This document shows positions 1 through 35,147 of a stretch of DNA of 35,147 nt, piece by piece (within the stretch, counting starts at the first letter, position 1; the number at the start of each line of letters is the position of its first letter). Source of the DNA: a virus. The notes beneath the pieces are model-generated. The model ran no database searches. It was not told the origin of the DNA and saw only the letters and a program-made list of their open reading frames with translations. The stretch spans positions 1 to 35,147 of IMG/VR virus record IMGVR_UViG_3300033978_000676; one strand, given 5' to 3'. Both the position numbers and the translations under genes were made by a program.

Positions 1-368
1 AAGGCGCGCTGCAGCTTCACGCGCTCGCGCTGCAGCTCCCGCGTCCAGGGCCGGGCCGGCCTGGTGCGGGGCTGCCCCTCGCTGTCATTGGCCTTGTAGA
101 CGGCGCCGTCGTGCACCGCAGGGGCATGGGGGGCAGTCCAGCGGAATTTCGTTTCCATCACCCCCGGGCGGGGGTTGATTGCCATCTCCTGCGAGTTGCG
201 CAGGTCGCCGATGTCCACGATGTCGCGGGGGCTTTCCCCACTCGGCCAGTCCCATTTCGGCTCGGTGATGTGCCTCGTGAGCTCCGAATCCACAAACGTG
301 CTGAAGCGGCCCCAGGCCTCACCCACCACCTCGCGCAGAAGCTGCTGATCCATTCCCTGCTCAGCCAT
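1..368 (-). CDS. Neck / tail-completion protein, HK97 gp10-like (partial, 3' end outside window)
   Basis: The reading frame starts at ATG 368 and stays open to the window edge, giving about 122 residues of an incomplete protein. It contains a segment of the form RDIVDIGDLRNSQ followed later by FRWTAPHAPAVHDG. This resembles the DTGxLRxS and APYAxxVHxG signatures of the HK97 gp10-like neck or tail-completion family, which joins the head connector to the tail. The start overlaps the stop of the upstream gene by 8 bases, so the two are probably translationally coupled. The position after capsid, DUF4054 adaptor and a small connector gene fits a neck protein. Family assignment is by motif memory only, and the C-terminus is not visible. 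Confidence 0.6.
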   Translation of the reverse strand, partial: MAEQGMDQQLLREVVGEAWGRFSTFVDSELTRHITEPKWDWPSGESPRDIVDIGDLRNSQEMAINPRPGVMETKFRWTAPHAPAVHDGAVYKANDSEGQPRTRPARPWTRELQRERVKLQRA

Positions 369-762
369 TGCCACGGCCTCCCGTCACCCGAAAGGTGCCG
401 TTGATCTGCTGGCGCAGGAGCGGCATGGCCCCCACCGGCGCCCCCAGGTCTTCCTGCAGCTCGAAGCGGCCGCGGCGGCCGTTGATTACCGCCGCGGCCT
501 TGCTGCCGCTCACAATCCGCGGATCGAGGGTGGCGGGACTCAGCAGCCGGCCGGTGCAGGGGAAAGTGGTCTCATCGACGCCCACCTGCTTCTCCCAGCG
601 GCCGCGGTTGAGGCGCAGCGCCGCCAGGTAGTGGAGCGTCTCGGTGGCTGCCACCTGATTGCCGGTTTCGGGATCCTCGGTGAGGGTGGCGCCGGCCACC
701 TCGAACGCCAGGGTGGCGGTGGCGAGGTGGCCGTAGGCGCTGGCGGGCTGGGGAGTGCTCAT
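361..762 (-). CDS. Putative head-closure / connector protein
   Basis: This 133-residue protein starts at ATG 762, four bases after the stop of the DUF4054 gene. An upstream extension of the frame to 816 would overlap that gene and is less likely. The sequence is mixed alpha/beta with no membrane segment or signal peptide. Its middle (around GRLLSPATLDPRI) resembles the small beta-barrel stoppers that close the head, but no diagnostic motif was recognised. The call rests mainly on position between the DUF4054 adaptor and a gp10-like neck gene. Function is inferred from synteny. Confidence 0.5.
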   Translation of the reverse strand: MSTPQPASAYGHLATATLAFEVAGATLTEDPETGNQVAATETLHYLAALRLNRGRWEKQVGVDETTFPCTGRLLSPATLDPRIVSGSKAAAVINGRRGRFELQEDLGAPVGAMPLLRQQINGTFRVTGGRGNG

Positions 763-766
763 CAGA

Positions 767-1075
767 TCAGACCATGAAGCCGCAGGTGAGCGGTAGGCAG
801 GCCTGCAGCTCGGCAAACTCCTGGCCGTAGTGGGTGGCCTCCAGGCCGCTGCCGGCGGAAGGCGGCGCCTGGCCTACCTGGGCGCCCACCTCCCGCACCC
901 GGCAGGCGATCAGATGGGCGGCAAACAGGCCCACCCCATCACCATGCAGGTCTCCCCACACCGCTTCGCTGCAGCGCCGGCCGGCGGTGGCCAGCGCCGC
1001 CTCCAGCTGGGCGTGCGTGTGCACCTCCAGCTCAGGAAAGCGGTCGAGCAACTCGGAGAGGGTGGGGATTGCCAT
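767..1075 (-). CDS. DUF4054 family head-tail adaptor protein
   Basis: The product is 102 residues, starting at ATG 1075, two bases after the upstream stop. The N-terminus has the DUF4054 pattern: a short helix with RFPELEVHTHAQLEAAL, then a second helix, and a central AAHLIACRV segment matching the AAHLLA motif. DUF4054 proteins are usually 100-150 residues long and encoded just after the major capsid gene in siphophages and myophages. They are thought to form the head-tail adaptor ring under the portal. The gene order here fits. Recognition is by pattern, and the C-terminal third is less typical. Confidence 0.72.
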   Translation of the reverse strand: MAIPTLSELLDRFPELEVHTHAQLEAALATAGRRCSEAVWGDLHGDGVGLFAAHLIACRVREVGAQVGQAPPSAGSGLEATHYGQEFAELQACLPLTCGFMV

Positions 1076-1077
1076 GG

Positions 1078-1626
1078 TCAGGGCCGGCCGTCGAGGAGCT
1101 CTTTCACGCGGGTGGCGAGCTTCTCGCGCACCACCTGCCGGTCTTCCTTGCGCAGCCACTGCTCCAGCTGCTCGGTGTTGCGGCAGCCGTAGATCAGTCG
1201 GATGGCCACCGCATTGGGCACGGCGGCCAACGACACCTCGCCGTCGGCAGTGGTGGCGCCATCGGTGAGCTCGATCTCTTGGATCAGGCCGCGGCCCATC
1301 AGCTCTTGGGTGTCGGGGCGGGCCTTGGCCTGCTCCCACAGCTTGCGGGGCACCGGGGCGTTGAGGCCCGGGTTGATCCGGAGAGTGGTGGGATTGGCGA
1401 CGGGCCCGAACGCCCAGGCGATGGCGCCGCCACGGCAGCTCTGGAGACAGGCCTCGTTCAGCTCGGGGGTGAAGATCACCGCCAGCTCGCCGGCCTCCGG
1501 TTGGACGGAGACCGCCAGCTCGCCGGCCTCCGGTTGGACGGAGACCACCAGCTCGCCGGCCTCCGGTTGGTCCTCGGCGGGCTCGGCCTGGGGCTTGCTG
1601 ATGAGTTTGGTGGGGGTGGTGGTCAT
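1078..1626 (-). CDS. Hypothetical protein with N-terminal 11-residue tandem repeats
   Basis: This 182-residue protein starts at ATG 1626. Residues about 20-50 hold nearly three copies of an 11-residue repeat, QPEAGELAVSV, encoded by a 33-base tandem repeat. The rest is a predicted mixed fold ending in a charged helical region (LRKEDRQVVREKL). No family was recognised. It lies between the major capsid gene and the DUF4054 gene, so it is probably a virion or head-completion component. Replication slippage could change the repeat number. Function unknown. Confidence 0.7.
   Translation of the reverse strand: MTTTPTKLISKPQAEPAEDQPEAGELVVSVQPEAGELAVSVQPEAGELAVIFTPELNEACLQSCRGGAIAWAFGPVANPTTLRINPGLNAPVPRKLWEQAKARPDTQELMGRGLIQEIELTDGATTADGEVSLAAVPNAVAIRLIYGCRNTEQLEQWLRKEDRQVVREKLATRVKELLDGRP
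1481..1570. repeat. 33-bp tandem repeat, about 2.7 copies, in coding sequence
   Basis: Units begin at 1481, 1514 and 1547. The first two are identical over 33 bases and the third is cut short at 1570. The period is a multiple of three, so copy-number change keeps the reading frame. It encodes the QPEAGELAVSV repeats of the 182-residue protein. Confidence 0.9.
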
Positions 1627-1675
1627 GGAAAACCGATGGGGAACAGGGAAATGGTGCGGGGCTGATCAGCGGGGA

Positions 1676-2611
1676 TCAGCCGCCGTCCTGGATGTAGAGG
1701 AAGGCCAGGGGATAATCGGGGATGAAGCCGCCAATTTTGCTCATCGAGGGCACCACGAACTTGAGGTTCTTCGGCTGAGGCGGCAGGAAGGTGAGCGGCA
1801 GGGGGATGTGGAATTTCCCCTTGGTCGGATCCTTTCGGTAGAACAGCATCCGCCGGGCGCTGAGGTTGCCGCCGCTGTTGGCCGGGTCGAGCTCGTTGAT
1901 CGGCTCCACCGACGTGATGCCCGGGTTCATCTTCAGGAACAGCTCCAGCACCGTGGTGTTGTCGGTCGTGGAACGGCAGGTAGTGGAGACGATGCGGTGA
2001 TCCGATTCACCCATCAGCACGGCATTGGGCTGCTCAATCTGCTTGGAGTTGACCCGCATTTGGGTGACGCCGAAGTTGAGCAGATCGAGCATCTGCTGGG
2101 GGGTGGTGTTGGGGTCGTTGAACCAGGCGTCGCTGTTGTTGCCCGTCACCACCACACGATCGATGGCCGGGTGGTTGAGCATGCCCCGCAGGCCGGTGCC
2201 GGCCCGGCCAAACAGGCAGGTGATGTTGTTGCGGCGCTCGTAGGAGTCGCGCACCGCTTCGGCCTTCTCGTTGGTGAGGTTGACGCCGGCCATCTTTGCG
2301 GCCAGCAGCTCGCCCTGGGTGTAGTCGAACGAGCCGCCGAACTCGCGGATCTCGTTGACGATCTCACCCACCTTCACGCCGGAGCGGGGCAAATCGTCGG
2401 CCGCATCAGCGATCAGATCAAAGGCGCCGGTGCGATCCCACAGGGTGCGCTTGATCGACGTGGCGCCGGGGTTCACCTCGAAGCTGACCGGGCAAATCCT
2501 GGGGTAAACGATTTCGGCATAGGGTTTGCGCAGCACACCGGGAATGATGTGCTGCAGCTGGTCGGCCAGGAACGCCCCACTCTGGTAGGCGTCGTCCATT
2601 CGGTGGCTCAT
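1676..2611 (-). CDS. Major capsid protein, DUF2184 family
   Basis: This 311-residue protein starts at ATG 2611. It follows the HK97-fold major capsid pattern of the DUF2184 family, about 300 residues long and without a long N-terminal delta domain. Recognisable parts are an N-terminal helical arm, the segment EIVYPRICPVSFEVNPGA, a helix-rich centre with GELLAAKMAGVNLTNEKAEA, and a C-terminal beta region ending in IPDYPLAFLYIQDGG. It would form the icosahedral shell. It lies directly after the DUF2213 scaffold and decoration genes, the usual order for phages with DUF1073-type portals. No internal protease or insertion domain is visible. Confidence 0.85.
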   Translation of the reverse strand: MSHRMDDAYQSGAFLADQLQHIIPGVLRKPYAEIVYPRICPVSFEVNPGATSIKRTLWDRTGAFDLIADAADDLPRSGVKVGEIVNEIREFGGSFDYTQGELLAAKMAGVNLTNEKAEAVRDSYERRNNITCLFGRAGTGLRGMLNHPAIDRVVVTGNNSDAWFNDPNTTPQQMLDLLNFGVTQMRVNSKQIEQPNAVLMGESDHRIVSTTCRSTTDNTTVLELFLKMNPGITSVEPINELDPANSGGNLSARRMLFYRKDPTKGKFHIPLPLTFLPPQPKNLKFVVPSMSKIGGFIPDYPLAFLYIQDGG

Positions 2612-2663
2612 TGTTCGGGCTCCAGGAGGGGGCAGGGGGAAGGAAGGGGGATGGTGGGGAGGA

Positions 2664-3236
2664 TCAGGTGTCAGCGGTGAAGGTCAGCGCGGCAGGCGCG
2701 TTGACCCGCAGCACCAGCAGGCCACCGGCAGCGGCGCCGCGTTCGATCTCCCAGGCGCCGGCAGCCAGGTTGAGGCTGTTGCCCGCCGAGGCCGTCTTGC
2801 CCCACTTGCCGGCATTGGCGCCGGACTTGAAGTAGCGCAGGGCCCCTCCGGGATCAACGGCCTCGAAGACCTCGATGTAGATCGAGCCCTCCTTGAGGAT
2901 GTTCACCGCATAACCGGGATGAATGCCCTCCTGGTAAGAAGTCGCGGCATCACGGTGGCTGAGCTCCTGGACATCGGTGAGCACCGAGATGCCGAGGATC
3001 GCGCCGGCGGCGGTGGCCACCTGGGCGGAGTTGGGCAGCACGCCGGAGCCGTTGCGCACCAGCGGCACGCCAAAAGGCAACACGCCATTGGTTTCGTTGC
3101 TGCCGCTGATGATCCGGCTCCCGCTGATGTCGGCCAGCTCGCCGATGCGGCCGATGGCCATCTGCATCGGGTAGTCACGGCCCACACCCACTTGGGGGTT
3201 CATGCTGCCGGCGTTGTTGGTGAAGGTCTGGGCCAT
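2664..3236 (-). CDS. Capsid decoration / structural cement protein
   Basis: This 190-residue protein starts at ATG 3236. It is glycine-, alanine- and serine-rich and probably mainly beta. It contains the segment AAGAILGISVLTDVQEL and a C-terminal jelly-roll-like strand pattern. Small proteins of this type, encoded between scaffold and major capsid genes, stabilise the capsid surface (DUF2190 and cement-protein families). Its N-terminus, MAQTFTNNAGSMNPQVGVGRDYP, has no signal sequence. The exact family is not certain; the role is inferred from length, composition and position. Confidence 0.65.
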   Translation of the reverse strand: MAQTFTNNAGSMNPQVGVGRDYPMQMAIGRIGELADISGSRIISGSNETNGVLPFGVPLVRNGSGVLPNSAQVATAAGAILGISVLTDVQELSHRDAATSYQEGIHPGYAVNILKEGSIYIEVFEAVDPGGALRYFKSGANAGKWGKTASAGNSLNLAAGAWEIERGAAAGGLLVLRVNAPAALTFTADT

Positions 3237-3283
3237 GGAAGGAATGCGGAGGGGCGGGGGGAGGGGGAAGGGCTAGGGGGGAA

Positions 3284-4579
3284 TCAGCTGGCGGGGTCCT
3301 GCCAGGCGTTGGCCAGCGCGTTCTGGTGCTCCGCCGCGGCCGCTGCGATGCCATCGGCGCCGTCGGTGCGGGGGCCGGTGGTGATGCCCTGCAACTGGCG
3401 GACCAGCATCTGGGCGGCATCGGCCTGGTAGGGCACCTGTTCGGCAGCCTCGTAGGCGGCATCGAAGCGGGCGGCGATGTACTCGTCGCTGCGGTTCTCG
3501 ATGCCATCGATGCGCACCTCAGCAGCCTCGAGGGCGAGCACCTGCACCTCGCGGTTGCTGAGGCCGTCGTGCCGCTCGCGCTGGCCGCCCATGATCAGGC
3601 TGGCCTTCTCGAGCACGTCGACGCGCTCGGCCACCAGCTGCTGAATCAGCTCCGGATCAGGCTGAGGGGCGGAATCAGCCCGCTCGGCCACCAGGGCCTC
3701 CAGCTCGCTCAGCTGCTCGGCCAGGCTGTCGAAGCGCAGCTCGGCGGCGGCCAGGTCGTCAACGGTGGCCTTGTAGACCTCCCACGGCACGCTGCGGCCG
3801 GGGGTGGCGGAATCGCCGCGGGCTCGCTTGCGCTTGGCCATGCCGTAGCCGTCTTCCTTCTCGTCGGGCTCCATCTCGCCCTTGTCTTCCATTTCTTCGG
3901 GGTCCATCTCTTCCTCGGCGTTTGCCTTGGATTTGGAGGAGCTCTTCATGTCGGCACGGTCGGTGGGTTGAGCGGAAGCGGGCATGGGGGTGGCCTCAGG
4001 AAGGGAAGGGAGAAGATCGGCGGAAACAGCGATGACCGGCGGGTCGTCGGCATCGGCGGAGTCGAAGTGCAGGCACACTTCGGCGCCCGCGCGGGCCTTG
4101 CGGGTGACGGCGAGATGGTTGCCGCTGATGTTCCGCTGCACGCCGTCGTAACGAGTGCCATCGGGCGCCACGCCGGGGGTGGGGTCGTACTCGCAGCGGT
4201 AGCCCACGGAGAGCTCCACCGCATCGCGACGCTTGACGGCCTCGATGGCTTCTCGATCCGTCAGGGTGACGGTGCCATGCACAAAGCCGTCGGTGAACTC
4301 CACCTGGGTGCCGCTGTGGCCCCGGGTGTGTTGCCGCACGGTGTCGGGCGTGAGCAGCTGGGGCGGATGCTCCAGCGTCACCGGCAGGCCGCCCATCGAC
4401 AGAAGAGAATCCGGACGGGACACCTCTTCCGGCGGGCGATATTCGACCCGTTTCGACCCATCCGGGTTGGTGTAGGTCTGGCAGCCGCTGCGGGAGAACG
4501 TCCCACGCACGCGCACGTAGCCCTCTGGAGTTTCCAGAAAGCTGGCGGGTAGGTTGGAGCGATCGAAGCGGAATTGCAC
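3284..4579 (-). CDS. DUF2213 prohead scaffold / protease-like protein
   Basis: This 431-residue protein uses GTG 4579 as start. The N-terminal half (about 1-190) matches DUF2213: a RTGxxxY-like opening (VRGTFSRSGCQTY), PEEVSRPDSLLSMGGLPVTLEHP, then GFVHGTVTLTDREAIEAVKRRDAVELSVGYRCEYD. The DUF2213 family is related to prohead serine proteases. A very acidic and basic low-complexity linker (about 215-255) leads to a C-terminal coiled-coil part ending with RIDGIENRSDEYIAARFDAAYEAA, typical of the scaffold half. The protein probably guides prohead assembly and may process itself and other head proteins. It is the first gene of the capsid-forming run. Confidence 0.82.
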   Translation of the reverse strand: MQFRFDRSNLPASFLETPEGYVRVRGTFSRSGCQTYTNPDGSKRVEYRPPEEVSRPDSLLSMGGLPVTLEHPPQLLTPDTVRQHTRGHSGTQVEFTDGFVHGTVTLTDREAIEAVKRRDAVELSVGYRCEYDPTPGVAPDGTRYDGVQRNISGNHLAVTRKARAGAEVCLHFDSADADDPPVIAVSADLLPSLPEATPMPASAQPTDRADMKSSSKSKANAEEEMDPEEMEDKGEMEPDEKEDGYGMAKRKRARGDSATPGRSVPWEVYKATVDDLAAAELRFDSLAEQLSELEALVAERADSAPQPDPELIQQLVAERVDVLEKASLIMGGQRERHDGLSNREVQVLALEAAEVRIDGIENRSDEYIAARFDAAYEAAEQVPYQADAAQMLVRQLQGITTGPRTDGADGIAAAAAEHQNALANAWQDPAS

Positions 4580-4654
4580 CGGCAGATAGCAGGAGCTGCC
4601 AGCAAGATGGGGCCGCCGGGTCTAACTTGCGCCTGTTGATGCCATAAACGCACC

Positions 4655-4882
4655 GTGCCCACTCTCCTGCCAGACGCAATGGTGCGGCGCCTGTTGGGTG
4701 CACGTTTGGGCGTGATTATGCAGCAGCGGGGCGTCAGCCAGCAGCAGCTGGCGCAGCACCTGGAGGTGCACCGCAGCGCCGTGAGCCGCTGGTGCTCCGG
4801 CGAGCGGGATCCCAACCCAGGCCAGCTGCGATCGATCTGCCTGCTGCTGGCGATCGATCCGGCCCTGCTGCTGGGGCTCTGA
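4655..4882 (+). CDS. Small Cro/CI-type HTH regulator
   Basis: This plus-strand gene encodes up to 75 residues from GTG 4655; an internal ATG at 4679 would give a 67-residue product and is equally plausible. Almost the whole protein is one helix-turn-helix of the XRE/Cro-CI type: MQQRGVSQQQLAQHLEVHRSAVSRW, then GERDPNPGQLRSICLLL. It has no oligomerisation or peptidase domain. It lies opposite to the virion genes on both sides and its 3' end abuts the end of a minus-strand reading frame. It could be a repressor of a local promoter or a lysogeny regulator. The HTH call is firm; the target is unknown. Confidence 0.75.
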   Translation: MPTLLPDAMVRRLLGARLGVIMQQRGVSQQQLAQHLEVHRSAVSRWCSGERDPNPGQLRSICLLLAIDPALLLGL

Positions 4883-5048
4883 TCAGCGCTTGGCCTGTGG
4901 CTTGCCTTCGCGGGCGGTGGCCACAGGAGGGGCATCCTGGAGGCGCAGCATCACCGTGGTCTCCACGGCCACGTTGGCCCAGTCGATGGGCTCGCCATCG
5001 GCCCGGGGGGCCTGGGGGGGGAAAGCTGGGGGGCTGGTGGGTGCTCAT
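4883..5048 (-). pseudogene. Small gene interrupted by a C8 homopolymer (apparent frameshift)
   Basis: ATG 5048 overlaps the stop of the 663-residue gene as ATGA, the coupling used throughout this strand. After nine codons the frame enters a run of eight C at about 5013-5020. Reading straight through gives a proline/arginine-rich shadow-like frame that runs on to 4734, over the opposite HTH gene. Skipping one base in the C run gives instead a natural-looking 54-residue protein with PIDWANVAVETTVMLRLQDAP and stop TGA at 4883-4885. Explanations are a homopolymer sequencing error, a phase-variable tract, or programmed frameshifting. No family was recognised. Confidence 0.5.
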
Positions 5049-7036
5049 TGGGCCAGGGTGGCGCATTGCATCCGGAGGGCATCGATCCGGACCTCCAGGA
5101 TGTTGGCAGCGGCATCACGGCGCCGGCTGCCACCAAGGCGTTGCCGCGGCCCGGCGGCCAGGCCGGCGGCTTCCTTTCCCCGTACCGGAGCAATGCCCCG
5201 CTGGGCGCGGCACTCTTTCGGCAGAGAGATGCAGGCGTTCCCGCAGCTGTAGCCCGTGCGGCACTGCCGCTTGAGAGCGTCGATTCGCTCCTGCAGGCTG
5301 TCGGCCCGGGGCCGCTTGCGCAGACCCAGGGCCATCAGCTCCTGCTCTACAGCGGCGAACACGTCCCGCTCCAGCTCCTGCCGCACCTTCGTTTCAGATT
5401 CGCCCGCTTCCACTCGATCAGCAGCGCGGTTGAGAGCGGAGCTGATGGGCCCGCTGGAGCTCTTCAGACGCTCGAACACCGACAGGGCCTCGCTGGCCTC
5501 GCCGGCAACCTTGGCGCTCTGCTGCTGGTTGATCACGTTGCCAGCCTTCTCCGCGAGGGTGGAGGCTGCTCTGGTCTTGGAGACGGTGCCAAACAGGCGC
5601 TTCTCCCGCGTGATTTTGGCCTTCAGGCCGGCGGAGAGCTTGGCCCGGGTGAAGAGGTTGTCCTTGACCTCCTGGCTCATCCCGAAGAGGTCCATCGTGG
5701 TCTGGGTGCGCTGCTCGCTGGCAGCGGCATGTTCCACCAGCTCGAGCAGCGTCTGATCAGCAATGCCCTTGCGGGAGCCGATCATCTTGAACACCTCCCG
5801 CTGCTTTGCCTCATCGAGGCCGCTGCCGCCAATGATCGCGCCGCGGTTCACGCTCAGATCACCGCGCACCACGGCGTTGAACACCTCGCCGGGCAGCTTG
5901 CTGAGTTTGAGGCCCTTCTCCGCCTGGCCGCTGCGCAGCGGCAGGCCCTTGGCCTCCACATCAGCCTGGGACCTGATGCCAGTGTCGCGGAAAAATTTGG
6001 CGGCATCCATCGGGGTGCCGGCACCCTCGGCAATGTTCTGCATGGCGCCGATCGCCCGGGCTTCGGTGGCGGTTTTTGCGTTGAGGAAGCGCACGGTCAC
6101 CTCCTCGGCTCCCAGGCGCCGGGCCAGGGCCATCCGGTTGTGGCCGTTCACCACGTAGACCTTGCCGTCGGCTGGGTCCTTCCAGACGCTCATCACGCCG
6201 GCGAGGTTTGGATCCCACTTGCGAACACCCGAGAGGCTGCCCACCTCACCGGTGCCCTCAGTGGCGTTCAACTTGTACTGGAACCGCCCTGGATCGAAGA
6301 CGATCTCACCGGGCTTCATGTTGCGGACGGTGCCGGGCTCCGTGGAAGCGCTGGCGGCCTCGGGGAGCTTGCCGGTGCGCAGGTACTCGGCAATCTCGGG
6401 CCGGGCCAACAGCTTCTCCACCCGCTTGGTGGTGCGCTCCTGTTGCCGCTCTCTTGCGGCCACTCCCCGGGCGGCCGACACCTGAGAGGCGGTGGCCACG
6501 GCGGCCTTGTCGCCGGCGGCCGCCAGCTGCTGCAGACGCCGCAGGCGAGCCTGGCCGATCGCGCTGCCCGGGGTGATCCGGCATTCCTTCTGCAGGGAGA
6601 TGCAGGCGGAGCCGCAGCTGTAGCCGGTGGTGCATTTGCGCTTCTGACCGGTGGCCCGGTTACTGCGGCGGAAATCCATCCGCACGGCAGGAGCCCGCAG
6701 CTGCAGGAACGAATCCGATCTCAGCTCCCAGCCACGCTCACCGATGCCGTCCCAGGCGGGCCGGTAGCCGACACCTTCCGCATCGACACGAAAGCGGTAG
6801 ACCAGACCATCGGCGGCCATCCGCCCGGCATGGCCGGCGCCCTCCTGCCGCCAGTCGAGCACCAGGGCGCCGGGAAGGACCTCCGCCAGCAGCTGTTGCA
6901 AGACCGGAGAGACCCGATCGGCAGCGTCATGCCGCAGGGCCGCCGGCCGGCGGGGCAGGGCCTGCCGGGCCGTCGAGACAGGCAACTGGGCCTCGATGGC
7001 CGAGAGGCGATCCTGCAGGGCCTGGTGACGGCTCAT
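5045..7036 (-). CDS. Large tagged protein with ParB-like domain and two CxTGYSCG modules
   Basis: This 663-residue protein starts at ATG 7036, overlapping the upstream stop by four bases. The N-terminal 130 residues are of unknown fold. Residues 135-153 and 592-610 each carry the 19-residue motif CxTGYSCGxxCISxxKECR; the second copy is preceded by the helix SLQERIDALKRQC. Around 230-345 is a ParB/sulfiredoxin-like region with KVYVVNGHNRMALARRLGAE (NGHNR at 297-301), typical of phage ParB-type nuclease or nucleotide-binding domains. The 345-590 part is helical and charged. The C-terminus ends with another RIDALRMQC helix without the following motif. Similar multi-domain phage proteins are called polyvalent proteins and are thought to enter the host with the DNA; whether this one does is inference. 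It lies just before the scaffold gene. Confidence 0.72.
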   Translation of the reverse strand: MSRHQALQDRLSAIEAQLPVSTARQALPRRPAALRHDAADRVSPVLQQLLAEVLPGALVLDWRQEGAGHAGRMAADGLVYRFRVDAEGVGYRPAWDGIGERGWELRSDSFLQLRAPAVRMDFRRSNRATGQKRKCTTGYSCGSACISLQKECRITPGSAIGQARLRRLQQLAAAGDKAAVATASQVSAARGVAARERQQERTTKRVEKLLARPEIAEYLRTGKLPEAASASTEPGTVRNMKPGEIVFDPGRFQYKLNATEGTGEVGSLSGVRKWDPNLAGVMSVWKDPADGKVYVVNGHNRMALARRLGAEEVTVRFLNAKTATEARAIGAMQNIAEGAGTPMDAAKFFRDTGIRSQADVEAKGLPLRSGQAEKGLKLSKLPGEVFNAVVRGDLSVNRGAIIGGSGLDEAKQREVFKMIGSRKGIADQTLLELVEHAAASEQRTQTTMDLFGMSQEVKDNLFTRAKLSAGLKAKITREKRLFGTVSKTRAASTLAEKAGNVINQQQSAKVAGEASEALSVFERLKSSSGPISSALNRAADRVEAGESETKVRQELERDVFAAVEQELMALGLRKRPRADSLQERIDALKRQCRTGYSCGNACISLPKECRAQRGIAPVRGKEAAGLAAGPRQRLGGSRRRDAAANILEVRIDALRMQCATLAQ
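5207..5263 (-). repeat. Cys-motif module copy (663-aa protein, C-terminal copy)
   Basis: This encodes residues 592-610 with the CxTGYSCGxxCISxxKECR pattern. It is preceded upstream (to about 5305) by the RIDALKRQC helix and followed by a short GIAPVRGKEAAG segment, as in the first copy of the 923-residue protein. All seven invariant positions of the motif are kept. Confidence 0.9.
6578..6634 (-). repeat. Cys-motif module copy (663-aa protein, N-terminal copy)
   Basis: This encodes residues 135-153. The motif is intact, but the preceding RIDAL helix is replaced by FRRSNRATGQKRK. The following PGSAIGQARLRRLQQLAA segment matches the downstream part of the other copies. Confidence 0.9.
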
Positions 7037-7530
7037 CGATCAGGGGCCTCCTTCCATGGCCGTGGCGGTGTCAGGCGGCTGCGCAGGTGGTCCGCCGCGG
7101 CAGCACTTGTCGAAGATGCTGCGGAGGTGATCGCGGCCCTCACGTCTGCGGCGGGAATCATCCCGGCTGCCTTGGCAGCATCCTCAACCTCCTGATGCGT
7201 CGGGAATCGAGCCCCCGGTGCAAGGGTCGTCATCGCCTGCTGCTGGATCTCTGCAGCTTGCGACCAGACATCAGCCCGGAGCCTTTCGGCATCCACCACC
7301 TGTTGTTGGAAGGTGATGACCGGCGCCAGCGCCGCTTTCAGGTCTTCGATGGGCTTTGTGGCCACCGCCAGCAGCCGCTCCTCCAGTCCCTCGAGGGCCG
7401 TGTCGATCCGGTCTTCCGCCCGATCCAGCGCGGCATCGATCGCCCCGTTCAGCTGTGGGCGGACCTTGTTTGCCAGTTTCAGGACGAGGCGATCCAGGAG
7501 GGGGTCCAGCAGTCGATCAAGCCAGTTCAT
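7033..7530 (-). CDS. Hypothetical coiled-coil protein
   Basis: This 165-residue protein starts at ATG 7530 and overlaps both neighbours by four bases. Residues 1-110 are an almost continuous amphipathic helix, beginning MNWLDRLLDPLLDRLVLKL and continuing with DAALDRAEDRIDTALEGLEERL, so an extended coiled coil or helical bundle is likely. The C-terminal part is alanine-rich and ends in PPRPWKEAPDR. There is no membrane or secretion signal. The gene sits in one translation-coupled run with the 663-residue protein and the 90-residue protein, so the three probably act together. Function unknown. Confidence 0.7.
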   Translation of the reverse strand: MNWLDRLLDPLLDRLVLKLANKVRPQLNGAIDAALDRAEDRIDTALEGLEERLLAVATKPIEDLKAALAPVITFQQQVVDAERLRADVWSQAAEIQQQAMTTLAPGARFPTHQEVEDAAKAAGMIPAADVRAAITSAASSTSAAAADHLRSRLTPPRPWKEAPDR

Positions 7531-7799
7531 CGGGATACTCCGAGAAGAGTTTTCATGCGCTCGAGCCGGGCCTGCAGGGCATCAATGCGGCTGTCGCCCC
7601 GGTCGCTCTGGCCCGTGCCTTTCGGTCGGTAGGTAACCATGCCGCTTTTGGTGAACTTGAACGTGAAGCGCTGCTGGTTGGACACAAACTCTCCCTGGGG
7701 CTCGCCGCCCTGGTCAGAAATCGAGAGGATCCGCACCGGTCTGATTTGCTCGCTGAGCAGCTCGGTGGCCAGCTGCACCATTTCGGTTCGTCGGTCCAT
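7527..7799 (-). CDS. Hypothetical small protein ending in a RIDAL helix
   Basis: This 90-residue protein starts at ATG 7799. The N-terminal two thirds look beta-rich (FTFKFTKSGMVTYRPKG). The end, GDSRIDALQARLERMKTLLG, is a helix of the same form as the RIDALxxxC helices of the three large tagged proteins, but here the cysteine module is absent. Its stop overlaps the start of the 165-residue coiled-coil gene. No family was recognised. The shared helix suggests a structural partner of the tagged proteins, which is inference. Confidence 0.65.
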   Translation of the reverse strand: MDRRTEMVQLATELLSEQIRPVRILSISDQGGEPQGEFVSNQQRFTFKFTKSGMVTYRPKGTGQSDRGDSRIDALQARLERMKTLLGVSR

Positions 7800-7869
7800 A
7801 GGTTCGATGCGCTTTGGCCTCAGTCTGGGCCCGGTATGGTTGCCCGCTGTGATTCAGTTGCCGTGACCA

Positions 7870-8253
7870 CTAGACCCTCCATTTGAACGGCGGGGAACGC
7901 GGATTCTTGAAATACTTCCCGCTCGGGGTGCCTGTTGCCGGCGCCAAACCCGCCGAAGACGTGGAGACTACTCCGGGCAACCCCAACAGGCTGTTGTAAG
8001 CGATCTGCGCTCCATCGCCGCCGTCGTGGTTGTGGCTGTTGCCGCGAACGTAGGTTTCGATCATCACCGGCAGCGCCTGATCGAGCCGGCCCAGGCTGGC
8101 GCCCGTGGTGCCCGGGGCGTTGACCGGGTTGTCCTCACCGGGGCTGACGGTGATTGCCGGGGCTTCGGACCTGGAGTAAGCCTGCGCTCTGCTGCAGTAG
8201 ATCCGCGTGCCGACCTGCACCGTGCCCGGCAGGGTGACGGTGCAGGTCGGCAC
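7870..8253 (-). CDS. Fibre-tip-like protein sharing a repeat with the 419-aa fibre
   Basis: The most likely start is GTG 8253, giving 127 residues; the frame is open further upstream but overlaps the adhesin gene. The N-terminus is a short beta segment (TCTVTLPGTVQVGTRIY). The C-terminal half contains NSHNHDGGDGAQIAYNSLL and continues through GLPGVVSTSSAGLAPA, nearly identical to a segment of the 419-residue fibre gene and encoded by a 107-base repeat. HNHDGGDG-type segments are common near trimer junctions of phage fibres. It may be a truncated duplicate of the fibre gene or a separate fibre component. Start uncertain. Confidence 0.55.
   Translation of the reverse strand: MPTCTVTLPGTVQVGTRIYCSRAQAYSRSEAPAITVSPGEDNPVNAPGTTGASLGRLDQALPVMIETYVRGNSHNHDGGDGAQIAYNSLLGLPGVVSTSSAGLAPATGTPSGKYFKNPRSPPFKWRV
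7937..8043 (-). repeat. 107-bp direct repeat, copy 1
   Basis: This stretch matches 10234-10340 at about 103 of 107 positions in the same orientation. It encodes the NSHNHDGGDG to SSAGLAPA segment in two different fibre-like genes about 2.3 kb apart, which allows deletion or gene conversion by homologous recombination. Confidence 0.92.
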
Positions 8254-8308
8254 GCGGAGGCTGGGGTGGTCATGGGTGGGGCGTTGTAGTCGGGGATGCT
8301 GCGGGGGG

Positions 8309-9196
8309 CTAGATCGGGTAGCGGATAATGACGATGCCGGAGCCGCCGTTGCCGCCAGTACCGCTTGCACCCGCAGCGCTATGACCACCACCACCACCAC
8401 CGGTATTTGGCTGACCACTGTTTGAGCTTCCGCTGCTAACGCCTGCAGCGCCACCGCCCAAGCCCCCAGCACCGCCTGAGCCGCCTGGGCGGATGCCGCC
8501 GCCGCCGCCGCCTGCTCGTGCAACTGCTGTGCCAGTGATGGTGGATGTTATGCCGTTACCGCCTGCGCCGCTTTGTGTCGAGCTTGTCGCATTTCCGCCC
8601 GGTGCACCCGCGCCGCCGCCGCCACCTGTCGGGAATGGTGACAAGCGAATATTGCCATTACCACCACCGATAGATCCTTGTCCCGTCGTTCCCGAACCGC
8701 CAAATGACTGGCCAAGGCTATTTTCGCCGCCGCCGCCGCCGCTGCCGCCGCTATTGCCGTCACTGGATTGAGCGCCAGCGCCACCTCCTATAGCGATAAC
8801 CGAAGAAAAACTGGAGTTGCCTCCATTCGTGGCTGTGGCGAAGCCTGCTGTGCCGCCTGCGCCAACGACTACGGGATAAGACCCCGCTGTTAATACAAGG
8901 GGTGTTTCTGCGCTGACATTCTGACCAGACAATTCACCTTGAACTGAACATCTATAACCACCGGCGCCACCACCTCCTTTAATAGCAGCGCCACCGCCAG
9001 CAACAATTAAATACTCAACACTCCCTCCATTGGTAACAGAAAACGTAGATGCGCCAACAGTCGTAAACCGGTGCACACGGTAGTTGATGCCGCCAACAGT
9101 TATATCTGTAACAGTATCGCCACCAGTGGCAATAACGCCGCCGGAAGGCGGGGTCAAGCTCCCCACAAACGCCACATCAAACAGGCTGAACGTCAT
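8309..9196 (-). CDS. Glycine-rich tail-fibre adhesin-like protein
   Basis: The start is ATG 9196, overlapping the upstream stop as ATGA, giving 295 residues. After a short N-terminal part comes GINYRVHRFTTVGASTFSV and a VEYLIVAGGGA segment, a common opening of glycine-rich phage fibre proteins. From about residue 75 the sequence is dominated by glycine runs such as GGGGGGIRPGGSGGAGGLGG, ending in GGNGGSGIVIIRYPI. Such glycine-rich regions form polyglycine-II bundles in receptor-binding tips like T2/Salmonella phage gp38. Receptor binding is therefore the likely role. The repeats are prone to recombination, which would alter host range. The gene lies among head genes, which is unusual. Confidence 0.75.
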   Translation of the reverse strand: MTFSLFDVAFVGSLTPPSGGVIATGGDTVTDITVGGINYRVHRFTTVGASTFSVTNGGSVEYLIVAGGGAAIKGGGGAGGYRCSVQGELSGQNVSAETPLVLTAGSYPVVVGAGGTAGFATATNGGNSSFSSVIAIGGGAGAQSSDGNSGGSGGGGGENSLGQSFGGSGTTGQGSIGGGNGNIRLSPFPTGGGGGAGAPGGNATSSTQSGAGGNGITSTITGTAVARAGGGGGGIRPGGSGGAGGLGGGAAGVSSGSSNSGQPNTGGGGGGHSAAGASGTGGNGGSGIVIIRYPI

Positions 9197-9924
9197 AACT
9201 GCACTTCCACCGGCAGCCACTGCAGCGCCGATTCCAAGGCCTCGGTCTCGGGATCGTCCGGCGCATAGGTGCCATCCACCGCCCTCGGCTGATCCCATCG
9301 CCACCGCGACCCATCAGGGCCGGTCCACTCATCGCCTCGCGCCGGATTCGGCGGCCAGTTCCACTGCTGCTGTGCCCCGGCCAGGCCCACCACGAACTCA
9401 GCGGGAAGGTCGTACTGAGTGGCGAGCATCTGCAGCCCTGCGACCAGCTCAGGCGCGATCAGGCCAATGTCCTGGCAGGTCTGCCAGGCGCCCAGGAACA
9501 CCCTGCTGTCACCATCGGCAGCCTTCCCGAGACCCACGCCCAGGGCCAGTGCAAGGCGCGGCGAGACGGTCTGCGCAGCGGCCAGGAGCTGATCCACTCC
9601 CACCGGCAGGGCGTCAGAGAATTCGATCCAGCGGGGCGGGTGCGTCTGGCGGTAGTGCGCCTCTCGCTCAGCTTGGGTCAGCTCCACCAGCTCCCACTGC
9701 TGCAGCCACTGGCCATCGGCTTCGACTGGCTGAGCCTCCACCACGCGATGGGTGGCGGGGTTGGGCTGAGGCTGAGGCTGCGGCGCCACGCGGAACACGC
9801 CGTAGTGCGCCAGCTCAGCATCACTCGGCGCCGCCGAGAACGATCGGGCGGGCTCATCGGTGCGGAGCTGGCCCAGCGAATACGGCCAGCGGAGCGGGTT
9901 GAGGCGGATCAGGGTGCTCATCAT
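9193..9924 (-). CDS. Fibre-associated protein, possibly fibre assembly chaperone
   Basis: This 243-residue protein starts at ATG 9924 or 9921 and overlaps both neighbours. The N-terminal third holds a proline/glutamine linker (VAPQPQPQPNPATH) and the segment QWELVELTQAEREAHYRQT. This resembles the YxVxxLTxEE(I/V)xxR part that often ends phage structural proteins of the DUF4376 kind and tail-fibre-assembly proteins. The centre is helical and the C-terminus contains DEWTGPDGSRWRWDQPRAVDGTYAPDDPET, a typical short beta module. It sits between two fibre-like genes. The assembly or structural role is inferred. Confidence 0.55.
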   Translation of the reverse strand: MMSTLIRLNPLRWPYSLGQLRTDEPARSFSAAPSDAELAHYGVFRVAPQPQPQPNPATHRVVEAQPVEADGQWLQQWELVELTQAEREAHYRQTHPPRWIEFSDALPVGVDQLLAAAQTVSPRLALALGVGLGKAADGDSRVFLGAWQTCQDIGLIAPELVAGLQMLATQYDLPAEFVVGLAGAQQQWNWPPNPARGDEWTGPDGSRWRWDQPRAVDGTYAPDDPETEALESALQWLPVEVQL

Positions 9925-11183
9925 CAGCTCTGCACGGCGTAGGCCGCCACCACGTCAGCGTTGGTGGTTCCAAATGCGGTGATGCTGAGCACGCCCACCT
10001 TCGACGCGGCGATGTTCGCGGGCTTGGTGCCCAGGAACTTCCAATCAGTCGGGAACGTGAGCGTGCGCTGGTTGGCATCGGCCACCAGCCGAATCACCAG
10101 CGTCCGCCCATTGGCCAGGTTGCTGGTGGTCAGCTCCAGATTCCCGGTGAGGCTGATCGTCCGGTACTGGGCATCGAGGCTGGCGAAGTCCAACGCCACC
10201 GTCGCGCCGTAGGTGATCGTCGAAAACGACCTGGCCGGCGCCAAGCCAGCCGAAGACGGGGAGACTACTCCGGGCAACCCCAACAGGCTGTTGTAAGCGA
10301 TCTGCGATCCATCGCCGCCGTCGTGGTTGTGGCTGTTGCCGTTCGTGACGCCCTGGTTGGCGGGTGCCGCGCCGACATCACCGAACCCGAGGACGACGTC
10401 ACCGGTCTGGCTGTTGACGCTGGAGACGGGGGCGATCGGATACCCGAGGCGCTGCCAGTGCGCCAGTGACGATCCGCCATCAACGACCAGGACCCAGGTG
10501 CCGCCGTTGGCGCCGGCATCGGTGCGGATACACCAGTCACCGCGCTGCCCTGAGAAGGTCAGCATCGCCGCTTGGTTGGCGGCCGTGCCCAGAAACTCAG
10601 TGATTGCCAACGACGGCAGCTGAGACGTTGGGATGACGCCCCCAATCAGGTCCGCCTTCAGGGAGAGGTTGGGGGCTCCGGCGAGGCTGGTGTACGGGAG
10701 CTGGCCCGTAACCTCGCTGGAGAGATCTACCGCCGTTCCGGCGCTCCAGGTGTCGGCCGCTGTCCGGCGCACGATGCCGGTGCCGCTTAACCCCTCAACC
10801 GCTGCCAGATCGTTGGCCAGCGCCAGGGTGATCGAGCCGGAAGAGGTGATAGGCCCACCGCTAACCGTGATCCCCGCTGCCGGCTGGCTGATGTTGACGC
10901 TGGTGACCGTGCCAGTCCCGGTAGCGGTAACAGTCAGATTCGTGCCGGTGATGCTCAGCCCATCCGCCAGGTTGAGGTACGTGAGCTTGCCGGCGCTGGC
11001 ATCCCAGAACAGGAGCACGTCTCCAGCAGGGCCCTCGGCATTCAGCTGCTGGCCCGCCAGGCTCAGCACGTCATCGACGCTGGCCCCCAGCGTCACATCT
11101 GTTCCGCTTCCTGGATCGGGGTTCCCGATGGTCGCCTGCAGAACGGTTTCCTGTAGCTGGACGACAGCCGAGATGTCAGTCAC
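9924..11183 (-). CDS. Fibre / tail-fibre-like structural protein
   Basis: This 419-residue protein starts at GTG 11183, overlapping the upstream stop by four bases. It is rich in Thr, Ser, Gly and Val and has typical fibre segments: VDDVLSLAGQQL, then GTGTVTSVNISQPAAGITVSGGPI, then a KADLIGGVIPTSQLPS segment and SSVNSQTGDVVLGFGDVGAA, a repeat found in many phage fibres. Then follows NGNSHNHDGGDGSQIAYNSLL. The C-terminal 110 residues look like a beta-rich trimerisation or tip domain (LANGRTLVIRLVADANQRTLTFP). It would bind receptors or form the shaft. Its position next to head genes leaves a head-fibre role open. Confidence 0.72.
   Translation of the reverse strand: MTDISAVVQLQETVLQATIGNPDPGSGTDVTLGASVDDVLSLAGQQLNAEGPAGDVLLFWDASAGKLTYLNLADGLSITGTNLTVTATGTGTVTSVNISQPAAGITVSGGPITSSGSITLALANDLAAVEGLSGTGIVRRTAADTWSAGTAVDLSSEVTGQLPYTSLAGAPNLSLKADLIGGVIPTSQLPSLAITEFLGTAANQAAMLTFSGQRGDWCIRTDAGANGGTWVLVVDGGSSLAHWQRLGYPIAPVSSVNSQTGDVVLGFGDVGAAPANQGVTNGNSHNHDGGDGSQIAYNSLLGLPGVVSPSSAGLAPARSFSTITYGATVALDFASLDAQYRTISLTGNLELTTSNLANGRTLVIRLVADANQRTLTFPTDWKFLGTKPANIAASKVGVLSITAFGTTNADVVAAYAVQS
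10234..10340 (-). repeat. 107-bp direct repeat, copy 2
   Basis: This is the partner of 7937-8043, with about four mismatches, inside the 419-residue fibre gene. The mismatches mostly change one residue (Ala to Ser, Thr to Pro), so both copies remain coding. Confidence 0.92.
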
Positions 11184-11533
11184 GACGCACTCCCGATTCG
11201 GGTGATCTCTTGCGTGCCAGCGAAGAGCGGAACGATCAGTCCGGTGGATAGAATGACAATGATCTCCCAGTAGTAGAGACCGACCGTCAACGGGAGGACC
11301 TGCGGCAGCACCCGAAAAACACCGCCGGTGGCGTTGGTGATCTGGATGCCGGTGTTGACCCCCATCGCCAGTCGCTCGGCTCTCTCTCCCACTCGCCGGT
11401 AAACCATTTGCAGCTGCGCACCGGTGAGGTTTAGAGGCGTGCCGGCCGGCATCTCCAGGGTGACCGAATTGATTCCCTCCCAGGTCGTGCCTTCATAGAC
11501 GGCATCGAGCTGCAGGGTTTGCGGCTGTGTCAC
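11180..11533 (-). CDS. Baseplate/fibre-adjacent beta protein
   Basis: The most natural start is GTG 11533, giving 117 residues beginning MTQPQTLQLDAVYEGTTW; the frame is open upstream to 11785 but that part overlaps the preceding gene. The pattern of a short DVYEGDTW-like start, then LNLTGAQLQMVYRRVG, a GIQITNATGGVFRVLP strand and LTVGLYYWEIIVIL matches the small beta-sandwich proteins encoded beside phage fibres, related to N-terminal baseplate-anchoring modules. It probably links the fibre to the particle. It overlaps the start of the 419-residue fibre gene. Start and exact family are uncertain. Confidence 0.6.
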   Translation of the reverse strand: MTQPQTLQLDAVYEGTTWEGINSVTLEMPAGTPLNLTGAQLQMVYRRVGERAERLAMGVNTGIQITNATGGVFRVLPQVLPLTVGLYYWEIIVILSTGLIVPLFAGTQEITRIGSAS

Positions 11534-11570
11534 GACTGATGAACGGATGCCGTCAAGGTAGGCATGGCGC

Positions 11571-11924
11571 TCAGCCAGCCTCAGCCGACTCCTTTTCGCT
11601 TTCCGCGATGTCAGCAGCAGGCGCAACTGCACCATCAGCTGGTGCGGCTTCAGGCGGCGGTGCAGCGGCCAGCTCGTTTGGTGCGGCTTCAGGCGGCGGT
11701 GCAGCGGCCAGCTCGTTGGCCTCGGCGGCAACTTCATCGAAGGCTTGAACAACGGTCGCCAGGTGATCGCCACTTGCCAGGGCATCCGGAGCTTGCAACG
11801 CTTCCAGCGCCGTGGTCATCGCCCAGATCGCTTCCAACGGGCCCACACGCTGCAGGAAGGCCAACAGATGCTGGGCGGCATATTCACGGTCTGCGGTGGT
11901 CATTCCGTTGCTGCGGATCGGCAC
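11571..11924 (-). CDS. Hypothetical protein with Pro/Ala/Glu repeats
   Basis: The frame can start at GTG 11924 (117 residues) or ATG 11903 (110 residues, MTTADREYAAQHLL). The N-terminal 65 residues are helical and could be globular (LLAFLQRVGPLEAIWAMTTALEAL). Residues about 70-95 contain two copies of NELAAAPPPEAAP, encoded by a 39-base tandem repeat, and the C-terminus is alanine- and glutamate-rich, so probably unfolded. It is the first gene of the fibre run. No family was recognised. Confidence 0.6.
   Translation of the reverse strand: MPIRSNGMTTADREYAAQHLLAFLQRVGPLEAIWAMTTALEALQAPDALASGDHLATVVQAFDEVAAEANELAAAPPPEAAPNELAAAPPPEAAPADGAVAPAADIAESEKESAEAG
11641..11718. repeat. 39-bp tandem repeat, two copies, in coding sequence
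   Basis: Units 11641-11679 and 11680-11718 differ at one base. They encode NELAAAPPPEAAP twice in the 117-residue protein, and the period keeps the reading frame. Confidence 0.92.
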
Positions 11925-11987
11925 CTACACCGTAGGCGCTTTGTTGTCACTCCGATCTGATGCCAGACCGTAACAGCGCCAGATCGC

Positions 11988-12281
11988 TCAAGGATTGAGC
12001 GGGGCAACCAAGGAAACCGATTGATTGCGATAGATCGTGTCGCGAAGGATGGTGAAGGCAACCAGCCCCATCACCATGCCAGCGGCGACAGCAAACAAAG
12101 CCAGCACAGCCACCTCATCGGAGCTGTAATGGCGCCTGGTGGCGGCGCGATTTGGGCGCTCGTGCTGAGCTGGCAAGCGGCGTGTCCTGGCTCGTTGACC
12201 GCCGCTGAGCGGCTGCACGGCGGTGGCGGGGCGGATCTGGGGCAGCGCCGGAGCGCGCCGCCGGGAAAAGGATTCAGCCAT
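11988..12281 (-). CDS. Small single-span membrane protein
   Basis: This 97-residue protein starts at ATG 12281. The first 50 residues are basic and rich in Arg, Pro and Gln. A single hydrophobic segment at about 57-80 (VAVLALFAVAAGMVMGLVAFTIL) is followed by a short polar tail, RDTIYRNQSVSLVAPLNP. It has no cleavable signal. One-span phage membrane proteins include holins, spanins and superinfection-exclusion proteins, but none of these can be assigned. It ends about 60 bases before the 117-residue fibre-run gene and is divergent from the secreted-protein gene at 12382. Confidence 0.6.
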   Translation of the reverse strand: MAESFSRRRAPALPQIRPATAVQPLSGGQRARTRRLPAQHERPNRAATRRHYSSDEVAVLALFAVAAGMVMGLVAFTILRDTIYRNQSVSLVAPLNP

Positions 12282-12323
12282 TACTACCTAGGGTTGTTGC
12301 TGTCTGGGTGCAATAGTACACAG

Positions 12324-12351
12324 GTCCGAGAGGTTCGCTACGATTTCGGAC
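12324..12351. promoter_or_regulatory. Inverted repeat in divergent intergenic region
   Basis: GTCCGA at 12324-12329 and TCGGAC at 12346-12351 form a 6-base inverted repeat with a 16-base spacer. It lies between divergent genes (11988-12281 minus and 12382-12678 plus), so it could be an operator. No factor is assigned and a repeat this short can occur by chance. Confidence 0.3.
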
Positions 12352-12381
12352 ATTGCCAGTCTGGTCCGTACCCATCGAGCC

Positions 12382-12678
12382 ATGAGATTTCTTCATGTTT
12401 TGGCTGCCGCAGCTCTCGGCACCGGCGCTTGCCAGCCGCAGCCGGCCCAGGCCTACAGCCTGACCACGGCGGCCTGGGCCTCAGCAGGTTCGATCTGCCA
12501 AGTCATGGCCGCTGGCTTTTCGATGCCTGAGGCCGTTCGCATCGGCCTCACCGACAGCCTGATGCTGTGGTCGGCTGAGATGCAGCATCCGGCCTTTTCT
12601 CGGCTCATGGCCGCGGAGGTGGTGCGGCGATGCCCAGATCTGCTGCGCTCGGCTCCAGGGGGAGGGACGCAGCTGTGA
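12382..12678 (+). CDS. Small secreted protein with signal peptide
   Basis: This 98-residue protein starts at ATG 12382. The N-terminus MRFLHVLAAAALGTGA is a typical export signal, and CQPQPAQA-Y offers an AQA signal-peptidase I site near residue 24. A lipobox reading at Cys17 is weak. The mature part is short and helical, with MPEAVRIGLTDSLMLWSAEM and a second Cys near VVRRCPDLL. Its stop overlaps the next start (GTGA), so it is coupled to the HTH gene downstream. No family was recognised. It could be a lysogenic conversion or exclusion factor, which is a guess. Confidence 0.55.
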   Translation: MRFLHVLAAAALGTGACQPQPAQAYSLTTAAWASAGSICQVMAAGFSMPEAVRIGLTDSLMLWSAEMQHPAFSRLMAAEVVRRCPDLLRSAPGGGTQL

Positions 12679-12920
12679 GCCAGGGGAAGGCCTCAACCGC
12701 TGCACGACCTCAGAATCTGCTGCTGACAGTGGCCGATGCCGCGGAAGCGTTGAGTGTGAGCGAGAAGTACATCAGGCGCCTGACTCTGCGCGATGCACTG
12801 CAACAGCGCCTGATCAGCTACGCGGCTGAGGTGCGATCGGGTCACCACCAGGCCCCACCGTCACCGACCGCAGCACCGCCGCAAACAGCACCCGTTGCTG
12901 TTCAGGTGTCGCGCCATTGA
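12675..12920 (+). CDS. Small excisionase-like HTH protein overlapping the recombinase 3' end
   Basis: The coupled start is GTG 12675 (81 residues); an upstream in-frame ATG at 12630 overlaps the preceding gene. Residues about 15-40, LLTVADAAEALSVSEKYIRRL, match the winged-helix opening of MerR/excisionase proteins (TVxEAAxxLGVSxxxVRRL). The last 36 residues are Pro/Ala/Gln-rich and lie antisense to the end of the serine recombinase gene, so the true C-terminus may be shorter in function. A DNA-bending partner next to a recombinase suggests a directionality factor, which is inference. Confidence 0.5.
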   Translation: MSQGKASTAARPQNLLLTVADAAEALSVSEKYIRRLTLRDALQQRLISYAAEVRSGHHQAPPSPTAAPPQTAPVAVQVSRH

Positions 12921-14130
12921 AGAACCACGGATCCTGCAGCGCTGAATAGGCAGCAGGATCAATGGCCGGTTGCTCCACGCGCTGCTCCGTCTCGATTCGC
13001 TGCCGCTGCTCCGCCACTGCTGCCGCCATCGCCCGGTTGTCCGGGTTACGGGCCGCCATCCGCTCCATCAGCTCCAGCTCGCCGCGCATCGCTGCCAGTG
13101 CTGGATCTTCTGCTGCTGGTTCGCTCAGCACGGCCGCTAGTCGCCGCGCCTCAGCCACGCACGCCTCGACAACTACCGGAAGGATTCGATCCTCCCTGGC
13201 TCCGCCACGGGCATCGCAGAGCCGGTGCCGGCACCGCCACCACGCCACGCCGTTCGATGTGTTTCGTCGCAGCAGGTGGCCGCAGGATGCGCACCGCAGC
13301 AGCCCCGTCAGCCCGTGCCGGGTCTCGGTGGTGCCCGCTGCCTTGAACCGGTTGGTGGGTCGCTGCAGCAGTGCGGCCAGCTCCCGCCAGTCCTGTTCGC
13401 TGATTAGTGCCGGGTGCTGGTCGTAGTGGATCTCACCCCACTGCCGCCGCCAGCCCTTGCCGCTGCCCCTGTCGAGCTGGTGGCCGATGTGCCCGCGGAT
13501 CACGGGATTCACGAACCACGCCTGCAGGTTGGTGGCGGCCGGCGTCCACGCGCACCACTGCGGCATGGAGCGGGCCACCGCCGCAAAGCTCGCCAGCCGC
13601 CGCAGCTCACGCAACACGCGCAACGCCTCCCCCCAGTGCTCAGGGTGCGGCTCCAGCCGATGGCCTGGCCCGTTCTGGTAGCCGAAGGGCTTGCGCCGCC
13701 TGAGGTGCCGTCCCTCGGCGCGGTAGACGGTGAACTGGCGACGTAGGCGCATCGAGAGCATGCGCGATTCCATCTCCGCCAGGCCCGTCTGCAGCCTGGC
13801 CATCAGGAACCCCTGAGGAGTCGCCGTCTCGATCGCGCCACCGTCCAGGGCCCGAACCGTGACGCCCCGCGCCTCGCACTGGGCCAGCAGGGCGTCGGTG
13901 TAGGCCGCATCACGCCCCAGTCGGTCCACGCGGGTCACCAGCAGCTCCGAGACCTCGCCGGCCTGCACCATCGCCATCAGCTCCAGCAGTCCGTCCCGAT
14001 CCGAGCTGCGGCCTGTTTCTATGTCGGTGATCACACGGCTGCAGCCGGCGGCATTGAGGCGGCTGACCTGGGCGGGGAGGGCGTCGGCCTGATCGTCCTT
14101 GCTGACGCGGGCGTAGCCGATGGCAGCCAT
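12814..14130 (-). CDS. Serine recombinase (resolvase domain, recombinase domain, zinc ribbon)
   Basis: This 438-residue protein starts at ATG 14130. The catalytic resolvase domain opens with IGYARVSKDDQ, with Arg8 and nucleophile Ser10; TRVDRLGRD supplies Asp69, Arg70 and Arg73. A helix E-like linker at about 110-130 leads to a recombinase domain (about 150-270) and a zinc ribbon, LLRCASCGHLLRR then WWRCRHRLC. A C-terminal coiled-coil region follows. At 438 residues it is a short large-serine recombinase, catalytically complete as far as can be seen. Such enzymes integrate, excise or invert DNA through a 5'-phosphoserine. It sits among structural genes rather than at a phage end. Its 3' end overlaps the excisionase-like gene by about 107 bases. 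Confidence 0.88.
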   Translation of the reverse strand: MAAIGYARVSKDDQADALPAQVSRLNAAGCSRVITDIETGRSSDRDGLLELMAMVQAGEVSELLVTRVDRLGRDAAYTDALLAQCEARGVTVRALDGGAIETATPQGFLMARLQTGLAEMESRMLSMRLRRQFTVYRAEGRHLRRRKPFGYQNGPGHRLEPHPEHWGEALRVLRELRRLASFAAVARSMPQWCAWTPAATNLQAWFVNPVIRGHIGHQLDRGSGKGWRRQWGEIHYDQHPALISEQDWRELAALLQRPTNRFKAAGTTETRHGLTGLLRCASCGHLLRRNTSNGVAWWRCRHRLCDARGGAREDRILPVVVEACVAEARRLAAVLSEPAAEDPALAAMRGELELMERMAARNPDNRAMAAAVAEQRQRIETEQRVEQPAIDPAAYSALQDPWFFNGATPEQQRVLFAAVLRSVTVGPGGDPIAPQPRS

Positions 14131-14293
14131 AGGATCAGCCCAGAACGGCCGCTCACACTACCCTGCGCTATGGACACTTTTTCCTTAGATAGCGGCAGCA
14201 GAGCGCTCGATTCGTGGTAGGGTCTGCCTATCGGAAGCGCCGGGCAAGGCCCGCCACCGATCACCCCATCGCCCGGCACTGGCCGGAGGAACC
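14131..14293. promoter_or_regulatory. Divergent intergenic region upstream of the serine recombinase
   Basis: The 163 bases separate the recombinase start from a plus-strand gene. CGCTAT at 14166-14171 and ATAGCG at 14189-14194 form an inverted repeat around an AT-rich core with a T run. A clear ribosome binding site, GGAGG at 14285-14289, precedes ATG 14294. The region must hold promoters for both genes, and serine recombinase att sites often lie here. No crossover site can be proved from one sequence. Confidence 0.35.
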
Positions 14294-14668
14294 ATGGCAA
14301 CCAATCTCACCACTATTGCCGGCACCGCAGGCCGCATCTCCGGCACCACCGCCCGGGGCCTGCTCTGGCTCAACGAACAGATCGACTGGGCCGAGGTAGC
14401 CCAGATCGTGCTACGCGGACTGCAGGTTTTGATCGTGCTCACCCTGCTGGCAGGTCATTACTGCCGCCGAGCCTGGGATCACCTGCCTGCGCTCAGTGAG
14501 CAGCTGGGCCGCTGGTATGCCGGCCTGATGGCGCCCGCTGCTGTTGAGCTTGCCTCCGCGCCAGTGACGCAGATGCAGCTCCTGCTGGCGCCGATCACGG
14601 CCACAATGGCCGCGGCCCGAGAGGCACTGGAGCGGCTTGTGCGGCGCCTCTATCCCGTGCTGGCCTGA
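14294..14668 (+). CDS. Small membrane-associated protein
   Basis: This 124-residue protein starts at ATG 14294 behind a strong GGAGG site, one of the few clear ones in the window. A hydrophobic stretch at about 36-55 (IVLRGLQVLIVLTLLAGHY) could span the membrane, and a second amphipathic region around ALMAPAAVELASAPV is less hydrophobic. The C-terminus is a basic helix (REALERLVRRLYPVLA). Its stop directly abuts the stop of the minor head gene on the other strand. Size and topology would fit a holin or exclusion protein, but there is no lysin beside it. Confidence 0.6.
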   Translation: MATNLTTIAGTAGRISGTTARGLLWLNEQIDWAEVAQIVLRGLQVLIVLTLLAGHYCRRAWDHLPALSEQLGRWYAGLMAPAAVELASAPVTQMQLLLAPITATMAAAREALERLVRRLYPVLA

Positions 14669-16054
14669 TCACACCTCCAGCTCCGCCACCTCAGTGACCA
14701 TGGCCTCGTAGGCCTCGCGAGCGGCGGCATTGATCCATCCCCTGGAGGGGGTCCACACCGGATCCCCTGATGGCCAGGGCCTGGCGCCGCCGTTTGCCGG
14801 GTTGTTGGCCTGGTTCGGCCGGGGTGTGGTGGCCGGCAGGGCGGTGCGCTCCATCAGCGGGAAGTCGCCCGGGCCGCGGGGCTCACCGGTGCCGCCGATC
14901 GGCCGCCAGGGCCTGCTGCTGGCCTGGTCGTACTTCTGCCGCGTCGCCGCGGCCAGGGCCTGCTGCTGCGCCTCCCATCGCTCGCCGCGGCCGCTGGCCA
15001 GCTCGTTCTGGATCACCAGGGCCTCGAGGGTGATCGGGGACAGGGCGCAACGGCAGTTCGGGTGCGCGGGGGTCTTCACGCTGCCGGCGTAGTAGAGGCA
15101 TCCCATGCGGGGCGCACACCACTCACAGACCCGATCGTCGGCCGTGGCGACCCACCGCACAAAGCCGGCCCCAACACGGCGGAAAGTGCGCTCGCGGGCC
15201 TCGCCGGCGGCGATGTGGGTTTCGGTGCGTGCCACGGTCTCGGCCCGGTTGCGGAAGGCGTCGTTGATGTGGGGCAGGCGGGCCTTGAGGGTGCGGGCCA
15301 GCGTGCGGCTGTCCACGCCGGTGGCCAACTGGGTGGCGGTCTCGAACTGCACCGTGTCGCCCCAGTCACGCCACCAGCGGAAGAAGTAGTCCTTGGAGGC
15401 GCGCACCCGCTCATCGGTGGCAGTGTTGCGCTGGCGCCGGTAGTTGGCGCTGAGGCTCTGGAAGTCGCGCTCGGCCGCGGCGATGGTGGCGCCCATGTTG
15501 AGCAGCCTGGTGAAACTCTGGCCCTCCTGGTAGGGGCTGCCCGGGGCGGGCGCATCGGTGGGGGCCGGAGGGGCGGCGGGCGGCAGCTGGGGGTCCTGCA
15601 GGGCCGGGTGCCGGCCGGAGAGCACGGCGGCCGGGGGGAGCATGTCGCGCGAGAGCTCGAGGGCGTACTCGGTCCCCAGGTCCTGGGCCTTGTTGTAGAG
15701 CTCCGTGAGCTCACGGTTGAGGGCTGTGTTGGCGGCCCGGGCGGCCGGGAAGCGGTTGATGATCGCCTGCAGGTCCTGGGCGAGCTGGCCCTGTAGGTAG
15801 AGGCTGGCCTGGTTTTTCTGCAGGGGGGTGATGGGCACCGGGCCGCCGGGGGTGCTGCCGAGGAATGCGCCGGGGGTGGTGGCCGGGTCGTACTCGGGCT
15901 GCTCCGCGATCCGCTCCAGGCGATCGGTGATGCTTCGGATGGTGCGGCGCAGGGCCTCATCGAAGATCCCGCGCAGCTTGCGAAGCTGCCGATCCTCCAG
16001 GCCCCGCAACTGCTGGTCGAGCTCCTCGAGCAGCTCCAGGGACCGGTCAGCCAT
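14669..16054 (-). CDS. Minor head protein, SPP1 gp7 / Mu F-type head morphogenesis protein
   Basis: This 461-residue protein starts at ATG 16054. The first 140 residues are long charged helices. The diagnostic domain is at about 270-340: ARTETHIAAGEARERTF, then WVATADDRVCEWCAPRMG, then TPAHPNCRC, giving a Cys/His cluster (Cys310, Cys313, Cys319, His331, Cys334, Cys336) as in the phage Mu F/SPP1 gp7 family. These proteins bind the portal vertex and are often ejected with the DNA. The last 100 residues are Pro- and Gly-rich. It is separated from the portal by the two giant proteins and an 80-residue gene, a larger gap than usual. Confidence 0.86.
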   Translation of the reverse strand: MADRSLELLEELDQQLRGLEDRQLRKLRGIFDEALRRTIRSITDRLERIAEQPEYDPATTPGAFLGSTPGGPVPITPLQKNQASLYLQGQLAQDLQAIINRFPAARAANTALNRELTELYNKAQDLGTEYALELSRDMLPPAAVLSGRHPALQDPQLPPAAPPAPTDAPAPGSPYQEGQSFTRLLNMGATIAAAERDFQSLSANYRRQRNTATDERVRASKDYFFRWWRDWGDTVQFETATQLATGVDSRTLARTLKARLPHINDAFRNRAETVARTETHIAAGEARERTFRRVGAGFVRWVATADDRVCEWCAPRMGCLYYAGSVKTPAHPNCRCALSPITLEALVIQNELASGRGERWEAQQQALAAATRQKYDQASSRPWRPIGGTGEPRGPGDFPLMERTALPATTPRPNQANNPANGGARPWPSGDPVWTPSRGWINAAAREAYEAMVTEVAELEV

Positions 16055-16058
16055 GGGC

Positions 16059-16301
16059 TCAGATCCTCAGCCGGGCTTCTTGCACAGCCGCCGGAATGCC
16101 GCTCAGGAATGCCCCCAGCCAGCGCTGATCAGCCTCTGTCTGCGCCAGGGGGTAAAAGGCCTCAGCCATGGCTGCCACCGCTTCACGATCACGCCCGGTG
16201 GTTTTGGCCTTCAGGGCTGCCCACCTGACCACACCAGCACGATCGAGCTTCCGGCCCATGCCGCGGATGATCTCCTGGGCCTCGTCAATGGCTGCAGTCA
16301 T
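16059..16301 (-). CDS. Hypothetical small helical protein
   Basis: This 80-residue protein starts at ATG 16301 and ends 4 bases before the minor head gene start. It is entirely helical by composition (MTAAIDEAQEIIRGMGRKL, REAVAAMAEAFYPLAQTEA) and has no cysteine or membrane segment. Tight spacing suggests cotranscription and coupling with the minor head gene. No family was recognised. Confidence 0.6.
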   Translation of the reverse strand: MTAAIDEAQEIIRGMGRKLDRAGVVRWAALKAKTTGRDREAVAAMAEAFYPLAQTEADQRWLGAFLSGIPAAVQEARLRI

Positions 16302-16375
16302 CAGTACCTCTCATTGAACGCCAGTTTGCCATGCTTCACCATTGTTTGCCTTGCCTGAGTCACACTTGATTCCAC

Positions 16376-19300
16376 TCAATCATGCAGTGCTGGGTGATAC
16401 TGCTTCAGAGCGCGAGGGGCAAAAACCCACGCAGTGAAAGACTCGGCGAACAGCTCCTCTCGGTTTGTCAGTGAATACTTAGACGGCCCACGACCCTGAT
16501 TCAAGGACTGGGTAACAGCTGCCGGTGTTGAACGTTGCCGTTCAGAATGCAGGCTGTGCATCAGGACAGTTTCACCTTTGCCGCTCGAAGTGTTTGCCGG
16601 CAGATCAGTGCGCAGCCGCACGCCGGCAAAACTGTCGACAGCGTGCCCTAATTCGTGTACGTGAACAGAAATAGCCTTTTCTGCACCTGTCAAATTAAAG
16701 CCGTATCCGATTGGCATACTTTTAACATTCCACGTCTCTGGATCCGAATCACTTAGACTGCCTAGTCGCTCTGGCAGGTGCTTTGCTATGTGGCTGCTGT
16801 AAGACCGCCTAAGTTTTCTAGGGTCTATTTTGGACGCTTCAGGCTTAAGGTCACCGTCCCATCCAGTAGTCCCAGCTCTTGCCACATAGGCTTTTTGCCC
16901 AAACACATAAAAGCCTCCTGAGTTGAGGTCGGCGAGCCCCTTTGTGTTACTGGTTATCAGTTCTTGAGCCGCCCATTTCAATTCATTTAGGCGACTCTCT
17001 TTAAGAGAGTTGTACGTTTTTCGTGCATAAGAGACATTTGTGGTGTAGTAAGAAAGCTCCTTTTTCCTGTCTTCTTCAAATCGCCATCCCTGAGCGATGC
17101 CTCGGTCGAACTGGGCCGTTTGATCTGCGAGGTCTGCAAGGTGATCGGCCAGTCGTTGCTTTGCCCTCAGTTCTTCCGGTGCTGGCTTGAGCTTTGACGG
17201 GTTCCTGATTATCTCCGCCTTGCGGACCAAGCCTGCACCGGCGATGGTGTTGTCTTTCCGCATCCATTCCATGCGTTCATCACTGACCAGCCCCATCTCG
17301 ACAACCATTTTGGCAAGTTTTTTTCCGTCATTCCATGGGATCTCTTTAGACCCAATTTCCTTGCCGGTGATTCGCTTGATTTCGCCGGAACTTTCTGCTG
17401 CCACGTTTACAAGGATGCCGGCTTCCTCCATAAACGCCAGAGCCTTCCTCGCGTTCACACCAGCCTCTCCTGGCGCATCACGCGCCACCTTCAGGAGCGC
17501 TGCCGCCAATTCCTCGCCCCCGTAGTTCACTGCACCGGTGCGAATTGTGCGCTCCTTGATGCCCTGTGCAATGCGGGCTTCCACCTCAGGGCTGAATGGC
17601 AGGTTTGTGGGGATCAGTCCATCACGACCTAACTGCCCCCTTTGCTCCAGCAGCTGCAGGGCTTTCTGGCTTCGTTGGGCGGCGATGCCCTGAGCAATCT
17701 CCGCAGCCTCTCCAGTCTTCACCGTGCCGATGCCTCGCTGGTTAGATGGGGCCCCGCCGGCCAGGGCCAGCAGGCGCTTCAGCCGTTCCTTCCCGATTGC
17801 GCTGCCCGGACTGGTGCGGCACTCCTTCCGCAGGCTGATGCACGTCGCCCCGCAGCTGTAGCCCGTGCTGCATTTTCGGCGAAGGGCGTCGATCCGCTGC
17901 TGCAGGCTGTTGCCTCTGAAGAGGCTTTTCAAGGTCGAATCAGCCCGCGGCGACTGCAGGCGCTCTCTCCTGATCCGCACAGCTCGGAAGACGTTGTTCA
18001 GGCCCCAGACCCATTGATCCTGATCGCCCTGCTCAGGGACGATCCAATCCTCAAAGCGGGGGTCTCGATAGCGCTCATTCCTTCGCTGGCGGGCGGGGCT
18101 GGCATCAGTCAGCAGCCTTGACGCCGACATGAAACGCTGGCCTGCGATGTAGCGCTCAGCATCCACTCCGGTCAGTTGCGTGCGCGCAGTCCAGCGATGT
18201 CCATCCGGTCCCCCATACGCTTCTGGTCCCCCATAGCGGGCAATTTCGTCGTCAATGTCTGCCATCTGATCGTCAAAAAACTTCCTGCGCTCAGGATCTG
18301 TCGATCGGTAAGCCTGCTGCTTGATCTGCTCGGTGGCCCAGTTCAGCTCATCGGTGCTCATCCGCTGGGTGACAGCCGCCTCAAACAGGCTGCCCACCAG
18401 CCCTGGCGTCTTGTCACTGGGTTGGCGCCGTGGGTAGAGGATGTAGCCGTCATCCCCGAAGAACAGCTCGTCATTCTTGGCGGCCATTTTTTTGAGTCCG
18501 GTGGGCCGCGGGAGGCCTTCACCTTTCGGCTTGATCGGTCGTTCAGGGAAGGAAGGCCGCTTGTTGCGGATGACCCGTGGTTCTCTGTCGCCACCTGTGG
18601 CCTTCTCCCCTTGGCCGCCCGCCTCCCCTTCGCCGAGCTTCAGGGGCTTGGCTCCGACAAAGGAGCCCTCGCTCATCCAGGCGCCTCCCGGATACCAGTG
18701 GCCATCGGGCCCTGTTTCGCCGCCAGGCTTGGCCCGCCGCAGCTGCACGATCACCTTGGGCTTCTTCACCCCTGCGGCGGCGGCCGCGGCTTCCTGCCGC
18801 TTGCGTTCGGCTTTCACCAGGGCCTGCTTTTCGCTGTTCTCTGCCCGGATCTTTCCGGCCATCGCCTGGGCTTCGGCTGCATTGGGCACGCCGATTCCCC
18901 GGGGCTTGATGTCACCTCGAGCCAGTGAGAAGAGGCGCTGCAGCCGCTCTTTTCCCGTCGTGCTGCCGGGGCTGACCCTGCACTCCTTCTGGATGCTGAT
19001 GCAGGCGCGGCCGCAGCTGTAGCCGGTGGTGCAGCGGCGCTTCAAGGCATCAATCCGTTCCTGGATGCTGTCGGCACGGTTGGCTCCCTGCTCGGCCTCA
19101 GCCGCCACAACGGCCTCCAGGCGCTTTCTGGCCTTCTGGATTCGCTTATCCACGTCCTCCACCTTGTAGTGCATGTCGCCGTTGAAAGACCCATGGGTCG
19201 GCATGCGCGTTTTCCCGAGTCGTTCCGCAACACGCGCAGCAACCCAGTGGCTGACCATGGTGGAGCGCTCATGCGGCATCAGATGGGCCTCCTCAGGCGT

Positions 19301-20092
19301 TGAGGCGGCCCGGGGGGCGATGCCAACGCGCCGGGCCATCACCTTGGCGGGCATGGCGTGGCTGCTGCCTGGCATGACCCATTCGAGGCCGCGGCCATAC
19401 TCGTTGCGGCTGATCTGCGGCTCAGGCGGGGTTTCCTGCTCGATCTCGCGATAGATGTTGCCGATCCGCTTGAGCTCTTGCTGGAGCTGGGCCTTCTCCA
19501 TCTCGAGCTTGGCAACCGTCTGGGCACTGGATCGGACCCGCTTGAACCCTGCTTTTTGGTCGGCGGTGTTGAAGCCCAGCAGCTTTACCGCCGTCTCGCT
19601 GCTCACCAGGCCGGTGCTGCCATCGGGCCTGCGCACCTTGAACTGGTGAACCACCCGTCTGCCGGTTTCGGCATTCTGCTCTGAACGCTCCCAGTCGCTG
19701 ACCCGCTTGAGCTGCTCCTCTCCGTGGCTGTCCTGGAAGCTGTCCATCATCCACTGCCATTCGTAGGCCAGCAGCTCAGCCCCTGATGGGCCCTTCACTG
19801 GCGGATTGAAGGAAATGGGCTCCACAGGCCGGCGGCGGCGGGTGTCGTCTGGTGGAGCGCCTGGATCTGCCCCTTGGCCTTTGTGGCATTCCTTGTCGCG
19901 ATTGATCCAGCCCTGACCGCACGGCTCACCAGTGCCCTTACCTGCTGCTGGAGGGCTGCCTCCTAAATCGAGACCCAGCTGGCCTGGGACTTCAGCTCGG
20001 CGCCGGAGGGCATCCAGGCGGTGCTGGATCAGCTGTGCACGGATCAGCGCAGGCCGGGTCTGCATGTCAGCAGCATCTGGCGCGCAGGGCAT
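16376..20092 (-). CDS. Giant polyvalent-type protein with HExxH metallopeptidase and CxTGYSCG modules
   Basis: This 1238-residue protein starts at ATG 20092 or slightly downstream, overlapping the preceding gene by 26 bases. Residues 58-70 hold a degenerate module (CGQGWINRDKECH). Residues 354-372 and 741-759 carry the full motif CxTGYSCGxxCISxxKECR, each preceded by a RIDALxxxC helix and followed by a PGSxxGKERLxRL helix. Between them lies an unassigned region with GPDGHWYPGGAWMSEGSFVG. Near the C-terminus, VHVHELGHAVDSF gives a zinc metallopeptidase motif HELGH at 1146-1150 and NREELFAESF (Glu1212, 1213, 1217) a possible third ligand. The layout resembles phage polyvalent proteins that enter the host with DNA. 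Substrate is unknown. The 16400-17900 part is less GC-rich than the flanks by eye. Confidence 0.75.
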   Translation of the reverse strand: MPCAPDAADMQTRPALIRAQLIQHRLDALRRRAEVPGQLGLDLGGSPPAAGKGTGEPCGQGWINRDKECHKGQGADPGAPPDDTRRRRPVEPISFNPPVKGPSGAELLAYEWQWMMDSFQDSHGEEQLKRVSDWERSEQNAETGRRVVHQFKVRRPDGSTGLVSSETAVKLLGFNTADQKAGFKRVRSSAQTVAKLEMEKAQLQQELKRIGNIYREIEQETPPEPQISRNEYGRGLEWVMPGSSHAMPAKVMARRVGIAPRAASTPEEAHLMPHERSTMVSHWVAARVAERLGKTRMPTHGSFNGDMHYKVEDVDKRIQKARKRLEAVVAAEAEQGANRADSIQERIDALKRRCTTGYSCGRACISIQKECRVSPGSTTGKERLQRLFSLARGDIKPRGIGVPNAAEAQAMAGKIRAENSEKQALVKAERKRQEAAAAAAGVKKPKVIVQLRRAKPGGETGPDGHWYPGGAWMSEGSFVGAKPLKLGEGEAGGQGEKATGGDREPRVIRNKRPSFPERPIKPKGEGLPRPTGLKKMAAKNDELFFGDDGYILYPRRQPSDKTPGLVGSLFEAAVTQRMSTDELNWATEQIKQQAYRSTDPERRKFFDDQMADIDDEIARYGGPEAYGGPDGHRWTARTQLTGVDAERYIAGQRFMSASRLLTDASPARQRRNERYRDPRFEDWIVPEQGDQDQWVWGLNNVFRAVRIRRERLQSPRADSTLKSLFRGNSLQQRIDALRRKCSTGYSCGATCISLRKECRTSPGSAIGKERLKRLLALAGGAPSNQRGIGTVKTGEAAEIAQGIAAQRSQKALQLLEQRGQLGRDGLIPTNLPFSPEVEARIAQGIKERTIRTGAVNYGGEELAAALLKVARDAPGEAGVNARKALAFMEEAGILVNVAAESSGEIKRITGKEIGSKEIPWNDGKKLAKMVVEMGLVSDERMEWMRKDNTIAGAGLVRKAEIIRNPSKLKPAPEELRAKQRLADHLADLADQTAQFDRGIAQGWRFEEDRKKELSYYTTNVSYARKTYNSLKESRLNELKWAAQELITSNTKGLADLNSGGFYVFGQKAYVARAGTTGWDGDLKPEASKIDPRKLRRSYSSHIAKHLPERLGSLSDSDPETWNVKSMPIGYGFNLTGAEKAISVHVHELGHAVDSFAGVRLRTDLPANTSSGKGETVLMHSLHSERQRSTPAAVTQSLNQGRGPSKYSLTNREELFAESFTAWVFAPRALKQYHPALHD
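17816..17872 (-). repeat. Cys-motif module copy (1238-aa protein, second full copy)
   Basis: This encodes residues 741-759, preceded by NSLQQRIDALRRK and followed by TSPGSAIGKERLKRLLALAGG. The downstream QRGIGTVKTGEAAEIAQGI segment also matches that of the 923-residue protein, so the duplicated unit extends over about 65 residues. Confidence 0.9.
18977..19033 (-). repeat. Cys-motif module copy (1238-aa protein, first full copy)
   Basis: This encodes residues 354-372, preceded by ADSIQERIDALKRR and followed by VSPGSTTGKERLQRLFSLARG. All motif cysteines are present. Confidence 0.9.
19883..19921 (-). repeat. Degenerate Cys-motif module near the N-terminus of the 1238-aa protein
   Basis: Residues 58-70 read CGQGWINRDKECH. 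They align to the second half of the motif with the central Cys replaced by Trp. The first half is absent. It is probably a decayed or divergent copy. Confidence 0.6.
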
Positions 20093-22838
20093 CGAGGCGA
20101 TCCTGAATGACGGAATCCATCAGTGCTTTCACGCTGTTCTTCATGCTGACCAGCTTCTCGAACACCTTCCGATCACCGCCGGCATCCGGGTGGTGCTTCA
20201 TGGCCAGCTTGCGGAAGGCCTTGTCCACATCGGCCTTGGTGGCCTTTTTCGGATCCAGGCCGAAGGCCACCCAGGGGCGGAAGTTCTTGAGGATGTCCAC
20301 CCCGTTGATGACGCTGCCGCCGTCCTTGAGGCCACGCTCATCCCTGGGGACCGCAACGAACCGCCGATAGAGCTGGCGCCACTCCTCCTCGGCGTTCTTG
20401 CCCTTGAGGGTGCGGGGGTTGTCACCCACGACCGACTGCTGAAAATTCTTGTTGGCCATCAGGGCGGCCGTGCTCTTCACGTTGAACGACTTGAAAACCG
20501 CCGATCGCATCTCCCTGATGGTCATGGGCTTGGCCGTGCTGGCCGGGCCCTTCCCTTGGCCCTCCGATGCCTTCTCACTTCCTCCCCTGCTGGAGGGGGC
20601 CTCCTTGGCCCTGGCGCCACCGCTGACAGCAGGGCCGCCTTCCTTGCCAGCCGCCAGGGCGAGAATCCGCGTCATCTTCTGCTGATTGGCGCCGCCGGGG
20701 GTCTTGCGGCAGACCTTGCCCATCGAAATGCAGCTGGCCCCGCAGCTGTAGCCGGTGCGGCACTGCCGCTTCACGGCATCGATGCGCTGCGTGGCCATCG
20801 CCTCACGGATCAGCCGCTGGATTCGCTGCTCACGGCTGTCGGTGCGGCGGTTCATGCTGCCGAAGGTGTTGGTGCCCACGGCCTTCATCAGCTCATCCAA
20901 TGCGGGGGCCATCTTCGCGATCTGCTCCTTGTTGGGCCACAGGGGGCTCTCACCGCCCAGGCCTGAGAGGTAGGTGTTCTCCTGCCCCTTGGTCTTCAGC
21001 TTGTGCTGCACGTACCGCTCGAAGGTGCGGGCGAACACCTCACGGCCTGAAGTCCAGTATGAATATTGAGCGCTGCCAGCTTTGATTCCATAGCCTGCCA
21101 GTCCGTCTCTCAGGGTAAACCGAAAGTCTGTGTCATCGATAGCCTTTCGGACGCTATCCATAGCCTTCCAAACCGGATTATCCGCCTGGCTTTTAGTCCC
21201 ACCATTCGGGTCCCAGTACAAACCACTGGTTTGCTCGCTCAGGTATGCTGGTCCACTCCTCATGCGTGATTTACCGCGGGGAGTTTGCTGGCCGATGTAA
21301 TCATCCAAGGCGTGCCCCCATTCGTGGGCCAGGGTGCCGACACCGTTCTTCCGGGTGATGTTGATCACTTTTGTCCCCGGCTCGTAGTGTGCCGCGGCCC
21401 GACCCTTGCCTCTGGCTCCGAAGGCCAGGCCCAGCTGGCCGTCCAGCGAGATGGCCCGATCTGGGAGCCCCGTCACGTCCGCCAGGTCGACCAGGGCCTC
21501 GGCGGTCTTGCGCAGGTGGTGGGCCCTTTCTTCATCGGTGACGCTGTTGCCGAACTGCAGGCCCCGCATTCCCATTCGGTTGGCGAGCACCGTGGTGGAC
21601 CCGGCCGGCGTGTCATCGACACCCAGGGCGCGGCCGCCAGTGCGGACCGCCCTCTTCACGTAGAGGTCGGCGGCGTTGATGGTCGCCCCGCCGCGCTGCA
21701 CCCCGGTGACCTTGTCGATCGAGGCCCCCCCCAGGATCTCCTGTGTGGCGTTGCGCATCACATCCGCCAGCTCAGCGGTGCTCTTTCCGTCGTTGGCCTT
21801 CTTGAGGCGGACCCCCAGGGTGTTGATCTGCCCGGTAACTGACGTTTTGGAGTAGCTGCCTCTGCTGGCCTTGTTGGTGAGGTCCACCAAGGAGTTGGCC
21901 AGGGGGTTGTAGCGATCGTATGTGTCCAGGGAGCGATTCCCCCTGATGGCCGTGATCCGGTTGGTGGTGGCCCGGGAAATTTCCGCGAGCATCTCGCGCG
22001 GATCAGCATCATCCCGTCGGCGGTCGATGATGCCCTTCACCTCCTGAAGGTGGTCGTAGTAGAGCTTGCGCATCTCCGCCGGGGTCTTCTTCCCGGTGAT
22101 CTGGGCCCGGTTGTAAGCCTGGAAGGCCTTATCGGTGAAAGGCTGCGCCGGAAAGGATTTCAGGGCCAGGTGGCCGGCCAGGCGGGTGAGGTAGTTGGCG
22201 TTGGTGAGGCCTTCCGTCAGGTCGAGCGGCTCGGCTTTGAGCAGCTTGTCTCGGGTGACCATGGCCGCGGCCGTGCCATCGGCTTCTGCCTCGCTCAGCG
22301 AACGCCACTGGTTGGCCTTGTGCCGAGCGGAGCCCTTCAGGTCTTCCCCGACATTCCCCACAGTTGACGGCCTGGCGAACTCGTAGTCCGGATCCGCTGC
22401 CTTGGCGGCCCGATCGGCCTCACCCCGGGGGGTGCCGGCCGGCGCCATAGGGCGATCGCCGGCGCTTGGGCGTGGCTGGCGGGCCTGTGCGGCGGCCTTG
22501 GCCGCGGCCTCTGCCGCCTGTGCTGCTTGGGCCTTCTCTGCCGCGGCCTGCTGGCGTACCCCCCGCAGCTGGCCCGCTTTCTCCCCCCGGCGGGTGGCGA
22601 TACCCTCGGCCAGCTCACCGGCCTCCTTGGCCTTCACCGGGGCAATGCCGCGCTGGCTGGAGGCGCCCCCGGCCGCCAGGGCCAGCAGGCGCTTGAGGCG
22701 TTCCTTCCCGATCGCCGACCCCGGGCTGGTGCGGCATTCCTTCCGCAGGGAGATGCAGGTGCTCCCGCAGCTGTAGCCCGTGCGGCACTGCCGTTTGAGG
22801 GCGTCGATCCGCTGCTGCAGGCTGTCAGCCAGGTTCAT
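20067..22838 (-). CDS. Polyvalent protein: LPD1-like metallopeptidase, J-domain, two CxTGYSCG modules
   Basis: This 923-residue protein starts at ATG 22838, overlapping the portal stop by four bases. The N-terminus is SLQQRIDALKRQC followed by the motif CxTGYSCGxxCISxxKECR (18-36), then an Ala-rich linker (about 85-125) and a helical region. Around 460-520, LGLAFGARGKGRAAAHYEPG, VINITRKNG and LAHEWGHALDDYIG match large polyvalent-protein-associated domain 1, with HEWGH at 505-509. A second motif copy is at 693-711. The C-terminus is a J-domain, WVAFGLDPKKATKADVDKAF with HPD at 883-885, ending in another DALRARCC helix. Polyvalent proteins of phages are thought to be injected and to act on host targets. 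Combining a peptidase-like domain with a J-domain could target Hsp70 clients, which is speculation. Confidence 0.82.
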   Translation of the reverse strand: MNLADSLQQRIDALKRQCRTGYSCGSTCISLRKECRTSPGSAIGKERLKRLLALAAGGASSQRGIAPVKAKEAGELAEGIATRRGEKAGQLRGVRQQAAAEKAQAAQAAEAAAKAAAQARQPRPSAGDRPMAPAGTPRGEADRAAKAADPDYEFARPSTVGNVGEDLKGSARHKANQWRSLSEAEADGTAAAMVTRDKLLKAEPLDLTEGLTNANYLTRLAGHLALKSFPAQPFTDKAFQAYNRAQITGKKTPAEMRKLYYDHLQEVKGIIDRRRDDADPREMLAEISRATTNRITAIRGNRSLDTYDRYNPLANSLVDLTNKASRGSYSKTSVTGQINTLGVRLKKANDGKSTAELADVMRNATQEILGGASIDKVTGVQRGGATINAADLYVKRAVRTGGRALGVDDTPAGSTTVLANRMGMRGLQFGNSVTDEERAHHLRKTAEALVDLADVTGLPDRAISLDGQLGLAFGARGKGRAAAHYEPGTKVINITRKNGVGTLAHEWGHALDDYIGQQTPRGKSRMRSGPAYLSEQTSGLYWDPNGGTKSQADNPVWKAMDSVRKAIDDTDFRFTLRDGLAGYGIKAGSAQYSYWTSGREVFARTFERYVQHKLKTKGQENTYLSGLGGESPLWPNKEQIAKMAPALDELMKAVGTNTFGSMNRRTDSREQRIQRLIREAMATQRIDAVKRQCRTGYSCGASCISMGKVCRKTPGGANQQKMTRILALAAGKEGGPAVSGGARAKEAPSSRGGSEKASEGQGKGPASTAKPMTIREMRSAVFKSFNVKSTAALMANKNFQQSVVGDNPRTLKGKNAEEEWRQLYRRFVAVPRDERGLKDGGSVINGVDILKNFRPWVAFGLDPKKATKADVDKAFRKLAMKHHPDAGGDRKVFEKLVSMKNSVKALMDSVIQDRLDALRARCC
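20706..20762 (-). repeat. Cys-motif module copy (923-aa protein, second copy)
   Basis: This encodes residues 693-711, preceded by MATQRIDAVKRQ. The KECR end is changed to KVCR, and the following helix is PGGANQQKMTRILALAAG. It is the most divergent of the full copies. Confidence 0.88.
22731..22787 (-). repeat. Cys-motif module copy (923-aa protein, N-terminal copy)
   Basis: This encodes residues 18-36 at the very N-terminus. It is followed by TSPGSAIGKERLKRLLALAA and QRGIAPVKAKEAGELAEGI, the longest form of the unit. DNA identity with the copy at 17816-17872 is high over the flanking 180 bases. Confidence 0.9.
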
Positions 22839-24805
22839 GTCTCTGCTCCATGCCCTGAAACGTAGGCATCACACACAGCGCCCATCGCCACCAGGTCGAC
22901 GCCATCGATTCGGCGGATGGTGGCATTGGCGCCAATGGCATCACGAATCCCCCGCAGGTGCTGGTGTCCCAGGGCCAGCAAGTAGGCGCCGGTGGAGGGC
23001 TCGAACACCTCCCAGGCGCCGCTCAAATCCGGCCCCACCGCCACGGGGTAGGGGAGGGTCTGGCCGTAGGGCCCCTGCAGGCGGCCGATGCCCGGGCCAT
23101 CCATCCGCACGCTCACCCCGAGGATCTGATGCACCTGGCCGGTGGCATCGTTGCGGGGCTCTTCATCCCGGCGGCGCTTGCGGCGGCCGCGGTGCTCGGT
23201 GATCTGCTCGGCCAGGGCCTGGGCCCGTTCTTCGCAGGCATCACAGCAGGGCTCATCGTCGGCATCGGTGCGGGGCGGAGTCTCGGGCGGCGCGGCGCCC
23301 TCCAAGGCCGCCTCATCGCCGGCAGCCTGAGCCTGCCCTGGAGGGGTTGCGGCCGGGTCGCCCTCGAGCGTGCCGCCAAACTCCACCGGGTCATCCTGCT
23401 CCGGCTGCGGAATGGAACCATCCGCCTCGCGGTTCAACAGGGTGGTGTCGAGGCTGAAGCGGGGCTTCCCGAACCGCGCGAGCGCCACCTCGTTGGGCTG
23501 CAACACAGCGGTCTGGATGTATTGGCTGTCGGCCGCGGCCATTTTCTGGCGCAGCTCGGCCTGCTCGTCATCCGTGGGGGTGTAGGTGGGGCGAAAGGTG
23601 ATCTCCCAGTCGGCGGGCAGGGCCTTGCCCTTCCAGGGGCCATCAGAGCAGGCCATCACCAGCTCGTAGATGTGCTGGAGGGGTTCTTTGAGGTGCTGGG
23701 CCTGCCAGTCGGCCACCTCGTTCCCGAAGGCCGCCTGTTCGCTGCGGCCATCGGCGCCGAGGCCCGAGGGGCTCTCGCCCCATAGCAGGGTGTGGGGCAG
23801 GCCGCTGGCGCCGGTGATCTCGGACTTCAGGCTGGTGAGGATGTCGGCGATACCGGCGGCCGAGCGGGTGAAGTTGGTGAGCTCCTCGTTGTCGTTCAGC
23901 AGGTAGGCGCCGATGGTGGAGCGGGCCAGGGCGTTGGCCTGCAGTCGCGCGCGCAGCTTGTCTTCGCCACCGGCGGCGAGCATGTTGGAGAGGCCCGGCA
24001 GCTTGTGCACCACCAGGTCGAAGTCGTGCAGGATGTCGGCGGCGCTCTGCTGGCCGGTCTCGTAGCGCTTGAACACGTCCCAGATCAGATCCACCACCGA
24101 GACGCCCCACCACTGCCGCTCCTGCTGCGAGCGCCAGGAGCAGGGCATGCCCTCGATGCGGATCACCCGGCTGCTGTGGATCTCGATCTGGGTGGCATCG
24201 GTGAGGCCGAGGCCGGCGCTGGTGACTTGCTTGGCACCGGCCTGCTCGTTCAGCTTCTGGAGGTCGCGATCGGCCTGGGTCCAGAACCAGTAGCGCTCCG
24301 GTTCCCCGATCCCTGACCAGCCGGCAGCGGGGTAGAGGCGCCAGCGATCGATCGGGTAGAGGCCATGGATGGTGCGCAGCCGCTTGAGATTCAGCGGCTG
24401 ATCGATCGGCGTGCGGTCGTCGGCAATCACGATGATCGCGCCGCCGCCGTAGAGGCGGCTGTAGGTGGCGGCCTGGGCGAGGGCCTGGCGGAGGTGCAGC
24501 TTCTCGCTCCAGCCGACCACATCATCGAGCTGCTTTTTCATGCGGCTGGAGGTTTCATCCCCCACGCTCAAATCCCAGCCGCTGCGGGTGCCCTGCTGGG
24601 GGAGCTTTTCGACGATGCGGCGGATCAGCCAGCTCTGTTCGTAGAGGGCATCAATGGCCCTTTCTGTGAGGATGCGCGAGCGCTTGACGCCGATTGCCTC
24701 GTTGCGGTCCTTGGCGGTGCCCAGGCCGGTGAGCACATTGATGAGCGCACCATCAAGGCGATACCCGCCGCCGGGATCATTCGACTGCAGGAAACCGATC
24801 GCCAC
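22835..24805 (-). CDS. Portal protein, DUF1073 family, with C-terminal extension
   Basis: This 656-residue protein starts at ATG 24805. The portal core (about 1-440) shows DUF1073 features: ERAIDALYEQSWLIRRIVEK, ATYSRLYGGGAIIVIADD, IHSSRVIRIEGMP, and SGLPHTLLWGESPSGLGADG. It forms the dodecameric DNA channel at the head vertex. Residues 440-560 are an acidic linker with a Cys cluster DEPCCDAC (520, 521, 524) and a basic RGRRKRRRDEE stretch. The last 90 residues form a separate domain (GPYGQTLPYPVAVGPDLSGAWEVF ending in YVSGHGAET) not expected in a typical portal. The anti-CBASS Acb1 nuclease domain is sometimes attached to this family; no HxT motif was seen here. Confidence 0.87.
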   Translation of the reverse strand: MAIGFLQSNDPGGGYRLDGALINVLTGLGTAKDRNEAIGVKRSRILTERAIDALYEQSWLIRRIVEKLPQQGTRSGWDLSVGDETSSRMKKQLDDVVGWSEKLHLRQALAQAATYSRLYGGGAIIVIADDRTPIDQPLNLKRLRTIHGLYPIDRWRLYPAAGWSGIGEPERYWFWTQADRDLQKLNEQAGAKQVTSAGLGLTDATQIEIHSSRVIRIEGMPCSWRSQQERQWWGVSVVDLIWDVFKRYETGQQSAADILHDFDLVVHKLPGLSNMLAAGGEDKLRARLQANALARSTIGAYLLNDNEELTNFTRSAAGIADILTSLKSEITGASGLPHTLLWGESPSGLGADGRSEQAAFGNEVADWQAQHLKEPLQHIYELVMACSDGPWKGKALPADWEITFRPTYTPTDDEQAELRQKMAAADSQYIQTAVLQPNEVALARFGKPRFSLDTTLLNREADGSIPQPEQDDPVEFGGTLEGDPAATPPGQAQAAGDEAALEGAAPPETPPRTDADDEPCCDACEERAQALAEQITEHRGRRKRRRDEEPRNDATGQVHQILGVSVRMDGPGIGRLQGPYGQTLPYPVAVGPDLSGAWEVFEPSTGAYLLALGHQHLRGIRDAIGANATIRRIDGVDLVAMGAVCDAYVSGHGAET

Positions 24806-24854
24806 GGGCCGATGCGCACAGGGCCAGGGTAGGCCTTATCACACAGGGACAACC

Positions 24855-24883
24855 TTGGCTGGGGATGTTACAACCCATAGGCT
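24855..24883 (+). promoter_or_regulatory. Candidate sigma-70-type promoter for the sigma-factor cassette
   Basis: TTGGCT at 24855-24860 and TAGGCT at 24878-24883 are separated by 17 bases, resembling -35 and -10 boxes with three or four consensus positions each. The predicted start of transcription would be a few bases before the GTG start at 24907. The match is modest, and the GC-rich surroundings limit confidence. Confidence 0.3.
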
Positions 24884-24886
24884 GGT

Positions 24887-24900
24887 AGAACATCCGACCT
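24887..24900. promoter_or_regulatory. LexA-box-like site before the sigma gene
   Basis: On the minus strand the site reads AGGTCGGATGTTCT. Compared with the cyanobacterial LexA box RGTACNNNDGTWCB it has two mismatches, both in the left half. It lies just downstream of the candidate promoter and just before the GTG start, a position suited to repression. Confidence 0.3.
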
Positions 24901-24906
24901 ATCCCG

Positions 24907-25905
24907 GTGAGCTCGCCGCTGGACGCGATGATGAAGGCCTACGGGCGGCTGCCGATCCCCACCAGGGAGGAGCAGGTGCTGCTGGGCCGGAAGATTCGCG
25001 CCTGGCTGGACTGGGAGCCATCGCTCGAGGAGCAACAGCAGGGCATCACCGAACCCCCGAAGCGGCTGCGGCGGGCTGGGGAGCGGGCGCGAGAGCAGTT
25101 GATCAGCAGGAACATGCTGCTGGTGGCGGACCAGGCCCGTTCATTTTCGGTGAGCTCCACGCCGGCGCTGGAGCTGCAGGATCTGATCCAGGAGGGTGCG
25201 ATCGGGCTATGCAGGGCGGCGGAGCTGTTTGATCCGGCCCTGGGCTATGCCTTCTCCACCTATGCGGTGCTGTGGATCCGGCAAAGCATGACGCGGCTGG
25301 TACATGGCTCTGGAGCCATCCATATCCCCACGAAACGATCCCAGGCGATGCACGGGCTGCGGAAGTGGTGCGAGGCGTTCAGTGCGGAAGAGGGGAGGCC
25401 TCCCACCGATGCCGAGCAACTGGCAGCAGGCATCACCGGCGTGCAGCGGCCCGGTGATCTGGTAATCCTGCGCCAGGCGGCGGCCGTCTACCAGCTGCGC
25501 TCTCTCGATGTGGTGATGGGTGATGAGGATGGCGACACCTGGTTGAGCACCGTGGCGGCCCCTGCAGATGATCCGCAGCCAACCGCCAGCAACAGGGAGT
25601 TGGATCAGGTACTGCAGATGCTGCAGCCCTGGCCGGTGCTGCAGGAGGTGATGGAACGGCGGCTGGCAGGCCAGACATTCTGGGAGATCAGCCTGGCAAT
25701 GGGAATGAGCGAGCGGGCGGCGATTCGCCGCGGACGGCAGGCGCTGGCGATGGCGCAGCTGTTGGCGCGCAACAGCGCCATGGGGGATGAGCTGCAGGAG
25801 GAGGAGCTGGATTCTGATGAACCGCCAGCGGAAACTGCGCCGGCGCCGCCGCAGCATGTGGTGTACGTGCAGCCGTCCCTCCTGCCAGAGCCTGTACCCG
25901 CCTAG
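24907..25905 (+). CDS. RNA polymerase sigma factor, sigma-70 family
   Basis: This 332-residue protein uses GTG 24907; ATG 24925 and ATG 24928 are alternatives. Residues 11-33, AYGRLPIPTREEQVLLGRKI, resemble region 1.2. Residues 90-132 are a clear region 2: LQDLIQEGAIGLCRAAELFD, then YAFSTYAVLWIRQSMTRLV, which binds core polymerase and the -10 box. A region 3-like part follows. Region 4 (about 240-285) contains GQTFWEISLAMGMSERAAIRRG and is less canonical than in host RpoD. The C-terminus is acidic and Pro-rich. A phage sigma would redirect host polymerase to phage promoters. It heads a plus-strand cassette with a LexA-like regulator and is convergent with the terminase genes. Confidence 0.87.
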   Translation: MSSPLDAMMKAYGRLPIPTREEQVLLGRKIRAWLDWEPSLEEQQQGITEPPKRLRRAGERAREQLISRNMLLVADQARSFSVSSTPALELQDLIQEGAIGLCRAAELFDPALGYAFSTYAVLWIRQSMTRLVHGSGAIHIPTKRSQAMHGLRKWCEAFSAEEGRPPTDAEQLAAGITGVQRPGDLVILRQAAAVYQLRSLDVVMGDEDGDTWLSTVAAPADDPQPTASNRELDQVLQMLQPWPVLQEVMERRLAGQTFWEISLAMGMSERAAIRRGRQALAMAQLLARNSAMGDELQEEELDSDEPPAETAPAPPQHVVYVQPSLLPEPVPA

Positions 25906-25917
25906 CACGTATGTTCC
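25904..25917. promoter_or_regulatory. LexA-box-like site before the LexA-like gene
   Basis: AGCACGTATGTTCC fits the cyanobacterial LexA box RGTACNNNDGTWCB with one mismatch. It overlaps the stop codon of the sigma gene and precedes the LexA-like start by 43 bases, so it is well placed for autoregulation. It shares the ATGTTC half with the site at 24887-24900. Consensus recalled from cyanobacterial studies. Confidence 0.45.
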
Positions 25918-25960
25918 ATTCCGGGGTAAAGTCGACCCGAAACCAGTCCATCACGATTTC

Positions 25961-26233
25961 ATGCGGGCACAGGCGCAACACCCCGAAGTCACCTCGGAGA
26001 GGGAGAAGGCGCTGACGGAGATGCAGCAGCGCACCCTGAATGCAGTTCGGGCCTACATCGATGCCAACGGCATCAGCCCCACCCTGAAAGATCTGAAGGC
26101 AGCGCTGGGGCTCTCATCTCTTAGCCCGGTGCAGTTCCACCTGAGGAACCTGCAGGCTGCCGGGGCGATCGAGCAGCGCCGTGGTGTGCCCCGCTCGATT
26201 CGGGTGTTGTGGCCCCGCCCTGAGGTGGCCTGA
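25961..26233 (+). CDS. LexA-type DNA-binding domain protein lacking the peptidase
   Basis: This 90-residue protein starts at ATG 25961. Residues 19-82, LTEMQQRTLNAVRAYIDANG, ISPTLKDLKAALGLSS, SPVQFHLRNLQAAGAIEQRR, form a winged helix like the LexA N-terminal domain (TxxQxxILxxIxxxIxxxGxxPTxxEIAxxLG, then VxxHLxxLxxKGxIxR). The usual Ala-Gly cleavage site and Ser-Lys peptidase domain of LexA (about 200 residues) are absent. It could compete with host LexA or act as a non-cleavable repressor. Its stop overlaps the next start. The domain call is firm, the targets inferred. Confidence 0.78.
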   Translation: MRAQAQHPEVTSEREKALTEMQQRTLNAVRAYIDANGISPTLKDLKAALGLSSLSPVQFHLRNLQAAGAIEQRRGVPRSIRVLWPRPEVA

Positions 26234-26478
26234 TGGGCTGGGAGACGTTGCCAGGGGTGCCGGCTGAACCTGGGCCCATTGCGCTCACAGACGCCCAGGC
26301 TTTCGAGGTGGAGCGGTTTTCCCGGGCCATTGATGCCACCTCTGACCTGGAAGCTCTGCGGGGCCTGTGCAAGCAGCTGTTGCAGGCCTGGATGACACAG
26401 AAGTCTGTGACCTGCTGGGTCATGCGTCAAAACCTGTCAGAGCCTGCTCTAAACCACCGGATTTTGGAGGATTTCTGA
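26233..26478 (+). CDS. Small helical protein, candidate NblA-like
   Basis: This 81-residue protein starts at ATG 26233. Residues about 17-67, ALTDAQAFEVERFSRAIDAT, SDLEALRGLCKQLLQ and AWMTQKSVTCWVMRQNL, form two helices. The pattern resembles NblA, the 55-65-residue adaptor that delivers phycobilisomes to Clp protease: a leading SLxxxQxFxL stretch, a kink near S, and a second helix ending xMIRQ. A few freshwater cyanophages carry nblA. Sequence identity is low and the similarity was judged from memory, so a different small cyanobacterial family is possible. It is coupled on both sides. Confidence 0.42.
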   Translation: MGWETLPGVPAEPGPIALTDAQAFEVERFSRAIDATSDLEALRGLCKQLLQAWMTQKSVTCWVMRQNLSEPALNHRILEDF

Positions 26479-26786
26479 TGGTCTGGGGGCAATGGAGAGT
26501 GCCGGAGCTGAGCGAAGAAGACCGGTTTGCCTTGCGCGTGCTGGAGCTACAGCTTCTCGAAACAGTGGAGCGCCATCCCAGAACGTTGGTTCGGATGTGC
26601 GTGGTGCTGTCTGAGCAGTGCCGGGTCAGGGACAACATCATCAACAAGGCCAGCAAGCTGATTGCCGAGCTAGAAGCGAGCCAGGCCATTGCAGAGCCGC
26701 CGGCACCTCAGCGGCCTCAGCGGCGCCGGCGGCGCTGGCTGTGGCGCGGAGTTGAGTTCGTGCGGGCGGTGGTGCTGGGCCAATGA
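26478..26786 (+). CDS. Hypothetical helical protein with basic C-terminus
   Basis: The coupled start is ATG 26478, overlapping the upstream stop by one base (TGATG), giving 102 residues. Residues 11-63 are one or two amphipathic helices (LSEEDRFALRVLELQLLETV, DNIINKASKLIAELE). A Pro-rich linker precedes an arginine cluster, PQRRRRRWLWRGVEFVRA, which could bind nucleic acid or membrane. It is the last gene of the sigma cassette, ending about 50 bases before the terminase end. No family was recognised. Confidence 0.6.
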   Translation: MVWGQWRVPELSEEDRFALRVLELQLLETVERHPRTLVRMCVVLSEQCRVRDNIINKASKLIAELEASQAIAEPPAPQRPQRRRRRWLWRGVEFVRAVVLGQ

Positions 26787-26817
26787 TCGACCCTTCACAC
26801 CTCGCCCAGCTGCAGGG

Positions 26818-26836
26818 CTGAACCGCAACGGTTCAG
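26818..26836. terminator. Hairpin between convergent transcripts
   Basis: CTGAACCG at 26818-26825 and CGGTTCAG at 26829-26836 form a perfect 8-base stem with a 3-base loop. It overlaps the terminase stop codon and lies 32 bases after the last plus-strand gene, a suitable place for a two-way terminator. It has no T run on either side, so intrinsic termination is uncertain. Confidence 0.45.
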
Positions 26837-28389
26837 ACCATGTTGATCCAATCGGCGATCATCGGCCGCACCCTGGCGCCGGCTTCACAGGCCGCGGCCA
26901 GGCTCATCACGGCGTCATCGTGGCAGCCGGCTGCAGCCTCGCGCGTACCATCCGGCCCCTGGCGGAACACGCGCATCTGCTCCCCGTAGATGCTGTCGGG
27001 CGGGATGCCCAGTTCGCCCTGCTCGAGCAGCAGCAGCACCCGGTCGGTCATGGCGATCTTGCTGGGCCTGGATGTGGCGAACTCCTCAATGGGCACCCCG
27101 GGCCGCAGGCGGGCCAGGGACTCGCCCACAGCGGCGCCGACGCCGTTCTTCTCGATCATCACCATCTCGGGGTTGTACTGATCCATCAGGCGGGCGGTGC
27201 GCTGCAGGCCGTAGTCGCGGCTGCGGCGCGCGTCGTTGAAGTAGGCCACCACCTGCCAGGGGTTGGTGGTGACATCGAGCACGGTGGTGACCCATTCGTC
27301 ATCGCCGGAGCCGTTCGGGTCGATCCCGATCACGTAGTTGTGGCCCCTGGTGGGCAGATCCAGCCCGCCGATGGCCTCGCTGGCCTCGATCAGATCGTGG
27401 GGGTAGACCTCGGCATCGGTGGCGGCGAAATCGAGCTCGAACTCCTGCCGGTAGCGCTGCTCGGTGAGCTGGAATTTGCGCCGGGTGTTCTCCGCGTAGT
27501 TCGGATCCTGGCTGTAGATCGGGTGCTGGCTCCAGTGGATGGCCACCTTCGCGAAGCCACCGCAGGGGCTGCAGCGAAGGATCGGGATCCCGTTGACCGT
27601 GACCTCGCCGATCTGCTGCTCGCCGTGGTCCGTGCTCCAGTGCTCGTGGAAACGGCCACTGCGGCCGTTGGGGGTGCTCACCCACACGGCGCGGGCGCGG
27701 GGGCCCAGCAGGCTGAGGGTGGGCATGGCGCCGGTTTCAATGCCGCCCAGCTTTTCGATGAACGCACCCTCATCGAACAGCACGAAACTGGCCGATGGGA
27801 TGCCCCGGGCGGCCCGCTCGGTGGGGGGCAGGAAATGGAGGCTGCCGCGGCCTTGGAAGACCAGTTTGCGAGCGGAATCCTTCGGGAGGGGTGGGCAGTA
27901 GGCACCCAGGCTGGCGGCCTGGCCCTTGATCCGGGCCGCCAATTCAGAGGCGTCCTCTCCAGTCTTGGAGAAGATGATTCCCACCCAGGCCGGCCGCTGG
28001 ATGGCCTGCTGCAGCATGTAGGAGATGACGGTCTCTGAAACGCCGGTCTGGCGGCTCTTGAGCACGTAGGTGTTCTGGAATGCGCGGATGGTGCGCACCA
28101 GCGACAGCTGGTAGTCCCAGGCCTGGAAGGGCAGGTATTTGCCCTGGGAGGCGATGTAGGTGCGTGCGGCAAAGTCGGGCCAGCGCTTGGGGAGCTGATC
28201 CCACAGCTGCACCGCCTGCTCCTGGGAGAACAGGCCGCGGCGGGGCAGGTACTGCAGCACCGGCCGCACAACCTTCTTGCGGGGCAGGTGGGGGCCTGTG
28301 GAGCCCTTGCTGCGGGGCCAGGCATAGCAGGGTGTCTGGGTGCGGAGCTGGGCCTCGTATTCAGCCCAGGCCTCGTCATCCCAGGCCAT
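26833..28389 (-). CDS. terL: Terminase large subunit
   Basis: This 518-residue protein starts at ATG 28389. The ATPase domain has a Walker A variant LKSRQTGVSET (110-120) and Walker B FVLFDEGAF with Asp206-Glu207. A coupling motif VWVSTPNG follows. The nuclease domain shows YVIGIDPNGSGDDEW (Asp357), MVMIEKNGVG (Glu413) and CHDDAVMSLA (Asp491-492), the acidic triad of the RNase H-like fold. It cuts and pumps DNA into proheads through the portal. The KSRQTGxS form is common in terminases paired with DUF1073-like portals. It overlaps the small-terminase gene stop by one base, and a plus-strand cassette separates it from the portal. Confidence 0.93.
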   Translation of the reverse strand: MAWDDEAWAEYEAQLRTQTPCYAWPRSKGSTGPHLPRKKVVRPVLQYLPRRGLFSQEQAVQLWDQLPKRWPDFAARTYIASQGKYLPFQAWDYQLSLVRTIRAFQNTYVLKSRQTGVSETVISYMLQQAIQRPAWVGIIFSKTGEDASELAARIKGQAASLGAYCPPLPKDSARKLVFQGRGSLHFLPPTERAARGIPSASFVLFDEGAFIEKLGGIETGAMPTLSLLGPRARAVWVSTPNGRSGRFHEHWSTDHGEQQIGEVTVNGIPILRCSPCGGFAKVAIHWSQHPIYSQDPNYAENTRRKFQLTEQRYRQEFELDFAATDAEVYPHDLIEASEAIGGLDLPTRGHNYVIGIDPNGSGDDEWVTTVLDVTTNPWQVVAYFNDARRSRDYGLQRTARLMDQYNPEMVMIEKNGVGAAVGESLARLRPGVPIEEFATSRPSKIAMTDRVLLLLEQGELGIPPDSIYGEQMRVFRQGPDGTREAAAGCHDDAVMSLAAACEAGARVRPMIADWINMV

Positions 28390-28901
28390 CAGAAATCACC
28401 TTCTCGATCCAGCGCTTCCTGCTCCTCCGGGGTGAGGGGTGCGGCACCAGAACCACCATCGCCGAGCTCCTGCTGGGCGCGCTCGAACTTGTCGATGCTG
28501 AGGATGAATTTGTTGATCTCGGCCAGGGTGCCAAGGGCGGTTTGCAGTTGCCGGGCCTGCAGGGATCTGCGCAGCAGCGATTCCATTCGGCTCACCTGAA
28601 TGGCGCCCATCCGCAGGCGGTCGTAGAGGCTGGTGCTCTGGATGCAGAGCTCGTAGGCATCGGCCACCAGGCGGGCAGCTACGGCAGGGCTGACCTTGAA
28701 GCCCTTGGTCGCCACGGTCATCAGATCGTGAGCCCCGTAGCCCTCCTTCACAGCCAGGCCCAGCAGGGCATGCACCCGGTAGTTGCGTTCAGCGGCCTTA
28801 GAGATGCTGCGGTCCTTGGTTTTCGGCTTGGCCTTGGGTTTCCGGGGCTTGGGATTGGCGCCGGCCTTTTCGCTGCTCACGCCGGTGTGCCTCCTGCTCA
28901 A
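28389..28901 (-). CDS. terS: Probable terminase small subunit
   Basis: This 170-residue protein starts at ATG 28901 and its stop overlaps terL. The N-terminus is a Lys/Arg/Pro-rich tail (KPRKPKAKPKTKD). Residues about 35-75 are an HTH-like region (NYRVHALLGLAVKEGYGAHDLM, FKVSPAVAARLVADA), and 85-140 form a helical oligomerisation region. Small terminases bind the packaging site as rings, with an N-terminal DNA-binding part and a central oligomer. The position directly before terL supports the call; sequence alone is weaker. Confidence 0.65.
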   Translation of the reverse strand: MSRRHTGVSSEKAGANPKPRKPKAKPKTKDRSISKAAERNYRVHALLGLAVKEGYGAHDLMTVATKGFKVSPAVAARLVADAYELCIQSTSLYDRLRMGAIQVSRMESLLRRSLQARQLQTALGTLAEINKFILSIDKFERAQQELGDGGSGAAPLTPEEQEALDREGDF

Positions 28902-29473
28902 AACGTAGGCGCCTCATGCTCAACAACTCCCGCAGAGATGTGATTCGCTTCGCAGCGGCGAGCGTGCTCCTTCAGCCAGCTCCTCACCGCCCAGGTGCTG
29001 CGATTCAGCATCAGGCCGATGGTGGCCATGTCGCGGCCCTCGGCGCGCAGACGCAGGGCCCGGGCGCCCTCTTCCGCCGTCCATCGCCTCAGGGCCACAG
29101 GCACTCGATGCCGCCGGGCACGGATCGTCACGCCAGCCTCCACCAGCAACTTTCGGATCCGCTGCGGCGACACCCCGTAGCAGGTTGCGATCGACTTGAT
29201 GCTCGCATCGGCCAGGTAGCGGTTCACCACCATCTGCACCGGCAGGGGCACTGCAGGCGGCACCAGGCCATCTCCACCGGCCTGGAGGTTGTTCACCAAC
29301 GCACGCCGTTGCCTCACCCAGCCGCCGTTGATCCGCGCATCAGCCAGCAGCTGGTAGACGGCCTGATGAGAGCAACCCACGGCCGCGGCGATCGCCTTCA
29401 CGGGCACGCCTTGCCGGTGCAGGTCCAACATCAAGCAATGGTGGTAACGGGTGAGCGGCCGGCCTTTGGCCAT
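28898..29473 (-). CDS. Multi-HTH DNA-binding protein
   Basis: The preferred start is ATG 29473 (191 residues, MAKGRPLTRYHHC); TTG 29482 is an overlapping alternative. It contains three homeodomain-like HTH regions: GVPVKAIAAAVGCSHQAVYQLL, SIKSIATCYGVSPQRIRKLLV, and GRDMATIGLMLNRSTWAVRSWL. There is no catalytic domain. This resembles the recombinase/Hin-type repeats used by terminase partners and by transcription factors. Its location between the ParB-like gene and terS suggests a role in recognising the packaging site or regulating late genes. Function inferred. Confidence 0.65.
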   Translation of the reverse strand: MAKGRPLTRYHHCLMLDLHRQGVPVKAIAAAVGCSHQAVYQLLADARINGGWVRQRRALVNNLQAGGDGLVPPAVPLPVQMVVNRYLADASIKSIATCYGVSPQRIRKLLVEAGVTIRARRHRVPVALRRWTAEEGARALRLRAEGRDMATIGLMLNRSTWAVRSWLKEHARRCEANHISAGVVEHEAPTF

Positions 29474-29478
29474 CACCG

Positions 29479-30141
29479 TCAACGGCCCCGCTGGGCCAGC
29501 AAGGCCTCCACTGCCCGAGTGATGCGGGCCTCGGTGGTCTCCTCCTCCGGCAGGGCCGCGGCCAGCCGGCCCATCAGAGCCTGGAAATCGGTGAGGGCCT
29601 GCTGGTCGAGGAAGGTGAGCTGCACCGTCAGCCCGGCGGGGCCTGGATCGGTCGGGTCGGGTTCCGGAGGTGGCGGTGGCTCGTCAATCCCCTCCACCTG
29701 CTGCCGCCATTCCTCATCCGTGAACCAAGGGCTCATGTCGAGATCGGCGTGCTCCTCCAGCAGGTTTGCCAGGGCAGCGCCATCGAACTCGCTCAGGTCG
29801 CTGGCACGGTTGTCGGCAACGCCATACTCCGCCTTCTGGGAGGGGGAGAGGTCGGTGCGCTGCACCGCCACCAGCGTGCGGCCATCGGCGGGCACCACCA
29901 GCACCTTTTCGATACCGATGGCGGCGGCGGCCTCGGCGGTGCCGTTGCCGGCGAGGATCCTGCCAGCCTCATCGATCACCAGACTCCGTGCGGCGCCAAA
30001 CTCCTGGAGCGAGCGCTCGATCATCGCCGTGCTGCGCTGCGTGCGGCGTCGGGCGTTCTTGGGATCCTGGGTCAGGGCCTCCAGCGTGGTCTCGGTCGGC
30101 ATGGTCACCGGGACCATGGCGAGGCGGCGGCGGGCCGGCAT
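29479..30141 (-). CDS. ParB-like nuclease-domain protein
   Basis: The chosen start is ATG 30141 (220 residues); ATG 30117 is possible and a TTG at 30168 lies inside the inverted repeat. Residues 15-100 match phage ParB-like proteins: TLEALTQDPKNARRRTQRST, IERSLQEFGAARSLVIDEAG, RILAGNGTAEAAAAIGIEK, and later YGVADNRASDLSEFDG. The last motif is frequent in the phage subtype found beside terminases and DNA methylases. The C-terminal half carries a proline run (EPPPPPEPDP) and a helical tail. The function in phages is uncertain: DNA nicking, methylation-linked recognition, or packaging. It is the first gene of the packaging run. Confidence 0.82.
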   Translation of the reverse strand: MPARRRLAMVPVTMPTETTLEALTQDPKNARRRTQRSTAMIERSLQEFGAARSLVIDEAGRILAGNGTAEAAAAIGIEKVLVVPADGRTLVAVQRTDLSPSQKAEYGVADNRASDLSEFDGAALANLLEEHADLDMSPWFTDEEWRQQVEGIDEPPPPPEPDPTDPGPAGLTVQLTFLDQQALTDFQALMGRLAAALPEEETTEARITRAVEALLAQRGR

Positions 30142-30142
30142 G

Positions 30143-30169
30143 GTTGGCAAAATATGGTTGGTTGCCAAC
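30143..30169. promoter_or_regulatory. Inverted-repeat operator candidate in a divergent promoter region
   Basis: GTTGGCAA at 30143-30150 and TTGCCAAC at 30162-30169 form a perfect 8-base inverted repeat with an 11-base AT-rich spacer. It sits two bases before the chosen ParB start and about 50 bases before the divergent plus-strand gene at 30218. TTGTCA at 30190-30195 could be a -35 box for the latter. A repressor site for the packaging run is likely. Confidence 0.5.
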
Positions 30170-30217
30170 GTAACCGGATGAGAACGTAGTTGTCACGGCA
30201 TGAACCGTTGAATAGGG

Positions 30218-31078
30218 ATGTCTTTCCATTCCGGCGAGTCTGTGCGCAAGATGTCTGCTGACAGGCTGAGAATCCTGCTACAGACAGGGTTTCGCTGGTC
30301 GGAAGCGGCAGAAATCAGTGGGGTGTCGCTTTGGGTGCTCCGGACCTGGTGGCAGCGAACAGGCATACATCTCTGCGATCCGATCGAGCGGGCCCAGGCA
30401 GAGCGATTGATACAAGCGAACTACCGGCAATGCTCACCTCGGCTGTTTGACGGTTTGGTGGTCTGCAGCAAGTGCCGCGGCCTGCTGAAGCCGCCGGATC
30501 AGAGGGATGTCTGTGGCCGCCCGCACCGCTGGGCCTGCACTCGCTGCCGCACCGCTGGCCGCCGGGAGTGGGTATCAGCCGCGGCCATCAAGCGGGCTGT
30601 GTTTGAGGCACTGCAGCGGCGGCTGCCGGAGATGGCCCGGCTGTGTGAGCACCGCACGAAGTTTCAACGGGAGCGCGAGCAGCGGTGGCTGGAGCAGCTG
30701 GAGCAGTTCCAGGCGATGGCCCAGCGGTTGCATGAGGCTGGCTTACCGCGCCTGGCAATTTTGGCGCGGGCGGCCCAGGTGCAGCTGGCGGAGGATGAGC
30801 TGGGAGATCCGCCCTACCTCGATCGACACAACTGGGGCGAGACGTTCAGCAGCTGGGGGGCGTGGGAAGGTGCCAGTTCACACCAGTGGCGGATGGTGAC
30901 CGCCTTCTTCTGCCGAAAGGTCGTCTGGGATGGCGAGCGGCTGCAGGTCGTCCTTTTCGGCCGGCGGTTTGTCGATCCACTGCTGATGAATGGCAACGAG
31001 GACCTCGTTGATCAGCCCCTCTGGCGGCCGCCCGTTCATCCGTTGGCGTTCAGCCATCCTGCTCATCGGGTGGGTTGA
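30218..31078 (+). CDS. Serine-recombinase C-terminal-like protein without catalytic domain
   Basis: This 286-residue protein starts at ATG 30218. Residues 12-48 form an HTH (KMSADRLRILLQTGFRWSEA, ISGVSLWVLRTWW). Residues 80-115, LVVCSKCRGLLKPP and HRWACTRCRTAGRR, form a zinc ribbon (Cys83, 86, 107, 110). A long helix at about 140-200 (REREQRWLEQLEQFQAMAQRL) follows, and the end SSHQWRMVTAFFCRKVVWDGERLQVVLF matches the last strands of serine recombinases. The resolvase domain with the catalytic serine is missing, and no trace of it is seen upstream. It may be a domesticated DNA-binding factor or a partner of the complete recombinase at 12814-14130. The 3' end overlaps a minus-strand frame by 16 bases. 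Confidence 0.62.
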   Translation: MSFHSGESVRKMSADRLRILLQTGFRWSEAAEISGVSLWVLRTWWQRTGIHLCDPIERAQAERLIQANYRQCSPRLFDGLVVCSKCRGLLKPPDQRDVCGRPHRWACTRCRTAGRREWVSAAAIKRAVFEALQRRLPEMARLCEHRTKFQREREQRWLEQLEQFQAMAQRLHEAGLPRLAILARAAQVQLAEDELGDPPYLDRHNWGETFSSWGAWEGASSHQWRMVTAFFCRKVVWDGERLQVVLFGRRFVDPLLMNGNEDLVDQPLWRPPVHPLAFSHPAHRVG

Positions 31079-31296
31079 CGACGCAGGCAGGACAGTTTGG
31101 CAAACCTCAGCTGGGGACGAGGGGGTGAGTATGGAGGACCTACTTCATCAACGATCAGGAAAGTCGCAGCCGGCTGTGGTTCAGCGAAAGAGGCAATCTT
31201 TGCCAGCTCCTGTTTAAGTAATCCCATGGTGCGCACCCCCGCTCCGCGGCGGCCAGCAATGAACAATGCTCGGCGGCAAAGTTCACTTGTGATCAT
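31063..31296 (-). CDS. Hypothetical small protein
   Basis: The preferred start is ATG 31296 (77 residues); an upstream ATG at 31317 would add seven residues. The sequence begins MITSELCRRALFIAGRRGAG, continues LLKQELAKIASFAEPQPAATFLIVDEVG, and ends in a Pro/Arg-rich tail. The DE after a hydrophobic strand superficially recalls a Walker B motif, but no Walker A (GxxxxGK[ST]) is present. It is the last gene of the early minus-strand run and overlaps the plus-strand gene end. Confidence 0.42.
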   Translation of the reverse strand: MITSELCRRALFIAGRRGAGVRTMGLLKQELAKIASFAEPQPAATFLIVDEVGPPYSPPRPQLRFAKLSCLRRQPTR

Positions 31297-31354
31297 CGCT
31301 TGAGTTTCGGATTTCATTCACGGTGGGGGATAGGGGTGTGGTTGGGGTGGTCAT
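31283..31354 (-). CDS. Very short coupled frame (23 aa)
   Basis: ATG 31354 overlaps the preceding stop (ATGA) and the stop at 31283-31285 lies inside the next gene. The peptide, MTTPTTPLSPTVNEIRNSSD and three more residues, is polar. It may be a leader that couples translation rather than a functional protein. Only the overlap pattern supports it. Confidence 0.25.
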   Translation of the reverse strand: MTTPTTPLSPTVNEIRNSSDDHK

Positions 31355-31440
31355 GGTTGAACTCCGTGGGGATACAGTTGATGGACTATTTCGTAAAGGA
31401 AATAACAAATCCAAAACACAGTGAAGGCGTCTCGTTTCAT
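31351..31440 (-). CDS. Short coupled membrane-like peptide (29 aa)
   Basis: ATG 31440 overlaps the upstream stop as TGATG and the stop overlaps the next ATG as ATGA. The peptide contains an aromatic hydrophobic stretch, AFTVFWICYFLYEIVHQLY, that could insert in a membrane. The surrounding DNA is AT-richer than its neighbours. Support comes from the two overlaps. Confidence 0.4.
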   Translation of the reverse strand: MKRDAFTVFWICYFLYEIVHQLYPHGVQP

Positions 31441-31637
31441 CACCCCACCTCCGCACCGGGCGCCGGCAGCTCGATGCAGCGCCCGCAAGCATCCCCGCCC
31501 GGAGTGGGGAACACATCGCCCCGGCTGCCCCATCTCCAGCCGCGCTCTACTCGCGTCCACCATCCGCCATTGTATGCGTGGGCCTTGGTGCCGAGCGGGT
31601 AGTCGCGCCACGGGCGATCGACAGTTAGGAGGCTCAC
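31440..31637 (-). CDS. Small conserved-type phage protein (65 aa)
   Basis: The start is GTG 31637, overlapping the upstream stop (GTGA). The sequence contains RDYPLGTKAHAYNGGWWTRV and GDVFPTPGGDACGRCIELP, a compact Trp- and Gly-rich beta protein of a kind seen in many phages without known function. It ends in LPAPGAEVG, almost the same as the end of the preceding gene, and the two are encoded by a 23-base repeat. Confidence 0.65.
   Translation of the reverse strand: MSLLTVDRPWRDYPLGTKAHAYNGGWWTRVERGWRWGSRGDVFPTPGGDACGRCIELPAPGAEVG
31447..31469. repeat. 23-bp direct repeat, copy 1
   Basis: This matches 31644-31666 with one mismatch. Both copies encode the LPxPGAEV C-terminus of two consecutive genes. 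Confidence 0.85.
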
Positions 31638-32194
31638 GATTGCACCTCCGCACCGGGCACCGGCAGGGCGTTGATGGCGGCAGGGTGAGCCAGGATCGCC
31701 TCAGCTAGTGCAGCAGCGCCTAACCGCCGGTGTGTGCCGTCCACCTCGCGGATGATGGCGGCCAATGTGTCCGCGCTCATGGGTGCGGGCACGGGCACCG
31801 GCTCGATGGTGGGGCGGGCGTAGCGGGCGAGAACGGCGGTAACCAAGGCGGGCACGTCTTCCGGCGCAATTCCTATTCGGAGATCGCCTAGGTCGCTGCA
31901 ATGCTGCTCCGTCAGCTCGTCAATTTCGGCCTTGCTCACCGGCACCGGCTCGATGGTGGGGCGGCTCACGGCGAAGATGCTCAGCTTTGGGGCTGAGATA
32001 ATCGGCCGATTCGAGGGTGCTATCACCCCCTCCGGCTCGGGCTGGGCCAGGGCGGTGCGGGTCTGGGATAGGTGCTCGCGGCACTCCATCAGGGCGACGG
32101 GATCGAAACAGTCACGATCAACGCAATCAATCAGGTAACGGACGTTTTCAATTAGCTCGGCGCATGTCTTGCGCCAATCAGTTCGTTTAGTCAT
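31634..32194 (-). CDS. Hypothetical phage protein with duplicated linker
   Basis: This 186-residue protein starts at ATG 32194 behind AAGGTGA, a fair ribosome binding site. The N-terminus (MTKRTDWRKTCAELIENVRY) is helical with Cys residues. The linker RPTIEPVPV occurs twice, encoded by exact 24-base copies. The C-terminal helix pair, MSADTLAAIIREVDGTHRRL and GAAALAEAILAHP, is a short module frequent in phage hypothetical proteins. It ends with LPVPGAEVQS. Function unknown. Confidence 0.65.
   Translation of the reverse strand: MTKRTDWRKTCAELIENVRYLIDCVDRDCFDPVALMECREHLSQTRTALAQPEPEGVIAPSNRPIISAPKLSIFAVSRPTIEPVPVSKAEIDELTEQHCSDLGDLRIGIAPEDVPALVTAVLARYARPTIEPVPVPAPMSADTLAAIIREVDGTHRRLGAAALAEAILAHPAAINALPVPGAEVQS
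31644..31666. repeat. 23-bp direct repeat, copy 2
   Basis: This is the partner of 31447-31469, at the 3' end of the 186-residue gene. Confidence 0.85.
31794..31817. repeat. 24-bp exact direct repeat, copy 1
   Basis: This is identical to 31941-31964. It encodes RPTIEPVP in the 186-residue protein. Confidence 0.9.
31941..31964. repeat. 24-bp exact direct repeat, copy 2
   Basis: This is the partner of 31794-31817, in the same gene and frame. Confidence 0.9.
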
Positions 32195-32277
32195 CGCTTC
32201 ACCTTGAGAATAGACCAAATCAGCACTATCGCTAGTGCTAAGTCCGCAACAGAGGCGGGGGAAATGTTGACCATCAT
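32191..32277 (-). CDS. Short membrane peptide (28 aa)
   Basis: The start is ATG 32277 (or the adjacent ATG 32274), overlapping the upstream stop, and the stop overlaps the next start as ATGA. The peptide MMVNISPASVADLALAIVLI continues WSILKVKR, a hydrophobic helix with a basic end, so a single membrane span is likely. Overlaps on both sides support translation. Confidence 0.45.
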   Translation of the reverse strand: MMVNISPASVADLALAIVLIWSILKVKR

Positions 32278-32414
32278 GGCCGCGCCAGCATGGGGCAGGC
32301 GGCCAGGGATAACCGGGTGGAGGGTGTTGGTGGGCGCTGGGCCTGATCGCTGGTGGCGGGCGCGGTGGCAATGCGGGCCATGGCCTGCTGGGTGGGGGTC
32401 GTGAGGGTGATCAT
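32274..32414 (-). CDS. Short hypothetical protein (46 aa)
   Basis: ATG 32414 follows the PolX-like gene by 39 bases. The product begins MITLTTPTQQAMARIATAPA and is Ala-, Pro- and Thr-rich without clear fold. Its stop overlaps ATG 32277. Low complexity makes the coding claim uncertain. Confidence 0.4.
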   Translation of the reverse strand: MITLTTPTQQAMARIATAPATSDQAQRPPTPSTRLSLAACPMLARP

Positions 32415-32453
32415 CGGGGGGTGGGGTTGTGGATGCGGTCGCTGGGGAGGAGG

Positions 32454-32972
32454 TCAGGCCACCTCCCGGTCACGAGGGTCCACCCAACCCAGGCCGATCA
32501 GGCGGAACAACTCCGGCTCGGTGCGCACTGGCACAACCGACCCATCGGCGCGGCGCAGCAGGCCGCCTTCGGAGTGGTAGCCAGCCCGCACCCAGGCTGG
32601 GGCCAGGATCGTGCGGCACCAGTCCGCCGAGCCGGTGCGGATCGCCCGCTGCAGGCCGTAGCCATCGGCATCGACCATGAACAGGTCGAGCTTGATGCCC
32701 TTCGGCAGCAGGCGCTGGGTGTAGCGGCAGGGCAGCTCACCCCGCACCTTCATCCACTGGTTCACCACGGTGGCCAGGCCGCTGGCGAACAGGGGCGAGG
32801 CGTCGTAGGGCTTCGGCACGCAGACGATCTCGATGTCGCCGATCGTGGGCCGCTGCCGGCGGATGCTGCCGGCGAGACTGATCACCTCGCAGTGCGGGTC
32901 GAGCTGCTCCATCACGCCCACGGCGATGGCCTCGGCTTGGGCCAGGGGGATGCGGTCGGTGCTGCTGCTCAT
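32454..32972 (-). CDS. Mini PolX-like nucleotidyltransferase
   Basis: This 172-residue protein starts at ATG 32972, overlapping the DUF550 stop by four bases. It has the DNA polymerase X palm signature: AGSIRRQRPTIGDIEIVCVP, with Gly35-Ser36 and metal ligands Asp46 and Glu48, and GIKLDLFMV with Asp95 as third carboxylate. GLQRAIRTGSADW matches the TGS helix of the nucleotide-binding part. It lacks the 8-kDa lyase and PHP domains of full PolX enzymes (about 330-570 residues). Similar short forms are encoded by many phages; gap filling in repair or nucleotide transfer is possible. Activity not proven. Confidence 0.8.
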   Translation of the reverse strand: MSSSTDRIPLAQAEAIAVGVMEQLDPHCEVISLAGSIRRQRPTIGDIEIVCVPKPYDASPLFASGLATVVNQWMKVRGELPCRYTQRLLPKGIKLDLFMVDADGYGLQRAIRTGSADWCRTILAPAWVRAGYHSEGGLLRRADGSVVPVRTEPELFRLIGLGWVDPRDREVA

Positions 32973-33373
32973 GACGCTGTTCCCTTGCGATCGAGATCCT
33001 TCGCTACGTCCATCAGGTCGTCGGCTTGCAGCAGTGCGATCTCTCGCTGCCGGTCGTGCTCAATCGCCTTGTTCGGATCGGCCGTGCGCCAATCCGGCCA
33101 TGTGCGGCTCTCGTTGGTGCGCTGCTTGGCCAGCAGGGCGGCGATCACCTGTTCTGGTGTGGCACCGCTGCGCAGAGCCCCGTCGAATCCAAGAATGATC
33201 ACGTCGATCCACTCGGGCAGGGTTGGCTGCCCCTGGTCGGCCGCGGCCTCGACCTCCTGCAGCTCCTTGCGTAGGTGATTGCAGACGCCACGGGTCCGGT
33301 CACCAGGGCCGAACGTGAGCTGGCTGAAGGCGGCCTGTCCGTGGAGGTGCGCCAACAGGTCGAAGCTGCTCAT
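32969..33373 (-). CDS. DUF550 / MazZ-type dATP/dGTP pyrophosphohydrolase
   Basis: This 134-residue protein starts at ATG 33373 (ATGA overlap). It matches DUF550 over most of its length: FSQLTFGPGDRTRGVCNHLRKE, then LPEWIDVIILGFDGALRSG, and RTNESRTWPDWRTADPNKAIEH. The metal-binding set is Glu37, Glu40, Glu54 and Asp57 as in all-alpha NTP pyrophosphatases. The cyanophage S-2L relative MazZ removes pyrophosphate from dATP and dGTP in 2-aminoadenine DNA synthesis. Most DUF550 phages lack that pathway, and neither PurZ nor a dedicated polymerase is in this window, so general dNTP control is the safer call. Confidence 0.85.
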   Translation of the reverse strand: MSSFDLLAHLHGQAAFSQLTFGPGDRTRGVCNHLRKELQEVEAAADQGQPTLPEWIDVIILGFDGALRSGATPEQVIAALLAKQRTNESRTWPDWRTADPNKAIEHDRQREIALLQADDLMDVAKDLDRKGTAS

Positions 33374-33591
33374 AGCCCCCGCTCCGCGAGAAGGCGGCGG
33401 GCCGGCTGGCCCAGGTGGCCGCCACCGGCAGCGTGCAGCTTCAGCTGCTTGGCCAGCACCCCCGGGCGCTCGCGCCGCAGGAATGCCATCCAGAAGGGAT
33501 TGATGAACCGTGGCGCCTGAAACAGGGCCTGGATGGTCTCCTCCTGGCTGGCCGTGGCCCAGTTGTCCGGGCGATCCTGCAGATGGCTCAC
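33370..33591 (-). CDS. Hypothetical small basic protein (73 aa)
   Basis: The start is GTG 33591, with a four-base overlap on each side. The sequence contains APRFINPFWMAFLRRERPGVL and a glycine/arginine-rich end. There is no signal or membrane segment. No family was recognised. Coupling to the DUF550 gene suggests a related early function. Confidence 0.55.
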   Translation of the reverse strand: MSHLQDRPDNWATASQEETIQALFQAPRFINPFWMAFLRRERPGVLAKQLKLHAAGGGHLGQPARRLLAERGL

Positions 33592-33845
33592 GCTTCACCT
33601 CCCAGCTGGTCGCACAGGGGGCACGGGAAGCCCATCAGCCGGACAACCGTGGCCATCTCGCGCCAGTAACGGCGCCAGGCGGTCGCTGCGGCATGTTTCA
33701 GGGCATGGCCGGCCTGGTGGCCAGCAGGGAGGGCCTCCAGCTGGTGCCGGAGCTCCTGGACCTGGGCACCAGCAAGGTGCGCTCGATCAGTGGCCAGGCG
33801 GGCCAACTCGGAAAACAGGGGCGAGTAGGTCATGTAAGCGTTCAT
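33588..33845 (-). CDS. Hypothetical protein with C-terminal CxxC (85 aa)
   Basis: The start is ATG 33845, overlapping the upstream stop as ATGA. Residues 10-65 are helical (SELARLATDRAHLAGAQVQE, ALKHAAATAWRRYWREM). The end, GFPCPLCDQLGGEA, carries a CPLC pair that could bind metal or form a disulfide. No family was recognised. Confidence 0.6.
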   Translation of the reverse strand: MNAYMTYSPLFSELARLATDRAHLAGAQVQELRHQLEALPAGHQAGHALKHAAATAWRRYWREMATVVRLMGFPCPLCDQLGGEA

Positions 33846-34528
33846 AAGGATTTCTCCCACTGAAAAGATCGGGACATGAAGCGGTAGAGATCGAGCGCAT
33901 CTACCCAGCTGCCAACGGCAACATCGACATCGATGAGCTCCACGGCGGTGTGGCCGGGGCTGCAGAAGAGCACGAACGCACGCTGCGGCCACCAGCTGTG
34001 GGTGTCGATCAGCAGCGCCAGGGCTGCTCCCAGCTCAGCCGCCACACGCTGGGGGTTGAGCTGATCCGGTGAGCCGGCCTGCACCATGCCAATGCCAATG
34101 TCGCTGCCATCTCTGAACCGCACCAGCAGGTCGGCAGATGTGGCCACGGGCAGGCGCCAATGCCGCAGGGGCAATGGCGCAGCAAGCACCTCGAGGCGCT
34201 GCCAAAAGGGATGGGCGATCAATGGCTCGATCGTGGGCAGAGCCGAAGTGAACGGAGCCACGCTGGGCGCCCAGGGGCCCCTGGTGGCCGCGGCCGGGTT
34301 GTGGAGGCTGTTGGCGTAGATGGTGCAGGCCCGCACCACCACGGGATCCTGCGCAGAGATGGTGTGCCTCTGGTCGTGGGGATAGATGCGATCAAGGATC
34401 TGGTGAGCCGAGAGAAGCTCTTCCCCGTTCGGGCTTACGAAGCCGCCATCCGGGAGGGGGAGCAGAGCCTGGCCTTCGGGAGTGGAGAACCAGGTGAGCG
34501 GTTCGGGGAGGGAGAGGGAGGTCACCAT
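33842..34528 (-). CDS. Hypothetical protein, weakly PD-(D/E)XK-like (228 aa)
   Basis: This 228-residue protein starts at ATG 34528. The C-terminal part has LLVRFRDGSDIGIGMVQAGS, then a helix AAELGAALALLIDTHSW, a strand AFVLFCSPGHTAVELIDVDV, and a helix. The strand-helix-strand order and the paired acidic residues distantly recall a PD-(D/E)XK nuclease core, but no clear ExK is present. The N-terminal 90 residues look unrelated (ISAQDPVVVRACTIYANSL). It is coupled on both sides. Function unassigned. Confidence 0.6.
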   Translation of the reverse strand: MVTSLSLPEPLTWFSTPEGQALLPLPDGGFVSPNGEELLSAHQILDRIYPHDQRHTISAQDPVVVRACTIYANSLHNPAAATRGPWAPSVAPFTSALPTIEPLIAHPFWQRLEVLAAPLPLRHWRLPVATSADLLVRFRDGSDIGIGMVQAGSPDQLNPQRVAAELGAALALLIDTHSWWPQRAFVLFCSPGHTAVELIDVDVAVGSWVDALDLYRFMSRSFQWEKSL

Positions 34529-34668
34529 GACTTTCCCCGCAGATGGGGCGGCATGGCGGTGATTGAGCAGCCGAATTTCTGCCAGCGCATCTCCCAGCCG
34601 CAGGGGAGTGGGATGCGCCAGCTCAGGCCGCCGCTGCGCACATCATTGGTCCTACAGAAGATCAGCAT
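34522..34668 (-). CDS. Short hypothetical protein (48 aa)
   Basis: ATG 34668 begins two bases after the upstream stop, and the end overlaps the next start by seven bases. The product, MLIFCRTNDVRSGGLSWRIP then CGWEMRWQKFGCSI and a basic end, contains three Cys and four Trp. Position in a fully coupled run supports expression. No family was recognised. Confidence 0.5.
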   Translation of the reverse strand: MLIFCRTNDVRSGGLSWRIPLPCGWEMRWQKFGCSITAMPPHLRGKSW

Positions 34669-34670
34669 GA

Positions 34671-35078
34671 TCACCAGTGCTCTGTGGGCTCAACAGGGCC
34701 CACGGGTTCGGGCAGTGCCAGCCAGGACGGGGCAACGGCGACTGGTGGTAGCGGTGCACTGCTGGCCTGGGCCTCTGTTTCCTTGGGATTGAGCAGGACC
34801 ACGGGTGCCGCGGCCGCTGCAAGGGCAAGCAGATGCTCGGCTTCTTCGGGTGGCAGCTCCACCACGAATGCCGCAGTCGTGCGCCATAGCCGGCGGTTCG
34901 TGTCCCTGAAATGGCCAACGGCAAGATCGTCAGCCACATGGAACCGGTGCTCACCGGCGTAGAAGTAGCGGCCCAGGTATCTCTCCACTGGCACCACGTA
35001 GCTCTGCGTGGCACCGCGACCAGTGATCAGGACCATGGCGCCGAGGGGCGGATGCTCGCGTTTCAGGGCAACGGCCAT
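34671..35078 (-). CDS. Hypothetical protein (135 aa)
   Basis: The start is ATG 35078, overlapping the preceding stop as TGATG. The first 85 residues look like a compact beta-barrel-type domain: GAMVLITGRGATQSYVVPVE, RYFYAGEHRFHVADDLAV, RRLWRTTAAFVVELPPEEAE. The C-terminal 50 residues are Ala/Pro-rich. No family was recognised. Confidence 0.6.
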   Translation of the reverse strand: MAVALKREHPPLGAMVLITGRGATQSYVVPVERYLGRYFYAGEHRFHVADDLAVGHFRDTNRRLWRTTAAFVVELPPEEAEHLLALAAAAAPVVLLNPKETEAQASSAPLPPVAVAPSWLALPEPVGPVEPTEHW

Positions 35079-35147
35079 CAGATCTTCTCCGCACCCATGG
35101 AAGGCAACAGGTTGCCGATGGCCTCTCGGGATGCCTGCAGCTGGCGG
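35078..35147 (-). CDS. C-terminal fragment of an upstream gene
   Basis: The frame enters from the right edge and encodes the last 22 residues, RQLQASREAIGNLLPSMGAE and KI, ending at TGA 35078-35080. The coupling with the next gene shows that the minus-strand run continues beyond the window. It cannot be identified. Confidence 0.5.
   Translation of the reverse strand, partial: RQLQASREAIGNLLPSMGAEKI

Follow-up and report, generated by a model that had tools for sequence, protein, structure and literature searches.

A repeated leader, R-x-D site and cysteine knuckle proposed as a packaging and processing cassette on modular phage cargo proteins

The window, i.e., the whole stretch of 35,147 nucleotides of IMG/VR record IMGVR_UViG_3300033978_000676 that was analyzed here, likely derives from a virus of photosynthetic bacteria, and it raises the question of why three of its large proteins carry the same small cysteine-rich tag (Table 1). 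The original prediction favored a capsid-targeting role and listed a cleavage site and zinc-knuckle binding as alternatives. Targeting and cleavage rather seem to belong together in a single cassette, a leader followed by an R-x-D site. We consider it probable, at roughly three chances in four, that this cassette combines a leader, an R-x-D/ site for the DUF2213 prohead protease (the slash marks the cut) and a four-cysteine knuckle kept on the cargo, and that the cargo is delivered from the head.

Exact reading frames on the minus strand confirmed six full copies of the consensus C.TGYSCG..CIS..K.CR, two each in the 923, 1238 and 663 aa proteins, every one of 57 bases and free of indels. As the copies share only 38-51 of their 57 bases, they are diverged repeats and not fresh duplications. 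The predicted RIDAL helix was indeed present, with RIDA preceding five of the six copies at identical spacing; however, the first copy of the 663 aa protein has RMDF in its place, so that the element is better described by the broader motif R-x-D. The RLDAL expected near the start of the 1238 aa protein was found at aa 25, and the seventh copy, described as degenerate, does exist but is rather a recurring two-cysteine form. Similarly, RIDAL or RLDAL does occur at the ends of the 663 and 923 aa proteins, where a helix alone had been proposed, but these ends look like truncated tags (RIDALRMQC... in the former, RLDALRARCC followed by a stop in the latter), while the 90 aa protein, with its RIDAL at aa 71, looks like a stand-alone copy of the leader domain.

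Table 1. Features of the window related to the tag, its putative cleavage sites and the head genes.
Feature	Coordinates	Strand	Remarks
923 aa tagged protein	20067..22838	-	short leader, knuckle, CLCA_X-like/LPD1 cargo, R-x-D, knuckle, J-domain cargo, truncated third tag
RIDA aa 10-13, 923 aa protein	22800..22811	-	predicted cut after D12
Four-Cys knuckle copy 1, 923 aa protein	22731..22787	-	
RIDA aa 685-688, 923 aa protein	20775..20786	-	predicted cut
Four-Cys knuckle copy 2, 923 aa protein	20706..20762	-	
RLDA aa 914-917, C-terminus of 923 aa protein	20088..20099	-	likely remnant of truncated tag
1238 aa tagged protein	16376..20092	-	three tags; C-terminal HELGHAVDS metallopeptidase-like cargo
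RLDA aa 25-28, 1238 aa protein	20009..20020	-	before two-Cys tag
Two-Cys tag form GTGEPCGQGWINRDKECH, aa 53-70, 1238 aa protein	19883..19936	-	
RIDA aa 346-349, 1238 aa protein	19046..19057	-	predicted cut
Four-Cys knuckle, 1238 aa protein	18977..19033	-	
RIDA aa 733-736, 1238 aa protein	17885..17896	-	predicted cut
Four-Cys knuckle, 1238 aa protein	17816..17872	-	
663 aa tagged protein	5045..7036	-	leader domain, RMD/F, knuckle, ParB/DdrB-like cargo, RID/A, knuckle, truncated third tag
Leader (propeptide) domain, 663 aa protein	6695..6913	-	helix-4 strands-helix, model residues 37-109
RMDF aa 119-122, 663 aa protein	6671..6682	-	predicted cut in low-confidence linker
Four-Cys knuckle, 663 aa protein	6578..6634	-	three short strands in model
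RIDA aa 584-587, 663 aa protein	5276..5287	-	predicted cut
Four-Cys knuckle, 663 aa protein	5207..5263	-	
RIDA aa 650-653, 663 aa protein	5078..5089	-	likely remnant of third tag; intact in locus L026
90 aa protein	7527..7799	-	stand-alone leader domain, RID/A near end
RIDA of 90 aa protein	7578..7589	-	
DUF2213 prohead protease-scaffold	3284..4579	-	proposed processing enzyme; five R-x-D[ASG] in C-terminal part
RMDD aa 4-7, major capsid protein	2591..2602	-	
Major capsid protein	1676..2611	-	phrog_264
Portal (Phage_portal_3)	22835..24805	-	R-x-D near N-terminus (24749-24760) and near C-terminus (22901-22912)

The profile search suggested at the outset spoke clearly against chance: applied to the first 64 viral loci, the window and stretches of three named phages, an HMM iterated from the module returned 171 domains, distributed over 117 ORFs, a count that takes in overlapping loci. 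The description of three unrelated tagged proteins is an understatement, as many proteins of several phage lineages carry the module. Among the 132 distinct modules located at least 40 aa into their ORF, 129 had R-x-D in the 30 residues ahead of their first cysteine (C1), a figure to be read knowing that the motif is short and was noticed and counted in the same data. The same test gave 10 for KxD, 19 for RxE, 5 for KxE, 22 for DxR, 29 for ExR, 4 for RxN, 22 for DxK, 12 for RD and 10 for RxxD; after clustering of the upstream 30 aa at 40%, R-x-D remained in 53 of 56 and the controls in 1-13. Contigs had been recruited by cysteine patterns, with RIDA-containing queries serving the confirming comparison of two scans; the motif lay upstream in 30/30 cases from loci recruited with PaV-LD-type letters, which themselves hold no R-x-D, and in 16/19 from those of the CL131 type. 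Two of the alignments had been filtered for R-x-D, so that its conservation in them is not independent. Considering all 176 distinct modules, 153 had R-x-D within 40 aa upstream, 21 more lay within 60 residues of the ORF start and two did neither, while a general R-x-D followed the knuckle within 30 aa in 7 of 87 modules.

The motif recurs in the portal and in the DUF2213 protease-scaffold, and it stands near the start of each of the 29 distinct capsid-protein ORFs that were found (11 N-termini after clustering at 70%), with R and D invariant in an alignment of 12 capsid proteins (22-90% identity to that of the window). In the tags, the leader lies upstream of a site of the P3-x-P1(acidic) form that capsid protein, portal and scaffold share. 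When all 142 CDS of PaV-LD were counted, the strict form R[AVILMFYQT]D[ASG] occurred 20 times in the 31 proteins from the portal to gp087 (2.2 expected by shuffling), once in the tape measure protein, and never in the remaining 110 proteins (4.4 expected). Among the 110 CDS entered for CL131, the corresponding numbers were 14 in 26 proteins (3.7 expected) versus 2 in 84 others (3.8 expected); the CL131 portal contains internal RFDA and RADA sites, which are unlikely to be cut. In the window, with a wider last position, 14 R-x-D were counted in the 923, 1238, 663 and 90 aa proteins (2.6 expected), 11 in five other head proteins (1.9 expected) and 3 in 16 others (2.7 expected). Of seven other capsid relatives inspected by eye, [KR]xD adjoins the presumed mature start in BUCT618 and Vibrio 13VT501A (RAD/A) and in Henu8 (KGD/A), and is absent from that place in Yersinia X1, ctsHD2, Brigit and CUB19. 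Moreover, R-x-D specificity is not universal, since the capsid N-terminus of Pam3, a phage whose capsid protein and DUF2213 protease belong to the same families, lacks a [KR]-x-D-type site.

The protease-scaffold of the window, the putative processing enzyme, matches Pfam DUF2213 at 137 bits (curated cut-off 22) and is followed downstream by a cement-like gene and the capsid gene. Phage TLS provides an experimental anchor, as PMC11447400 reports ASDMGIW, determined by Edman, as the mature capsid N-terminus, and in the TLS capsid gene this sequence directly follows K-N-D; it begins at residue 28 in the GenBank entry, whereas the same source gives 45 removed residues. With the cyanophage protease HMM, the TLS protease reaches 85.8 bits; it also matches Pfam DUF2213 (4.4e-23). 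Across 47 TLS CDS, [KR]xD[ASG] occurs 12 times in the protease-scaffold (1.1 expected), 3 times in five other head proteins (2.0 expected) and 15 times in 41 others (17 expected). The site in the tags would thus be that of the phage's own DUF2213 protease, basic-x-Asp before a small residue, here R-x-D before A, S or G and sometimes F, which would offer a concrete cleavage rule for head proteases of the DUF2213 family, with the published N-terminus of TLS as its anchor. Cutting of R-x-D by a host or cargo protease after entry, releasing the effectors in the new host, seems most unlikely: metallopeptidase-like cargo does adjoin the sites, but the motif is also found at capsid and portal N-termini, is dense in the scaffold, and matches the place where the TLS capsid protein is cut in virions, as described in PMC11447400.

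Regarding the knuckle, 89 modules have four cysteines, 17 retain only C2 and C4, and 12 lack a cysteine at the standard C1 place, with all 9 of the latter left at shorter context having one a residue or two earlier; eight other combinations of cysteine loss were scored and never occurred. The joint loss of C1 and C3 suggests two cysteine pairs rather than one four-ligand site, as a single metal site would keep its ligands together and these 17 variants do not. Four cysteines in a basic setting, with a beta-hairpin predicted at C2-x3-C3 in two models (the second of low confidence), could also belong to a zinc knuckle or ribbon binding nucleic acid, on DNA- or RNA-associated proteins in which R-x-D is a structural helix cap. 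The paired loss disfavors this classical zinc knuckle, one of the alternatives raised originally, and a helix cap leaves unexplained why R-x-D stands at the N-termini of capsid protein and portal and is enriched in scaffolds, so that we regard this reading as improbable.

The leaders are of two types, a predicted helix of about 12 residues (MNLADSLQQRID) and a domain of roughly 75-90 residues with a predicted helix-4 strands-helix fold. For the N-terminus of the 663 aa protein, the model places the site in a linker with a mean pLDDT of 54-59, flanked by the leader (79-94) and the knuckle (88-93). Compared with solved structures, the leader fold gave a best PDB Foldseek E of 0.12 and a best VIA match with Z 4.0, rmsd 4.5 and 83 aligned residues. 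Could the knuckle itself be the packaging signal, binding the portal, the capsid inner face or DNA, and R-x-D cleavage merely expose it? All lineages were found by the knuckle, and S-CBWM1 and its relatives, whose tags have neither leader nor R-x-D, carry it at the very N-terminus of kinases, of a protein with a weak HNH match and of one resembling zeta toxin; S-CBWM1 gp161 and gp162 sit some genes before the tail sheath and portal. The knuckle can therefore occur without cleavage. However, a knuckle-only signal needs no leader, and models point to a conserved folded leader upstream in proteins of the 663 aa type and in most of the PaV-LD-type proteins examined; the domain opening the 663 aa protein even appears to recur, knuckle-free, as the 90 aa protein. 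We thus judge the knuckle-only signal rather unlikely and favor the leader as the removable signal.

The view of a common tag on different cargo was strongly supported, as 425 post-tag segments fell into 38 BLAST clusters (16 single-member), several of which occur both as single-tag genes and within multi-tag proteins, swapping position and tag type. In the 117 ORFs scanned, cargo matches with E up to 0.001, enzymatic or polyvalent in kind and some of them below curated cut-offs, included LPD1 (14), DnaJ (11) and APH-type kinase (11), along with ADP-ribosyltransferase, zeta toxin, lipase-like and M90 domains. Within the window, the 923 aa protein carries LPD1 (46.8 bits) and DnaJ (28 bits) domains, the 663 aa protein a phrog_21 stretch and a weak ParB-like match, and the 1238 aa protein sub-threshold matches only, among them a weak ATLF match below the curated cut-off; LPD or other conflict domains thus lie, as in polyvalent proteins, in large multi-domain proteins near virion genes. 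Tagged genes map to the head region, 7/7 within gp58-gp87 of PaV-LD and 4/4 of those found in CL131 within gp041-gp048, both intervals chosen after the fact; CL131 LC-MS/MS is reported to have identified 23 virion proteins. This location, the naming of PaV-LD gp081 and gp085 as virion proteins in their record, and the 2.7e-264 match of one tagged protein to PHROG 16619, called minor head protein, which matches the knuckle and, in another part, the MuF protein of the window, would suit an ordinary minor head or tail structural family with duplicated structural domains. Pfam MuF had no match in the three tagged proteins of the window or, at E 0.001, in the 117 tagged ORFs. We find a structural family very unlikely, as the cargo gives enzymatic matches that change from one protein to another (LPD1, DnaJ, APH-type kinase and others).

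Overall, we favor processing in the prohead, in which cleavage of the tagged proteins, packaging and ejection are steps that we infer. The removable leader would bring the precursor into the prohead core together with the protease-scaffold, portal and capsid protein. At maturation, the protease would cut the R-x-D sites, degrade its own scaffold and trim the capsid protein and portal, so that the 923, 1238 and 663 aa polyproteins would become several separate enzymes inside the new head. Each cargo would keep the knuckle and the following helix as its new N-terminus, perhaps as a disulfide-stabilized end for ejection or docking, and the enzymes would travel in the head and exit together with the DNA, reaching the next host cell. 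More tentatively, this arrangement may be a general cyanophage effector passport, loading any enzyme fused behind it into the prohead, with the head protease separating fused effectors within the capsid and the knuckle guiding or protecting each of them during ejection into the cyanobacterium; phages would then have their own equivalent of the effector tags of secretion systems, one that could be predicted from sequence and used for listing the effectors that a phage injects. To learn which proteins a phage carries and injects usually takes virion and ejection proteomics. If cargo is marked by R-x-D/ plus knuckle, the injected effectors of many, mostly cyanobacterial, phages could be read from sequence, including many without a named family. 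The proposal also predicts clearly how a polyprotein would be processed within a capsid, and the leader could be used as a portable tag for loading cyanophage capsids.

In T4, gp21 processes the internal proteins, and the known capsid targeting leaders occur one per protein. In the proposed system, as in T4, the head protease would cut off an N-terminal leader at a P3-x-acidic motif, and the cargo would be delivered with the DNA; unlike in T4, the cassettes repeat within one polyprotein, and a cysteine knuckle would remain on each cargo. Roles of the CTS and of propeptides are mentioned in PMC9024508 and PMC10052503. A short N-terminal signal is likewise known from P1, where it lies on the giant defence protein DarB, whose first 30 residues suffice for packaging TetR-mCherry (PMC9024508), and the ParB domain of P1 DdrB (PMC5512222) resembles the 663 aa cargo; the available part of PMC9024508 describes no repeated Cys tag or internal cleavage. 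As reported in PMC10052503, the SPN3US protease cleaves behind A-x-E and prefers Ser at P1', so that its site has the acidic P3-x-P1 form and small P1' of R-x-D as well, and propeptides of 20-254 residues occur on ejected and structural proteins of SPN3US/phiKZ; here, the site is R-x-D, the enzyme is a DUF2213 protease with a fused scaffold, and the tag occurs shuffled among different cargoes. Polyvalent proteins (Iyer et al. 2017, PMC5512222), multi-domain, encoded near late genes and predicted to be packaged, share the MPTase, ParB, ART and zeta-like domains, but the accessible portion of that work describes no common packaging or cleavage cassette, and words beginning with cysteine, cyanophage or DnaJ are absent from its main text. 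Capsid maturation in the TLS/T1 group involves a homologous capsid protein and DUF2213 protease and, in TLS, a cut after K-N-D as read from the gene; P3 is K in TLS and R here, and the cargo tag goes unmentioned for TLS in the available part of PMC11447400. By analogy, the system would work like T4 and P1 capsid targeting, in a modular variant that processes polyproteins.

In the sequence upstream of the knuckle, the four-cysteine motif C.TGYSCG..CIS..K.CR, a RIDAL helix had originally been predicted; RIDAL does look like part of a helix in the window, whereas the element that stays constant across lineages is R-x-D. R-x-D lies within 30 residues upstream in 129 of the 132 distinct modules situated 40 residues or more from the beginning of their frame, as compared with 4-29 for controls on the same modules (seven tripeptides, one dipeptide and one tetrapeptide). 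When the upstream 30 residues were clustered at 40% identity, it was found in 53 of 56, with the controls at 1-13. Moreover, contigs recruited with PaV-LD-type letters, a query without R-x-D, carry it in 30/30 cases, CL131-type recruits being the weakest group (16/19). The distance from the end of the strict tetrapeptide, R[hydrophobic]D[ASG], to the first cysteine is 2-36 residues, most commonly 4 (40 residues scanned). This form occurs in none of 181 stretches downstream of the knuckle; the general R-x-D is present in 7 of 87 downstream stretches. A further 21 modules lie within 60 residues of the frame start, as in phage S-CBWM1, and 2 of 176 have neither arrangement. Most exceptions to R-x-D are explained in this way, as near the frame start little or nothing needs removal. 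With either R-x-D upstream or the module at the frame start, the knuckle would come to lie near a protein N-terminus by a cut after R-x-D, on this reading, or by the start codon.

The same site was counted in head proteins. PaV-LD, with all 142 CDS counted, has 20 R[AVILMFYQT]D[ASG] sites in the 31 proteins of the portal-to-gp087 interval (2.2 expected), one in the tape measure protein and none in the 110 others (4.4 expected). For CL131, 110 of 149 CDS were counted, the terminase and the last 2.8 kb excluded; 14 sites fall in 26 head-region proteins (3.7 expected), against 2 in 84 others (3.8 expected). When the last position was relaxed slightly, the window gave 25 in four cassette and five other head proteins (4.5 expected) and 3 in 16 other proteins (2.7 expected). 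In addition, each of the 29 distinct ORFs found for the capsid protein has R-x-D close to its start (11 N-termini after clustering at 70%). An alignment of 12 capsid proteins has only 14 invariant residues; the R and D are two of them, the rest of the tail being variable. Many portals have it near both ends, and protease-scaffold proteins hold many copies. Site and tag are separable, since S-CBS4 carries R-x-D-type sites on capsid protein, portal and gp013 (read by eye as MuF-like), while the four-Cys tag was not found in the 45 of its 69 kb examined. Pam3 differs again: the 25 of its 55 kb examined lack the tag, and the site is missing from capsid tail, portal and scaffold, its cement protein having two strict-type sites.

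An experimental anchor is provided by phage TLS, as the window capsid protein has homologues in the T1 group of phages. According to the TLS report (PMC11447400), Edman sequencing of the virion capsid protein gave ASDMGIW; in the gene this is preceded by RGAKND, and hence the cut falls after K-N-D. The protease of TLS belongs to DUF2213 and holds 12 [KR]xD[ASG] sites, nine of them in its C-terminal half, against 1.1 expected, with no excess in 41 other TLS proteins. A rule of basic-x-Asp before a small residue fits both cases, the TLS site having lysine and the phages studied here arginine. In the GenBank entry (TLS stretch L217, 15087-16061) the sequenced N-terminus starts at residue 28; the figure for capsid residues removed in the TLS paper is 45 (PMC11447400).

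The window is one IMG/VR virus record; of the features listed below, the genes running in order from portal to capsid protein lie on the minus strand. An exact-frame check confirmed the six knuckle copies, and also the degenerate copy, at the positions originally noted.

Features of the window
Feature	Position	Strand	Remark
Portal	22835-24805	minus	first in the order given
923 aa protein, 1238 aa protein, 80 aa frame		minus	in this order after the portal
MuF	14669-16054	minus	after the 80 aa frame
Serine-recombinase-like gene	12814-14130	minus	438 aa, start MAAIGYARVSKDDQ; after MuF; label from reading the translation
Tail-fibre-like genes, then 90, 165 and 663 aa proteins		minus	in this order after the recombinase
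Frame with SHNHDGGDG.QIAYNSLLGLPGVVS	9924-11183	minus	segment shared with next row
Frame with SHNHDGGDG.QIAYNSLLGLPGVVS	7870-8523	minus	segment shared with previous row
Glycine-rich protein	8309-9304		
DUF2213 protease-scaffold	3284-4579	minus	after the 663 aa protein
Cement-like protein		minus	after the protease-scaffold
Capsid protein	1676-2611	minus	after the cement-like protein
Helix-turn-helix-like 75 aa frame	4655-4882	plus	contains GVSQQQLAQHLEVHRSAVSRW

The recombinase-like gene sits within the structural cluster, with MuF on one side and fibre-like genes on the other. The shared segment suggests that part of a tail fibre has been duplicated, beside the glycine-rich protein. The 75 aa frame faces the structural genes from the other strand, a short way upstream of the protease gene, and the CL131 regulator gene gp037 is similarly placed. 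The nearest named relative of the window capsid protein is that of S-CBS4 (45%); as the nearest named relatives by both capsid protein and module are cyanophages, the host is likely cyanobacterial.

Using the six knuckle copies as query yielded 64 viral loci, and later scans, whose queries were broader or lineage-specific, gave 105 confirmed stretches (80 kept), 16 for the S-CBWM1 type, S-CBWM1 itself included, 6 for the CL131 type and 50 for the PaV-LD type. A regular expression over 179 loci, many of them overlapping, found 176 distinct modules in its stricter form; a looser form gave 184, a small number of them chance frames on the minus strand. A later count still shows seven window matches, six being real copies. 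Searched against 50,697 annotated phage records, the 56 aa module matched PaV-LD (7 places), CL131 and S-CBWM1. The seven tagged PaV-LD proteins all lie between portal gp57 and tape measure gp88, and the four in the CL131 stretches examined (gp044, gp045, gp047, gp048) in the interval bounded by gp040, the capsid protein, and gp049, the tape measure; the chance of such clustering is 1e-5 and 4e-6, respectively, for intervals picked after the fact. In S-CBWM1 the knuckle stands at the very N-terminus of at least four proteins (gp106, the RIO-like kinase gp113, ChoK-like gp161, APH-like gp162), and one 154 kb contig has 14 module matches. In S-CBWM1-like contigs of up to 277 kb (L134, L136, L138-L143 and L147; tagged frame near position 8000) the knuckle is again close to the N-terminus, and an R-x-D leader is absent; three were scanned, giving a zeta-toxin match in one and kinase matches in two. 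No match came from a plasmid search with the 56 aa module, from 14 control genomes with its PHROG, or, for the four-Cys tag, from 40 of the 209 kb of Dolichospermum phage Dfl-JY45. Among the titles and abstract openings listed, most subscription journals being outside the scope, there was no description of such a cassette (leader, cut site and knuckle); DUF2213 is mentioned in four papers of the literature searched.

Regarding the knuckle itself, the scored patterns comprise 89 with four cysteines, 17 with only the second and fourth (C2, C4) and 12 without a cysteine at the standard C1 place, the other eight combinations being absent. Nine of those 12 were left at shorter context, each with a cysteine one or two residues earlier. 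This pattern of loss pairs C1 with C3 and C2 with C4, which would probably form two disulfides. Paired loss disfavours a zinc knuckle as the main reading, a metal being possible for the four-Cys form. Searched as a sequence profile against solved structures, the module had no match at E up to 1; folded alone, the module was poorly modelled (pLDDT 63), and the knuckle was confident in a longer construct. A host-derived domain was also considered and rejected: scanning 84,980 species genomes with a single pattern returned 19 stretches, three called relatives and none cyanobacterial, a weak result given the narrow pattern. On reading, these three are a chance match in an S41-type peptidase, another in a 56-residue frame, and a Pararhodobacter protein. 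The latter (L077, 9758-10090; 78 aa from the likely start) has an apparent signal peptide, ends in CRVCRTGYACGNSCISRSYRCHQPRGCACDG, close to the phage knuckle, and matched no Pfam or NCBIfam family well. Its signal peptide would fit an oxidised element, and the likeness may be convergent.

A leader domain of some 75-90 residues precedes R-x-D in the 663 and 90 aa proteins, four of seven tagged PaV-LD proteins and L116, L151 and L196, among other loci; in the 923 aa protein the leader is a stretch of 12 residues. AlphaFold modelled the 663 aa N-terminus as a helix-four strands-helix leader (block means of 91-94 in the sheet and 79-85 in its last helix), a linker at 54-59 that contains the proposed cut site, and the knuckle as three short strands (88-93) followed by a helix. 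In a viral fold library the leading rows were cyanophage proteins: among the best seven, four fit PaV-LD gp078, gp079, gp061 and gp065 (assigned by length), two A0A2H4 entries were taken for CL131 (one of gp045 length), and one is a ParB-like protein of Nodularia phage 2AV2. For the leader, Foldseek found nothing in the PDB at E 0.001 and VIA gave no row with Z >=5, negatives that are no proof of a new fold.

Cargo was assigned by sequence matches to Pfam (E up to 0.001, some matches below curated cut-offs) on 117 tagged ORFs, some near relatives, comprising 62 of 65 non-redundant ones (three short or broken left out) and 55 others. LPD1 (14), DnaJ (11), APH-type kinase (11), ART (4), ATLF-like metallopeptidase (4), M90 (3), zeta toxin (2) and GNAT (2) were found, together with several lipase, cutinase or thioesterase matches on a few proteins. 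Segments behind tags form 38 BLAST clusters, 16 of them single. Several clusters are found in both settings, alone in a single-tag gene and as the second or third block of a multi-tag protein, and the tag ahead of them may be four-Cys or two-Cys. Directly after RLDALKRRC, the 1238 aa homologue in loci L010 and L011 retains different blocks, and the last RIDALRMQC of the 663 aa protein matches the start of a third tag, complete in L026; the 663 aa protein thus looks like a deletion form.

Taken as a pathway, a precursor would be expressed from the late head cluster and brought into the prohead by its leader, by analogy with T4 and with P1 DarB (PMC9024508). The DUF2213 protease very probably cuts at R-x-D, judging from the shared sites and TLS, and would leave mature cargo with an N-terminal knuckle inside the head. 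Cargo type and the polyvalent-protein literature (PMC5512222) suggest that these enzymes would be ejected with the DNA and act in the host. The basic-x-Asp rule shares its P3-x-P1 form with the A-x-E of SPN3US (PMC10052503).
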